This document shows positions 1-40,009 of a stretch of 40,009 bases of DNA, in pieces. Source of the stretch: a virus; IMG/VR virus record IMGVR_UViG_3300027782_000160, positions 1 to 40,009 of that record; one strand, written 5' to 3'. Under the pieces are notes generated by a model that was not told the DNA's origin, did no database searches, and saw only the letters and a program-made list of their open reading frames with translations. Positions within the stretch are counted from its first letter, which is position 1; every line of letters begins with the position of its first letter. The position numbers and the translations under genes are program-made.

Positions 1-2
1 TC

Positions 3-323
3 ATAACATTCAATCAAAAAGGTGTAATTGAATGTTATGATTTAATAAATGATCCAATAGAAAAAAATAATATTGTTGTTGCAAAATATGAAACTTTTAA
101 AAGTAAAATTGATTTACTAATCAAAGAATGCAATGAAAAATTCATTGACTCTCCAAACCCTTGGCCTTCAATATGTAAAATAAAAGAAATATCTAAGACA
201 GTAAAATATTGGGGGCAACCAGTAAAAAAATTAATAAAAGTTCAAAACGAAGTTGCTAATGATTGTAAAAAAGAAGATACTTTTTTGCAACTATCTGGAT
301 ATGATATTTTTTACGATAAATAA
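3..323 (+). CDS. C-terminal fragment, possible sulfatase-like enzyme
   Basis: The reading frame is open from the window edge to TAA, leaving 106 residues; the start lies outside the window. The opening segment reads G-V-I-E-C-Y-D-L-x-x-D-P-x-E-x-x-N, which resembles the C-terminal signature of sulfatases and related alkaline-phosphatase-fold hydrolases (YDLxxDPxExxN). No catalytic residue is visible because the N-terminal domain is missing. The remainder is Lys-rich. A sulfotransferase gene lies 5 kb downstream, so a surface-glycan role is plausible but inferred. The assignment rests on one short motif. Confidence 0.5.
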   Translation: MTFNQKGVIECYDLINDPIEKNNIVVAKYETFKSKIDLLIKECNEKFIDSPNPWPSICKIKEISKTVKYWGQPVKKLIKVQNEVANDCKKEDTFLQLSGYDIFYDK

Positions 324-335
324 AATAAATTATTT

Positions 336-343
336 TATAAATA
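336..343 (+). promoter_or_regulatory. T4-type late promoter box TATAAATA
   Basis: A perfect TATAAATA lies 63 nt upstream of the adhesin-like gene at 407. T4 late promoters, read by the gp55 sigma factor, consist of this octamer alone with no -35 element. Similar octamers precede other late-type genes here, at 2791, 7530, 9401 and 10428 on this strand and at 33535 and 38875 on the other. Confidence 0.5.
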
Positions 344-406
344 CCTATGTGAACTATAAAAAGTAAATGATTTTCCCCAATCAATTACAACAACAAGGAA
401 ATAATT

Positions 407-1600
407 ATGAACATAGCAATACTCGGAGCAATAGACGAACCAACTTGGCTTGAAGATATTCAAACTAAATTAATGGCAACTAATAAATTTCAATTAATTG
501 ATATTGTTGATGTTTTAAATTCTACACCAACTCTTTCAACTTTGTTGAACTATGACTCTTTATTGGTATATAACGATGAATCATACGATAACGGTGTTGC
601 ATTAGGAAATATAATTTCTGATTACATTGATACTGGAAGAGGAGTAGTCACTTCGGTTTTTGAAACAGCAGGGGAATTGGGCTATTTGCAAGGAAGATGG
701 TATGATGAAGGATACTATGTTATTGATCCAGATGGACAGGAAAATGGTATTCAATTATATCTTGGAACCGTATTGCTACCCAATCATCCTATCATGGTCG
801 GAGTTACTACATTTGATGGTGGTTCTAGTAGTTATTATGGATCAGGAAGTCTTTCCCTATATACTACAATAATTGCTAATTGGAGTAATGGGTCACCTCT
901 TATTGCCGAAAAATCAAATAAAGATAATGGTGATCCAATAGCTGGTAAGTGTGTTGCTTTAAATTTTTACCCGCCTTCTTCAGATGTTAGAGGTGATTTT
1001 TGGAATCCCACTACTGATGGGGCAATAATAATGGCTAATGCCTTAGAATACGCAGCAGGAGTAGAAGTAGTAAATTACACAGTTCAATTGACTCCAGATG
1101 AAATTAATATAGATACTGAAGGTTCTTTAGATACTTCTATTTTTAACGGTGTTTCTAAACAAAGAACTATGAATAGCATAATTGTTAAAAATAGAAATAG
1201 TCAAAAAGTTGTAGGAAATTTAAAAGATGGTGATGCTTTTGATAATCAAATACAAACTTTAGCAAGTATTACAGGAGTTGTTGAATTGACTACAACAACA
1301 ACAACGACTACAACAGCTGCACCTACGACAACCACAGTTTCTCCTACGACTACAACAGTTGCACCTACGACAACCACAGTTTCTCCTACGACTACAACAG
1401 TTGCACCTACTACAACTACAGTTGCACCTACGACAACCACAGTTGAACCTACGACAACCACAGTTGAACCTACGACAACCACAGTTGAACCTACGACAAC
1501 TACAGTTGAACCTACGACAACCACAGTTGAACCTACGACAACCACAGTTGAACCTACGACAACAACTACTACAACAGTTGAACCTACCGCAGCACCATAA
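407..1600 (+). CDS. Virion surface or adhesin-like protein with Thr-rich C-terminal repeat
   Basis: 397 residues. Residues 1-225 form a globular region opening with M-N-I-A-I-L-G-A, with alternating hydrophobic strands and an N-V/G-A-L-G-N-I-I-x-D-Y-I motif. This type of Rossmann-like domain occurs in secreted bacterial surface proteins. From about residue 296 the chain becomes perfect P-T-T-T-T-V-(A/S/E) units, seven residues each, encoded by 21-nt tandem repeats. Such Thr-rich tracts act as flexible stalks and as substrates for O-glycosylation. A late promoter at 336 and an AAGGAA site precede ATG. A tail-fibre or head-fibre role is inferred from the fibre-like neighbour and the surrounding glycan genes. 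Confidence 0.7.
   Translation: MNIAILGAIDEPTWLEDIQTKLMATNKFQLIDIVDVLNSTPTLSTLLNYDSLLVYNDESYDNGVALGNIISDYIDTGRGVVTSVFETAGELGYLQGRWYDEGYYVIDPDGQENGIQLYLGTVLLPNHPIMVGVTTFDGGSSSYYGSGSLSLYTTIIANWSNGSPLIAEKSNKDNGDPIAGKCVALNFYPPSSDVRGDFWNPTTDGAIIMANALEYAAGVEVVNYTVQLTPDEINIDTEGSLDTSIFNGVSKQRTMNSIIVKNRNSQKVVGNLKDGDAFDNQIQTLASITGVVELTTTTTTTTTAAPTTTTVSPTTTTVAPTTTTVSPTTTTVAPTTTTVAPTTTTVEPTTTTVEPTTTTVEPTTTTVEPTTTTVEPTTTTVEPTTTTTTTVEPTAAP
1290..1595 (+). repeat. 21-nt tandem repeats encoding PTTTTV units
   Basis: In-frame tandem 21-mers of the form CCTACGACAACCACAGTTG(A/C)A run through the 3' end of the surface-protein gene. Early units encode A or S after V; the last seven encode E. The near-identity of the late units points to recent expansion by slippage or recombination. 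A shorter version of the same coding repeat ends the small gene at 5142. Confidence 0.9.
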
Positions 1601-1751
1601 TTTAATTCTTGATCAATTAGATTTAGATGGTATATGTTGATGGGGCTAACACTTGAATAAGTGTATTATGAATTATTGAAGAAAATAATAAAATTTTTAC
1701 TTGTAAAAATATATACACTATATCTAAGTGTTTTTACAAAAGGAGACTACT

Positions 1752-2789
1752 ATGGGTGCAACAAGTTCAGAAGGAGTAGGTCAAGGTTCAGTAACAAATA
1801 TTTATCCAAAAATTTTAAATGATGTTGTAAGATCAGAAAATCTTGTTTCTTCAGGCTTTACTGGTATAGTAGATATTGTTGGTAGCAATACTAATACTTT
1901 AACTATTACAGCAGGGCCAAGTGATGGAGAGCCAAGTGATAATGCACAAGACTTGAATTTGTTTGGTGGAACTGGTAATTCAACTGGCGATAACGATGGT
2001 GGTGATATTGCTATTGTTGGTGGCTATGGTAATGGATCTGGCGAAGGTGGTGAAGTATTTATCGCTGGTGGTGAAGGTGGCCCAACTTCATCTTATAGCG
2101 GACAGGTAATCATTGAAGGTGGTTATGGTGCTGATGATGAGGTTGATGGTGGTGGTGTTTATATTTATGGTGGGCCAGGAAGTTATGACAGCGGAAATTT
2201 TGGCAATGGTGGCGAAATCTACATGGCAGCTGGTGAAGCAGCTAATGGCGGTGGTCAAGGTGGCGATTTTTCCATGTATGCTGGTGACGGTTCAGGAACT
2301 GGTAATGGTGGCGATTTTAGAATTGAAGCTGGCAGTTACAATGGTAATTCCTCGCAAAGTGCTGGAGATTTTTCAGTATTTGCTGGTACTGTTTATGGTG
2401 ATGGCACTTCTGCTGGAAATGTAATTATTGCTGCTGGCAATTCGGCTTCTACTAAAAATGTAGCTGGTGGAGATATTACTATTAACTCAGGTAATGGTAC
2501 TGTTAATGGTCGTGGGGGTGACTTGAGTTTGACTACTGGTAATAGCGTTGGCACAGATCGTGCTGGAGATATGTTTCTTACTTGTGGCACTAATTCTGGT
2601 GCTGGTAGAAATGGTCATATTTATATTCAAAGTATGACTAGAATGCCATTATATGCAAATAATACTGAAAGAGATGCTGCTGCTGGCACTCCAACTAACG
2701 GCATGTTCTGTTACAACACAGCGACAAGCAACATAGAAGTCTATGTTGGTGGAGCATGGAAGAGTGTTAACACATCTGCAATTGTTTAA
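1752..2789 (+). CDS. Gly-rich repetitive fibre-like protein
   Basis: 345 residues from ATG at 1752, chosen because AAAGGAG sits 7 nt upstream; a longer reading from 1728 would need a TTG start. The N-terminus (M-G-A-T-S-S-x-G-V-G-x-G) matches that of the protein at 4391. The centre is built of G-G-x-I/V-x-I/V-x-x-G-x-G repeats, typical of triangular beta-helix fibre shafts. The last 60 residues (MPLYANNTERDAAAG, then GMFCYNT and VYVGGAWKSV) resemble the tip region of phage fibres. It is a likely trimeric fibre or receptor-binding protein. A strong terminator follows at 2811. Confidence 0.75.
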   Translation: MGATSSEGVGQGSVTNIYPKILNDVVRSENLVSSGFTGIVDIVGSNTNTLTITAGPSDGEPSDNAQDLNLFGGTGNSTGDNDGGDIAIVGGYGNGSGEGGEVFIAGGEGGPTSSYSGQVIIEGGYGADDEVDGGGVYIYGGPGSYDSGNFGNGGEIYMAAGEAANGGGQGGDFSMYAGDGSGTGNGGDFRIEAGSYNGNSSQSAGDFSVFAGTVYGDGTSAGNVIIAAGNSASTKNVAGGDITINSGNGTVNGRGGDLSLTTGNSVGTDRAGDMFLTCGTNSGAGRNGHIYIQSMTRMPLYANNTERDAAAGTPTNGMFCYNTATSNIEVYVGGAWKSVNTSAIV

Positions 2790-2790
2790 T

Positions 2791-2798
2791 TATAAATA
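2791..2798 (+). promoter_or_regulatory. T4-type late promoter box TATAAATA
   Basis: TATAAATA lies 2 nt after the fibre stop codon and 74 nt before the start of the gene at 2872. A terminator at 2811 lies between them, so the promoter's real target is uncertain. Confidence 0.3.
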
Positions 2799-2810
2799 AA
2801 CTATTAAACT

Positions 2811-2850
2811 AAAAACTCTTTTTCATTAATTTGAAGAAGAGTTTTTTTGT
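2811..2850 (+). terminator. Rho-independent terminator after fibre gene
   Basis: AAAACTCTT and AAGAGTTTT form a stem of about 9 bp, followed by a run of T residues. It lies 22 nt after the fibre stop codon. Confidence 0.75.
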
Positions 2851-2871
2851 TTTCACGCTTATATAAAACAC

Positions 2872-3324
2872 ATGGAAATTAATAAAAATTATTGGATGAA
2901 TGAATTAATTCATCCTTTATCACCTAATGAAGAAGATGTAAAAATTTACAAAAATAATTTATTAAAAGGAAGTGTATTACTTTTAGGATGTACACATAAG
3001 TTAATAAATTTAAGTGATTGTCAAATGGATATAGATCCTTGGTATGAAGGATCAAATGTTATAGTACAAGAATGGACAACAAATAAAAAATCTTACACGA
3101 ATATTATAGGAGATGGAGTTTTAAATTTTACTAAAGAGCTAACTGATAATTTATTATTAATGTGTGCTACTCACAGTAAAGTATTTGTAGCAAGATCATT
3201 TAATGATAAGCTACCAGAAATGAAGATAGCTAATTTCTTCCCAACCGAAAATGATTTTAATATAAAACCTACAAATACAATCAAATTTGACAAGTATTCT
3301 TTTTATATTTGGAATTTTTCTTAA
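2872..3324 (+). CDS. Methyltransferase-like small protein
   Basis: 150 residues. The segment S-V-L-L-L-G-C-T-H, followed by an acidic strand end D-I-D-P and later I-I-G-D-G-V-L, resembles motifs I, II and IV of class I SAM-dependent methyltransferases. The protein is short for the fold and the glycine loop is incomplete, so it may be degenerate or non-catalytic. It ends 1 nt before the start of the next gene, so the two are probably co-transcribed and translationally coupled. No clear Shine-Dalgarno site precedes ATG. Confidence 0.55.
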   Translation: MEINKNYWMNELIHPLSPNEEDVKIYKNNLLKGSVLLLGCTHKLINLSDCQMDIDPWYEGSNVIVQEWTTNKKSYTNIIGDGVLNFTKELTDNLLLMCATHSKVFVARSFNDKLPEMKIANFFPTENDFNIKPTNTIKFDKYSFYIWNFS

Positions 3325-3325
3325 C

Positions 3326-4333
3326 ATGAACGCAGATAGTTTAAAATTAATAAATAATTTAGAAAAGTCACAATGGAATTTTAAACCAGATTTTAATTTT
3401 ATTAAAGATTTTAAAATTATGACAAGATCAGATTTACAAAATTTAAAAATGGAAAAAGGATATTACACATGTAAAAGTTCTGGATCAACAGGCGAACCAG
3501 TTTCAGTTGAAAAGTCATATTATGATCATGTGTGGTTTGCTGCTAGTAATCTAAGAGAGATTATTTGGAGAAAATGGGATGTCTCTAAAAACATGGCAGT
3601 AATTAAACCTAACATTAATATTTGTGATATGAATTCTTGGGGGCTTCAAGCAAAAAATCAAGGTAATGTATATTGCATGAATTATCAACCAATTTCAGTA
3701 ATGCAGAAGTGGTTAGAAGAAAAGAACCCACATTACATTAGTTGTTTGCCTTCTATATTAAAGCAATTAGATTTATCTAAAATTAGTAATTTTATAGATA
3801 GCAAAGGAACTGGTGAAAAAGGTGGTACGAATTATTCAAGTGAAGAATGTGGAACAATAGCACTTACTTGTCCAGATAATAAAAGTGTATATCATGTAAT
3901 GGAAAATCAAATCGTTGAAGTTGACACAGATGGAGGATTAATAATATCAACTCTTTCAAACAAATATATAAGAAGATATAAACATGGAGATCATATTGAA
4001 TTAGGTACTTGTAATTGCGGTAGATCATTGCAAACTATAAAAAAAATACAAGGCAGAACAAGGAATATGTTTGTATTGCCAAACGGTGATAAAAAATGGC
4101 CTTTGATTGGAAGTTTAGAATTTGATAAATTTGGTATTAAAAGATATAAAGCAATACAAGTATCATTAGATGAATTAGAATTACATATAATAGCTAATCC
4201 TTTAAACGATAGAGAAATTGAATTAATTAAATTAGTTCAAGATAAATTAGATAGTTCAATTAAAGTTAACATAAAATATGTTGAAAGTTTCCCATCTTAT
4301 AAACATGAAGAATTTGTATGTTTGATTAAATAA
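3326..4333 (+). CDS. PaaK/CapK-like adenylate-forming enzyme
   Basis: 335 residues from ATG at 3326; a start at 3287 would overlap the upstream gene by 38 nt. Residues 51-59 read S-S-G-S-T-G-E-P-V, the phosphate-binding loop of the acyl-adenylate-forming superfamily in its phenylacetate-CoA-ligase form. Further on are a G-T-N-Y-S-S-E-E-C-G adenine-site motif and Y-K-H-G-D-H-I-E-L-G followed by C-N-C-G-R, matching the core motifs and hinge. It is shorter than PaaK (about 430 residues). Relatives in capsule loci (CapK) sit with glycan genes, as here. It probably activates a carboxylic acid for transfer to a surface polymer; the substrate is unknown. Confidence 0.7.
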   Translation: MNADSLKLINNLEKSQWNFKPDFNFIKDFKIMTRSDLQNLKMEKGYYTCKSSGSTGEPVSVEKSYYDHVWFAASNLREIIWRKWDVSKNMAVIKPNINICDMNSWGLQAKNQGNVYCMNYQPISVMQKWLEEKNPHYISCLPSILKQLDLSKISNFIDSKGTGEKGGTNYSSEECGTIALTCPDNKSVYHVMENQIVEVDTDGGLIISTLSNKYIRRYKHGDHIELGTCNCGRSLQTIKKIQGRTRNMFVLPNGDKKWPLIGSLEFDKFGIKRYKAIQVSLDELELHIIANPLNDREIELIKLVQDKLDSSIKVNIKYVESFPSYKHEEFVCLIK

Positions 4334-4351
4334 TAAATCAAAAAAATAATA

Positions 4352-4359
4352 TATAAATT
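4352..4359 (+). promoter_or_regulatory. Late-promoter-like box TATAAATT
   Basis: TATAAATT (7 of 8 to the T4 late octamer) lies 31 nt before the gene at 4391. The stretch between box and ATG (TCTTAGTGTTTTCACAAAGG) closely matches the leader of the fibre gene at 1752, which suggests joint regulation. Confidence 0.4.
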
Positions 4360-4390
4360 ATGTCTTAGTGTTTTCACAAAGGAGAATATT

Positions 4391-4750
4391 ATGGGTGCTT
4401 CAAGTGTTACAGGTGTTGGCAATGGTGCAGGAGAGCCTAATAAAGGGCCGTTAAACAATAGAACACAATATGTTTCTATTTTAGATCCACATGTTGTTTA
4501 TAGTGGAACTGTTTATATTGAAGAAGGTAGTAATGGAGAAGCTAATGTTGAACTTCCTGAATATGTTTGGGATGTTCCAGAAAAATTAACTATTGTTACC
4601 GCTGGCAAAGCTTGGGGTCGTTATAAAAATGTAAATGGTGATGGTCTTGTAACTAGTTTTACCATCTCAGGAAACAAAAAAAGAGATGTTGATTTCTTAG
4701 TTATCAAAGATGCAAACGGTAAATTTGTTGATGGCGACTATGATAATTAA
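4391..4750 (+). CDS. Small structural-type protein with MGASS N-terminus
   Basis: 119 residues. The N-terminus, M-G-A-S-S-V-T-G-V-G-x-G, is shared with the Gly-rich fibre protein at 1752, and the two genes have near-identical ribosome-binding leaders (CAAAGGAG). The rest is beta-rich, without catalytic motifs. The shared N-terminus suggests a common attachment module or assembly signal for two virion surface components. The start is secured by AAAGGAG 7 nt upstream. Confidence 0.65.
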   Translation: MGASSVTGVGNGAGEPNKGPLNNRTQYVSILDPHVVYSGTVYIEEGSNGEANVELPEYVWDVPEKLTIVTAGKAWGRYKNVNGDGLVTSFTISGNKKRDVDFLVIKDANGKFVDGDYDN

Positions 4751-4761
4751 TTTCATTATAG

Positions 4762-5145
4762 GTGAATATTATTACACCTATTGATAATTCTTTTTGGCAA
4801 GAGTTAAATAAAAATACATCCCCATGTGGACATCACTTGAAACATGGGGAAACTCTTCTAAGATGCAAAATGGTTGATGAAAGTACTTTTAAATTAATAA
4901 AAATAATTTCATTCAATCCTTTTGAGGCAAATAGAACTTGCAAGTTTTTATGTAATTTAGCTGATAAATATAAAATTACAATGTTAGGAATAGCTTATCC
5001 AACATTAGTTGGGCCTTCTGTTACAAAAACAGATAAGTTTTTTTTGGGAATGAACCAAGAAAAATTATTAAAATGGTACAAAAAATTTGGTTGTGAAATA
5101 ACAGAAATAAATGGCAAACATCATGTTAAAAGGAGTCCAAAATGA
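4762..5145 (+). CDS. GNAT-like acetyltransferase, small
   Basis: 127 residues from a GTG start. No good Shine-Dalgarno site is visible, so the start is uncertain. The C-terminal part, L-L-K-W-Y-K-K-F-G-C-E-I, matches the last helix and strand of GNAT N-acetyltransferases. The acetyl-CoA loop (R/Q-x-x-G-x-G/A) is not obvious. The stop overlaps the next ATG, so the pair is translationally coupled. Confidence 0.45.
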   Translation: MNIITPIDNSFWQELNKNTSPCGHHLKHGETLLRCKMVDESTFKLIKIISFNPFEANRTCKFLCNLADKYKITMLGIAYPTLVGPSVTKTDKFFLGMNQEKLLKWYKKFGCEITEINGKHHVKRSPK

Positions 5146-5372
5146 AGATTAAAGTTAAAATTGAAGAAACAAGAGTAGTAGTTACTAATAAAGATGACAT
5201 TGTTATTAGTATTTGGAATCATGCAATAATTGAAGATGCTGGCGGTTTAGATCGTTGTATTGAAAAATACAAAGAAGCTAATCCTAAAGCAGAAGTGGAA
5301 ATAATTGGTACAATGCCAACAACAACCACAACAGTTGCACCAGAAGTAACAACTGTTGCTCCAGTAGTATAA
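5142..5372 (+). CDS. Small protein with TTTTTVAP tail
   Basis: 76 residues, starting inside the 3' end of the preceding gene with AGGAG 6 nt upstream. Residues 1-55 are a compact alternating beta/alpha region. The tail reads P-T-T-T-T-T-V-A-P and then a second V-T-T-V-A-P copy, a short version of the stalk repeat in the surface protein at 407. The shared tail suggests exposure on the virion or a shared modification. Function is unknown. Confidence 0.6.
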   Translation: MKIKVKIEETRVVVTNKDDIVISIWNHAIIEDAGGLDRCIEKYKEANPKAEVEIIGTMPTTTTTVAPEVTTVAPVV

Positions 5373-5377
5373 TTTTA

Positions 5378-5420
5378 AAAATATCTCATGAAATGACTAA
5401 TATATTTTATGAGATATTTT
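5378..5420 (+). terminator. Perfect 12-bp inverted repeat covering a start codon
   Basis: AAAATATCTCAT (5378-5389) and ATGAGATATTTT (5409-5420) are exact reverse complements. The right arm begins with the ATG of the sulfotransferase gene. It could terminate the upstream unit (the arm ends in TTTT) or hide the start codon in readthrough mRNA. Confidence 0.5.
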
Positions 5421-6038
5421 AAATTACCTACATGTCACATTGCATTTAACGCAAAAGTTGGCTCATCCTCTTTGGCCTGTGCTATTGTAAAACAATATTA
5501 TCCAGAAGAATTAAAAAAAACTTTAGATGATCATGAGAAAACTTGGTCAAGATTTCCACAAAGTTTTAAAGATAGTTTGCCAGAACCTTTTCAAAAAATG
5601 TTAAAAAACGAAAAATTAGATTCAATAGCTTTTTGGCAAAACATTTGTCCTTACTCAAAAGATCCAGATACAGTTGTTTTATTAGCTATTCGTGATCCAA
5701 TAGTTAGATTTGCTTCTACAGTAGCTTATCTTGAAATAGCTCCTGAAAAAGCAATTAAAGCACTTGAGAACGATGAAAATGTTGTATTGGAAAAAATAAG
5801 TATAAATTTAAGAAAGAACACTCATTTTCTTACACAATCTTGTTTGATAAAACCAATTACTAAACTTTATTTGTTTCCTGATGAATTAGAAAAATTATGC
5901 AAAGATGCAGAATTAAATTGGCCAATGGAAAAAGTTAATGAAGGAAAGTTTGAAAAACCAAAACTATCAGAAGATATAATTGAAAGAGTTAAGTCCTATT
6001 ATTCCGAAGATGTAAAATTACATAAAACATTATTGTAA
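5409..6038 (+). CDS. Sulfotransferase family protein
   Basis: 209 residues. Residues 14-21, N-A-K-V-G-S-S-S, match the 5'-phosphosulfate-binding loop of PAPS-dependent sulfotransferases, with K16 as the key lysine. A-I-R-D-P-I-V-R-F-A-S at 93-103 matches the 3'-phosphate-binding motif with conserved R and S. The protein would transfer sulfate from PAPS to a hydroxyl, probably on a glycan given the neighbouring glycosyltransferases. It is slightly short for the family but keeps both cofactor motifs. The ATG lies in the right arm of a perfect hairpin and no Shine-Dalgarno site is visible. Confidence 0.7.
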   Translation: MRYFKLPTCHIAFNAKVGSSSLACAIVKQYYPEELKKTLDDHEKTWSRFPQSFKDSLPEPFQKMLKNEKLDSIAFWQNICPYSKDPDTVVLLAIRDPIVRFASTVAYLEIAPEKAIKALENDENVVLEKISINLRKNTHFLTQSCLIKPITKLYLFPDELEKLCKDAELNWPMEKVNEGKFEKPKLSEDIIERVKSYYSEDVKLHKTLL

Positions 6039-6047
6039 ATTTATTGT

Positions 6048-6503
6048 TCAAAATTCAAACTTAATTTGAAATTCACCTAACCTAAACATTAAACCATTTT
6101 TACTCTTGTATAACTTTTTACATTCTTCATATAGATAATCATCACACATTGTTGAAAGCATGTTGCTACAAGAATAACAAAACTTAAACCTTAAATCTAA
6201 TGATAATAAATACTCGTCTGATGTAAATATGCAGTCTAAAAAAGAAAAAATATGTTTGTAATTGCTCTTTATGTGCTCGTATAAATTATTGTTAATCATT
6301 GTGGATTCACATAACCATCCAACCCTTAATGTTGATTTATTTTTACACTTTGATAACTCTTCCATCATGGAATGATCAATGAATACTTCTATGTCACAAT
6401 CTTCTTCTGTCCAATCAAATAATTTTGGCTTTGTATTTGAACAACTTGAATTATTTATGTTGAATGGAGCACCAAACACCTTAAGCATTCCCCTTGTTTC
6501 CAT
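6048..6503 (-). CDS. Glycosyltransferase-like fragment
   Basis: 151 residues. The stretch V-G-W-L-C-E-S-T, then Y-E-H-I-K-S-N-Y-K, then I-F-T-S-D-E-Y-L-L resembles the N-terminal half of phage and bacterial glycosyltransferases of the fucosyltransferase or CgeB type, where a W-L-x-E-S segment is followed by a F-x-x-T-x-D-x-x-L strand. The sugar-nucleotide C-terminal domain is absent, so this may be a truncated gene. It follows the gene at 6592-7446 in the same direction with an 88-nt gap. Confidence 0.4.
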   Translation of the reverse strand: METRGMLKVFGAPFNINNSSCSNTKPKLFDWTEEDCDIEVFIDHSMMEELSKCKNKSTLRVGWLCESTMINNNLYEHIKSNYKHIFSFLDCIFTSDEYLLSLDLRFKFCYSCSNMLSTMCDDYLYEECKKLYKSKNGLMFRLGEFQIKFEF

Positions 6504-6573
6504 TTTTCACCAATATTAAAGAAATTATACTTGTAACTTATTTACTTGGTATCTAATAAATATTATTGAAAAG

Positions 6574-6602
6574 CGGAACTATTTCGACCTCCTAGTACTT
6601 AA
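6574..6602 (+). repeat. Intergenic CGGAA-nnn-TTTCG hairpin element, copy 1
   Basis: CGGAA-CTA-TTTCG, then ACCTCCTAGTAC. The same arrangement occurs at 7506, 7807 and 8414 with the stem bases kept and the three loop bases changed. The 3' part of this copy overlaps the end of the minus-strand gene at 6592. Confidence 0.6.
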
Positions 6603-7446
6603 TACAATTCAAAACATATGTCATCATTTTTTCTGTTGTTAATTTGTTTGCCACAATTTCCATTAACTCTTCCATAAATTCATCGTAATAATCAAATTTA
6701 TTTAAATCTAAATCGTGCATAGCTTTTATTATCTTTTTCTTGGGAAATTTAACCATAGTCATCTTTGGACAATCTTTTATATCTTTAAACAAAGGAAAAC
6801 AATGGTTCATCATGATTTCATAATGTCTTAAACAATCCCATCCTTGTTTCTTACAAGTTATTCCATAATAAGATTTTTGATAATCTTCAAAATAACTTTT
6901 TTCATCATGGAAAATATAAGTTTCTTTTTTATAAGGTATCACAGTTCCAAAATCATTAGTCTTTGTTGGCTTGTGTTTAATTATATTTTCTTTTGGTATA
7001 GCAAATTGAATTGGAATAATATTTTTAGTATTGTGTAATAACTCTCTTTTGAAATAATTTCCATAATTGGCTAATGTAAAATCAATTCCTTGATGATCTT
7101 CTCCATCTATAAATATAATTTCATTCTTGTTGTAACTTTTTCTAACCAACTCTAAGTATTCAAGCTTCCTTCTACAAGACCCATACATAATTGCTTTAAA
7201 ATATTTATTTTTTATTTTATCTTCTATATCTTCTCGATCAATTTCTAATTTGCTATCTAATTTGCCATATAAAGTAAATCCTCTTCCATATAAATTACGA
7301 TAACCACAATAATCGTCATACATGAAATTAATTCTTTTTGAATCAATGAAACTTTCTCCAAGAACACTTCTACCTCCATGAAACATTGTATCACTCATGT
7401 AATCAGGATAAACTTCATCACTTATAAAAAGTATTTTATCTTTCAT
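6592..7446 (-). CDS. Glycosyltransferase-like protein (CgeB-type C-terminus)
   Basis: 284 residues. The C-terminal region contains S-Y-Y-G-I-T-C-K-K-x-G-W-D-C-L-R-H-Y-E-I-M, then C-F-P-L-F and later C-P. This resembles the donor-binding half of CgeB-like glycosyltransferases, where an R-x-x-E pair and a P-x-F/I motif bind the nucleotide sugar. The N-terminal half has Rossmann-like strands (I-L-F-I-S-D-E, then I-I-F-I-D-G-E-D). It probably modifies a virion or host glycan. A fragment of a similar type lies just downstream. Confidence 0.5.
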   Translation of the reverse strand: MKDKILFISDEVYPDYMSDTMFHGGRSVLGESFIDSKRINFMYDDYCGYRNLYGRGFTLYGKLDSKLEIDREDIEDKIKNKYFKAIMYGSCRRKLEYLELVRKSYNKNEIIFIDGEDHQGIDFTLANYGNYFKRELLHNTKNIIPIQFAIPKENIIKHKPTKTNDFGTVIPYKKETYIFHDEKSYFEDYQKSYYGITCKKQGWDCLRHYEIMMNHCFPLFKDIKDCPKMTMVKFPKKKIIKAMHDLDLNKFDYYDEFMEELMEIVANKLTTEKMMTYVLNCIKY

Positions 7447-7505
7447 TATTAATATTTATTTTCAATTCAATAATTAAAAATGAATAAAATATTTTATCTG
7501 AAAAA

Positions 7506-7537
7506 CGGAACATTTTCGCCCTCCTAGTACATAAATA
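7506..7537 (+). promoter_or_regulatory. CGGAA hairpin element, copy 2, with late promoter
   Basis: CGGAA-CAT-TTTCG at 7506-7518, then CCCTCCTAGTA, then CATAAATA at 7530-7537, 7 nt before the ATG at 7545. The hairpin plus CCTCCTAGTAC plus late octamer forms a repeated intergenic unit. Confidence 0.55.
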
Positions 7538-7544
7538 CACTATT

Positions 7545-7802
7545 ATGAAAACATTTAATGAATACTTAAAAGAAAATAACTTATTCAATATGCCAGAAAA
7601 TAAGCATGTTGTTATAGACTTAATATTGGATTCAATTCCAACTGAATCAATTAAAAAAATAGAAAACCTTAATATCAATAGTGCAGAAGATCTTAAAGCT
7701 TTATTTAAGAGAAACAATTGGCCTATAAACATACCCGATGAACATTGGCAAAATACTTTTGAGTTTCTTAAAGGAAGTTTTCTTAATAAAAAACAAATGT
7801 AA
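7545..7802 (+). CDS. Small tagged protein, predicted capsid cargo
   Basis: 85 residues. The N-terminus M-K-T-F-N-E-Y-L-K-E resembles T4 capsid-targeting sequences (T4 internal protein III starts M-K-T-Y-Q-E-F). L8-K9-E10 fits the (L/I)-x-E site cut by T4-type prohead proteases. The body is helical and charged, with no known motif. The gene is preceded by a late promoter 7 nt before ATG and has no clear Shine-Dalgarno site. The neighbour at 7845 shares the first eight residues apart from one substitution. Packaging is inferred. Confidence 0.65.
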   Translation: MKTFNEYLKENNLFNMPENKHVVIDLILDSIPTESIKKIENLNINSAEDLKALFKRNNWPINIPDEHWQNTFEFLKGSFLNKKQM

Positions 7803-7806
7803 AAAG

Positions 7807-7837
7807 CGGAACTCTTTCGACCTCTTAGTACTAAATA
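7807..7837 (+). promoter_or_regulatory. CGGAA hairpin element, copy 3, with late-promoter-like box
   Basis: CGGAA-CTC-TTTCG at 7807-7819, then ACCTCTTAGT and ACTAAATA at 7830-7837, 7 nt before the ATG at 7845. Layout and spacing are the same as in copy 2. Confidence 0.5.
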
Positions 7838-7844
7838 CAATATT

Positions 7845-8408
7845 ATGAAAACATTTATTGAATACTTAAAAGAAAATAAAGAAAACGAAAATGTTTCGCC
7901 TTTGAATAATAAAGATTATTTGAATGAAGGATCAATTTGTAAATACAATTTTCAATTCAAAAAATGGAGTGTCTTCCTCGAAAAAAAAGATGCTTGCTAT
8001 TATAAAGTTAAAAGCAGATATGATGTCTTTCCCTCGGCCTATGCAAGCGGGGCACTAGGAACTTGTAGAAAAAAAGGTTCTAAAAATTGGGGAAACTCTA
8101 GAAAAAATGAAACTACTGATTTAAATGAAGATATCTTTAAAGCAGAAAAAGAAAAAGGCTTGCGAGGATGGTTCGATAGAAATAATGGAAAAGGATGGAT
8201 AGACTGCAAAGCTAGTAAAAAAGGAAACCTCGTTTCTTGTGGCCGTAAAAAAGCTGGCAAAGGTGCTGAAAGAAAATATCCAGCATGTAGACCAACTTTG
8301 TCAGCATGTACCAAAATTGGTGTTAAAAGAAAAAAAAATAGTGAACCTGTTTCTTGGAAAAAGAAAATGCTTGAAATGCTAACATCTAATATTGAAATTA
8401 TAGAATAA
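7845..8408 (+). CDS. Tagged Cys-rich protein (DUF5872-like domain), predicted capsid cargo
   Basis: 187 residues. The N-terminal tag M-K-T-F-I-E-Y-L-K-E is followed by a second candidate cleavage site L26-N27-E28. After it comes a basic, Cys-rich domain: G-L-R-G-W-F-D-R, then G-W-I-D-C-K, then S-C-G-R-K-K, then Y-P-A-C-R-P-T and A-C-T-K. The W-x-D-C, C-G-R and Y-P-x-C-R-P order resembles the DUF5872-type domain of large phages and giant viruses, which probably binds zinc. Its function is unknown; the high Lys content would suit DNA binding in a packed head. Confidence 0.65.
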   Translation: MKTFIEYLKENKENENVSPLNNKDYLNEGSICKYNFQFKKWSVFLEKKDACYYKVKSRYDVFPSAYASGALGTCRKKGSKNWGNSRKNETTDLNEDIFKAEKEKGLRGWFDRNNGKGWIDCKASKKGNLVSCGRKKAGKGAERKYPACRPTLSACTKIGVKRKKNSEPVSWKKKMLEMLTSNIEIIE

Positions 8409-8413
8409 AAAAA

Positions 8414-8444
8414 CGGAATATTTTCGCCCTCCTAACACATATAT
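8414..8444 (+). repeat. CGGAA hairpin element, copy 4
   Basis: CGGAA-TAT-TTTCG at 8414-8426, then CCCTCCTAACACATATATAA. The late octamer is degraded here, and the next gene instead has a Shine-Dalgarno site (ACAGGAAA). Confidence 0.5.
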
Positions 8445-8472
8445 AACTTATTAATTTAAAACAGGAAATATT

Positions 8473-9405
8473 ATGAAATATAGCTTTAAACAATTTGTAG
8501 AAAATAAAGACCTAAACGAAGTTGGACAATATGTGTTCGGCCAAGGTGAAAACATGCCAAGCGTTGCCACTTCTTTAAATAATAACCCCACAGCAGGAAA
8601 TAGTGCTTTTCCACATCCCGATGCACGACCAGCGAATCCCCATGCAGGAATAGCGAAACATGATGATTTTCAAGTATATGATAAAAAAAATGTTAACTTA
8701 GGATCAAAAATAGGAGATGGTGGTTATGAAAAAGATATAAAAGGCAAAAGCATATTTAATGTTTCTAGAAGCACCGAAGGTGTTGATATCTCATTTACAG
8801 AAGAAATGAAACAACATCTAAATAATAATAATAAAAAAGTTGATATGGGTGAGAAACAATTTTTTGGAAAAAACAAACATAAAGAAAATGAAATGATAGT
8901 AAGCATTGGCAAAAGCATGCTTGCTGCTGCTGGAAGGATACTTGATAACCAACTTCAATTTGCACAAACAGATCTTAAAAATATGAGAATTACAAGAGAT
9001 GTTAGTTTTGAACCTATTTTTGAATTTTTAGCACAAGGCATGAAGGGAAATGTTAGTGTTTTCAAAAGACTCTTTCCTTTATTTGAAAGAGGACTTAAAA
9101 CAGTTGTTTATGAATTAAACCAAAAACAAAAAAGAAATATCGAACAATCTAAGACTGAAAAATCCCCTCTTGATCCACAAGTTTCTAGATATGATGCTAT
9201 AACAAAAGGAACTAGTTATAATATTGCTAATTATTACTTTGATAAGACAAACATAGAACTTAAAGGTTACAATGTTATATTCTCTGGTACTGATGAAGAA
9301 TTCAACGATTTTAGTTTGCCAAAAAATCCAAGAGATGCTTCTGATGATGCACGAAAACTAAAACAATCTAGGTACAACCCAGCTTTTCGACCTCCTACCG
9401 CATAA
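8473..9405 (+). CDS. Tagged protein of unknown function, predicted capsid cargo
   Basis: 310 residues. The N-terminus M-K-Y-S-F-K-Q-F-V-E-N-K-D-L-N-E is a variant of the tag, with a cleavage-type L14-N15-E16. A Pro/Asn/His-rich linker covers about residues 25-75. A mostly helical region at about 100-230 follows, and the C-terminus is polar. No known catalytic motif is seen. An AGGAAA site precedes ATG. The stop codon lies inside the late promoter of the next gene (CATAAATA at 9401), so the two genes are tightly joined. Confidence 0.6.
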   Translation: MKYSFKQFVENKDLNEVGQYVFGQGENMPSVATSLNNNPTAGNSAFPHPDARPANPHAGIAKHDDFQVYDKKNVNLGSKIGDGGYEKDIKGKSIFNVSRSTEGVDISFTEEMKQHLNNNNKKVDMGEKQFFGKNKHKENEMIVSIGKSMLAAAGRILDNQLQFAQTDLKNMRITRDVSFEPIFEFLAQGMKGNVSVFKRLFPLFERGLKTVVYELNQKQKRNIEQSKTEKSPLDPQVSRYDAITKGTSYNIANYYFDKTNIELKGYNVIFSGTDEEFNDFSLPKNPRDASDDARKLKQSRYNPAFRPPTA

Positions 9406-9408
9406 ATA
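9401..9408 (+). promoter_or_regulatory. Late promoter box CATAAATA, 4 nt from ATG
   Basis: CATAAATA overlaps the TAA of the previous gene and ends 4 nt before the ATG at 9413. The same 4-nt gap recurs at 10428, 32034 and 33535. Confidence 0.55.
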
Positions 9409-9412
9409 AAGT

Positions 9413-10393
9413 ATGAACTTTAAAACTTGGCTAATAAAAGAAGGTGCAATTCAAGTTCCATTTAAAGTATTTGAACCAATTATTACTGATTATTTCAATT
9501 ACTTGAAAAATAATATTGAAAAACCACAAAGAAAAGCCAAAAAATATAGCTTAGATTTCTCAAATACAAAATATGAATTTTTAAAACATCTTAACCCAAA
9601 ATTAAAAGTAAATTATAAAGGTTTTAAAGATAATACTGTTGGACATTATATTGGAGAAAAAGCAGATATTGCAATACACGATGACCAAACATATGAAGTA
9701 ACAGGATTTATAGAACTAAAATATGATTTGTTTAAAAATTTTTATTATTCTGGAATTGTTAATCCTGCAATGTATGGACTTGTAGAACATGAATTTACTC
9801 ATTTTTTACAACATTTACTTGATATCAATGAATACCTTAAAAACAATAAAACAATACCAGATAACATGGATATTATTCCAATTAAAACACATGGTGGTAG
9901 CGGGCCAAAAAGATTAACAAAATATCTGATGAAACAACAAGATGTTGATTTTTATGGTGATAATTTAAAAACAAACAAACGCATAGATCACGAAAAAAGA
10001 CCAATAGAATTTCAAACTAATCTTATTTCTGTTTTAGACAAAATACAATCAAACTTTGTAAATGCATTTTTAAGTGGAAATTTAAACCCAAGTTATTTTT
10101 CTTATCCTTATGACATTGTAAAAACTATCAAAACTAAAGAAGCTTTTGAAAAAAATAAAAATGCAATAGTTGAATTTTTAAACAACCCAATAGAAAAAAA
10201 GAAATTTATTCTTTCATCTAAAAAAGGACAGCTTAGAATTGATAGCGATGACTTAACAAATGTTAAGAAATATAACACAAAATTGTACAATTGGTACTTA
10301 AATGAAATTTATAAAAACTTTGTAACAAAAGATATCGAAGAAAATAAACTAAATTACTTAGCTGATCTGTATTTCTTTTCCAAAAAAACCTAA
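9413..10393 (+). CDS. Tagged zinc metalloprotease-like protein (HEFTH), predicted capsid cargo
   Basis: 326 residues. The tag M-N-F-K-T-W-L-I-K-E contains a candidate cleavage site I8-K9-E10. H126-E-F-T-H130 is a complete HExxH zinc-metalloprotease motif (V-E-H-E-F-T-H-F-L-Q-H). A conserved-looking R-P-I-E-F-Q-T-N places E199 as a possible third zinc ligand, as in gluzincin-type enzymes. There is no signal peptide. If packaged, it could act on head proteins during maturation or on host proteins after injection. No Shine-Dalgarno site is seen; the late octamer ends 4 nt before ATG. Confidence 0.7.
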   Translation: MNFKTWLIKEGAIQVPFKVFEPIITDYFNYLKNNIEKPQRKAKKYSLDFSNTKYEFLKHLNPKLKVNYKGFKDNTVGHYIGEKADIAIHDDQTYEVTGFIELKYDLFKNFYYSGIVNPAMYGLVEHEFTHFLQHLLDINEYLKNNKTIPDNMDIIPIKTHGGSGPKRLTKYLMKQQDVDFYGDNLKTNKRIDHEKRPIEFQTNLISVLDKIQSNFVNAFLSGNLNPSYFSYPYDIVKTIKTKEAFEKNKNAIVEFLNNPIEKKKFILSSKKGQLRIDSDDLTNVKKYNTKLYNWYLNEIYKNFVTKDIEENKLNYLADLYFFSKKT

Positions 10394-10404
10394 TAAATAA
10401 AAAA

Positions 10405-10435
10405 CGGAACATTTTCTTTATTTAACCTATAAATA
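10405..10435 (+). promoter_or_regulatory. Partial CGGAA element with late promoter TATAAATA
   Basis: CGGAACATTTTC keeps the left arm of the intergenic hairpin but has lost the final G of the right arm. A perfect TATAAATA follows at 10428-10435, ending 4 nt before the ATG at 10440. Confidence 0.6.
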
Positions 10436-10439
10436 CACC

Positions 10440-11039
10440 ATGAACTTTAAAACTTGGCTTGAATCTGAAGACTACAGAGGAACACATCAAGCTCCAAGCA
10501 ATGAAAACTCTCCACTTCATGATTTAACTAATACTTATCCAGATGATATCTATAGCCCAAATGGTGCAAGATATTATGGACATGGCAATCCTAGTATAGA
10601 TAACTATACCATTAGTATCATTCAATCTGCTCGTAATAAACCAAATATGCAAGTTAAAATTTATAGAGCTATGCCAAAAGTACTTTCTAGCCAAGAAAAA
10701 ATAAATGATCTGGAAAAACAAAAAAAGTATATTCAGAAAACAGGAAAAATACCTCCTGCTGCTATAGATTATCTTGGCTCCGCTATCTCTTATTTTAATC
10801 CTTCTAAATACTATGAAATTCTTAATAAAGAATTAGAAAAAATAAACTCCCAACCTCTTGTTGAAAAAGATAAAATACAAATAAACTCTGGTGATTGGGT
10901 TACAATAAATAAAGAGTATGCAGTTGAACACGGAGAATCTAGCTTACTTGGCAAATACAGAATTTTAACCAAAACTGTTCCAGCTAAAACACTCTTTACC
11001 AATGGCGATTCAATTCATGAATGGGGCTATAACCCTTAA
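10440..11039 (+). CDS. Tagged ADP-ribosyltransferase-like protein, predicted capsid cargo
   Basis: 199 residues. The tag M-N-F-K-T-W-L-E-S-E is followed directly by Y-R-G-T-H-Q-A-P. Later come V-K-I-Y-R-A-M-P (R76), I-N-S-G-D-W-V-T-I near residues 140-155, Y-A-V-E-H-G-E-S and a terminal S-I-H-E-W-G-Y (E194). An arginine on the first strand, a central beta motif and a late glutamate are arranged as in ART-fold toxins and phage mono-ADP-ribosyltransferases; this is motif reading only. T4 Alt is a packaged ADP-ribosyltransferase carrying a capsid tag, which makes the context consistent. A clean (L/I)-x-E site is not visible near the tag. Confidence 0.55.
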   Translation: MNFKTWLESEDYRGTHQAPSNENSPLHDLTNTYPDDIYSPNGARYYGHGNPSIDNYTISIIQSARNKPNMQVKIYRAMPKVLSSQEKINDLEKQKKYIQKTGKIPPAAIDYLGSAISYFNPSKYYEILNKELEKINSQPLVEKDKIQINSGDWVTINKEYAVEHGESSLLGKYRILTKTVPAKTLFTNGDSIHEWGYNP

Positions 11040-11406
11040 TTCAAAAACCCTCTCTCTGAAAAAAATTATAACCCCCGCAATTTTTTAAAACCTATCCATA
11101 CTTTTTTAAAAAGATTTTTACCCCCATACCTTAATATAACTTAGTTTAACTTTGTAATACTTAGTATAACATAACCAACTTATGCAAAACCTAGTGGAAA
11201 AAAGTAAGAACACCTTCAAACAAAGGAGTCACTATAGCAAATGGGTATATGCTACAAACCATATCTCAAATGTTTTTTATTTTTAATTTATTAATTTTTA
11301 ATTTTGTAATTTTTTATTATTAATATTTTAATACTATCTTTGTCTTTAATAGACTACAAAAAAAACCAAGGTGGCCAGCCTTGGTTTCTTCTGTTGCTAC
11401 TTGCTG
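11040..11406. other. Gene-free junction between late (+) and early (-) blocks
   Basis: AT-rich sequence with long A and T runs and short C runs (ACCCCC). It holds no convincing gene; a 17-codon ATG frame after AAAGGAG at about 11223 is too short to call. The terminator at 11358 ends the leftward early unit. Confidence 0.6.
11358..11387 (-). terminator. CCAAGG-type terminator, copy 1
   Basis: Read leftward: AACCAAGGCTGGCCACCTTGG followed by eight or more T. It lies 20 nt after the stop of the gene at 11407. The same stem recurs at 12139, 12669, 15774 and 16746. Confidence 0.85.
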
Positions 11407-11877
11407 TTACCTCCTGCTCTCTGAGTAAGAAGTAATCAGGATGTTCAAGACCTTATCGGCTAGTTCATCCATGTCGATCTTGTCATACACAGATGAGGCC
11501 ATGTCTTCAAGGTCTATGTTCTCTGCAACCTTGGAAGCAACTTCATCCATGTCGATCTTGTCAGTCATGTCCATCTCTTCTGCAACTTCCGCAGCTGTGA
11601 TATCCATAGCCTCAACAATACCTGAACGGCTTATGTGTCTCGACAAGTCTTTCAGGTTTATATTTTCTGCTATCTCCAAGGCTCCCGCCTTGTTAGACAG
11701 TTCAAACTTCATACCATCAACCTCTTCAACCTGAAGTTGAAGAGCAGCAGCAAGCGAAGCTACCTCAGCCTCAGCCCTTCCAAGCTTCTCAAGGGTGTTG
11801 GGTAGGTTGACAACAGCTACAGCAACATTGCGAACAGCAACCATACCAGCAACCACACCAGCAAAAAACTTCTTCAT
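11407..11877 (-). CDS. Membrane-anchored coiled-coil protein with IDMDE repeats
   Basis: 156 residues. Residues 1-25 are basic then hydrophobic (K-K-F-F-A-G-V-V-A-G-M-V-A-V), suggesting a membrane anchor or uncleaved signal. Residues 30-60 form a coiled coil. The C-terminal half holds degenerate units of about 15 residues built on I-D-M-D-E-(V/L)-A-x-K-V and I-D-L-E-D-M-A. GC is higher than in the neighbours. It is the last early gene before the late block. ATG at 11877 lies 6 nt from GGGAG of its pseudoknot leader. Function is unknown. Confidence 0.7.
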   Translation of the reverse strand: MKKFFAGVVAGMVAVRNVAVAVVNLPNTLEKLGRAEAEVASLAAALQLQVEEVDGMKFELSNKAGALEIAENINLKDLSRHISRSGIVEAMDITAAEVAEEMDMTDKIDMDEVASKVAENIDLEDMASSVYDKIDMDELADKVLNILITSYSESRR

Positions 11878-11976
11878 GATACACTCCCTGTGTTCGGGTT
11901 TTCAGTAAGGCTGGATAGTATGAACACCTTACACACCAGCTATTAGTAATTATAGCATCGTACTTGTATAAGTCAA
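11878..11976 (-). promoter_or_regulatory. Promoter and pseudoknot leader L1 (GTGTTC/GAACAC class)
   Basis: Promoter TTGACT (11976-11971), 16 bp, TATAAT (11954-11949). The hairpin GCTGG...CCAGC (11940-11936 with 11914-11910) begins at about +1. Loop GTGTTC (11927-11922) is complementary to GAACAC (11895-11890), which abuts AGGGAG. Confidence 0.8.
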
Positions 11977-12002
11977 GAACATTTAATACTTTCTTTCAAT
12001 AA

Positions 12003-12070
12003 AGTTACTCAAGTATACTTTGGAACGCTTATGCTTCCGAAGGAAGTCTTTAAAGTACACCTGAGTAACT
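12003..12070. repeat. AGTTACTC palindrome P1 (minus orientation)
   Basis: Arms AGTTACTCAAGTATACTTT and AAAGTACACCTGAGTAACT enclose an inner CTTCCGAAGGAAG hairpin. The two arm mismatches become G-U pairs only when the minus strand is transcribed. Confidence 0.8.
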
Positions 12071-12138
12071 TTGTCAATTGCAATTAAAAGATATGTTATG
12101 TCTTTTATATTTAATACCTTTTTAGTCTTTAATATGCT

Positions 12139-12168
12139 AAAAAAAAACCAAGGTGGTAAGCCTTGGTT
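12139..12168 (-). terminator. CCAAGG-type terminator, copy 2
   Basis: Read leftward: AACCAAGGCTTACCACCTTGG, then a T run. It follows the gene at 12184 by about 15 nt. Confidence 0.85.
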
Positions 12169-12183
12169 CCTTTTGTTGTTTTT

Positions 12184-12369
12184 TTACTTGGGTTGTTCGA
12201 TCCCCTTAATTTTCATCATCTCCAGGCACTTAGGACAACCAACCACCTTAACTCCTTCGAGCCTAGCATGGTTTGTTGCAAGGGTGCTGCCCCCGCACAA
12301 TAATCCATGTGGCCCCGAAAGATGGCATTTGTTGTCTATCACATTTCCCTTGTTACCATAGATCATCAT
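12184..12369 (-). CDS. Small four-cysteine zinc-ribbon-like protein
   Basis: 61 residues from ATG at 12369, chosen because GGGAG of leader L2 sits 7 nt upstream; an upstream ATG at 12429 would lie inside the leader stem. It contains C-H-L-S-G-P-H-G-L-L-C-G and, 25 residues later, C-P-K-C, a pattern suited to one structural zinc. Size and lone position between a leader and a terminator suggest a single-gene early unit. Function is unknown. Confidence 0.65.
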   Translation of the reverse strand: MMIYGNKGNVIDNKCHLSGPHGLLCGGSTLATNHARLEGVKVVGCPKCLEMMKIKGIEQPK

Positions 12370-12469
12370 AACTCGACTCCCTGTGTTCGGGTTTTTAGTA
12401 AAGCTGGATAGCATGAACACCTTACACACCAGCTATTGGTAATCATAGCACCTTACTTGTATAAGTCAA
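12370..12469 (-). promoter_or_regulatory. Promoter and pseudoknot leader L2 (GTGTTC/GAACAC class)
   Basis: TTGACT (12469-12464), 16 bp, TATGAT (12447-12442). Stem GCTGG/CCAGC. Loop GTGTTC (12420-12415) pairs with GAACAC (12388-12383) next to AGGGAG. Confidence 0.8.
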
Positions 12470-12495
12470 GAACATTTAATACTTTTTTCCAATAA

Positions 12496-12588
12496 AGTTA
12501 CTCAGGTGTACTTTGGAAAGCTTGCCCCTCCGAAGGAGGTCTTTAAAGTACGCTTGAGTAACTAATTTAAAAGTACACTTGAGTAACT
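12496..12588. repeat. AGTTACTC palindrome P2 plus extra half-site
   Basis: P2 is 12496-12563, with arms AGTTACTCAGGTGTACTTT and AAAGTACGCTTGAGTAACT and inner hairpin CCTCCGAAGGAGG. A further half-site AAAGTACACTTGAGTAACT follows at 12570-12588. It lies 27 bp upstream of the L2 -35 box. Confidence 0.85.
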
Positions 12589-12668
12589 TTGAAGATATGG
12601 AATGTCTTCTATATTAAATACATTGTATGTCTTTAATATTAAATACCTTATATGTCTTTAATAGGTAT

Positions 12669-12697
12669 AAAAAAAAACCAAGGTGGTTAGCCTTGGC
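12669..12697 (-). terminator. CCAAGG-type terminator, copy 3
   Basis: Read leftward: GCCAAGGCTAACCACCTTGG then a T run. It follows the gene at 12717. Between it and P2 lie AT-rich repeats related to the 25-mers at 15516. Confidence 0.85.
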
Positions 12698-12716
12698 TTG
12701 TTGAGATACTAAACTA

Positions 12717-13124
12717 TTAACCCCACCACACTCCACCACTTTCAACAAGCATATTTACTTGTTCTGGATTGGTTGCAATGTCGAACTTTCCAGCACTTAT
12801 CAAGAGTGCTTTTACTTCTTCCGCATTGGTTGCAATCCCGCTAAATTCCTCATGTCCAAATTTGGTTACCAATCCCCAACCAAATTTGCCCCAACCCTCC
12901 GAAAGAAAATTGTCTATCACCCCGAAAACAGGGTGATCGTTTAAAGCAGACCATCTTAAGTATTTTGGGTCTTTTATTTGATCTACGATCTGATTGGTAT
13001 CAGGGAACTTCACGATAAGTTCCTTTTTAAACAATTCCATTGCTTCCACACTACCCGCTGGAACACCAGCAAGTATTTCGATAATTTTGTTTTCTTTTGC
13101 CATTGGATAAAGTCTTGTTCCCAT
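12717..13124 (-). CDS. Hypothetical early protein
   Basis: 135 residues. ATG at 13124 is placed by GGGAG of leader L3, with 9 nt between. The protein has a short basic N-terminus, helical segments at about 10-50 (E-N-K-I-I-E-I-L-A, then V-E-A-M-E-L-F-K-K-E-L), a Trp/Gly-rich patch F-L-S-E-G-W-G-K-F-G-W-G, and a repeated A-T-N-(A/P)-E-(E/Q)-V motif near the C-terminus. No family was recognised. It is a single-gene unit with its own terminator. Confidence 0.65.
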   Translation of the reverse strand: MGTRLYPMAKENKIIEILAGVPAGSVEAMELFKKELIVKFPDTNQIVDQIKDPKYLRWSALNDHPVFGVIDNFLSEGWGKFGWGLVTKFGHEEFSGIATNAEEVKALLISAGKFDIATNPEQVNMLVESGGVWWG

Positions 13125-13227
13125 GATTCTAAACTCCCTGCGTTCTGGTTAGTTTGTAAAGCTGGTCAACTTGAACGCAATGTTGGCCAGCACAATTAAA
13201 CATATGGCATAATTAAAAAATTGTCAA
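13125..13227 (-). promoter_or_regulatory. Promoter and pseudoknot leader L3 (GCGTTC/GAACGC class)
   Basis: TTGACA (13227-13222), 17 bp, TATGTT (13204-13199). Stem GCTGGCCAAC/GTTGACCAGC has one C-A mismatch. Loop TGCGTTC (13179-13173) pairs perfectly with GAACGCA (13145-13139), directly before GGGAG. Confidence 0.85.
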
Positions 13228-13268
13228 GAACAAAGTAACAAATTTTATAAAAAGATTAATCTTTTATT

Positions 13269-13344
13269 ATTTGCGTTTTAACGCATTGTTTCACAAAGTT
13301 GATCTAAGACTCACTTAAGCAAACAAAGTCTTAAAAACGCAAAT
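13269..13344 (-). ncRNA. Possible branched RNA structure
   Basis: An 11-bp outer stem ATTTGCGTTTT/AAAACGCAAAT (13269-13279 with 13334-13344) encloses AAGACT...AGTCTT and TTTGT-GAA-ACAA hairpins when read leftward, giving a three-way-junction shape. It lies between the 30-codon gene at 13430 and the L3 promoter. Transcription of this stretch is not shown. Confidence 0.3.
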
Positions 13345-13349
13345 CTAGG

Positions 13350-13398
13350 TGGGCTATCTGGTAAAGCAAATAGCCCTTAGCTATACAACTAAGGGCTA
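13350..13398 (-). terminator. Two overlapping, mutually exclusive hairpins
   Basis: Read leftward, TAGCCCTTAG/CTAAGGGCTA form a 10-bp stem. The same GGGCTA can instead pair with a downstream TAGCCC (GGGCTATTTG...CAGATAGCCC). It follows the small gene at 13430 and is terminator- or attenuator-like, though the T run is poor. Confidence 0.45.
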
Positions 13399-13429
13399 TG
13401 ATGATAAGGGATAATGATAAGGGATAGGA

Positions 13430-13522
13430 TTAAAAAAGTATTCGATCCCCGAACAACTGGAAGATAATCCACATTTGGTAGTATTCCGAAAACAAGTAAC
13501 CATGTTCTAAAATAGCAAACAT
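13430..13522 (-). CDS. 30-residue early peptide
   Basis: The ATG at 13522 is followed by 30 codons rich in aromatic residues (M-F-A-I-L-E-H-G-Y-L-F-S-E-Y-Y-Q-M-W) and ends in TAA. It is called a gene only because a Shine-Dalgarno GGGAG sits 7 nt upstream in a leader resembling L1 and L2 (CTCGACTCCC when read on the plus strand). It may be a true micropeptide, a leader peptide for the alternative hairpins just downstream, or the start of a decayed gene. Confidence 0.45.
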   Translation of the reverse strand: MFAILEHGYLFSEYYQMWIIFQLFGDRILF

Positions 13523-13600
13523 AACTCGACTCCCTTGGTGTTTTCAAACAGGGTTAGCAACAGTAGCAACCCTTACACATTTAATATCGGCAACCAACCA
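13523..13600 (-). promoter_or_regulatory. Divergent leader L4
   Basis: A stem AGGGTT/AACCCT (13573-13568 with 13555-13550) precedes AAGGGAG. The loop is complementary to the pre-Shine-Dalgarno segment over only four bases (TGTT/AACA), so the pseudoknot is weak or lost. No good -35 box is visible. Confidence 0.4.
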
Positions 13601-13626
13601 AACAATATTAACTTTATTTTAAAAAT

Positions 13627-13694
13627 AGTTACTCAGGTGTACTTTAGAAAAGTTGTTCCTCCTTCGGAGGTTCTTAAAGTACGCTTGAGTAACT
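13627..13694. repeat. AGTTACTC palindrome P3
   Basis: Arms AGTTACTCAGGTGTACTTT and AAAGTACGCTTGAGTAACT with inner CCTCCTTCGGAGG. Plus orientation, just upstream of the L4 region. Confidence 0.8.
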
Positions 13695-13798
13695 ATTCAA
13701 AGTATATTAAGACTAAACTACTCTTTAATATATTTATACATAAATGTATTCTTATATTAATATATTGGTGGTATTAATATATTAAATGTTTATAGTAT

Positions 13799-13865
13799 AG
13801 TTACTCAAGCGTACTTTAGTACAATTTTTTTCGGTGAGGTTTTTTTAAAGTACACCTGAGTAACT
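13799..13865. repeat. AGTTACTC palindrome P4 (minus orientation)
   Basis: Arms AGTTACTCAAGCGTACTTT and AAAGTACACCTGAGTAACT. The arm differences form G-U pairs only on the minus strand. The gap between P3 and P4 is AT-rich with no gene. Confidence 0.8.
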
Positions 13866-13879
13866 AATTTTAATTTGCA

Positions 13880-13920
13880 TTGATGATATAGCATAGTGAT
13901 ATAGATTGATGATATAGATA
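13880..13920. repeat. GATGATAT/AGTGATAT repeats, short array
   Basis: Three alternating units of about 13 nt (TGATGATATAGCA, TAGTGATATAGAT). Longer arrays of the same units lie at 17952, 19144 and 26334. Confidence 0.75.
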
Positions 13921-13950
13921 TATTGATACTGTCTTTGTATGGTATAGGAC

Positions 13951-13991
13951 AAAAAGAAAAGGCAGGGATATTTCACCCTGCCTTGTCTTTT
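13951..13991 (-). terminator. Terminator after DUF932 gene
   Basis: Read leftward: GGCAGGGTGAAATATCCCTGCC then TTTTCTTTTT. It lies about 28 nt after the stop at 14011 and differs from the CCAAGG type. Confidence 0.85.
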
Positions 13992-14010
13992 GTTTTACCT
14001 AGCCTGAACT

Positions 14011-15198
14011 TTATGCAAAGATAAGATCCCTGCCGAGGATGCTTTCGCAATCCTTGACCTGAAGGGCATTGGCCTTGTTGCGAAGACCGATCCATTCATC
14101 ATGGCTGAACTGGCCAAGTTCCCCGCCAATCTCATTCATCTTGGTATTGGAAATCTCAGGAAGCCTTTGGGAACCCCTTGTAATGCTGTTCGCAATACCG
14201 AACAAGGTTCGAGCATACTGAGGGGTTTCGCTGCGTTCAATCCCCCAACCAGTATGCGTGGCTTCGATTTCGAGTTGCGTAAGCTTGTAAGCTTGTGCAA
14301 CTGAAGCGAACAAAGGGGTCATTGTGGAACCATCGTTTCCAAGCGTGAAATGCTTGGTTCTTTGGAATCCCTCGATCATGCGGGGCATTGCTGCCATGTG
14401 GTCTTGTATACCACTTTGAATAAGAGACTGAATGTGTCTCAAATCAATAGTGCCCCTATGCACCACATTCAACCCCGCTTGACCCCGCACCCCGATCATG
14501 CCATTAGTACACACCAACCTAAGAATACCCGCTTCCAGCGTTAGCCTATGGGTTCCGATTTCGCTGTTCGTGAACTTGATAAGTCCACCGTAGTTACTGT
14601 CATCCATGATAGCTTCGCTGGAGGGAATAAACACCGAAAAGCTAAGATAGTCTTCGGTACTCAAATCCGTTACAACATGGCTTTTAGCATCTTCTGGCAA
14701 ATAACGCTGGATCTGATCCAGCATCCAGGAATTATTGACAATAGCATATTTGTCGCTCAAAAGTGCCCTGCAAGAATTATCAGAATCATTCAATCTAAAA
14801 AGGAAGTTTTTGTTTTCCGCTTCAGATTCAAAATGAATCTTGATTAAATTTTGCAAACAAGCGTGATACTCAGGTGATTCTGAAGCTTCAAGCTTAAGAA
14901 TGGTAGAAATCCCGATTTTAAACTTTTGGCTTAACTGGCTGTAGGCATGGCGGGTAGGTCGATAATGAAGACCTTTTTCCCGATCCAAGAAAGTAAACTT
15001 CCCATTGATCGGGTGTACAGATGGAACAATCCTGGAATTAGTTGCATCAACCTTTGTGGTGATATCAGCGTAATTGCTCTTACGAGCGTTGTAAGCTTCA
15101 AGCACCGTTTCTAGGGGTTTTCCCTTAGTGTAGGCAGCAATCCTTCGTGCTGCATTGGTGTTGATGGTTGCGGGGGTGGTGGTGATTGCAGTACTCAT
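14011..15198 (-). CDS. DUF932 family protein
   Basis: 395 residues. Residues 145-156 read A-L-L-S-D-K-Y-A-I-V-N-N, the hallmark segment of DUF932 (phage/plasmid-like TIGR03299-type proteins), followed by an extended beta-rich region with a N-G-M-I-G motif. These proteins are common in plasmids and large phages; their role is unresolved, with links to DNA replication or defence islands. Codon use is more GC-rich than in neighbouring genes, suggesting separate acquisition. It forms a single-gene unit with its own promoter, leader L5 and terminator. The start is supported by AAGGG 9 nt upstream. Confidence 0.8.
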   Translation of the reverse strand: MSTAITTTPATINTNAARRIAAYTKGKPLETVLEAYNARKSNYADITTKVDATNSRIVPSVHPINGKFTFLDREKGLHYRPTRHAYSQLSQKFKIGISTILKLEASESPEYHACLQNLIKIHFESEAENKNFLFRLNDSDNSCRALLSDKYAIVNNSWMLDQIQRYLPEDAKSHVVTDLSTEDYLSFSVFIPSSEAIMDDSNYGGLIKFTNSEIGTHRLTLEAGILRLVCTNGMIGVRGQAGLNVVHRGTIDLRHIQSLIQSGIQDHMAAMPRMIEGFQRTKHFTLGNDGSTMTPLFASVAQAYKLTQLEIEATHTGWGIERSETPQYARTLFGIANSITRGSQRLPEISNTKMNEIGGELGQFSHDEWIGLRNKANALQVKDCESILGRDLIFA

Positions 15199-15322
15199 AT
15201 TCGTAATCCCTTGCTAGTTTTTTCCAGTAGTTTTAAAAGGTAAGTGGGTTCTGGAAAACTCACGCAAAAAATCAACACCACTTACCTAAATAAGTTTTAT
15301 CACACTTACATGAATAAGTCAA
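15199..15322 (-). promoter_or_regulatory. Promoter and pseudoknot leader L5 (TTTTCCAG/CTGGAAAA class)
   Basis: TTGACT (15322-15317), about 17 bp, then a TAAAAC-type -10. A perfect 10-bp stem AGGTAAGTGG/CCACTTACCT (15287-15278 with 15247-15238). Loop TTTTCCAG (15258-15251) is complementary to CTGGAAAA (15227-15220), 7 nt before AAGGG. No base is shared with the other classes, but the architecture is kept. Confidence 0.75.
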
Positions 15323-15420
15323 GCTTATTTATAGAAATAAAAAGAAGATTTTTTAAAAGTAATTTGCAAGCTTATATTATTTTTATTTGTCAAGAAAAAT
15401 ATTTAAAAAATTCCAAAATT

Positions 15421-15488
15421 AGTTACTCAGGTGTACTTTAAAAAACTTGTTCCTCTTGCCCCAGGTCTTAAAGTACGCTTGAGTAACT
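15421..15488. repeat. AGTTACTC palindrome P5
   Basis: Arms AGTTACTCAGGTGTACTTT and AAAGTACGCTTGAGTAACT. The loop CCTCTTGCCCCAGG differs from other copies. Located 99 bp upstream of the L5 -35 box. Confidence 0.85.
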
Positions 15489-15515
15489 ATGATCAAATAT
15501 AAATAAAAGATACTT

Positions 15516-15640
15516 TATGTCTTTTATATTAAATACATTGTATATCTTTTATATTAAATACATTGTATGTCTTTTATATTAAATACATTGTATGTCTTTT
15601 ATATTAAATACATTGTATGTCTTTTATATTAAATACCTTT
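15516..15640. repeat. Five tandem 25-nt repeats
   Basis: TATGTCTTTTATATTAAATA followed by CATTG, five times head to tail; the second unit has one change and the last ends differently (CCTTT). Single or partial units lie beside the palindromes at 12600, 16700 and 17895. Confidence 0.9.
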
Positions 15641-15658
15641 TTAGTCTTTTATTAATAC

Positions 15659-15721
15659 TTACTCAAGCGTACTTTAGGATGGTCTTTTAATAGGTTGGTC
15701 TTAAAGTACACTTGAGTAACT
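15659..15721. repeat. AGTTACTC palindrome P6 (minus orientation)
   Basis: Arms TTACTCAAGCGTACTTTA and TAAAGTACACTTGAGTAA. The single internal difference forms a G-U pair only on the minus strand. Confidence 0.75.
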
Positions 15722-15773
15722 ATGATCAAAAAAATTTTACTATATTAAATACCTTTTTAATCTTTAATAAGCA

Positions 15774-15812
15774 TAAAAAAAACCAAGGTGGTTAGCCTTG
15801 GCTTTTTTTTTA
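15774..15812 (-). terminator. CCAAGG-type terminator, copy 4
   Basis: Read leftward: A-run, GCCAAGGCTAACCACCTTGG, then a T run. It overlaps the A/T-rich end of the gene at 15817 by only a few bases. Confidence 0.85.
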
Positions 15813-15816
15813 ATTA

Positions 15817-16464
15817 TTATGATTGAGGGGTGTAAAATGTGTTCTTGATTTCTTCGTGTTTAGCCCAAAGAAGGGGCAAGTTATTTTGCACCCATGATAG
15901 AATATTATTAAGGTTTCTTTCCTTGGCTTCCCGCTTACTAGAAACATAATCGTTGTCTGAACTGTAACTTTCTGGTGTGCTTCTGGCATATCGTTCTGCC
16001 CTGCACTCACCTGAGTTCCAAGTTTCCGCTTCGTAACCATACCAGCGAAGTTTTTCTTCAATTTTTTGAAGAAAATTTAAGTTTACACCACCAGTCTTGT
16101 ATTTCGCTGCGAAAGCAGCAGCAGCACTTTCAAGTGCAATTCTTTCTTTTTCACTCTTTTCTTGCATATAAGCATTTTTTTCATATAATCTTGACCACCC
16201 TTCTCCATTGTCTGTACACTCATTGTAAGCATTTTGAAGCGAGGTAAAATCCTTTATATCAGCAAGGAACCCTTCAAGTGTCCAATCATCATGATGACTG
16301 CTAGGTGCAAACAATTTCAACAAATCTTCAATACTTACTGCCCTTGGCTCCCGATCACTTTTTTTACCAATACTAAAACCATCTTCATCTTGGGCAATCC
16401 AAGAATCGATTGCGACAAACTCCATTTTGGAAAACAAATTTTTGAAATTTTCGATAGCACTCAT
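15817..16464 (-). CDS. Hypothetical early protein with central coiled coil
   Basis: 215 residues. The N-terminus is amphipathic (I-E-N-F-K-N-L-F-S-K-M). A D-D-W-T-L-E-G-F-L region sits at about 58-66, a charged helical stretch rich in E, K and A spans about 95-120, and an R/E/Y-rich region leads to a helical C-terminus with W-V-Q-N-N-L-P-L-L-W. No family was recognised. ATG at 16464 follows the GGGAG of leader L6 at a normal distance. It is a single-gene unit with palindrome P7 upstream of the promoter and a CCAAGG terminator downstream. Confidence 0.65.
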   Translation of the reverse strand: MSAIENFKNLFSKMEFVAIDSWIAQDEDGFSIGKKSDREPRAVSIEDLLKLFAPSSHHDDWTLEGFLADIKDFTSLQNAYNECTDNGEGWSRLYEKNAYMQEKSEKERIALESAAAAFAAKYKTGGVNLNFLQKIEEKLRWYGYEAETWNSGECRAERYARSTPESYSSDNDYVSSKREAKERNLNNILSWVQNNLPLLWAKHEEIKNTFYTPQS

Positions 16465-16565
16465 CTTTCGATCTCCCTGCGTTCTTGTTATTAGTAAAGC
16501 TGGTCAACTTGAACGCAATGTTGGCCAGCTTATTTAACCATACATGATAATTTAAACTTTGTCAA
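16465..16565 (-). promoter_or_regulatory. Promoter and pseudoknot leader L6 (GCGTTC/GAACGC class)
   Basis: TTGACA (16565-16560), 17 bp, TATGGT-type -10. Stem GCTGGCCAAC/GTTGACCAGC. Loop TGCGTTC pairs with GAACGCA directly before GGGAG, as in L3. Confidence 0.8.
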
Positions 16566-16591
16566 ACTAATTTAATACTTTTTTCCAAAAT

Positions 16592-16683
16592 AGTTACTCA
16601 GGTGTACTTTAGAAAGCTTGCCCCTCCGAAGGAGGTCTTTAAAGTACGCTTGAGTAACTAATTTTAAAGTACGCTTGAGTAAT
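16592..16683. repeat. AGTTACTC palindrome P7 plus extra half-site
   Basis: P7 is 16592-16659, nearly identical to P2 (inner CCTCCGAAGGAGG). A further half-site AAAGTACGCTTGAGTAATT follows. It lies 27 bp upstream of the L6 -35 box. Confidence 0.85.
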
Positions 16684-16745
16684 TATGATTAAAAATATAC
16701 GCTATGTCTTTTATATTAAATACCTTTTTAGTCTTTAATAGGTAT

Positions 16746-16775
16746 AAAAAAAACCAAGGTGGTTAGCCTTGGTTT
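16746..16775 (-). terminator. CCAAGG-type terminator, copy 5
   Basis: Read leftward: AACCAAGGCTAACCACCTTGG then a T run, about 18 nt after the stop at 16794. Confidence 0.85.
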
Positions 16776-16793
16776 AGTTTGTGTTTAATTTTG

Positions 16794-17258
16794 TTAAACA
16801 CATTTAATTTGAACATTATCCTTCAACAAGTCTATTATTGGGAACTCTGCAATAGTGAAACTATTGCATTCATCATCATCATAGCTTATCTTGATCTTTT
16901 CCTGATCAATCTTAATGGTCAGGTTGTTTTTACCATCGATGTAACCATTGAAATATTCAATACTAACATTTGCAATACCTTCAATTCTTTTTGGGTCAAC
17001 TTGTTCTTCCGTTCTTACATTGAGCATACTTGGCTCTGCTGATATGGTAGGGAGTATGGTTACTGCCCTGTAGGTCTTCCAACCATCAGCTAGGTTTTGC
17101 TTGTTTTCTATGAAAATTTGTTCAATCATTTCAATTGTTTCCAACGACATATTGCTTTTTTCTTTAACCTTTGAACTAGCATCATCAAAATCTTTTGCAT
17201 TAATCACAATTGTCTCAGAGCCTTTTCTAAAATCAAAACGAACTTTAAACTTAGCCAT
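16794..17258 (-). CDS. Early protein, paralogue of the gene at 19359
   Basis: 154 residues. The N-terminal 65 residues align with the protein at 19359: M-x-x-F-K-x-x-F-x-F, a basic patch, V-x-x-x-A-K/N, L-E-x-I/V-F-x-x-N-K and then G-W-x-x-Y. The C-terminal halves differ. No known family was recognised. Start ATG is 7 nt from GGGAG of leader L7. The gene follows 17339 in the same direction but has its own promoter, whose -35 lies inside the end of that upstream gene. Confidence 0.65.
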   Translation of the reverse strand: MAKFKVRFDFRKGSETIVINAKDFDDASSKVKEKSNMSLETIEMIEQIFIENKQNLADGWKTYRAVTILPTISAEPSMLNVRTEEQVDPKRIEGIANVSIEYFNGYIDGKNNLTIKIDQEKIKISYDDDECNSFTIAEFPIIDLLKDNVQIKCV

Positions 17259-17355
17259 GATTCTAATCTCCCTGCGGTTTACTTGTGTAAGTGTAGGCTA
17301 GTTACCGCAACACTAGCCCACACAAATATCATATCACATTAAGAAACTTTGTCAA
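17259..17355 (-). promoter_or_regulatory. Promoter and pseudoknot leader L7 (GCGGT/ACCGC class, compensated stem)
   Basis: TTGACA (17355-17350), 16 bp, TATGAT (17333-17328). Stem GTGTGGGCTAGT/ACTAGCCTACAC carries a C-G pair where most copies have T-A. Loop TTGCGGT pairs with ACCGCA before GGGAG. The -35 box is inside the last codons of 17339-17659. Confidence 0.85.
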
Positions 17356-17659
17356 ACTTTAAAACATTAAACTTAGGAAATTTAATAATTGAACATGATG
17401 GTTCAATCTCTTCATGCTGGATGTCAAAAGGTTTCTTGTAATCGAAATTCCCATTGAACTCGATTGCAATCTTTTGTTTTTTCATCCAGAGAACTCTTAA
17501 CTCTTTCAAGTTCATACTTGTATAATTAAGATTCTTGTTATGAATGCTGTTGTACCCATACCCGACCACAACATCATTTTGGGTGATCTTAAGTTCCCAA
17601 AACAAATTAGAAACATTGCTATCAGCCTTAATCAAATCTAAAACTTCTTGAACTTTCAT
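17339..17659 (-). CDS. Hypothetical early protein ending in LDKVS-type tail
   Basis: 106 residues. It is compact and mixed alpha/beta, with no recognised motif (V-V-V-G-Y-G-Y-N-S, then L-R-V-L-W-M-K-K-Q-K). Its last codons, F-D-K-V-S-stop, are written by the -35 region (TTTGACAAAG) of the downstream promoter. The same happens at 22540. Start ATG follows GGGAG of leader L8. Confidence 0.6.
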   Translation of the reverse strand: MKVQEVLDLIKADSNVSNLFWELKITQNDVVVGYGYNSIHNKNLNYTSMNLKELRVLWMKKQKIAIEFNGNFDYKKPFDIQHEEIEPSCSIIKFPKFNVLKFDKVS

Positions 17660-17755
17660 CTTTCGATCTCCCTGCGGTTGACTTATGTAAGTGTGAGTTA
17701 GTTACCGCAAACCAACTCACATATGATTTAGAACATATTGTTTTAAACTTGTAAA
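17660..17755 (-). promoter_or_regulatory. Promoter and pseudoknot leader L8
   Basis: Weak promoter TTTACA (17755-17750), 17 bp, TCTAAA. Stem GTGAGTTGGTT/AACTAACTCAC with one G-U pair. Loop TGCGGT pairs with ACCGCA directly before GGGAG. Confidence 0.75.
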
Positions 17756-17781
17756 GACTAATTTATACTTTTTTCTGAAAT

Positions 17782-17873
17782 AGTTACTCAGGTGTACTTT
17801 AGAAGGTTTGTTCCTCCGAAGGAGGGCTTTAAAGTACGCTTGAGTAACTAATTTTAAAGTACGCTTGAGTAAT
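17782..17873. repeat. AGTTACTC palindrome P8 plus extra half-site
   Basis: P8 is 17782-17849 (inner CCTCCGAAGGAGG), followed by half-site AAAGTACGCTTGAGTAATT. It lies 27 bp upstream of the L8 -35 box, the same distance as P2 and P7. Confidence 0.85.
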
Positions 17874-17951
17874 TATGATTAAAAAGATATTATATGTCTT
17901 TTATATTAAATATATTTTTAGTCTTTAATTAAAAATATATTAAATGTTTTA

Positions 17952-18055
17952 GTGTGATGATATAGGATAGTGATATAGGGTGATGATATAGCGTAGTGAT
18001 ATAGATTGATGATATAGTGTAGTGATATAGACTGATGATATGGTGTAATGATATG
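17952..18055. repeat. GATGATAT/AGTGATAT repeat array
   Basis: About eight units of 12-13 nt alternate TGATGATATAG and TAGTGATATAG. The array lies between P8 and the terminator of the next gene. Confidence 0.85.
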
Positions 18056-18066
18056 TTATATAATAG

Positions 18067-18102
18067 AACAAGGAAAAGACTTTGAATCTTTTCCTTGTTT
18101 GT
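18067..18102 (-). terminator. Terminator after the DUF6011-like gene
   Basis: A perfect 13-bp stem AACAAGGAAAAGA/TCTTTTCCTTGTT with a short loop, about 20 nt after the stop at 18121. Confidence 0.8.
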
Positions 18103-18120
18103 ATAAGTAAGAGCTATAGA

Positions 18121-18564
18121 TTAAATCCTTCCCCCGCACTCTGGTCCGAATCCTGTTAAGACTGACTCAGGTACAGTCAACTTCCTTCCACACCTTCCAC
18201 ACTTACCACAATGATGAACTTCAAACCCTGCTGCGATTATGTCTTGGGCTTGATCTGCCCACAACTTAGTTAAGGTTCTCTTGAGAATCTTAACTACCAA
18301 GGAGTCTTCTGTAAGGTGGCTTTTCTTCGTTATAATTAGGTTTCCTTGTTTGGCATCAAGTATACCTAAGTAAGAGAAGCTTGTTTCGTTATCTGAACCA
18401 GTCATCAGAGACACGAACCAAGTCTCAGGATAATTATTGTTTGCTGCTTTCTTAACCACCTTGTAGGTGTAGTGGGGCTTAAGATTGTTCTTCTCAGCGA
18501 AGCTTGCTGAGTTTTCAATGGTGAAGGTTGCTTTGCCACCTGTTATGAAGTCTTTGCTAATCAT
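18121..18564 (-). CDS. DUF6011-like protein with C-terminal zinc motif
   Basis: 147 residues. The C-terminus has C119-G-K-C122-G-R-C125-G-R-K-L-T-x-P-E-S-V-x-x-G-F-G-P-E-C143, the pattern of the DUF6011-type zinc-binding segment (C-G-R-x-L-T-x-P-x-S-x-x-G-x-G-P-x-C) found in phage and plasmid proteins. The N-terminal 115 residues form a beta-rich domain, possibly the functional part, whose partner is unknown. It is a single-gene unit with leader L9. ATG at 18564 is 9 nt from GGGAG. Confidence 0.7.
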   Translation of the reverse strand: MISKDFITGGKATFTIENSASFAEKNNLKPHYTYKVVKKAANNNYPETWFVSLMTGSDNETSFSYLGILDAKQGNLIITKKSHLTEDSLVVKILKRTLTKLWADQAQDIIAAGFEVHHCGKCGRCGRKLTVPESVLTGFGPECGGRI

Positions 18565-18670
18565 TTCAATACTCCCTGCGGTTTAACTAGAATTAAAAAG
18601 ATTAAATTGGAAACCACACACCAGTTCAATCTTATGTTATCATTCTAGCACAGTAATATTAAAATGTCAA
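18565..18670 (-). promoter_or_regulatory. Promoter and pseudoknot leader L9 (GTGGTTT/AAACCGC class)
   Basis: TTGACA (18670-18665), 17 bp, TAGAAT (18647-18642). An unrelated stem AAGATTGAACTGG/CCAATTTAATCTT. The loop GTGGTTT pairs with AAACCGC (one U-G) directly before AGGGAG. Stem sequence has changed completely while the loop-to-Shine-Dalgarno pairing is kept. Confidence 0.8.
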
Positions 18671-18823
18671 TAACTTATTATAAAATATTTAATAATAAAT
18701 TTTATCTACCACCTTTCAATCATATGATTCAAATGAACAGCTACCCCATTAAGCGACAGAAGTCCTAATATATATATTAAGACTTTTGTCATATAAATGT
18801 ATCTTACTTATACAAGCGAGAGA

Positions 18824-19129
18824 TTAATTAAGGAACACAAACACATAGCCAAATTTAATACTTCCCATTTGAAGGTCACCAGTCCAGTCCATTTTGGCAC
18901 ATAACTGTTTAGCTGCATTGGCATGGTTCTCAGATGCGTTCAATTCATAATCCCAAGACAGAATAACTGAATCCTTGGAATTTTCAAAATTACTTGAATA
19001 CGCTTTAACTCTTGCTCCCCTACTGTTTGTAGGTGAAAAGAATTTTGTTTGAATTGTAACCTTATTAGATTCAAAAACTTGAGTGGTTATTTCTGGCTTG
19101 GTTGGCAATTTTAATTCTTGATTGCTCAT
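18824..19129 (-). CDS. Conserved phage-type hypothetical protein
   Basis: 101 residues. The order T-K-F-x-x-P-T-N-S-R-G-A-R-V-K-A, then S-W-D-Y-x-L-N-x-x-E-N-H and A-A-K-x-L-C-x-K, then G-Y-V-F-V-F resembles a small uncharacterised protein often seen in phages and bacteria; the biochemical role is unknown. It lacks the pseudoknot leader. AAAGGAAA lies 7 nt before ATG and a GATGATAT repeat array lies directly upstream. The coding end is followed by gene-free sequence up to the L9 promoter. Confidence 0.7.
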   Translation of the reverse strand: MSNQELKLPTKPEITTQVFESNKVTIQTKFFSPTNSRGARVKAYSSNFENSKDSVILSWDYELNASENHANAAKQLCAKMDWTGDLQMGSIKFGYVFVFLN

Positions 19130-19143
19130 GTCTTATTTCCTTT

Positions 19144-19216
19144 GTGATGATATAGCATAGTGATATAGACTGATGATATAGCATAGTGATATAGACTGAT
19201 GATATAGCATAGTGAT
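19144..19216. repeat. GATGATAT/AGTGATAT repeat array upstream of 18824 gene
   Basis: Six units of 12-13 nt alternating GATGATATAGCAT and AGTGATATAGACT. It covers the region where a promoter for the 18824 gene would be expected. Confidence 0.85.
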
Positions 19217-19260
19217 AAGGGAGGGGGAACCAACAACAAGTCAATTCCCCTGAGTGATTC
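19217..19260 (-). repeat. 44-nt hairpin element, copy 1
   Basis: Read leftward, AGGGGAA...TTCCCCCT form the stem around loop TTGACTTGTTGTTGG. Identical to the copy at 19317 apart from the last base, and nearly identical to 23275. Confidence 0.85.
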
Positions 19261-19316
19261 AATGTTACATACTGTAGGCATTCAAAAACATTTACCTACA
19301 TTGTGTATCATGTTGT

Positions 19317-19360
19317 AAGGGAGGGGGAACCAACAACAAGTCAATTCCCCTGAGTGATTT
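19317..19360 (-). repeat. 44-nt hairpin element, copy 2
   Basis: Same 44-mer, starting at the stop codon of the gene at 19359. A TGTAGG/CCTACA hairpin lies between copies 1 and 2. Confidence 0.85.
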
Positions 19361-19880
19361 AAATCTGATGTTTAAGTAAGTCAATGGGTTCACCATTGAG
19401 AACATGAGCTAAAGCTAATACTTCAGTATTGTTTTTAATGCTGCTCCATTGTTCTTTAAACTCAGAAGCTAATGCTGCCTTTGTCATTTTATTATATTGG
19501 GTAAAGCCATCCCCTGTGAGAACCGCAAATATAAGATCATAATCTTTGAAGGATGCACATTCAATAATAGAAATGATGTCGTATGCTGCCAGCAAACAAA
19601 TCGTTTCACCTTTGGTTAATTTAGTATTCTTCTTCTTACCGCCTGACTCTCGGAAGAATTGAACTTCTTCAATATCAAGGCATTGGTAATTGTGCCAACC
19701 TTCATCAACACTAAATTTATTTTGTACGAAAACTTCTTCAAGGTGTTTGAAAAGTTTTTTACATTTTGCATTGTGTGGTTCTTCACCTATTTCTAAAGCT
19801 TCCTTTAAGTTTGCAGCATCAAACTTAACTACAAAGGTTTTTCTTTTTCCAAAACCAAATTCCATTTTAAACTCAGGCAT
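19359..19880 (-). CDS. Early protein, paralogue of the gene at 16794
   Basis: 173 residues. The N-terminal 65 residues match the 16794 protein (F-K-x-x-F-x-F, L-E-E-V-F-V-Q-N-K, G-W-H-N-Y). The C-terminal 100 residues are unrelated, with a hydrophobic A-A-Y-D-I-I-S-I-I-E segment. The pair probably shares a folded N-terminal domain with swapped C-termini. No known family was recognised. Leader L10 places ATG at 19880. The 44-nt hairpin element begins at its stop. Confidence 0.65.
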   Translation of the reverse strand: MPEFKMEFGFGKRKTFVVKFDAANLKEALEIGEEPHNAKCKKLFKHLEEVFVQNKFSVDEGWHNYQCLDIEEVQFFRESGGKKKNTKLTKGETICLLAAYDIISIIECASFKDYDLIFAVLTGDGFTQYNKMTKAALASEFKEQWSSIKNNTEVLALAHVLNGEPIDLLKHQI

Positions 19881-19976
19881 GATTCTAAACTCCCTGCGGT
19901 TGACATTAGTAAGTGTGAGTTAGTTACCGCAAACCAACCCACACAAGTATCATAACACATTAATAAACTTTGTCAA
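19881..19976 (-). promoter_or_regulatory. Promoter and pseudoknot leader L10
   Basis: TTGACA (19976-19971), 16 bp, TATGAT (19954-19949). Stem GTGTGGGTTGGTT/AACTAACTCACAC. Loop TGCGGT pairs with ACCGCA before GGGAG. The stop of the upstream gene at 19979 lies just before the -35 box. Confidence 0.85.
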
Positions 19977-19978
19977 GA

Positions 19979-20128
19979 CTATTTGTTTTTAAAATACAAA
20001 ATAATCTTATTTAACAAATTAACTGCTGCTGCAATCTGAGGTTCACAGGCCTTGTTCTTGTCGATGAAAGTCCTGAGTGCAGCATCAATCATATTTAGCT
20101 CATCCTTGGTGTTTAACTTGATTAACAT
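19979..20128 (-). CDS. Small 49-residue early protein, end of a five-gene operon
   Basis: The ATG at 20128 is preceded by AGGAG in the stop region of the pentapeptide gene. The protein is mostly helical (M-L-I-K-L-N-T-K-D-E-L then A-A-L-R-T-F-I-D-K-N-K and A-A-A-V-N-L-L-N-K-I-I), with one Cys. It resembles small phage proteins of unknown role. It ends 3 nt before the -35 box of leader L10. Confidence 0.65.
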   Translation of the reverse strand: MLIKLNTKDELNMIDAALRTFIDKNKACEPQIAAAVNLLNKIILYFKNK

Positions 20129-20136
20129 ACATTCTC

Positions 20137-20487
20137 CTAGAATTTTGTTTTTTCATTAATCCAAGCACCACATAGGCTTGCATTATTAAGTTTTGTTCCT
20201 TGAAGATATGCACCTTTTATATTTACAAATTCTAATTTAGCATTTCGTAAATCTGTATAGATGAAGTTCACACCTTCTAGGTTAGCATGACTGAAATTAG
20301 CATTTGCACAATTACCCCCGCTGAAGGTAGCATCAGTAAGAAGGCAATGAGAAAAATCTGCCCCTTCCAAGTTCGTACTTGAGAAGTCAGCTTCGTGTAA
20401 GTGAACACCTTTGAAACTTACACCAGTAAGGTTCTCTGCATCTACTGTATGAATAACCAGTCCTGCTTTATTTTTAATCTCAATCAT
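20137..20487 (-). CDS. Pentapeptide-repeat protein
   Basis: 116 residues from ATG at 20487, preceded by GGGGGAA and lying 1 nt after the upstream stop; a longer frame from 20541 would overlap the previous gene. Residues about 23-112 are pentapeptide repeats of the A-(D/N)-(L/F)-x-x type (A-D-F-S-S, T-N-L-E-G, A-D-F-S-H and so on), forming a right-handed quadrilateral beta helix. Some family members mimic DNA and protect or inhibit gyrase; others have no known partner. An inhibitory role against a host nucleic-acid enzyme is possible but not shown. Confidence 0.8.
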   Translation of the reverse strand: MIEIKNKAGLVIHTVDAENLTGVSFKGVHLHEADFSSTNLEGADFSHCLLTDATFSGGNCANANFSHANLEGVNFIYTDLRNAKLEFVNIKGAYLQGTKLNNASLCGAWINEKTKF

Positions 20488-20488
20488 T

Positions 20489-20770
20489 TTACAATTCCCC
20501 CACGCTACGAAAGTGCCAACTCCAATGAAACCCTTGCTCAATATAGCAATAATGCTTTCGAGCTATTTTTACAATTGCATCTTTTTCTTTTTTACCATCC
20601 TGACCATTGAGAGCATGGTAAAGCTGTCCTTCTGCAACAAAGATTACCTCTCCAAATTGAACGAGCGTTTCTTTCTTTGCCCACTCTTCCGCTGTGTAAA
20701 CACAGGTATCTGGATATTTTGAAATAAACTTCTTTACATCTGCCAGCAACTTATCTCTAGTCTTAATCAT
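20489..20770 (-). CDS. Hypothetical protein in early operon
   Basis: 93 residues from ATG at 20770 (AAGGAG 7 nt upstream). It overlaps the preceding gene by 8 nt and is followed 1 nt later by the pentapeptide gene, so translation is coupled. Features: K-K-F-I-S-K-Y-P-D-T at about 15-24, then V-I-F-V-A-E-G-Q-L-Y-H-A-L-N and a C-terminal H/W-rich segment (F-H-W-S-W-H-F-R). No family was recognised. Confidence 0.7.
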   Translation of the reverse strand: MIKTRDKLLADVKKFISKYPDTCVYTAEEWAKKETLVQFGEVIFVAEGQLYHALNGQDGKKEKDAIVKIARKHYCYIEQGFHWSWHFRSVGEL

Positions 20771-20930
20771 TTTTAATCTCCTTAAGTATGTCTTCAATCT
20801 CAGAGTATTCTATTTCAACCTCATCATGATCTTCTTCTGGATATAAACACTCATTAAGCTCGTCATAGTTAGCCAAGCAATAACTGAGGGTGACCCTTAT
20901 AATTTCACGCTGTCTTTCAGTTAATTTCAT
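20763..20930 (-). CDS. Small acidic protein in early operon
   Basis: 55 residues. Begins M-K-L-T-E-R-Q-R-E-I-I-R-V, a basic helix, then an acidic tail (Y-P-E-E-D-H-D-E-V-E-I-E). Start ATG lies within the end of the 20917 gene and its stop overlaps the next start, so it sits between two coupled genes. Such charge-polarised mini proteins are typical of phage early regions. Function is unknown. Confidence 0.7.
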   Translation of the reverse strand: MKLTERQREIIRVTLSYCLANYDELNECLYPEEDHDEVEIEYSEIEDILKEIKND

Positions 20931-21330
20931 TGCTTAACTCCTTTTCTATTGGTGAAAAAAAAGGTTCCAGTTTCTTTAGTTCCAAACTAAATTCAAGTTT
21001 CATATTAAGCTTTTCAGCTACCCGCATTGCAAAATCGAATACACAATAGCAATTAGCTTTTGTGTTATTTCTTACTATAAATGTGTTAAAGCGAACACAA
21101 AGCTTATTGTTATAAATATGAATAAACACAGAACCGTTTTTTTCTTTATCTGTATGGATATACTTTAATCCCTTACCCAACCAAAGAACACCATCGTCAG
21201 TCAGGTGTGGCAAATCTCCTGACATATCTTTAATCGCATATTTGTTAGTTAGTTTATCAAGCCACAAACTGTGACCATTACCACCGTCTGCGAAACACAG
21301 TTCCCAATTGTACTGGTTATTATCTGTCAT
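20917..21330 (-). CDS. Hypothetical protein, first gene of five-gene operon
   Basis: 137 residues from ATG at 21330, set by GGGAG of leader L11; a longer frame starting at 21411 would run through the leader stem. Beta-rich N-terminal part (W-E-L-C-F-A-D-G-G-N-G-H-S-L-W-L-D) and a later C-Y-C-V-F-D-F-A-M-R-V-A-E-K-L helix. No family was recognised. The stop overlaps the next gene by 14 nt, and the operon continues through 20763, 20489, 20137 and 19979. Confidence 0.7.
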   Translation of the reverse strand: MTDNNQYNWELCFADGGNGHSLWLDKLTNKYAIKDMSGDLPHLTDDGVLWLGKGLKYIHTDKEKNGSVFIHIYNNKLCVRFNTFIVRNNTKANCYCVFDFAMRVAEKLNMKLEFSLELKKLEPFFSPIEKELSNEIN

Positions 21331-21427
21331 GATTCTAAACTCCCTGCGGTTGACTTGTGTAAGTGTGAGTTGATAACCGCTTAACCAACCCACACTAAGA
21401 TTATAACACAAAGAAAAACTTTGTCAA
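21331..21427 (-). promoter_or_regulatory. Promoter and pseudoknot leader L11
   Basis: TTGACA (21427-21422), 16 bp, TATAAT (21405-21400). Stem GTGTGGGTTGGTT with ATCAACTCACAC. Loop GCGGTT pairs with AACCGC before AGGGAG. The TGA of the upstream gene at 21424 lies inside the -35 box. Confidence 0.85.
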
Positions 21428-21675
21428 GCTTTTTTTACTTTTATTTCTTCTTTATTTATACTGTGTATTTTCAACACAGCTTCACCCTTCTTCCTTGGTA
21501 TAACTCTAATGATAAAGACTTCACCACTAGAATTAAACAAGTCTGCCATCTTGTTGGCTTTAGCTGTGCATTCATCAAGAGTGCCTGTCCATGATGGAGT
21601 TCGCAACCATCTGCCATCCATCCATCCATATTTGCTGTCTTTGACAACCTTGTGAGTCCATCGTCTGCGATCCAT
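21424..21675 (-). CDS. Small basic Trp-rich early protein
   Basis: 83 residues, very basic N-terminus (M-D-R-R-R-W-T-H-K-V-V-K) with W-M-D-G-R-W-L and a C-terminal strand-rich part (V-F-I-I-R-V-I-P-R-K-K). This could suit nucleic-acid binding, but no family was recognised. Stop TGA is part of the next promoter's -35 TTGACA. Leader L12 places the start. Confidence 0.65.
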   Translation of the reverse strand: MDRRRWTHKVVKDSKYGWMDGRWLRTPSWTGTLDECTAKANKMADLFNSSGEVFIIRVIPRKKGEAVLKIHSINKEEIKVKKA

Positions 21676-21751
21676 GATTCTAATCTCCCTGCGGTTTACT
21701 TGTGTAAGTGTGAGTTAGTTAACCGCATAACTAACCCACACAAGTATCATA
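21676..21751 (-). promoter_or_regulatory. Pseudoknot leader L12 with weak promoter
   Basis: TATGAT at 21751-21746, but the -35 region overlaps the end of the 21756 gene and matches poorly. Stem GTGTGGGTTAGTTA/TAACTAACTCACAC. Loop TGCGGTTAAC is complementary to GTAAACCGCA over the core GCGGTT/AACCGC. It may rely on transcripts from the L13 promoter. Confidence 0.75.
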
Positions 21752-21755
21752 CTAA

Positions 21756-21941
21756 TTAAACAATAAGGAAAGTTTTTCTTACTACAAGGCCTTTTGGAAT
21801 AGGCCAGCCAGCATTTTCCATTTTTTCTTTAAAAATTTCAACAGCTTCTTTTTTTGTAATCGCAACAACATACTTAGCTACTTCGTAGTTATTGTGATCT
21901 ACCCAATAGAACGCATATCTGTACCGTGATTTTTTGGCCAT
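21756..21941 (-). CDS. Small early protein, second gene of a pair
   Basis: 61 residues (M-A-K-K-S-R-Y-R-Y-A-F-Y-W then E-V-A-K-Y-V-V-A-I-T-K-K-E-A). The A-I-T-K-K-E-A-V-E-I-F pattern resembles small phage proteins that fold as a short beta hairpin plus helix. Start has GGGAG 9 nt upstream, inside the end of the previous gene, which stops 3 nt before this ATG. No known function. Confidence 0.65.
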   Translation of the reverse strand: MAKKSRYRYAFYWVDHNNYEVAKYVVAITKKEAVEIFKEKMENAGWPIPKGLVVRKTFLIV

Positions 21942-21944
21942 TTC

Positions 21945-22145
21945 TCATTCTCCCTTATTTTTCTTCTGTATTTTTTCCAAGTCTTTTACGATTTCTTTGG
22001 CTACAGAAAGTGCATCTTTTAAGTTTGCAATTAAATCGTCTTGTGTTTCACAAGTTCCAGCACAATCCAGATGCTGTGTGATTTCTTCAGAAGAGGTTTT
22101 GATCTCTTGGACATCATTCAACAATTTTTCAAATTTATCATCCAT
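21945..22145 (-). CDS. Small helical protein, first gene of a pair
   Basis: 66 residues, predicted mostly helical and coiled-coil-like (F-E-K-L-L-N-D-V-Q-E-I-K, then L-I-A-N-L-K-D-A-L and E-I-V-K-D-L-E-K-I-Q-K). A C-A-G-T-C pair in the middle could form a disulphide or bind metal. Leader L13 places ATG at 22145. The start of the next gene lies 3 nt after its stop. Confidence 0.65.
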   Translation of the reverse strand: MDDKFEKLLNDVQEIKTSSEEITQHLDCAGTCETQDDLIANLKDALSVAKEIVKDLEKIQKKNKGE

Positions 22146-22243
22146 CTTACTAATCTCCCTGCGGTTGACTTGTGTAAGTGTGAGTTAGTTAACCGCATAA
22201 CTAACCCACATAAATATCATAACACACTAAGAGACTTTGTCAA
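22146..22243 (-). promoter_or_regulatory. Promoter and pseudoknot leader L13
   Basis: TTGACA (22243-22238), 16 bp, TATGAT (22221-22216). Stem TGTGGGTTAGTTA/TAACTAACTCACA. Loop TGCGGTTAAC faces GTCAACCGCA directly before GGGAG. Confidence 0.88.
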
Positions 22244-22260
22244 GACTTTTTAATAACTTT

Positions 22261-22458
22261 TTATTCTACTTCAGATGGTGGATTATACATTTCTTTAAGA
22301 GTTGGTAATTCCATTAGTTTGGCTATTGACTCAAGTGACTCAGCCATCGCAATGAACCCTTCTTTATTAGGTTCCCATATTCCATACTCACCTTCTCTGC
22401 AACTGTTAAACAAACATTGCAACTGATACCTAATTTTTTCTTTAGTCTTCTTATCCAT
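22261..22458 (-). CDS. Small early protein
   Basis: 65 residues, helical (T-K-E-K-I-R-Y-Q-L-Q-C-L-F-N, then I-A-M-A-E-S-L-E-S-I-A-K-L-M). No family was recognised. ATG at 22458 is placed by leader L14. The single-gene unit ends 18 nt before the L13 -35 box, so the two units are packed head to tail. Confidence 0.65.
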   Translation of the reverse strand: MDKKTKEKIRYQLQCLFNSCREGEYGIWEPNKEGFIAMAESLESIAKLMELPTLKEMYNPPSEVE

Positions 22459-22556
22459 GATTCTAATCTCCCTGCGGTTGACTTGTGTAAGTGTGAGTTA
22501 GTTAACCGCATAACTAACCCACACAAGTATCATAACACATTAAGAGACTTTGTCAA
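22459..22556 (-). promoter_or_regulatory. Promoter and pseudoknot leader L14
   Basis: TTGACA (22556-22551), 16 bp, TATGAT. Stem GTGTGGGTTAGTTA/TAACTAACTCACAC. Loop TGCGGTT pairs with AACCGCA before GGGAG. The -35 box lies in the L-D-K-V-S codons of the gene at 22540. Confidence 0.88.
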
Positions 22557-22887
22557 GACTTTTTTCTAAACTAATAACATTATTTGGAACTATAGGATAG
22601 CAACCACTTCCCAGTTGTGAATCAAGCACATCGATGAACCCATCGTGTGTGACACGATATACTGTTTGGTAGTCTGAGAATGCAACAAACCGAACAGGCC
22701 TATCTGTAAAGGCTTTTTGGATTCGTGCTACAACTGCGTTGTAATCTTTTGGCTTGTATATGTCTTTGATACTAAAACAAGCTGGCTTCCACCAGTATTT
22801 TAATTCGTAAACAAGTTCTTGTTTACCCTCAATATTCATTTCGGCTTTTTTGGTCTTTCCAGCTAATCTGTACATATAAGAACCCAT
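22540..22887 (-). CDS. Hypothetical early protein ending in SLDKVS
   Basis: 115 residues. Begins M-G-S-Y-M-Y-R-L-A-G-K-T-K-K-A and contains W-W-K-P-A and R-F-V-A-F-S-D-Y, a mixed alpha/beta pattern. No family was recognised. The terminal L-D-K-V-S-stop is encoded by the -35 and spacer of the L14 promoter, so promoter and protein tail are co-selected. ATG is placed by L15. Confidence 0.65.
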   Translation of the reverse strand: MGSYMYRLAGKTKKAEMNIEGKQELVYELKYWWKPACFSIKDIYKPKDYNAVVARIQKAFTDRPVRFVAFSDYQTVYRVTHDGFIDVLDSQLGSGCYPIVPNNVISLEKSLDKVS

Positions 22888-22984
22888 AATACTAATCTCC
22901 CTGCGGTTGACTTATGTAAGTGTGAGTTGATAACCGCATATCTAACTCACACTATTATCATAACACAACAATAAACTTTGTCAA
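22888..22984 (-). promoter_or_regulatory. Promoter and pseudoknot leader L15
   Basis: TTGACA (22984-22979), 16 bp, TATGAT (22962-22957). Stem GTGAGTTAGAT with ATCAACTCACAC. Loop TGCGGTT pairs with AACCGCA before GGGAG. Confidence 0.85.
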
Positions 22985-23018
22985 GACTTTTTAAATAAAA
23001 TTTTAAATATATATCTGA

Positions 23019-23258
23019 TTAAATTATTTGGATTTCTAAATCTGCGTTTTTCATTGTGTAAAATTTATCATGAGCTAAATTAATATCTTTAAACAATACT
23101 TTAACCTTAGTCCAAGTGTCTAAATATATAGAATTAAAACCATCTTTCTCAACATCGTGAATCTGATACCAATCACCATATCTATTAGTAAAATAACAAC
23201 AGTTGCTTATGATTTTTTCCAGCCTTTTATTGCTAACTTTACGCTTTTTCATTTTCAT
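23019..23258 (-). CDS. Small early protein without pseudoknot leader
   Basis: 79 residues from ATG at 23258 (AAAGGAT just upstream; a second in-frame ATG at 23252 has better spacing). A frame running further upstream would translate the 44-nt hairpin element and is rejected. Basic N-terminus (K-M-K-K-R-K-V-S-N-K-R), then a W-Y-Q-I-H-D-V-E-K-D-G strand segment. Unknown. Probably cotranscribed with 23321 across the hairpin element. Confidence 0.6.
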   Translation of the reverse strand: MKMKKRKVSNKRLEKIISNCCYFTNRYGDWYQIHDVEKDGFNSIYLDTWTKVKVLFKDINLAHDKFYTMKNADLEIQII

Positions 23259-23274
23259 TATCCTTTTATAAAAT

Positions 23275-23318
23275 AAGGGAGGGGGAACCAACAACAAGTC
23301 AATTCCCCTGAGTGATTC
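23275..23318 (-). repeat. 44-nt hairpin element, copy 3
   Basis: Read leftward it begins 2 nt after the stop of the 23321 gene and ends about 16 nt before the next ATG. Same AGGGGAA/TTCCCCCT stem as copies 1 and 2. Confidence 0.85.
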
Positions 23319-23320
23319 AT

Positions 23321-23650
23321 TTATACATCTATGTAAATTAAAGGAAACTTAGTTCCATCTAATTTGTATCCGTTTTTTTCAAGGAACTCTCTCACTTCTT
23401 TCCTTGCTCCATTCCTTCTTTCCTTATCTTCCTCATTCAAAGCATAACTTTGAAAATCCCAATCAACTATGACTGTGCCACTATATCCAAGTCTGGACAC
23501 AGTAAGACCTTGTTTCAGAGAAGAAAAACCTGTGTAACTACTCTTCATTATGAATCCTGCTGCCTTAAGCTTTCGGCTTATGGTTCTTGCTAAGACAGCA
23601 GCAGCATCACATCGTGTGTCTAACTCTGAATTAGTAAATACCTTTTTCAT
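23321..23650 (-). CDS. Hypothetical early protein
   Basis: 109 residues. N-terminal helix with R-C-D-A-A-A-V-L-A-R-T-I-S-R-K-L-K-A-A-G, then strand-rich sequence with V-I-V-D-W-D-F and a basic E-R-R-N-G-A-R-K-E-V-R helix. The layout resembles small phage proteins of unknown role. ATG is placed by L16. Its 3' end carries the 44-nt hairpin element. Confidence 0.65.
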   Translation of the reverse strand: MKKVFTNSELDTRCDAAAVLARTISRKLKAAGFIMKSSYTGFSSLKQGLTVSRLGYSGTVIVDWDFQSYALNEEDKERRNGARKEVREFLEKNGYKLDGTKFPLIYIDV

Positions 23651-23743
23651 CTCATTCTCCCTGCGGTTGACTTAGATAAGTGTGGGTTAGTTACCGCAAA
23701 CCAACCCACATTAAGATTATAACACATTAAGTAAATTTGTCAA
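23651..23743 (-). promoter_or_regulatory. Promoter and pseudoknot leader L16
   Basis: TTGACA (23743-23738), 16 bp, TATAAT (23721-23716). Stem TGTGGGTTGGTT/AACTAACCCACA, in which C replaces T opposite the middle G and removes the usual G-U. Loop TGCGGT pairs with ACCGCA before GGGAG. Confidence 0.85.
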
Positions 23744-23797
23744 ACTAATTTTTACTAATTTATAAATAAAAATATCGTTAATCTTTGATTTCAATCA

Positions 23798-23968
23798 TTA
23801 GATTTCATCCTCAAGAGTGCTTAATCTTTCATAAAGTTTTTCCAATTCTTTTTTGTACGGAGGGTCTATACCTTTGTTGCCAAGAACACTAAGTTCATAG
23901 CTTAAGCTATTAGCTATCATGGATATTTCATCTTGTGTTAGCTGTACATTTATAGTTGGATCATTCAT
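23798..23968 (-). CDS. Small coiled-coil early protein
   Basis: 56 residues. ATG at 23968 is chosen over an upstream ATG that hits TGA after four codons. Helical (L-T-Q-D-E-I-S-M-I-A-N-S-L), then a P-P-Y-K-K-E-L-E-K-L-Y-E-R-L-S coiled-coil end. No family was recognised. Between it and L16 lies a short AT-rich stretch. Confidence 0.6.
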   Translation of the reverse strand: MNDPTINVQLTQDEISMIANSLSYELSVLGNKGIDPPYKKELEKLYERLSTLEDEI

Positions 23969-24065
23969 CTTTCATTCTCCCTGCGGTTGACTTAGATAAG
24001 TGTGGGTTAGTTAACCGCATAACCAACCCACATTAAGATTATAACATACTATGTAAAATTGTCAA
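23969..24065 (-). promoter_or_regulatory. Promoter and pseudoknot leader L17
   Basis: TTGACA (24065-24060), 16 bp, TATAAT (24043-24038). Stem TGTGGGTTGGTTA/TAACTAACCCACA. Loop TGCGGTT pairs with AACCGCA before GGGAG. The TGA of the 24062 gene is part of the -35 box. Confidence 0.87.
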
Positions 24066-24841
24066 TCTCTTTTAACAATTTTTTCTAATGTTTTATTTAA
24101 CTCTGCAACATCAACCTTATTGGCTTTGAACTCATGTTCTTCATCATCTTCAATTCCATCTAAAAAGTAACTGGTTGCTTCAAGCAATATCTTCAGTTGG
24201 TGAACTGAAAAGGTGAACTCCACCTTGATTTTCTTTTCGTAATCATTTACTTTAGGTGGCTCTGGTGCTTCTACCACTTGTGGTTCTGGAAACAACTCTT
24301 TGTACATTTTAAAATTATCTACATCAGTAGCTATCGCAGCTTCACCTAATGGAAAAGGTGCGTGTAAAATATCTTTTGCATAGTGATAAGAGTGGTATGG
24401 ATCAGTAGCTATTATCTTTTCGCCTAATTCAAAAGGTGCTTTTAAAACCCATTTTGCATAACGATAAGAATTATCTACACTAGTAGCAATCAAAGCTTCG
24501 CCTTCGGGGAAAGGTGCTTTCAAAACATAGTTTGCATAAGCAAAAGCTTCATAAGGTGTTTTCAATGTGTTTGCATCGCTTGTCACAATGAAATGTCTTT
24601 TGTAAATTACAGGTTTTTGGCATTTAGGACAAATCCCTTCATTGTTATCATCACAAGTGTTATCATCATCACAAGTGTTTTGACCTACTGTCATACCTTT
24701 AGTTATATAGTTGAATTTTTTTTCTCCGTAATCTTCCGAAGGAATAGCAATAAGTTTCGTGGCGGGGCAACCTTCGGTCTTACAACCTTCAGTTACTTCC
24801 TCAACGACAAATCCTCTTCTTGGATATTTAACATTAATCAT
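24062..24841 (-). CDS. Protein with N-terminal Cys motifs and three YA-APFP-GE-IAT repeats
   Basis: 259 residues. N-terminal C-K-T-E-G-C and a later C-P-K-C suggest a zinc-binding region. Residues about 95-190 hold three repeats of about 30 residues with the pattern Y-A-x-x-(V/I)-L-x-A-P-F-x-x-G-E-x-x-I-A-T. Similar repeats occur in proteins of large phages and form helical hairpins. The C-terminal 60 residues are charged and helical. The role is unknown; a scaffold or protein-binding function is plausible. The stop codon lies inside the next promoter. Confidence 0.7.
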   Translation of the reverse strand: MINVKYPRRGFVVEEVTEGCKTEGCPATKLIAIPSEDYGEKKFNYITKGMTVGQNTCDDDNTCDDNNEGICPKCQKPVIYKRHFIVTSDANTLKTPYEAFAYANYVLKAPFPEGEALIATSVDNSYRYAKWVLKAPFELGEKIIATDPYHSYHYAKDILHAPFPLGEAAIATDVDNFKMYKELFPEPQVVEAPEPPKVNDYEKKIKVEFTFSVHQLKILLEATSYFLDGIEDDEEHEFKANKVDVAELNKTLEKIVKRD

Positions 24842-24938
24842 CTTTTATTCTCCCTGCGGTTTACTTGTGTAAGTGTGAGTTAGTTAACCGCATAACCAAC
24901 CCACACCAATAATATAACACAACAATAAACTTTGTCAA
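24842..24938 (-). promoter_or_regulatory. Promoter and pseudoknot leader L18
   Basis: TTGACA (24938-24933), 16 bp, TATATT (24916-24911). Stem GTGTGGGTTGGTTA/TAACTAACTCACAC. Loop TGCGGTT pairs with AAACCGCA before GGGAG. Palindrome P9 lies 27 bp upstream of the -35 box. Confidence 0.87.
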
Positions 24939-24965
24939 GATTATTTTACACTTTATTAAGAATAA

Positions 24966-25134
24966 AGTTACTCAGGTGTACTTTAGAAAACCCATGCTTC
25001 CCCAAGGCATCCCCTCAAAGTACGCTTGAGTAACTATGCTTAAAGTACGCTTGAGTAACTATTCTTTAAAGTACGCTTGAGTAAGTATGTTTAAAGTACG
25101 CTTGAATAACAAATTAGTTACTCAAGCGTACTTT
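24966..25134. repeat. AGTTACTC palindrome P9 with four extra half-sites
   Basis: P9 is 24966-25035. Direct half-sites AAAGTACGCTTGAGTAACT follow at about 25042, 25068 and 25093 with a period of about 26 nt, then an inverted half-site at 25116-25134. It is the densest cluster of these sites in the window. Confidence 0.85.
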
Positions 25135-25180
25135 AAGATTGTTTTGATCGTTTGCTTGTATAAATTAAGATTTGATTTAA

Positions 25181-25213
25181 TAATGTTATATGTGTTATAC
25201 ACATATAACATTA
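25181..25213. repeat. Palindrome with 15-bp arms
   Basis: TAATGTTATATGTGT and ACACATATAACATTA flank TAT. It is followed on the plus side by TATTTTT, so it could be a rightward terminator. A leftward TTGACA lies at about 25230. Confidence 0.7.
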
Positions 25214-25447
25214 TATTTTTACTTTGTCAACCTAATTTTTAAAAATTACTTATTTGTATGAACATGATTTTGATTGAGTTGTATAAGTACAATTTACTTC
25301 TACTAATTGGATAAGAATATATTTAAATGTTTTTAGTCTAATTAAAACTAAAATGAAATAGTTATCGTGTTCTAATCGTGTTCTAATAGGTTATAACCTT
25401 ATCAATGTCCGATAACATTTATTATGTTTCATTAATTTTAAACTAAT

Positions 25448-25782
25448 TTAAAAAAAAGTTAACTTTTATCTTGACACATCATAACTTATCCCAATCATCC
25501 CTGCCACCTATTCAACTATTCACTTAACCAAACAATCAAGTGTTCATACTGTGATTAACTATTTTTAAAAAATGTTAACTTTTCTATTGACAATTTCTAA
25601 CTTTTGCAAAACTTATTACCTCCACCTTACAATATGTGGTGGTGTTATGTTTTAACTATTTTTTAAATTAGTTAAGTTTTGTCTTGACAATGTCTAACTC
25701 GTATGAAACATGGTATTACCTTTTATTATCCAAAAACATAACGATAATATTTGTCAATAGAAAAGTTAACATTTTTTAAAAA
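25448..25782. repeat. Four copies of a GTTAACTTTT-TTGACA unit, one inverted
   Basis: Copies at 25448 (TTTAAAAAAAAGTTAACTTT), 25562, 25658 and, inverted, 25751-25782. Copies 2 and 4 match over about 31 bp as inverted repeats. Each includes the word TTGACA, so these may be promoter or origin sites. Confidence 0.75.
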
Positions 25783-26333
25783 TAATTTAAAACAGTTAAA
25801 ACCTTGTATAGTTGAGTTTTCATGTGTTAAAACCTAAGTATGATCTCCACCTATATGAGATAAAGATAGTGCGTAATAGGCCTATTATAAACGATTTAAA
25901 ACGGTATGTGAGTTTTAGATGATCTGCGAAAAAATATGGATCTGGACAAAAAGTCAGTAAAATTTCACCTTTTTCCCACTTTGCCCCATTTTGTTCTACC
26001 TTGTATAACTTTGTTAATTTCAAATTGCCTAAAAAATGACAAAAATGTATATGAATGTATGGTTACTGGCTAATATTTGTATGTTACTGTATGCAAATAG
26101 CACTAATAAAGTGTATAACAATGTATAGTTAGCTGCGATAAATCCCATTTAAACTTAGTTGAAACAAGGTAAAACAAGTTGAAAAATAGTAAAACAAGGT
26201 AATTTAAGTTTTAAACAGTTCAACACAGTTTTAAATGGCAAGCATGTTTAAATGTATCTTATTGTATATTTATTATTAAATTTAGAGACAGGTATGGTTA
26301 ATAACACATTAGCTTAATTCTATTGTATAATAC

Positions 26334-26552
26334 CTTAGTGATATAGTACCTTGATGATATGCTTAGTGATATGGTTAGTGATATAGTACCTTGATGATAT
26401 GCTTGATGATATGCTTGATGATATGCTTAGTGATATGCTTGATGATATGCTTAGTGATATGGTTGATGATATAGTACCTTGATGATATGGAAATAGTAGT
26501 TTAGTGATATGCTTAGTGATATGGTCGATGATATAGATGCTTAATGATATGG
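26334..26552. repeat. Long GATGATAT/AGTGATAT tandem array
   Basis: About 17 units, mostly 12-nt (GATGATATGCTT or AGTGATATGCTT), with interspersed ATAGTACCTT variants. It ends about 90 nt before the tagged gene at 26644. Confidence 0.85.
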
Positions 26553-26643
26553 AAAAAGTAATTTATCCCCTTGACATTGATTATAAAATAATATAATATT
26601 CTATATAGATTTACAATTGTTATTAATTTTTTGAGGAAGTCAC

Positions 26644-26976
26644 ATGAAGAGTTTTAATGAGTATGTTGAAGGTATTGAAGGTAAAGGTAAAATGGGTTAT
26701 TCACCTAGTAAAGAAGATTTAGAAAAATGGGCTGAAGAAGATAAAAAAAATAAAGAGCATGATGAAAAAATTATGAAAATTGCAAAAGCAAATTTTGATA
26801 TGGCAGTAGATCAAGCCAATGATTACAAAAGCCTTGATGATGCAGTTGATTCTTATGCTCAAAATGCAATGGACACAGCGAGAGAAGAAGGATTTTCTAA
26901 TGGTGATGCTATGGAAGCTCAAAGTGCAGTTGACCGTTTGTATGATAAATACAAAGAACAATTAAAGAATAAATAG
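26644..26976 (+). CDS. Tagged helical protein, possible capsid cargo
   Basis: 110 residues. The N-terminus M-K-S-F-N-E-Y-V resembles the MKTFNEYL tag at 7545, but no clear (L/I)-x-E follows. The body is strongly charged and helical (D-L-E-K-W-A-E-E-D-K-K-N-K), with A-x-x-x-A helices towards the C-terminus. It is the only plus-strand gene in a minus-strand neighbourhood, sits just past the repeat-rich region, and has a Shine-Dalgarno site (GAGGAAG). Function is unknown. Confidence 0.6.
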   Translation: MKSFNEYVEGIEGKGKMGYSPSKEDLEKWAEEDKKNKEHDEKIMKIAKANFDMAVDQANDYKSLDDAVDSYAQNAMDTAREEGFSNGDAMEAQSAVDRLYDKYKEQLKNK

Positions 26977-26999
26977 TTATATTGATTTTAAAGTCCATT

Positions 27000-27064
27000 T
27001 ACCGCATGGTGAATGACTTGTTTTAAAGGTTTTTGCTTTATGATCCCGAAATCTGTTTCGGGAT
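27000..27064. repeat. ACCGCATGGTGAAT element with hairpin, copy A
   Basis: ACCGCATGGTGAATGACTTG leads to a 9-bp hairpin ATCCCGAAA-TCTG-TTTCGGGAT. Copy B at 27543 has the same leader and an altered hairpin. Confidence 0.7.
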
Positions 27065-27081
27065 GTGATGATATGGAAATA

Positions 27082-27290
27082 GGAACTCCACCCCTTACAG
27101 AAGTAACTCCACCCCTTATACGGTATAGCTCCCCCCCTTAGTGTTAGTAGCTTACCTAATTTGGAGAGTAGCTTACCTAATTTGAATGGTAGCTTACCTA
27201 ATTTGAATAGTAGCTTCCCCTTTTAGTGTTGGTAGCTTCCCCCTTTGCTAGTGCAGCTTCCCCTTTTAATGTTGGTAGCTTCCCCTTTTG
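27082..27290. repeat. Array of about ten 21-nt repeats
   Basis: Units begin GTAGCTTACCTAATTT (three) or GTAGCTTCCCCTTTT (four or more), preceded by variants AACTCCACCCCTTA. Spacing is 20-22 nt, two helical turns, as in iterons. It fills the gap between 26976 and 27304. Confidence 0.8.
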
Positions 27291-27303
27291 TTAATTTTAT
27301 TCT

Positions 27304-27516
27304 TTAGACATGTTTTTGGGGTAAGAAAAGTTCTGTATTCCAGTCTATGTTTTCTTTAGGTATATGAATAGTTAAAATTGCAACAGGTGGAGATTGTTGA
27401 ATTTTAAAATCAAATATTGTTATTTCTGTTCCATTGTATTCTACTAAGGGTAAAGGGAATAAACCAGCAGTTCCACTTGGTTGTGGAGTTATTTTCCATT
27501 TGTTGTTATCAATCAT
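27304..27516 (-). CDS. Hypothetical small protein
   Basis: 70 residues, beta-rich (I-T-I-F-D-F-K-I, then V-A-I-L-T-I-H-I-P). Start ATG has AAGGAAA 6 nt upstream; the Shine-Dalgarno site can fold into a small CCTTA/TAAGG hairpin. No family was recognised. It ends in the 21-nt repeat array. Upstream lies copy B of the ACCGCATGG element. Confidence 0.6.
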   Translation of the reverse strand: MIDNNKWKITPQPSGTAGLFPLPLVEYNGTEITIFDFKIQQSPPVAILTIHIPKENIDWNTELFLPQKHV

Positions 27517-27542
27517 ATTTATTTCCTTACATTAAGGTAAAA

Positions 27543-27611
27543 TACCGCATGGTGAATAGCTTGTTTTATAGTGTTTTGGTCTTTGATGACGAAACAGATT
27601 TCGTTATCAAA
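27543..27611. repeat. ACCGCATGGTGAAT element with hairpin, copy B
   Basis: ACCGCATGGTGAATAGCTTG, then the hairpin TTTGATGACGAAA-CAGA-TTTCGTTATCAAA. Inner CGAAA/TTTCG is shared with copy A while the outer stem pairs have changed together and the loop is the reverse complement. Confidence 0.7.
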
Positions 27612-27633
27612 TTTATATGTTAGTGATCCTACA

Positions 27634-27733
27634 ATATGGAATGGATTTCACTCCATATGTTTGCCAGCCTGAGATATGGAATAGATTTTAGTCTATATGT
27701 TTATCAGCCTGAGATATGGAATGGTAATGGTGT
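27634..27733. repeat. 40-nt direct repeats (two full, one partial)
   Basis: ATATGGAAT...CCATAT (or CTATAT)...CAGCCTGAG begins at 27634, 27674 and 27714. Each full unit can fold as ATATGGA with TC(C/T)ATAT. Confidence 0.75.
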
Positions 27734-27755
27734 ACCGTGATAATCAAGAGTATCA

Positions 27756-27917
27756 TCATGCATTTTTAAGTTCCTTTAGTTGTTTGATTTGTTCTTTAAG
27801 CATTTCATTTTCCTCACGCAATCTTTTGATTTCTTTTTGATTACTTTTATCAATCAAAAGAGCAAGCTGTTCTTTGTTCCATGTTTGAAGGTGATTAATT
27901 TCTTCTTGGTTAATCAT
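27756..27917 (-). CDS. Small coiled-coil protein
   Basis: 53 residues. Begins M-I-N-Q-E-E-I-N-H-L-Q-T-W-N-K-E-Q-L and continues as a leucine-zipper-like coil (L-R-E-E-N-E-M-L-K-E-Q-I-K-Q-L). Start overlaps the upstream gene's stop by 8 nt, with AAGGAAAA in that gene as the ribosome site. It is probably a dimer; function is unknown. Confidence 0.65.
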   Translation of the reverse strand: MINQEEINHLQTWNKEQLALLIDKSNQKEIKRLREENEMLKEQIKQLKELKNA

Positions 27918-28218
27918 TTGATTTTCCTTTTTTCAAATAATCAATTAAAACTTTGATATGGTTAAAGAGTTCTTCATTATCTTTGTTAACAAAGTCATTT
28001 TCACAAATTTTATGAACATTTTTATCTTGTCCTAATGCCAACCATTTTTTATATATATTAGATGGTTTAATCAAGATATAGACTCCAAAGTTACCTTCTG
28101 GTGTTTTAGAAACAACGAGATCAGAAACTTTATAAGTAATAGTTTGATTTTCGTTAAAGTCTTTTACTATCCAAGTTTTTGGATCGTTAATAAGTTTATC
28201 TAAGTCTTCTGAGGTCAT
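27910..28218 (-). CDS. Hypothetical protein in minus-strand cluster
   Basis: 102 residues. Beta-rich centre (I-T-Y-K-V-S-D-L-V-V-S, then F-G-V-Y-I-L-I-K-P) and a helical C-terminus. No family was recognised. AAGGAGAAT precedes ATG. The gene is part of a run 28437, 28218, 27917 with small gaps, so probably one operon. Confidence 0.65.
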   Translation of the reverse strand: MTSEDLDKLINDPKTWIVKDFNENQTITYKVSDLVVSKTPEGNFGVYILIKPSNIYKKWLALGQDKNVHKICENDFVNKDNEELFNHIKVLIDYLKKGKSND

Positions 28219-28230
28219 GATATTCTCCTT

Positions 28231-28437
28231 TTAGTAGTTATATCCTGCTTTTCTGTCAGTTTCTATAATGAGCTTCAATACTTTTTTTACTTCTTTAAGC
28301 ATTTCTGTTTTAGATCCGTAGAATCTAAAATCTCCAAAGTCATGGGCAACATCCCAAGGATCATTGGGTGAGGATTTTTCTGCTTCAACATGAACACCGT
28401 CTGGTGTATCAAAAGTTATTTTCTTAATCATTGTCAT
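28231..28437 (-). CDS. Hypothetical small protein
   Basis: 68 residues. I-T-F-D-T-P-D-G-V-H-V-E-A-E, then F-G-D-F-R-F-Y-G-S-K-T-E-M-L-K-E-V: two strands and a helix. No family was recognised. AAGGAG lies 8 nt before ATG. It leads a group of three minus-strand genes. Confidence 0.65.
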   Translation of the reverse strand: MTMIKKITFDTPDGVHVEAEKSSPNDPWDVAHDFGDFRFYGSKTEMLKEVKKVLKLIIETDRKAGYNY

Positions 28438-28496
28438 ACTAAACTCCTTTAAGTTTCTGTGTTGCCTACAAAATTATCTTAGATGTAATTTGCATT

Positions 28497-28727
28497 TCAA
28501 CTTTCTCTAATATCCTTTTCTATTTTTTCTGTAGTTAAACGCTCTGCCCATGTGGTATCACTATCAAGTCTATTATTAGATTTACGAGCAATGATTTCAG
28601 TTCCGTCTTTGTGACTCACATATATAAACAAATGTCCATTTTCATCGCTAACCATTGATACAGTCCAATCAGCAAGAGGTACAACACTTTGTTCGTATTT
28701 CTTATTTCTCTTCTTTCTCTTAATCAT
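28497..28727 (-). CDS. Hypothetical small basic protein
   Basis: 76 residues from ATG at 28727 (AAGGAG 8 nt upstream); a longer frame to 28778 would extend past the ribosome site. Very basic start (M-I-K-R-K-K-R-N-K-K), then strand-rich (H-L-F-I-Y-V-S-H-K-D-G) and an acidic helical end. Nucleic-acid binding is possible but unsupported. Confidence 0.6.
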   Translation of the reverse strand: MIKRKKRNKKYEQSVVPLADWTVSMVSDENGHLFIYVSHKDGTEIIARKSNNRLDSDTTWAERLTTEKIEKDIRES

Positions 28728-28799
28728 TTCTATTCTCCTTAAATAAGTAATTGTTTTCGACACATGATTATTATACATGATAAAAAGTGTATGTCAAGA

Positions 28800-29144
28800 T
28801 TAAATTTTATATTTATCAATTGAATTTAAATAAGCAAGGGCTTCAGCACCAGTTAGAAACTCACCATTTGAATTTTTTTGCATTACAATTGCACATTTAA
28901 GATCATCCACTAATGTATGAGCATCAAATTTGCGTGGGAAGGTATTGGGATCAGTCCAAACCATTTCTCCTTTATCTTCGTCAAATTTTGCTATCAAATT
29001 AGGTGCTGGCTGAGGTAATTGTTTAGTTTCTGTTAGTCCGAAAATAAGAATAACTTTTTCAATCCAATTACTATCATTTCCAAAAGATATTTCTATATCT
29101 TGTGGATATTTTTTTAGCTGTTCTATAAATTCTGCTATTGTCAT
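28800..29144 (-). CDS. Phage-type hypothetical protein (EFIEQLKKYPQD N-terminus)
   Basis: 114 residues. M-T-I-A-E-F-I-E-Q-L-K-K-Y-P-Q-D-x-E is a common opening of small phage and bacterial proteins of unknown role (T-V-x-E-L-I-x-x-L-x-x-Y-P-x-D). The C-terminus has G-A-E-A-L-A-Y-L-N. GGAGAA lies 8 nt before ATG. It is next to an HNH gene. Confidence 0.65.
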   Translation of the reverse strand: MTIAEFIEQLKKYPQDIEISFGNDSNWIEKVILIFGLTETKQLPQPAPNLIAKFDEDKGEMVWTDPNTFPRKFDAHTLVDDLKCAIVMQKNSNGEFLTGAEALAYLNSIDKYKI

Positions 29145-29170
29145 TTCTATTCTCCTGTTGTTTCAGTTCA

Positions 29171-29452
29171 TCATTCTGCGTGGTATTGCCAAAGTACAGC
29201 GTTGCAATGACAATGTACTGCACCAATGGTCATTCCTGTGTCGTGACAATGGTGCAAATGCACAGGCCACTTAAAGAAATTTGGAGGAAACAATTCAATG
29301 TTTATTTGTTTTTCCATTATTTCGCAAGCAGCAACTTTATCAAGTGGTTCTCCGCAATGACTACATTTACCTTTTTGCAAAATGATATATTCTTCACGAA
29401 CCAATTTAATCTCTTTTGGTAATAGTTTTTCATAGTTGGTTGGAAGTTTCAT
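29171..29452 (-). CDS. HNH endonuclease-like protein
   Basis: 93 residues. C30-S-H-C33 and a second Cys/His group (H80-C-H-C83) could bind zinc, with H-L-H-H-C-H-D-T-G-M-T-I-G-A-V-H as the core histidine segment of the HNH or beta-beta-alpha-metal fold, followed by C-N-A-V-L-W-Q-Y-H. The order resembles endonuclease VII-type and free-standing HNH proteins of phages. It may be a small homing or repair nuclease. It lacks a large DNA-recognition domain. Confidence 0.7.
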   Translation of the reverse strand: MKLPTNYEKLLPKEIKLVREEYIILQKGKCSHCGEPLDKVAACEIMEKQINIELFPPNFFKWPVHLHHCHDTGMTIGAVHCHCNAVLWQYHAE

Positions 29453-29549
29453 ATCAATTTTCTTTGTTTATTAGTAATAATTTTTCAGAATATGATTATT
29501 ATCATGATTAAAAATTGATGTCAAGATTAATTATTAGTTTAAAATGGGA

Positions 29550-30527
29550 TCAATCTGTAATAATTGAGCCTTTGATTCTTTCAAGACTTTTGTAGAAAAT
29601 GCTTTCAATTTTTTTAAATAGGGTTTCAATATGAAGGAGAGTATTTTCTGGAGTTTCTTTTATGTAAGAAGCAATCTTATTTATATTTTCTTGATTAGGG
29701 ATAGGAATTTCTAATCCATTTATTAAGTAATAGACAAATAATTCATGTGCTAGTTCTTGTGGATCTTGTACTCTGGACATTTTGCCACCAATCTTAGTAT
29801 TCCTTATAGATCGGAAGTTAAATAGCAATGATAATATGTCATAGGAAGAATGAAGGTTTGGATTTTTTAAAATATCAGAGATATAGTTATCTGTTGTTTT
29901 AGGGGGATTTTTTAATTTTATCAAGAATCTTTCAATTTCATTAGGAACATAAGTAAGATAGCTAGTAAGAGCGTGTGCCATAGAGTGAAGGATCATCCAA
30001 GGAGTTAAAATATCACCAGTAGTTCCTTGTTTGATAAAAATGATATGATTTTGTGGTATATTCATTTTATTGAAAAGGTAATTTTCAAGTTCTTTTTCTC
30101 TATAATCTGCTGTAAATTTCTCACAAACTTGTTGCGTTGCGTTATCTTTGTATTTAATATATTTTACAAATTTGCCTATGAAAATATGGAAATCAAAATC
30201 TTTAACTTTGGAGAGCATTCTATTTAGACTTGTTACGATACCTTTGTTTGTTTCGGAAGAATACATTTTATCAATATATTCAGTATCTTTATCTATAAAG
30301 CCACCGTTATCCAATATAAAATTAGATTTTATAATAGTGTGACGAATAGGACTAAATGGGTAGGAGCATATTTCTTCAGAGTCATTATTTTGTTGAATAG
30401 CAAGCATTTTATCTTCTTGAGAAGAATCTTTGTTAAGTTTACCTATTTTTATTGAGTCTAAGTAATTTTTATTATATTTTCCCTGTGAAGAAAGTATTTC
30501 ATTTAATAACCATTGTTTAAAGTTCAT
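29550..30527 (-). CDS. Tagged protein with HSMAH motif, predicted capsid cargo
   Basis: 325 residues. Tag M-N-F-K-Q-W-L-L-N-E with cleavage-type L8-N9-E10. Residues 176-190 (P-W-M-I-L-H-S-M-A-H-A-L-T-S-Y) hold H181 and H185 spaced like HExxH, but the catalytic Glu is Ser, so it may be an inactive or different metal site. A later Q-E-L-A-H-E-L-F-V-Y-Y could provide further ligands. ATG overlaps the TGA of the ParB-like gene (ATGA), and 24 bases of the tag coding sequence match that gene's internal tag. Confidence 0.6.
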   Translation of the reverse strand: MNFKQWLLNEILSSQGKYNKNYLDSIKIGKLNKDSSQEDKMLAIQQNNDSEEICSYPFSPIRHTIIKSNFILDNGGFIDKDTEYIDKMYSSETNKGIVTSLNRMLSKVKDFDFHIFIGKFVKYIKYKDNATQQVCEKFTADYREKELENYLFNKMNIPQNHIIFIKQGTTGDILTPWMILHSMAHALTSYLTYVPNEIERFLIKLKNPPKTTDNYISDILKNPNLHSSYDILSLLFNFRSIRNTKIGGKMSRVQDPQELAHELFVYYLINGLEIPIPNQENINKIASYIKETPENTLLHIETLFKKIESIFYKSLERIKGSIITD

Positions 30528-31969
30528 TCTATACCTATATAAACTTGTGGGTATACAAATCCTTTTGGATATTTTTCAAATAATTGAATAGTTCTATGCC
30601 AGCCATCTAGCAATTCATATTTAGTACCATTTTTAATTAATATAATTGGTTCTTTAGGAATTTCTTTTGCAATTAATTCTTTTTGTTTATCATGTCTTTG
30701 TTTATCGTTAGGAACTCCATATGGGTTTTCTGTTCCACCTTTTCTAATTTTAATTTTTTGAATAGTTGAAGCATCAAATATTTCGTAGTTTATGTGAAAA
30801 TTTGTTTTAAGTTCCCATCTATAACCTTCATACATTTTTATAAATTCTTCTATTTCCTCTGGTTTAGAATTTTTAATATTTTTATAAAATAAATCAAACA
30901 AGACATATTCAGGAACATGTGGTAATTTTTCTTTAAGGTATTGTATAAGTCCTTGTCTTACTTCATTTAATAACCATTGTTTAAAAGAAAAACTTTCGCT
31001 TGTGTATAGCAATTGGTGTCTTTGTGTAGTTGAAAGTCCTTCTGGAGTAGAAGCCTGTGGAATGAAATGATTTGATTTACCTTGACTTATTGTAGGTGTT
31101 ACATTTAATTTTTTATCTCTTAATTGTTCAATAGTATATTCACTACCTTTATTGGTTTTATATGAATGAATTCCTATATTTTGCTCATCTTCTCTGCTTA
31201 TGTCTTCTCTGTTAATTTCCATAATTTTTTCTGCTGCATCTACAATCTGATTTGCAGTATCTTGATTGAGTTCCCACACTTCAAAAAAAGTTCCTCTAAT
31301 AATAATAAATCCTAAAGATTTACACCCATATTTCCTAGAATCTCCATGTAATGCTTGCATGGCTTCTGTTAACTTTGGATTAGAAACTAATTGCGGATTA
31401 ATATCTTTAATAGCATTATAAAGGTTGCCAATATTAGTAATTTCTTTTTCTCCAATATTATCATCTTCAATATAATCTGGAAGATTTTTAATTTTAAATT
31501 TATATCTCTTTAATTCCTCTAATTTTTCTTCTAATTCTTCATCTATTTCTTCTGGTTTTTTTGATTCAATTTGTTTAATTAATTTTTCTGCAATACTTAC
31601 TAATTCTTCTCTGTGATTTAAAAAAATTGCTGCTTGTATCGTTTCTTCATGAGTTTTTACATCTGCTTCTGTTAATTTTCCGTGATCATAAATCCATTCA
31701 CCTTTTAAAAGATCTACTTCTTCCTTGTCTTCAAATGGTGGCTCAATTATTTCAAGTTGTTCTTTCCACCAATTTAATTCTGCTTCAACATTATTTACTT
31801 TAGTTTGTTCTAAAAGAGATTTGATCCATATCATAGATTGTTCAATTTTAAATTTTTCTATTTCTTCCCATCCCAACCCATCTAAATTATTTATTATGTT
31901 GTGAAATGCTATAATAAAATCTTTTGGTATTTCTTTATTTATAAATTTGATAACTGCGTCTTTGTCCAT
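30524..31969 (-). CDS. ParB-like domain fused to unknown domain, with internal tag
   Basis: 481 residues. Residues 1-320 are charged and helical with an acidic coiled coil near 120-170 and a globular region at about 180-300. F-K-Q-W-L-L-N-E occurs at 329-336 inside the chain. The last 31 residues, Y-E-L-L-D-G-W-H-R-T-I-Q-L-F-E, match the ParB/Srx-type nucleotide-binding loop (G-x-H-R), after P-I-I-L-I-K-N-G-T-K. The protein thus looks like two genes joined; cleavage at E336 would separate the domains. Upstream and in frame lies a 16-codon tag ending in TAA. Confidence 0.65.
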   Translation of the reverse strand: MDKDAVIKFINKEIPKDFIIAFHNIINNLDGLGWEEIEKFKIEQSMIWIKSLLEQTKVNNVEAELNWWKEQLEIIEPPFEDKEEVDLLKGEWIYDHGKLTEADVKTHEETIQAAIFLNHREELVSIAEKLIKQIESKKPEEIDEELEEKLEELKRYKFKIKNLPDYIEDDNIGEKEITNIGNLYNAIKDINPQLVSNPKLTEAMQALHGDSRKYGCKSLGFIIIRGTFFEVWELNQDTANQIVDAAEKIMEINREDISREDEQNIGIHSYKTNKGSEYTIEQLRDKKLNVTPTISQGKSNHFIPQASTPEGLSTTQRHQLLYTSESFSFKQWLLNEVRQGLIQYLKEKLPHVPEYVLFDLFYKNIKNSKPEEIEEFIKMYEGYRWELKTNFHINYEIFDASTIQKIKIRKGGTENPYGVPNDKQRHDKQKELIAKEIPKEPIILIKNGTKYELLDGWHRTIQLFEKYPKGFVYPQVYIGIE

Positions 31970-31978
31970 ATTATTTTC

Positions 31979-32029
31979 TTATATTTTTCTGGAATGGTTT
32001 TTATTTTCTAACCATTGTTTAAAATTCAT
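31979..32029 (-). pseudogene. Stranded 16-codon tag ORF before the ParB-like gene
   Basis: ATG at 32029 reads M-N-F-K-Q-W-L-E-N-K-N-H-S-R-K-I then TAA, and the same frame continues after three codons into the ATG of the next gene. It is the packaging tag cut off by an in-frame stop. The late box AATAAATA lies 4 nt upstream. It could be a decayed tag, a readthrough product, or a sequencing error. Confidence 0.6.
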
Positions 32030-32033
32030 ATTG

Positions 32034-32041
32034 TATTTATT
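32034..32041 (-). promoter_or_regulatory. Late-promoter-like box AATAAATA, 4 nt from ATG
   Basis: AATAAATA, then CAAT, then ATGAATTTTAAACAATGG. Same box-to-ATG spacing as at 9401, 10428 and 33535. Confidence 0.45.
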
Positions 32042-32050
32042 GCTTAAAAA

Positions 32051-32953
32051 TTAAATTTTTGGTATTTTACAGATGTATTCAATAAAATTTTCATAAGTAT
32101 GAATTTTTAATTTTGGCCAAAAATCTGTATTTAAAAATATATTATCAACTGGTTCTTTGCCTACATATTTAGAATTAAATCTAGTTTTTATAACATGACA
32201 TGGTTTGTTACACAAAGACATAAATGTTTTAATCCAAGTGTCAGTAGAAACAATATCGTCACAAGAAATAATAGTTTGTAAAAAAATGTTAAAATCAATT
32301 TGCTGACTTACACCTTTATGATTGATAAGTTCTGAATCAGTTAGCCAATAGCAATTTTCATCAGGATAAATTTTATAAATATCAAAATCTTTTTTGTTAC
32401 TTGCCGTAATTACTTCGTAACCTTTTTCCAAGTATATTTTTACAATTAAATTATATTCTTCAATGCTTAAATGTCTTTTTCTATGTTCACACTTTTGTGA
32501 TCCAGAAGGACAAATCACTACATACTTTTTATCTCTTTTTTTAATTCCTATTAAATTAAGCCAGTCTGTTTCAGTTACCAATCTATTCTTATATTTATCA
32601 ATATTTATCCAATCATTCCAATCAAAGTTATCAGGTAGATGTGCAGATAAATTAAAATTAGGATGAGTAATTACTTTGTTGTATAAATTTTTAATAAATT
32701 CATGTCCTTTTACATGTTTATAAAAGATATATTTTAAATTAAAGTAATCTAAAAACTTTTGAGAAAACTGACTTGATTCATCGTTTGCTATACAAACTAT
32801 ATGTACTTTTTCATTATTGTGACAAACAGCAAGAAGTAACAATAAATCACCTACACCACCAAGTGTTAAATAAACATTTTTGTCACCATTTATAAATTCA
32901 TTTAACTTTGAAAAATAAACATCAGACATTGGATCTATTGGAGTAAGGTTCAT
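32051..32953 (-). CDS. Glycosyltransferase family 9-like protein
   Basis: 300 residues. N-terminal L-T-L-G-G-V-G-D-L-L-L-L-L (30-41) resembles the G-G-x-G-D loop of heptosyltransferase-like GT-B enzymes. C-P-S-G-S-Q and D-D-I-V-S-T-D-T-W-I-K-T-F are like the donor-binding second domain (D-x-x-x-x-x-D-T). It probably adds a sugar to a surface glycan or another acceptor. It follows the tagged GNAT gene by 16 nt, so is likely cotranscribed. It carries no tag. Confidence 0.6.
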   Translation of the reverse strand: MNLTPIDPMSDVYFSKLNEFINGDKNVYLTLGGVGDLLLLLAVCHNNEKVHIVCIANDESSQFSQKFLDYFNLKYIFYKHVKGHEFIKNLYNKVITHPNFNLSAHLPDNFDWNDWINIDKYKNRLVTETDWLNLIGIKKRDKKYVVICPSGSQKCEHRKRHLSIEEYNLIVKIYLEKGYEVITASNKKDFDIYKIYPDENCYWLTDSELINHKGVSQQIDFNIFLQTIISCDDIVSTDTWIKTFMSLCNKPCHVIKTRFNSKYVGKEPVDNIFLNTDFWPKLKIHTYENFIEYICKIPKI

Positions 32954-32969
32954 TATAAAAAGGTTAAAT

Positions 32970-33530
32970 TTATGGTAATAGATTGAACTTTATTAAATCA
33001 TTTTTATTTAGATAAATTTCTGTATGCCGTTCTCTATTCTTAATAAGTCCAACTGCCACAGATCTGTTTACTTCTATTATTTCCATTGGCCCTAATCTTG
33101 GATGATCGAATTTTTTGCCTAATAGCTGATCTTTTAATGGTCTTAGGTCTGTTCTATTTTGAACAGCTTCAGGTCGATAAGTTTTCCAGAAGTCAAATGC
33201 GTTATCTGATAGTGCTATTTTGGTTGGTGTAAGTTCACCAAATTCTTGTTCTGCTGCTTTAAAGAGAGATGTAGCTATTCCTTGTCTTCTAAATTCTGGA
33301 TCTACAGCTACTTTGTGAACGGATCTTGATCCATCTTCATTTTTATAACCTACTATGAGCCGACCTAGTGTTTTGTTTGTTATAGGAACATATGCTATAA
33401 ATGTATGTTCCTGATCAAATCTTATTTTAAAAACTTCATTACCAAAATTAAAGATACCACCACCGATATCTCTCCATCTTTCATTTAAAAGTTGTTCTTC
33501 AGAAAGTAATAGCCATTCTTTAAAGTTCAT
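32970..33530 (-). CDS. Tagged GNAT acetyltransferase, predicted capsid cargo
   Basis: 186 residues. Tag M-N-F-K-E-W-L-L-L-S-E-E-Q-L-L-N-E offers two cleavage-type sites (L9-S-E11, L15-N-E17). The GNAT core is V-A-V-D-P-E-F-R-R-Q-G-I-A-T-S-L-F with R81-R-Q-G-I-A86 as the acetyl-CoA loop. C-terminal 60 residues are an extra beta-rich part. A packaged acetyltransferase could modify host proteins soon after injection. Late box CATAAATA ends 4 nt before ATG; there is no Shine-Dalgarno site. Confidence 0.75.
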   Translation of the reverse strand: MNFKEWLLLSEEQLLNERWRDIGGGIFNFGNEVFKIRFDQEHTFIAYVPITNKTLGRLIVGYKNEDGSRSVHKVAVDPEFRRQGIATSLFKAAEQEFGELTPTKIALSDNAFDFWKTYRPEAVQNRTDLRPLKDQLLGKKFDHPRLGPMEIIEVNRSVAVGLIKNRERHTEIYLNKNDLIKFNLLP

Positions 33531-33534
33531 AGTT

Positions 33535-33542
33535 TATTTATG
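33535..33542 (-). promoter_or_regulatory. Late promoter box CATAAATA, 4 nt from ATG
   Basis: CATAAATA, AACT, ATG. Same spacing as the plus-strand tagged genes at 9413 and 10440. Confidence 0.55.
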
Positions 33543-33609
33543 TTTTAATTAATTTGTTTTTTAGATATAATTGGTATTAGGATAAAGATTTATGTCTCAT
33601 TTTTATAAT

Positions 33610-33640
33610 GAACTACTAATTTAAATAAAATTAGTAGTTC
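33610..33640. terminator. Perfect 13-bp hairpin between divergent genes
   Basis: GAACTACTAATTT and AAATTAGTAGTTC flank AAATA. It lies between the divergent genes starting at 33530 and 33664. It may be a regulatory hairpin in the 5' region of the methyltransferase gene. Confidence 0.6.
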
Positions 33641-33663
33641 GTCAAGATTCATAGGAAAACATA

Positions 33664-34242
33664 GTGGATTTGGAAAAAAAATATCACGAAAAGTTTGGTA
33701 ATTATACTGGTGTAAAATCATTAGGTTGGGGCAATGAAGAAACGCAAAAGGTAAGGTTTAAGGTATTGATGGAAATAAAAGGATTACAGATCACGGATAG
33801 TGTACTTGATGTTGGTTGTGGTTATGGTGATTTAAGTTATTATTTTGATGATTATCTTGGAATTGATTTAAGAAATTCTGCAATTATTACAGCTAGAAAA
33901 AAGTACGAAGATAAGTGGAAGGGTTTGTTTCAAAGTAATTTCTTGAATCAATCTATATTTGATATTAATGAAAGATATGATTGGTGTTTTGCATCTGGTG
34001 TTTTTGCATTGAAGGATAATTGGGAAGAGATAACAAAGAGTACAATTGAGAAGATGTTTAGCATATGCAAAAAAGGGATTGGCTTCAATTTGCTATCTAA
34101 TTATTGCACTAACAAGGATATTGACATGAAGCATTGTACAGCAGAAGATATTGCATTTTTGATGCATTCTGTTACTAATAACTATGTGATAAGGAATGAT
34201 TACTTATCAAATGATTTAACTGTTTACGCTTATAAAGGTTAA
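33664..34242 (+). CDS. Class I SAM-dependent methyltransferase
   Basis: 192 residues from GTG (AGGAAA 6 nt upstream). Residues 47-58, V-L-D-V-G-C-G-Y-G-D-L-S, are motif I of class I methyltransferases; Y-L-G-I-D-L is motif II and Y-D-W-C-F-A-S-G-V is motif IV. The substrate is unknown. It is followed 3 nt later by a glycosyltransferase gene, so it may methylate a sugar or lipid-linked glycan. Confidence 0.75.
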   Translation: MDLEKKYHEKFGNYTGVKSLGWGNEETQKVRFKVLMEIKGLQITDSVLDVGCGYGDLSYYFDDYLGIDLRNSAIITARKKYEDKWKGLFQSNFLNQSIFDINERYDWCFASGVFALKDNWEEITKSTIEKMFSICKKGIGFNLLSNYCTNKDIDMKHCTAEDIAFLMHSVTNNYVIRNDYLSNDLTVYAYKG

Positions 34243-34245
34243 ACA

Positions 34246-34968
34246 TTGGAAAAGATATCATTTGTCATATTGAATTACAAAAGACCAAAAAACTTAATTG
34301 AACATATTATACCAAGTTTATTGAGAAACACATTAACAGATAAGATAATCATATCTCATGCATTAGAAGAAACTTATTTTGACAATTATTTAAATGATGA
34401 AAGGGTTTTACATTTAAAGCATTTCGAGGAAAATAAAAAAGTTGGTTTATATTGTAGGTTTTTAGCTTTTGAAAAGACAAATACAAATTGCATTGTTTTT
34501 CAAGATGATGATTTTTTGATTAACAATGACTCAATAATTTTCTGTCATGAAAAATGGTTAAATGAAAAAAATTCCATTCATGGTTTTAGAGGAAGGCTTA
34601 TAACAGAAGATTCGTATATTAGACAGGATGCATTATCTGAATGCATACCAATAATTTTAACTCAATTTGCAATGACTTCTAGATTTATTGTAACAAAAGC
34701 AATTGAGATGTCTGATTTAATAAAACCTTATGTTCAAGAATGCAATCCAATATGGAATGGAGAAGATATTTTCTTAAGTATTGTTTCAATTTTGCAAACA
34801 AAAAAGTTTAACAAAAGATATGATTTAAGATTCAAAGAGATTTCAGTAGAAAATGCTATTTGGCAAAGAAAAGGACATTATGAGCATAGGACAAGTTTGG
34901 TTAAAAAATTATTTGAACTTTTTCCAAATCTGAAAGAAATATTTGAATTAAATAATTTTAACAATTAA
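34246..34968 (+). CDS. GT-A fold glycosyltransferase
   Basis: 240 residues from a TTG start (AAAGG 7 nt upstream). N-terminal S-F-V-I-L-N-Y-K-R-P-K-N-L fits GT-A glycosyltransferases, and V-F-Q-D-D-D-F is the metal-binding D-x-D region. W-N-G-E-D-I-F-L-S is the expected acceptor-side acidic motif (E-D). Coupled with the upstream methyltransferase. The substrate is unknown. Confidence 0.75.
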   Translation: MEKISFVILNYKRPKNLIEHIIPSLLRNTLTDKIIISHALEETYFDNYLNDERVLHLKHFEENKKVGLYCRFLAFEKTNTNCIVFQDDDFLINNDSIIFCHEKWLNEKNSIHGFRGRLITEDSYIRQDALSECIPIILTQFAMTSRFIVTKAIEMSDLIKPYVQECNPIWNGEDIFLSIVSILQTKKFNKRYDLRFKEISVENAIWQRKGHYEHRTSLVKKLFELFPNLKEIFELNNFNN

Positions 34969-34970
34969 AT

Positions 34971-35720
34971 TTATGGAATTATTTCTTTTAGTTCAACTGA
35001 ATCATTAAAGTTAACTATTACATTTGCTTTTCCCCATCCATTTTCTTTATTTGCAACCAATTTGTTATTTTTAATATTTTCATAAGACTTCCAATAATTA
35101 TTTTGGTTGCATTGTTCCCAATCAGAACAACCAGTAAATTTTATTTTTTCTTCTACGGAATTAAAAATGAATTTGTTTGTCAATGGTTTTTCTATTTTTT
35201 TTATATTCATAGCGTTTGCTCTTTTAATCAAGTCATTATCTTGAAATGCGATTGGCAATAGGGATTCATCATAGCCTCCTAGTTTATAAAAATTATTTTT
35301 AGAAATGGCTATTTTACCAAAAGTTCCATTCCAAGCAACTTTTGACCACAAATGAATTATTACATTTTTATCTTCAAGGTTTAAAATTGTGTTTCTAACT
35401 TCTTCATTGTAGTTATCACAATCTAGATTAACTAAAAATTCACCATTTCCAAATCTATGTGCGATATTTTTAGCTTTTGGTGAATGATATTTTTCAACAT
35501 TTAAAACTTCTACATACTTTAGTTTATTTTCTTTTATTTTTGTTTGGCACAATGTGCTTGCTTGAATATATTTATTTAAATCATCTTTACTTCCATAGTT
35601 AACAAGTATCATTTCCTCATCGTCTTTTAAATTTTCTAAATTTTCTGGCAAGGTTAAAGCCAATTGCCATAATCTATTAGAACAATTTGTACAATAAGAA
35701 ACTAGCAGCGACATTTCCAA
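34971..35720 (-). CDS. GT-A (family 2/27-like) glycosyltransferase
   Basis: 249 residues. V-N-L-D-C-D-N-Y gives the D-x-D motif. G-T-F-G-K-I-A-I-S-K-N-N-F-Y-K-L-G-G-Y-D-E, then F-Q-D-N-D-L-I-K-R-A matches the C-terminal substrate motifs of the family (G-G-F-D-E and x-x-E/Q-D-x-D). The N-terminus overlaps the upstream gene's end by 19 nt, so the two are translationally coupled. It probably builds the same glycan as the other transferases here. Confidence 0.7.
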   Translation of the reverse strand: MEMSLLVSYCTNCSNRLWQLALTLPENLENLKDDEEMILVNYGSKDDLNKYIQASTLCQTKIKENKLKYVEVLNVEKYHSPKAKNIAHRFGNGEFLVNLDCDNYNEEVRNTILNLEDKNVIIHLWSKVAWNGTFGKIAISKNNFYKLGGYDESLLPIAFQDNDLIKRANAMNIKKIEKPLTNKFIFNSVEEKIKFTGCSDWEQCNQNNYWKSYENIKNNKLVANKENGWGKANVIVNFNDSVELKEIIP

Positions 35721-36025
35721 ACTCTTAAAGCTGCTCTTTGTTTGCTTTCGGGATCATTTCTACTTTTAGCTGTTCCCGCTTTGCACATTCTAGCACAGAA
35801 TGATTTTCTTCTTGCTTGTGTTTTTTCGGACATTTTATCAACTCCACCTTTTCTTTCGGCTTCCCTTTTAGTTTCAATTCCTGCGTGGATGTTTAATTCT
35901 CTTGCATAAGATGGTTTGAGTCCACCTTCTGGATGGTTTTTTTGTTTGTTGAAATTTTTGAATGGTTTTTTAATTTCATTCAACATTTCGGGATCACGAT
36001 TATTTAGCCATTCTGTAAAGTTCAT
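35702..36025 (-). CDS. Tagged basic Cys protein (DUF6321-like), predicted capsid cargo
   Basis: 107 residues. Tag M-N-F-T-E-W-L-N-N-R-D-P-E-M-L-N-E with cleavage-type L15-N16-E17. Next H-P-E-G-G-L-K-P-S-Y and a very basic C-terminus R-R-K-S-F-C-A-R-M-C-K-A, then A-L-R-V-W-K-C. The pattern (PEGGL, then RRxSFxARM, then LxxWxC) resembles a domain seen in cyanophages and other large phages (DUF6321-like, by memory only). High positive charge fits DNA contact in the head. No Shine-Dalgarno site is visible. Confidence 0.65.
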   Translation of the reverse strand: MNFTEWLNNRDPEMLNEIKKPFKNFNKQKNHPEGGLKPSYARELNIHAGIETKREAERKGGVDKMSEKTQARRKSFCARMCKAGTAKSRNDPESKQRAALRVWKCRC

Positions 36026-36072
36026 AAAATATATATTGACTTAAATTGATTTATTTTGTTAAATTGATTTAT

Positions 36073-36142
36073 CGCATTGGGATGAAGAATTACTATTAGG
36101 TGGGAATTCTGAAGAAGCAATGTGTTGTTGCTGCCCAATGCG
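36073..36142. ncRNA. Three-way-junction RNA candidate
   Basis: A perfect 9-bp closing stem CGCATTGGG/CCCAATGCG encloses two hairpins: AGAATT/AATTCT and AGCAA/TTGCT. It fills most of the gap between the tagged genes at 35702 and 36151. The plus-strand order recalls a hammerhead ribozyme (GATGA before stem II, GAA after it), but two invariant core bases are missing. Confidence 0.4.
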
Positions 36143-36150
36143 TTTAAAAA

Positions 36151-36714
36151 TTAAGAAATCAATCCTTGTGGATCTTCGTAATCATAATTAATGCCTTGAC
36201 GGTTGAAATCACGCATAATTTCATGAAGATCATCTACAAAGATAACCTTTATCCATTTCCCAATAAACCTCATAACATTTCTAATTTTTTCTTGTTTTAG
36301 TGGTAGTTTTGGTTCTTGTGAAAATAATTCACCTGACTTTAATGTGTTAAAATTGTTTGGATCAAAAGAAGTTAACCAAGGGTTGTATTTTGTAATTGAT
36401 GGTTTGTCTTTTTTTAGAATAAATAAACTTCGTTTATTTGGTTTGTTTTTATCTGTTGATGCTAAGACCCAAGGTGTTGATCTTGGAACAGCATAAGGGA
36501 TGATATCTTTCATATCTTTGCCAGCAAACAAACCTTTGCCAAGTAATTCCCAATTTTTTAATTCATCTGGAAATTTATCTTTTGTTGTGCCATCTTCAAC
36601 TCTTCCGCTTGAAGTTCCTTCTGGATTGCTAATATATGTGTTCATTGTATTAGAATAATCTGATATTTTTTTGGAATCAATTCTAAAAGCTTCAAGCCAT
36701 TCTTTGAAATTCAT
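36151..36714 (-). CDS. Tagged protein of unknown function, predicted capsid cargo
   Basis: 187 residues. Tag M-N-F-K-E-W-L-E-A-F-R, no close (L/I)-x-E. The middle has A-V-P-R-S-T-P-W-V-L-A-S-T-D, and the C-terminus has I-F-V-D-D-L-H-E-I-M-R-D-F-N. No family was recognised. The DNA just upstream is a relic of a ParB-like gene end, like that before the gene at 30527. Confidence 0.65.
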   Translation of the reverse strand: MNFKEWLEAFRIDSKKISDYSNTMNTYISNPEGTSSGRVEDGTTKDKFPDELKNWELLGKGLFAGKDMKDIIPYAVPRSTPWVLASTDKNKPNKRSLFILKKDKPSITKYNPWLTSFDPNNFNTLKSGELFSQEPKLPLKQEKIRNVMRFIGKWIKVIFVDDLHEIMRDFNRQGINYDYEDPQGLIS

Positions 36715-36752
36715 GGTATACCTATGTAAACTTGTGGAGATATTATTAATGA
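36711..36752 (-). pseudogene. Relic of the C-terminal end of a ParB-like gene
   Basis: The frame reads L-I-I-S-P-Q-V-Y-I-G-I-P-stop, with TGA overlapping the ATG of the next gene. The ParB-like gene at 30524 ends P-Q-V-Y-I-G-I-E-stop with the same overlap to its neighbour. A stop lies five codons before the P, so the rest of the gene is gone. Confidence 0.6.
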
Positions 36753-36801
36753 TTATGAAATATACTAATATATATTAGTACTTTAACAGAAAGCTATAAA
36801 A

Positions 36802-37086
36802 ATGAAGTCTTTACTTTTGTCTTTAGTTATTTTTTTAGGTATCAGTAGTGTTTCACAAGCACAGTTTATTGTTGTATATCCACAAGTGAGATACTACAAC
36901 AACTATGGTTACAGCAATTATAACAATTACAATTATAATGGATATAGAAATTATGGTTATAGCAACTATGGCTACAACAATTATAACAACAATAACTGGA
37001 ATAGGTATGTAACACCTAATGGATACAGACCATTTAACAATCCATATTTTCAAATGGCAACACAAGGAATTGGCAGAAGTTGGTAG
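36802..37086 (+). CDS. Secreted Tyr/Asn/Gly-rich repeat protein
   Basis: 94 residues. Residues 1-20 are a classic Sec signal peptide (M-K-S-L-L-L-S-L-V-I-F-L-G-I-S-S-V-S-Q-A), with cleavage likely after A-Q-A or S-Q-A. The mature part is N-Y-N/G-Y-S/N repeats (Y-G-Y-S-N-Y-N-N-Y) and a C-terminal segment P-Y-F-Q-M-A-T-Q-G-I-G-R-S-W. It may go to the periplasm or outer surface of the host. Unusual for a phage; function is unknown. Confidence 0.7.
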   Translation: MKSLLLSLVIFLGISSVSQAQFIVVYPQVRYYNNYGYSNYNNYNYNGYRNYGYSNYGYNNYNNNNWNRYVTPNGYRPFNNPYFQMATQGIGRSW

Positions 37087-37119
37087 TTTTACAAATACAC
37101 ATAACAAAAAAGGAACAAA

Positions 37120-37482
37120 ATGAAAAAAAGAAATGAACAAATGTTAAGGTTATCTGGATTACTTACAGAGCAAGAAGAAATATCTATCAAAGAGTTTGCA
37201 AGGAAGAGAGAAGATGGAGCAGAGAAGATTGCTTCTAATGCAAAAGAAAAAGGTGGACTTGCATTGTTAACTTACGATCATTTTAGTGTTAAGTTACCAT
37301 ATTACAAGAAAGTAGCAGAAGGTAAGTTTAATCGTAAAAAGTTAGAAGATGAGTACAAAGAATTATCTGCTGAACTTCATTCTTATGTAGATAATATTTC
37401 AGAAATGGATCAGTCTAAGTTTCAAAAATTAGTAGGCAAAATTGAAGTATTGGGTGAGCTATTAATTAAAAATAGTTTGTAA
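37120..37482 (+). CDS. Helical protein with LLTE N-terminal motif
   Basis: 120 residues. The N-terminus M-L-R-L-S-G-L-L-T-E-Q resembles a motif often found near the start of T4-like marine phage proteins, with L15-T-E17 fitting the (L/I)-x-E site. The body is charged and helical. AAGGA precedes ATG. It may be another packaged protein with a different tag. Confidence 0.6.
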   Translation: MKKRNEQMLRLSGLLTEQEEISIKEFARKREDGAEKIASNAKEKGGLALLTYDHFSVKLPYYKKVAEGKFNRKKLEDEYKELSAELHSYVDNISEMDQSKFQKLVGKIEVLGELLIKNSL

Positions 37483-37497
37483 CGAGAGGAAGAGTAA

Positions 37498-38208
37498 ATG
37501 AGAAATTTAGATCGTGATGGATTGGAAACAAGAAAAAAATTAATGATGGCAATCAAAAATAATGATTTTGATTCTGTAAAGCAATTATGTAATTCTAGTA
37601 CTATTAGACCAAAATATTTAATTGGGCCACATTATATTGAGCTTGCAGCAAACAATGATAATTTAGCTATGGTAAAGTATTTAGTTGAAAATGGTGGCAA
37701 CATAAACAGAGGTGTGGTTGCAGCAGCGTTTAGCAACAATCTACCTATGGTAAAATATTTGATTACAAGTGGTGGCAAAACAACATATTCTAGCATAAGA
37801 GCATATACTTATCATTCAGCAATTGATGGTGCAGCATACAATAGTAATTTAATAATGGCTAAATATTTAGTTGAAGAAAAAGGTGTAGTTGTAACAGATA
37901 CGGCAATTGATTATGCAGTAGAAGAAAACAATGGTCAGATGTTAAAGTATTTAGTTGAAAATGATAAAGTAGGTGAAATATCTGTTCGTGCAATTAAAAT
38001 TGCAATGGCAAAAAAAGATAGTCAAGTACTTATTGATGGAATGAAGATGTCTGATTATTTATTAAAACATGCTGACAAATCTGTAAGTGTTCAATTTAAC
38101 CCTCCTGTTGTTAAGCCTCCTATTGAAGATAATAGATGGGATAAAATGGAATCACATAAAGTAAACAAAGATAAAGAGATTAATTTTAAATCTTGGTTAT
38201 TATCTTAA
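37498..38208 (+). CDS. Ankyrin-repeat-like protein with C-terminal tag-like end
   Basis: 236 residues. About five ankyrin-type repeats (A-A-x-N-x-N-L-x-M-V-K-Y-L-V-E-x-G-x-x) span roughly 15-185. Pro-rich linker, then the last ten residues read E-I-N-F-K-S-W-L-L-S-stop, the MNFKxWLL tag with I for M. Ankyrin proteins usually bind other proteins. GAGGAAG precedes ATG; the gene follows 37120 by 15 nt and is probably in the same operon. Confidence 0.7.
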   Translation: MRNLDRDGLETRKKLMMAIKNNDFDSVKQLCNSSTIRPKYLIGPHYIELAANNDNLAMVKYLVENGGNINRGVVAAAFSNNLPMVKYLITSGGKTTYSSIRAYTYHSAIDGAAYNSNLIMAKYLVEEKGVVVTDTAIDYAVEENNGQMLKYLVENDKVGEISVRAIKIAMAKKDSQVLIDGMKMSDYLLKHADKSVSVQFNPPVVKPPIEDNRWDKMESHKVNKDKEINFKSWLLS

Positions 38209-38221
38209 CAATCAATTTAAA

Positions 38222-38848
38222 TTAACTTTTTTTAAAAAAACAACCATAAACATAAAATGACATTTGTGCTGCGTTGTGTGATATCAAATTATATTTTTCA
38301 ACTGATTCTTTAATATCAGCATATTCAGCTTCATGCCAGAACCAAACTTTTCTATTTATTTCTTCGTTAAAGAACTTTTTATCATGTGCGTAATCATGCA
38401 ACATGATAAAATCTCCATCTTTTAAAAAAGGAGCAAATTTATTAAATTCACATTTCTTATTTCCACCATCACAAAACAAAAGTGTTTTACCTTCTTTTTG
38501 AATATTTGTTTTTATCAAATCAATTGTTACTTGATCATTTAAAATATCTCCAACTACTTGATTTACACCCACATCGCATTTATTTCTATCAAAGGTTACA
38601 AAGTTGTTTCCACCATGCAAATTCATTAAATCATTTAGAAATAAACTAGTGCCACCTTTTTCAGTTCCCAATTCAATTACATTTTTAAATGATTGTTTCA
38701 AAAACAAAATATTTAGCACATGCTGAAATCCATTTGCTTGAATACATTGGATTCCTTTGTATTTTGTTACTTCCATTTCTTCAATGGATTTTGCTCCATT
38801 ATTTTCATAGTCAAAGTTTTTATAAATATCTGATAGTGTGTAATTCAT
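38222..38848 (-). CDS. SAM-dependent methyltransferase-like (cephalosporin hydroxylase/macrocin-type)
   Basis: 208 residues. V-I-E-L-G-T-E-K-G-G-T-S-L-F at 57-70 is motif I; F-V-T-F-D-R-N motif II; L-L-F-C-D-G-G-N, then D-F-I-M-L-H-D-Y match O-methyltransferases of sugar-modifying type, with D and H as metal or catalytic residues. Probably acts on a surface sugar. Preceded by a late box (38875-38882) and AAAGG. Confidence 0.65.
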   Translation of the reverse strand: MNYTLSDIYKNFDYENNGAKSIEEMEVTKYKGIQCIQANGFQHVLNILFLKQSFKNVIELGTEKGGTSLFLNDLMNLHGGNNFVTFDRNKCDVGVNQVVGDILNDQVTIDLIKTNIQKEGKTLLFCDGGNKKCEFNKFAPFLKDGDFIMLHDYAHDKKFFNEEINRKVWFWHEAEYADIKESVEKYNLISHNAAQMSFYVYGCFFKKS

Positions 38849-38874
38849 AATGTGCCTTTTTAAATAATATAAAG

Positions 38875-38882
38875 TATTTATA
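38875..38882 (-). promoter_or_regulatory. Late promoter box TATAAATA
   Basis: TATAAATA, 26 nt before the ATG at 38848, with AAAAAGG between. Confidence 0.5.
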
Positions 38883-38941
38883 AATTGTTAGTTATATTTT
38901 TTATGTTTATTAAATAATACAATTAATACTGTAATAAAACT

Positions 38942-39454
38942 ATGGGAATAACTCTAGGAACTCTTTCTAACATAAATAAAGATTGTATCATGTATTTTCC
39001 AAATGGACAAATAACTGTTGGAAATTATTCTGGAGTTGCACGAAGAGTGACTTTTCTTTGTGGCGGGCCTATTGATCATGCTTCAATACATCATTCAACT
39101 GTAAGTAATTTCAGATTTAAATCATATTATCCAAACTCTAACTATCCAACAGGAAAAGATAAAGGCCCAATTGAAATAGGATCTGATTGTTGGATTGGTA
39201 CAGAAGCAATGATATTTGGTGGTATTACTATGGGTCACGGATCTATTGTTGGTGCTAGAGCAGTTGTTACTAAGGATGTACCACCATTTGCGATAGTAGC
39301 TGGAAACCCTGCTAAAATTATAAGATATAGATTTGAACAAAAGGTAATAGACAAATTGATGGAAATAAGATGGTGGGATTGGCCTAAAGAAAAAGTTGAA
39401 CAAAACATAGATTTACTTGCAAACATAGAGATGTTTTTGGAAAAACATTCGTGA
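38942..39454 (+). CDS. Left-handed beta-helix acetyltransferase (CatB/xenobiotic type)
   Basis: 170 residues. Hexapeptide-repeat segments (I-T-V-G-N-Y, then I-E-I-G-S-D-C-W-I-G and G-S-I-V-G-A-R-A-V-V-T) and A-G-N-P-A-K-I-I-R-Y, the terminal acetyl-CoA motif of the family. H82/H83-type catalytic His may lie in D-H-A-S-I-H-H. The usual substrate is a sugar hydroxyl or amine. No clear Shine-Dalgarno site is visible before ATG. Confidence 0.75.
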   Translation: MGITLGTLSNINKDCIMYFPNGQITVGNYSGVARRVTFLCGGPIDHASIHHSTVSNFRFKSYYPNSNYPTGKDKGPIEIGSDCWIGTEAMIFGGITMGHGSIVGARAVVTKDVPPFAIVAGNPAKIIRYRFEQKVIDKLMEIRWWDWPKEKVEQNIDLLANIEMFLEKHS

Positions 39455-39467
39455 AACAGATTGTTGT

Positions 39468-40009
39468 TTAACAATCTATTGCAACTACATTGTTTTTTCC
39501 ATTAAGAGCAAAATTGTTGGCATGTAGATCATGTGTTGGTAATCCAAGTTTTATTGCACTAACAAGGTTTTTAAAAGGAGCAAATCCATTTAAATAATCA
39601 ATATATTTATCTTCATTTTTGTCTTGATAGTGTATATTCGAGAGTGCTTTAATTATCTCATTTGATTCACTTGGATATTCTTTTTTTATATAATCTTGCC
39701 ACTTAGTATTTAATTTTTCTTTATAGGTAATTTCGTGTGTGTTGTCATCAAAGTCTTTGTAATTATCTATATGAGCATATATTCTACCTACACCACCTGA
39801 TTCTTGAAATATATCTTCTGCCATGACTTTATCACAACTTTCCCTACCAAGCAAAGCTGAATTCAACCATACTATTCTTGCTATTACATTTTTATTTGTA
39901 GTATTAAATATAATTGCATTAGTACCATGAGCTAAATAAGTTGTTGGGTGTGGAAAATTTTCTTCAATTGCAAAAGTTTTAAGCACATCAAATATTTTAT
40001 CAAACTTTT
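39468..40009 (-). CDS. Kinase-like protein, 5' end outside window
   Basis: Open through the right edge of the window, so the true start is not seen; an internal GTG at 39986 is possible. The C-terminus reads L-P-T-H-D-L-H-A-N-N-F-A-L-N and V-V-A-I-D-C, like the H-x-D-x-x-x-x-N and (V/I)-D catalytic part of small-molecule or protein kinases (H-D-L-H-x-x-N). It may be packaged or cytoplasmic; no tag can be seen without the N-terminus. Confidence 0.55.
   Translation of the reverse strand, partial: KFDKIFDVLKTFAIEENFPHPTTYLAHGTNAIIFNTTNKNVIARIVWLNSALLGRESCDKVMAEDIFQESGGVGRIYAHIDNYKDFDDNTHEITYKEKLNTKWQDYIKKEYPSESNEIIKALSNIHYQDKNEDKYIDYLNGFAPFKNLVSAIKLGLPTHDLHANNFALNGKNNVVAIDC

Follow-up and report, generated by a model that had tools for sequence, protein, structure and literature searches.

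Pseudoknot leaders abutting the Shine-Dalgarno sequence of many phage genes suggest a shared device for translation control

The window, a 40-kb IMG/VR fragment of an uncultured phage analysed at its full length of 40,009 nt, carries 16 leaders with an H-type pseudoknot, all on the minus strand. The occurrence of such leaders upstream of small genes, claimed in an earlier note, is thereby confirmed. The number given there was 17 or more; we found 16 knots that abut the Shine-Dalgarno sequence (SD), but the knot of a further, divergent leader (L5) is not tight on the SD, and position 13534 has none. The latter was rejected as an 18th knot for want of an SD-adjacent pseudoknot, though GGGAGTCGAGTTATG is common to it and leader L2. 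The leaders are listed below with the first G of GGGAG and the genes that follow; S1 is the hairpin stem and S2 the pairing of loop and partner.

24850..24906, minus strand: leader L17, pseudoknot and GGGAG (first G 24854), gene 24062-24841; S1 13 bp, S2 TGCGGT/ACCGCA, loop L3 12 nt
23977..24032, minus strand: leader L16, pseudoknot and GGGAG (first G 23981), gene 23798-23968
23657..23710, minus strand: leader L15, pseudoknot and GGGAG (first G 23661), gene 23321-23650
22897..22952, minus strand: leader L14, pseudoknot and GGGAG (first G 22901), gene 22540-22887; S1 9 bp, S2 TGCGGTT/AACCGCA
22468..22524, minus strand: leader L13, pseudoknot and GGGAG (first G 22472), gene 22261-22458
22155..22210, minus strand: leader L12, pseudoknot and GGGAG (first G 22159), genes 21945-22145 and 21756-21941
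21685..21741, minus strand: leader L11, pseudoknot and GGGAG (first G 21689), weak -35, gene 21424-21675
21340..21396, minus strand: leader L10, pseudoknot and GGGAG (first G 21344), heading a gene run from 20917-21330 onward downstream
19890..19944, minus strand: leader L9b, pseudoknot and GGGAG (first G 19894), gene 19359-19880
18572..18633, minus strand: leader L9, pseudoknot and GGGAG (first G 18576), DUF6011 gene 18121-18564; different S1 (13 bp, one mismatch), S2 TGTGGTTT/AAACCGCA
17668..17721, minus strand: leader L8, pseudoknot and GGGAG (first G 17672), weak promoter, gene 17339-17659
17268..17323, minus strand: leader L7, pseudoknot and GGGAG (first G 17272), gene 16794-17258
16473..16530, minus strand: leader L6, pseudoknot and GGGAG (first G 16477), gene 15817-16464; S2 TGCGTTC/GAACGCA
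15200..15290, minus strand: leader L5, divergent pseudoknot leader, DUF932-like gene 14011-15198; S1 10 bp, S2 TTTTCCAG/CTGGAAAA, partner several nt 5' of SD AAGGGA
13134..13191, minus strand: leader L3, pseudoknot and GGGAG (first G 13138), gene 12717-13124
12377..12434, minus strand: leader L2, pseudoknot and GGGAG (first G 12381), gene 12184-12369; S2 GTGTTC/GAACAC, S1 just 6 bp
11884..11940, minus strand: leader L1, pseudoknot and GGGAG (first G 11888), gene 11407-11877; S2 GTGTTC/GAACAC, S1 just 5 bp

Across the 16 leaders, stem S1 spans 5-13 bp and S2 6-8 bp, and the partner bases lie 0-1 nt 5' of an invariant GGGAG in every case (16/16). The SD itself is never part of S2. Loop L3 measures 10-15 nt and the SD-to-start spacing 6-9 nt throughout, with loops L1 and L2 of 0-8 nt and 0-7 nt; ten of the 16 leaders have ACA in loop L3, copies that are not independent of each other. 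The downstream proteins are unrelated except for one pair. A promoter on each leader had been proposed, and a repeated promoter with a stem-loop is indeed present, but the promoters of leaders L8 (17672) and L11 (21689) are weak. Of the 13 leaders with a scored -10 hexamer, 11 have a stem S1 that begins 3-8 nt past it, consistent with a hairpin at about +1; the transcript start is thus probably near the first base pairs of S1. Going by their sigma70-like promoters alone, the genes may be of an early class.

With 300 dinucleotide shuffles per leader, the leader's own score was reached by 0/300 shuffles for 14 leaders, by one for leader L2, and by five for leader L1. A pseudoknot filter passed 14 of 60 SD-preceded starts in the window versus 7 of 1436 in other loci. 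Alignment A2 has 97.1% of its S2 cells paired, and both sides are changed in 10 cells, so loop and partner do change together. Sliding the partners by 1-3 columns left 30-48% paired with 0-2 double changes, and no shuffle reached the covariation score. The own loop/partner pairings rank first among 120 permutations, with main-class and L9 tails nearly interchangeable. Because leaders L3 and L6 have hairpins identical across 31 nt and the 11 leaders of the main class are closely related to one another, the covariation provides about five independent loop/partner classes rather than seventeen. Stem S1 sequences are completely different between classes. The 13-bp stem of L9 is unlike that of the other classes, and L7 carries a T-A to C-G double change in its stem, both as the earlier note had described. 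At unpaired nucleotides, conservation between the five classes is low.

In the free ensemble the SD is only partly unpaired, with a mean of 0.46, and with the knot locked the mean was 0.56, a small and inconsistent change; a two-state switch by SD sequestration was therefore set aside. Some free folds instead place a CC/GG hairpin over the SD, one that is not common to all classes.

We found no homologous leader family in other phages in these searches, in keeping with the earlier note's failure to recognise one. Rfam covariance models gave no match at gathering scores for the window and, at E up to 5, weak unrelated matches alone, all below gathering scores. No match to the family was found in IMG/VR (80 loci with one gene in common among them), phages, plasmids, or GTDB genomes, and megablast and blastn against phages and plasmids returned no match. 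IMG/VR was also scanned for patterns made from three pairs of loop and SD-side partner, from loop L3 together with the SD region, and from the main S1/loop sequence; these scans gave only chance matches or none, and the sole GTGTTC match, in locus L199, resembles a repressor operator. A GTDB pattern scan produced 32 matches, none with the leader architecture. The covariance model built from the copies (R1) recovered the same 16 window leaders; applied to phage genomes, as had been suggested, it found nothing convincing in 7 phage records, nor in DUF6011-bearing IMG/VR loci or 18 whole contigs. Behind its match to MW202483 (E 9e-5) there is no start codon placed as in the leaders. A phage contig with a DUF6011 gene in common has seven repeated leaders, each a hairpin near the probable start with no pseudoknot seen.

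SD-proximal pseudoknots are already known, on single genes. The closest functional precedent, not considered in the earlier note, is the protein S1/30S-binding pseudoknot at the 5' end of E. coli tisB mRNA, whose +42 model has S1 9, S2 5, L1 0, L2 2, and L3 3 (PMC7708055). In both cases an H-type pseudoknot lies near the mRNA 5' end, in the phage leaders as judged from sequence and covariation, and a loop pairs with the flanking single strand. However, tisB is one toxin gene with a standby site ~100 nt upstream of a sequestered ribosome-binding site (RBS) and a 5' end made by processing, whereas the phage knots sit against the SD of at least 16 unrelated genes, have a longer loop L3 (10-15 nt), and probably owe their 5' end to the promoter. 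The rpsO operator (uS15) likewise places a pseudoknot in the 5' UTR where initiation occurs, with a role in ribosome docking, but it serves one ribosomal gene rather than a phage gene block, and in E. coli its pseudoknot loop contains the SD and start codon (PMC10931766), which here are outside the knot. The T4 gene 32 comparison made in the earlier note is fair but distant: the gene 32 leaders of T4, T2, and RB69 are phage H-type pseudoknots on a single gene, with the binding region lying 67 nt 5' of the start and no repeated family (PMC3014915). There, gp32 nucleates on an AU-rich stretch that lies over the RBS (PMC3014915); here, S2 is separated from the SD by 0-1 nt instead of lying far upstream, and no SSB family is among the scanned downstream proteins. 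The PeSL cassettes of T4-like phages such as RB49, termed promoter-terminator motifs in the title of a 2014 paper (cited in PMC4503421), also repeat an intergenic early sigma70-type promoter with a stem-loop before many small genes; in the present leaders the stem-loop comes after the promoter. The scan of RB49 regions found the pseudoknot at 0/179 SD-preceded starts, and most early-type promoters there head short leaders without this fold.

The ligand response raised in the earlier note is weakened. PreQ1-I riboswitches are small H-type pseudoknots beside the SD, but they occlude it wholly or partly and conserve their aptamer bases (PMC11625349). In all 16 leaders the SD is outside the knot, and there is neither a conserved aptamer core nor an Rfam match. 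A ligand riboswitch is disfavoured by this position of the SD, by the scarcity of conserved unpaired sequence and by the unrelatedness of the downstream genes. The other part of that interpretation, an effect on translation or on the stability of the mRNA, agrees with the anatomy.

Since the same fold stands at the start of at least 16 different short messages, one shared RNA device is suggested that controls, and probably boosts, translation across an entire gene block. By analogy with tisB, we tentatively favour, at somewhat less than even confidence, the reading that the leaders are translation enhancers that dock the ribosome through protein S1 and also cap the mRNA 5' end. Each leader would be a cis-acting initiation element: transcription would start near the first base pairs of stem S1, which would fold as the RNA emerges, and its loop would then pair with the six to eight bases just 5' of the SD. 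The resulting compact knot would fill the 5' UTR and leave GGGAG directly 3' of it. Its main role would be a docking site for the host 30S via ribosomal protein S1, capturing ribosomes beside the SDs of numerous small genes together, and the paired 5' end may slow 5'-end-dependent decay, given that bla mRNA is more stable with a 5' hairpin (PMC3997798). Pseudoknots are high-affinity bS1 targets (PMC10931766), and ACA is reported from loops of S1-selected pseudoknots and as an enhancer motif near the SD (PMC3879156). The compensatory changes that maintain S2, the preference for G-U in main-class stem S1 and the use of one fold on unrelated genes also speak for this reading. The fixed 0-1 nt gap between knot and SD and the 6-9 nt SD-to-start spacing are as expected for a ribosome-positioned element, and the retention of structure with differing loop and stem letters is as expected for shape recognition. 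The weak stems of leaders L1 (5 bp) and L2 (6 bp) count against an enhancer, as do the partial accessibility of the SD in the free ensemble and the slight, inconsistent effect of locking the knot; close leader copies are also needless for a constitutive one, but could reflect recent duplication instead. One architecture on at least 16 unrelated genes in one phage is a natural experiment, in which several matching loop/partner sequences suggest that pairing matters and the exact letters largely do not. If ribosome-recruiting, the leader would be a 5' UTR part that can be reused, and would give the phage an easy way to favour its own messages.

A switchable operator is possible though on balance unlikely: a phage protein would bind or stabilise the knot and block or trap ribosomes, shutting off the whole block at a set time. 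The knot abuts the SD in 16/16 leaders, the right place for such an effect on the 30S, and pseudoknot operators of gp32 (PMC3014915) and of uS4 and uS15 (PMC10931766) are precedents. Against this, the five classes offer a specific binder little conserved unpaired sequence, and no candidate regulator was recognised among the scanned proteins of the window, a fragment without most of the genome. One leader family over many genes would make such a switch a translational RNA regulon; that a single trans factor, either a phage protein or a modified host ribosome, turns at least 16 unrelated mRNAs on or off together across the phage through the SD-abutting knot seems to us unlikely. Natural loop-swap variants make the enhancer or switch idea easy to test.

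It is quite unlikely that the leader is mainly a stability cap, in which the hairpin and knot at the 5' terminus shield that end and the leader from decay of the RppH/RNase E type and the SD adjacency is mere geometry. Stem S1 begins at about +1, in E. coli a hairpin at the mRNA 5' end hinders RppH and makes bla mRNA more stable (PMC3997798), and the contig with seven hairpin leaders shows a comparable arrangement in which no knot was seen; a plain hairpin would suffice, however, and S2 and its fixed 0-1 nt spacing from the SD need another reason. We consider it very improbable that the leaders present GGAG to a RegB-like endonuclease that inactivates messages after the early phase. GGGAG is invariant and L17 (GGAGAATAAAA) matches the RegB consensus GGAGRAYARAA (PMC3014915), nearly matched by others, but GGAG is also an ordinary SD, most leaders depart from the consensus, secondary structure inhibits RegB, and the scan of window proteins showed none that resembles RegB.

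A palindrome that closely follows a promoter is in the classical operator position. That a repressor binds the S1 palindrome there as DNA, with the RNA fold incidental, is nevertheless scarcely credible, as the site at the SD with which S2 covaries is not palindromic, stems are completely different between classes, and main-class stem S1, read on the mRNA strand, has 14 G-U versus 5 A-C cells, four of them at the outermost pair, a preference that argues for selection on RNA and not on a DNA palindrome.

On the minus strand between 11.9 and 24.9 kb, one module stands upstream of 16 genes or gene runs and comprises, in order, a sigma70-like promoter (usually), an inverted repeat, 10-15 nt, 6-8 bases complementary to the repeat's loop, GGGAG, and a start codon. 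Of the 13 leaders with a scored -10 hexamer, 11 have the inverted repeat starting 3-8 nt past that box. The complementary bases lie at most one base from GGGAG, and the start codon follows 6-9 nt further on. The module would fold as an H-type pseudoknot (16 leaders), with a hairpin stem S1 of 5-13 bp, a loop-partner stem S2 of 6-8 bp, and a connecting loop of 10-15 nt, and the Shine-Dalgarno (SD) sequence lies outside S2 in all 16. A divergent copy, L5 (~15.2 kb), is also knotted, with an unrelated 8-bp S2 that the SD does not adjoin. A candidate eighteenth knotted leader, at 13534, was rejected, although its SD-spacer is identical to that of L2; this leader-like stretch (window 13524-13580) has GGGAGTCGAGTTATG in common with L2 and a 7-bp hairpin, lacks an SD-adjacent pseudoknot or clear promoter, and is perhaps a decayed leader copy.

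Loop classes, each of which fits its own partner
Main class: GCGGT(T)
Leaders L3 and L6: GCGTTC
Leaders L1 and L2: GTGTTC
Leader L9: GTGGTTT
Leader L5: TTTTCCAG

With 300 dinucleotide shuffles per leader, no shuffle attained the joint S1 and S2 score of 14 leaders, one attained that of L2, and five that of L1, and a pseudoknot scan of SD-preceded starts gave 14 of 60 in the window versus 7 of 1436 in unrelated loci. Covariation was measured by counts with controls. In a 16-row alignment 97.1% of the S2 cells are paired, and both sides change at three pairs (10 cells), compared with 0-2 such cells when the partner is slid by 1-3 columns, which bears out the earlier note's covarying loop-partner pseudoknots; with S1 included, both sides change at ten pairs against a shuffled mean of 5.5. 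Because the 11 leaders of the main class are close copies of one another and L3 and L6 have identical hairpins, these cells are not independent, and the honest unit of evidence is the loop-partner class, five in all, rather than the single leader. The proposed "seventeen or more" thus holds as a count (16 SD-abutting leaders plus the knotted L5) but not as independent evidence. The classes' own loop-partner assignment ranked first among 120 permutations, the main and L9 tails being nearly interchangeable. Since the downstream proteins are unrelated except for the L7/L9b pair (27% identity over 70 aa), and some leaders (L10 and L12) head short gene runs whose later genes have no leader of their own, we infer that the leader is a regulatory part common to many genes and not a by-product of gene duplication.

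In our preferred, still tentative reading, the knot would be a docking site for the ribosome or ribosomal protein S1 that enhances translation, and base pairing at the 5' end should make RppH-dependent decay slower as well (5'-end pairing and this decay: PMC3997798). It draws on the SD-outside geometry, the paired 5' end, ACA triplets, and tisB of E. coli, the best precedent, where binding of ribosomal protein S1 and of the 30S subunit requires a likewise 5' H-type pseudoknot and stem-2 mutations cause loss and rescue (PMC7708055). Ribosomal protein S1 is reported to select H-type pseudoknots in SELEX (PMC7708055; PMC10931766); ACA triplets occur in loops of S1-selected pseudoknots and are translation enhancers near the SD (PMC3879156). 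ACA is present in the connecting loop of 10 of the 16 leaders, which is no more than suggestive. Ribosome recognition would fit a shape held at a fixed distance from the SD, whereas preQ1-type riboswitches occlude it (PMC11625349). A simple open/closed switch of the SD is unsupported, because the SD is unpaired 46% on average in free folds and 56% with the knot strands locked away, with no consistent direction. Conserved unpaired sequence amounts to little beyond CAGGGAG and a TTAC opening the connecting loop (missing in L9 and L15-L16), which is not enough to make an obvious ligand pocket.

Translation shut-off operated by a protein is a less likely alternative. A pure mRNA stability cap, for which the paired 5' end would also be apt, is less likely again, and a presenter for RegB-type cleavage is highly improbable. 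Least credible is that S1 by itself is a DNA operator palindrome: S2 pairs the loop with a different site at the SD, one that is not palindromic, and main-class S1 on the mRNA strand has 14 G-U versus 5 A-C cells (4 of these at the fraying end), both of which favour an element acting as RNA rather than DNA.

The SD-abutting pseudoknot has so far been found in this one fragment only, our searches of phage, plasmid, GTDB and IMG/VR records returning no homologous leaders. In T4 gene 32, with which the leaders had been compared, a distant pseudoknot serves a single gene (PMC3014915). PeSL cassettes, as portrayed in papers citing them, resemble the leaders in being a mobile promoter module, but in RB49, a phage with such cassettes that is described here from its sequence, the regions scanned contained 179 SD-preceded starts and not one had the knot. 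The fragment, a linear IMG/VR virus record of 40,009 bp, showed no nucleotide relatives when phage and plasmid collections were searched at the chosen sensitivities, and none of 10 large proteins from outside the leader block matched PHROGs. The few proteins that could be recognised are of generic kinds (GNAT, methyltransferase, glycosyltransferase 64, ankyrin, pentapeptide, DUF932-like, DUF6011). Through its DUF6011 protein the fragment has a loose connection to large Alphaproteobacteria phages (Caulobacter, Agrobacterium, Brevundimonas, Rhizobium) and to uncultured phages of 634-642 kb. Contigs with a DUF6011 gene at ~50% identity carry repeated elements of their own; such upstream elements may be common in phages of this kind.

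Repeated motifs in two DUF6011-sharing contigs
L111:2586-10111: 13 copies of CTTATAACTTCGT..ACGATAAG..AAGTGTA, upstream of small genes
L113:2194-19455: 16 copies of AAACTGCTTCGG-N8/9-GAAGCAAAGCCGATA, upstream of genes

Seven of the 13 L111 copies precede a leader hairpin and then an SD; the hairpin is GTAAGG/CCTTAC in some and GTAGGG/CCCTAC in others, and no knot was seen in these seven leaders. L113 leaders are mostly weakly structured, and its motif is probably a phage promoter class, because one copy immediately precedes the tRNA gene at 5464.

Other repeats in the window
11977-12072, 12470-12565, 13601-13696, 15395-15490, 16566-16661, 17756-17851, 24942-25139: long imperfect inverted repeats GTTACTCAGGTGTACTTT...AAAGTACGCTTGAGTAAC
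13853-13927, 17953-18066, 19143-19217, 26350-26565: iteron-like arrays of 12-13 bp units, TGATGATATAGC/ATAGTGATATAG type
15504-15653: 25-bp tandem repeat TTAAATACATTGTATGTCTTTTATA
19215-19270, 19315-19370, 23273-23328: three near-identical intergenic copies of AAGGGAGGGGGAACCAACAACAAGTCAATTCCCCTGAGTGATT

Several of the long inverted repeats, which also occur as extra half-copies, lie just upstream of leader promoters and are possible terminators or protein-binding sites. Single copies related to the tandem repeat occur in other intergenic spots, and AAGGGAGGGGGAACCAACAACAAGTCAATTCCCCTGAGTGATT is possibly a hairpin between genes. Several otherwise different proteins (ORFs 9413-10393, 10440-11039, 29550-30527, 32970-33530, and 36151-36714) start with MNFKxWL, as if sharing an N-terminal tag, such as for packaging or processing.
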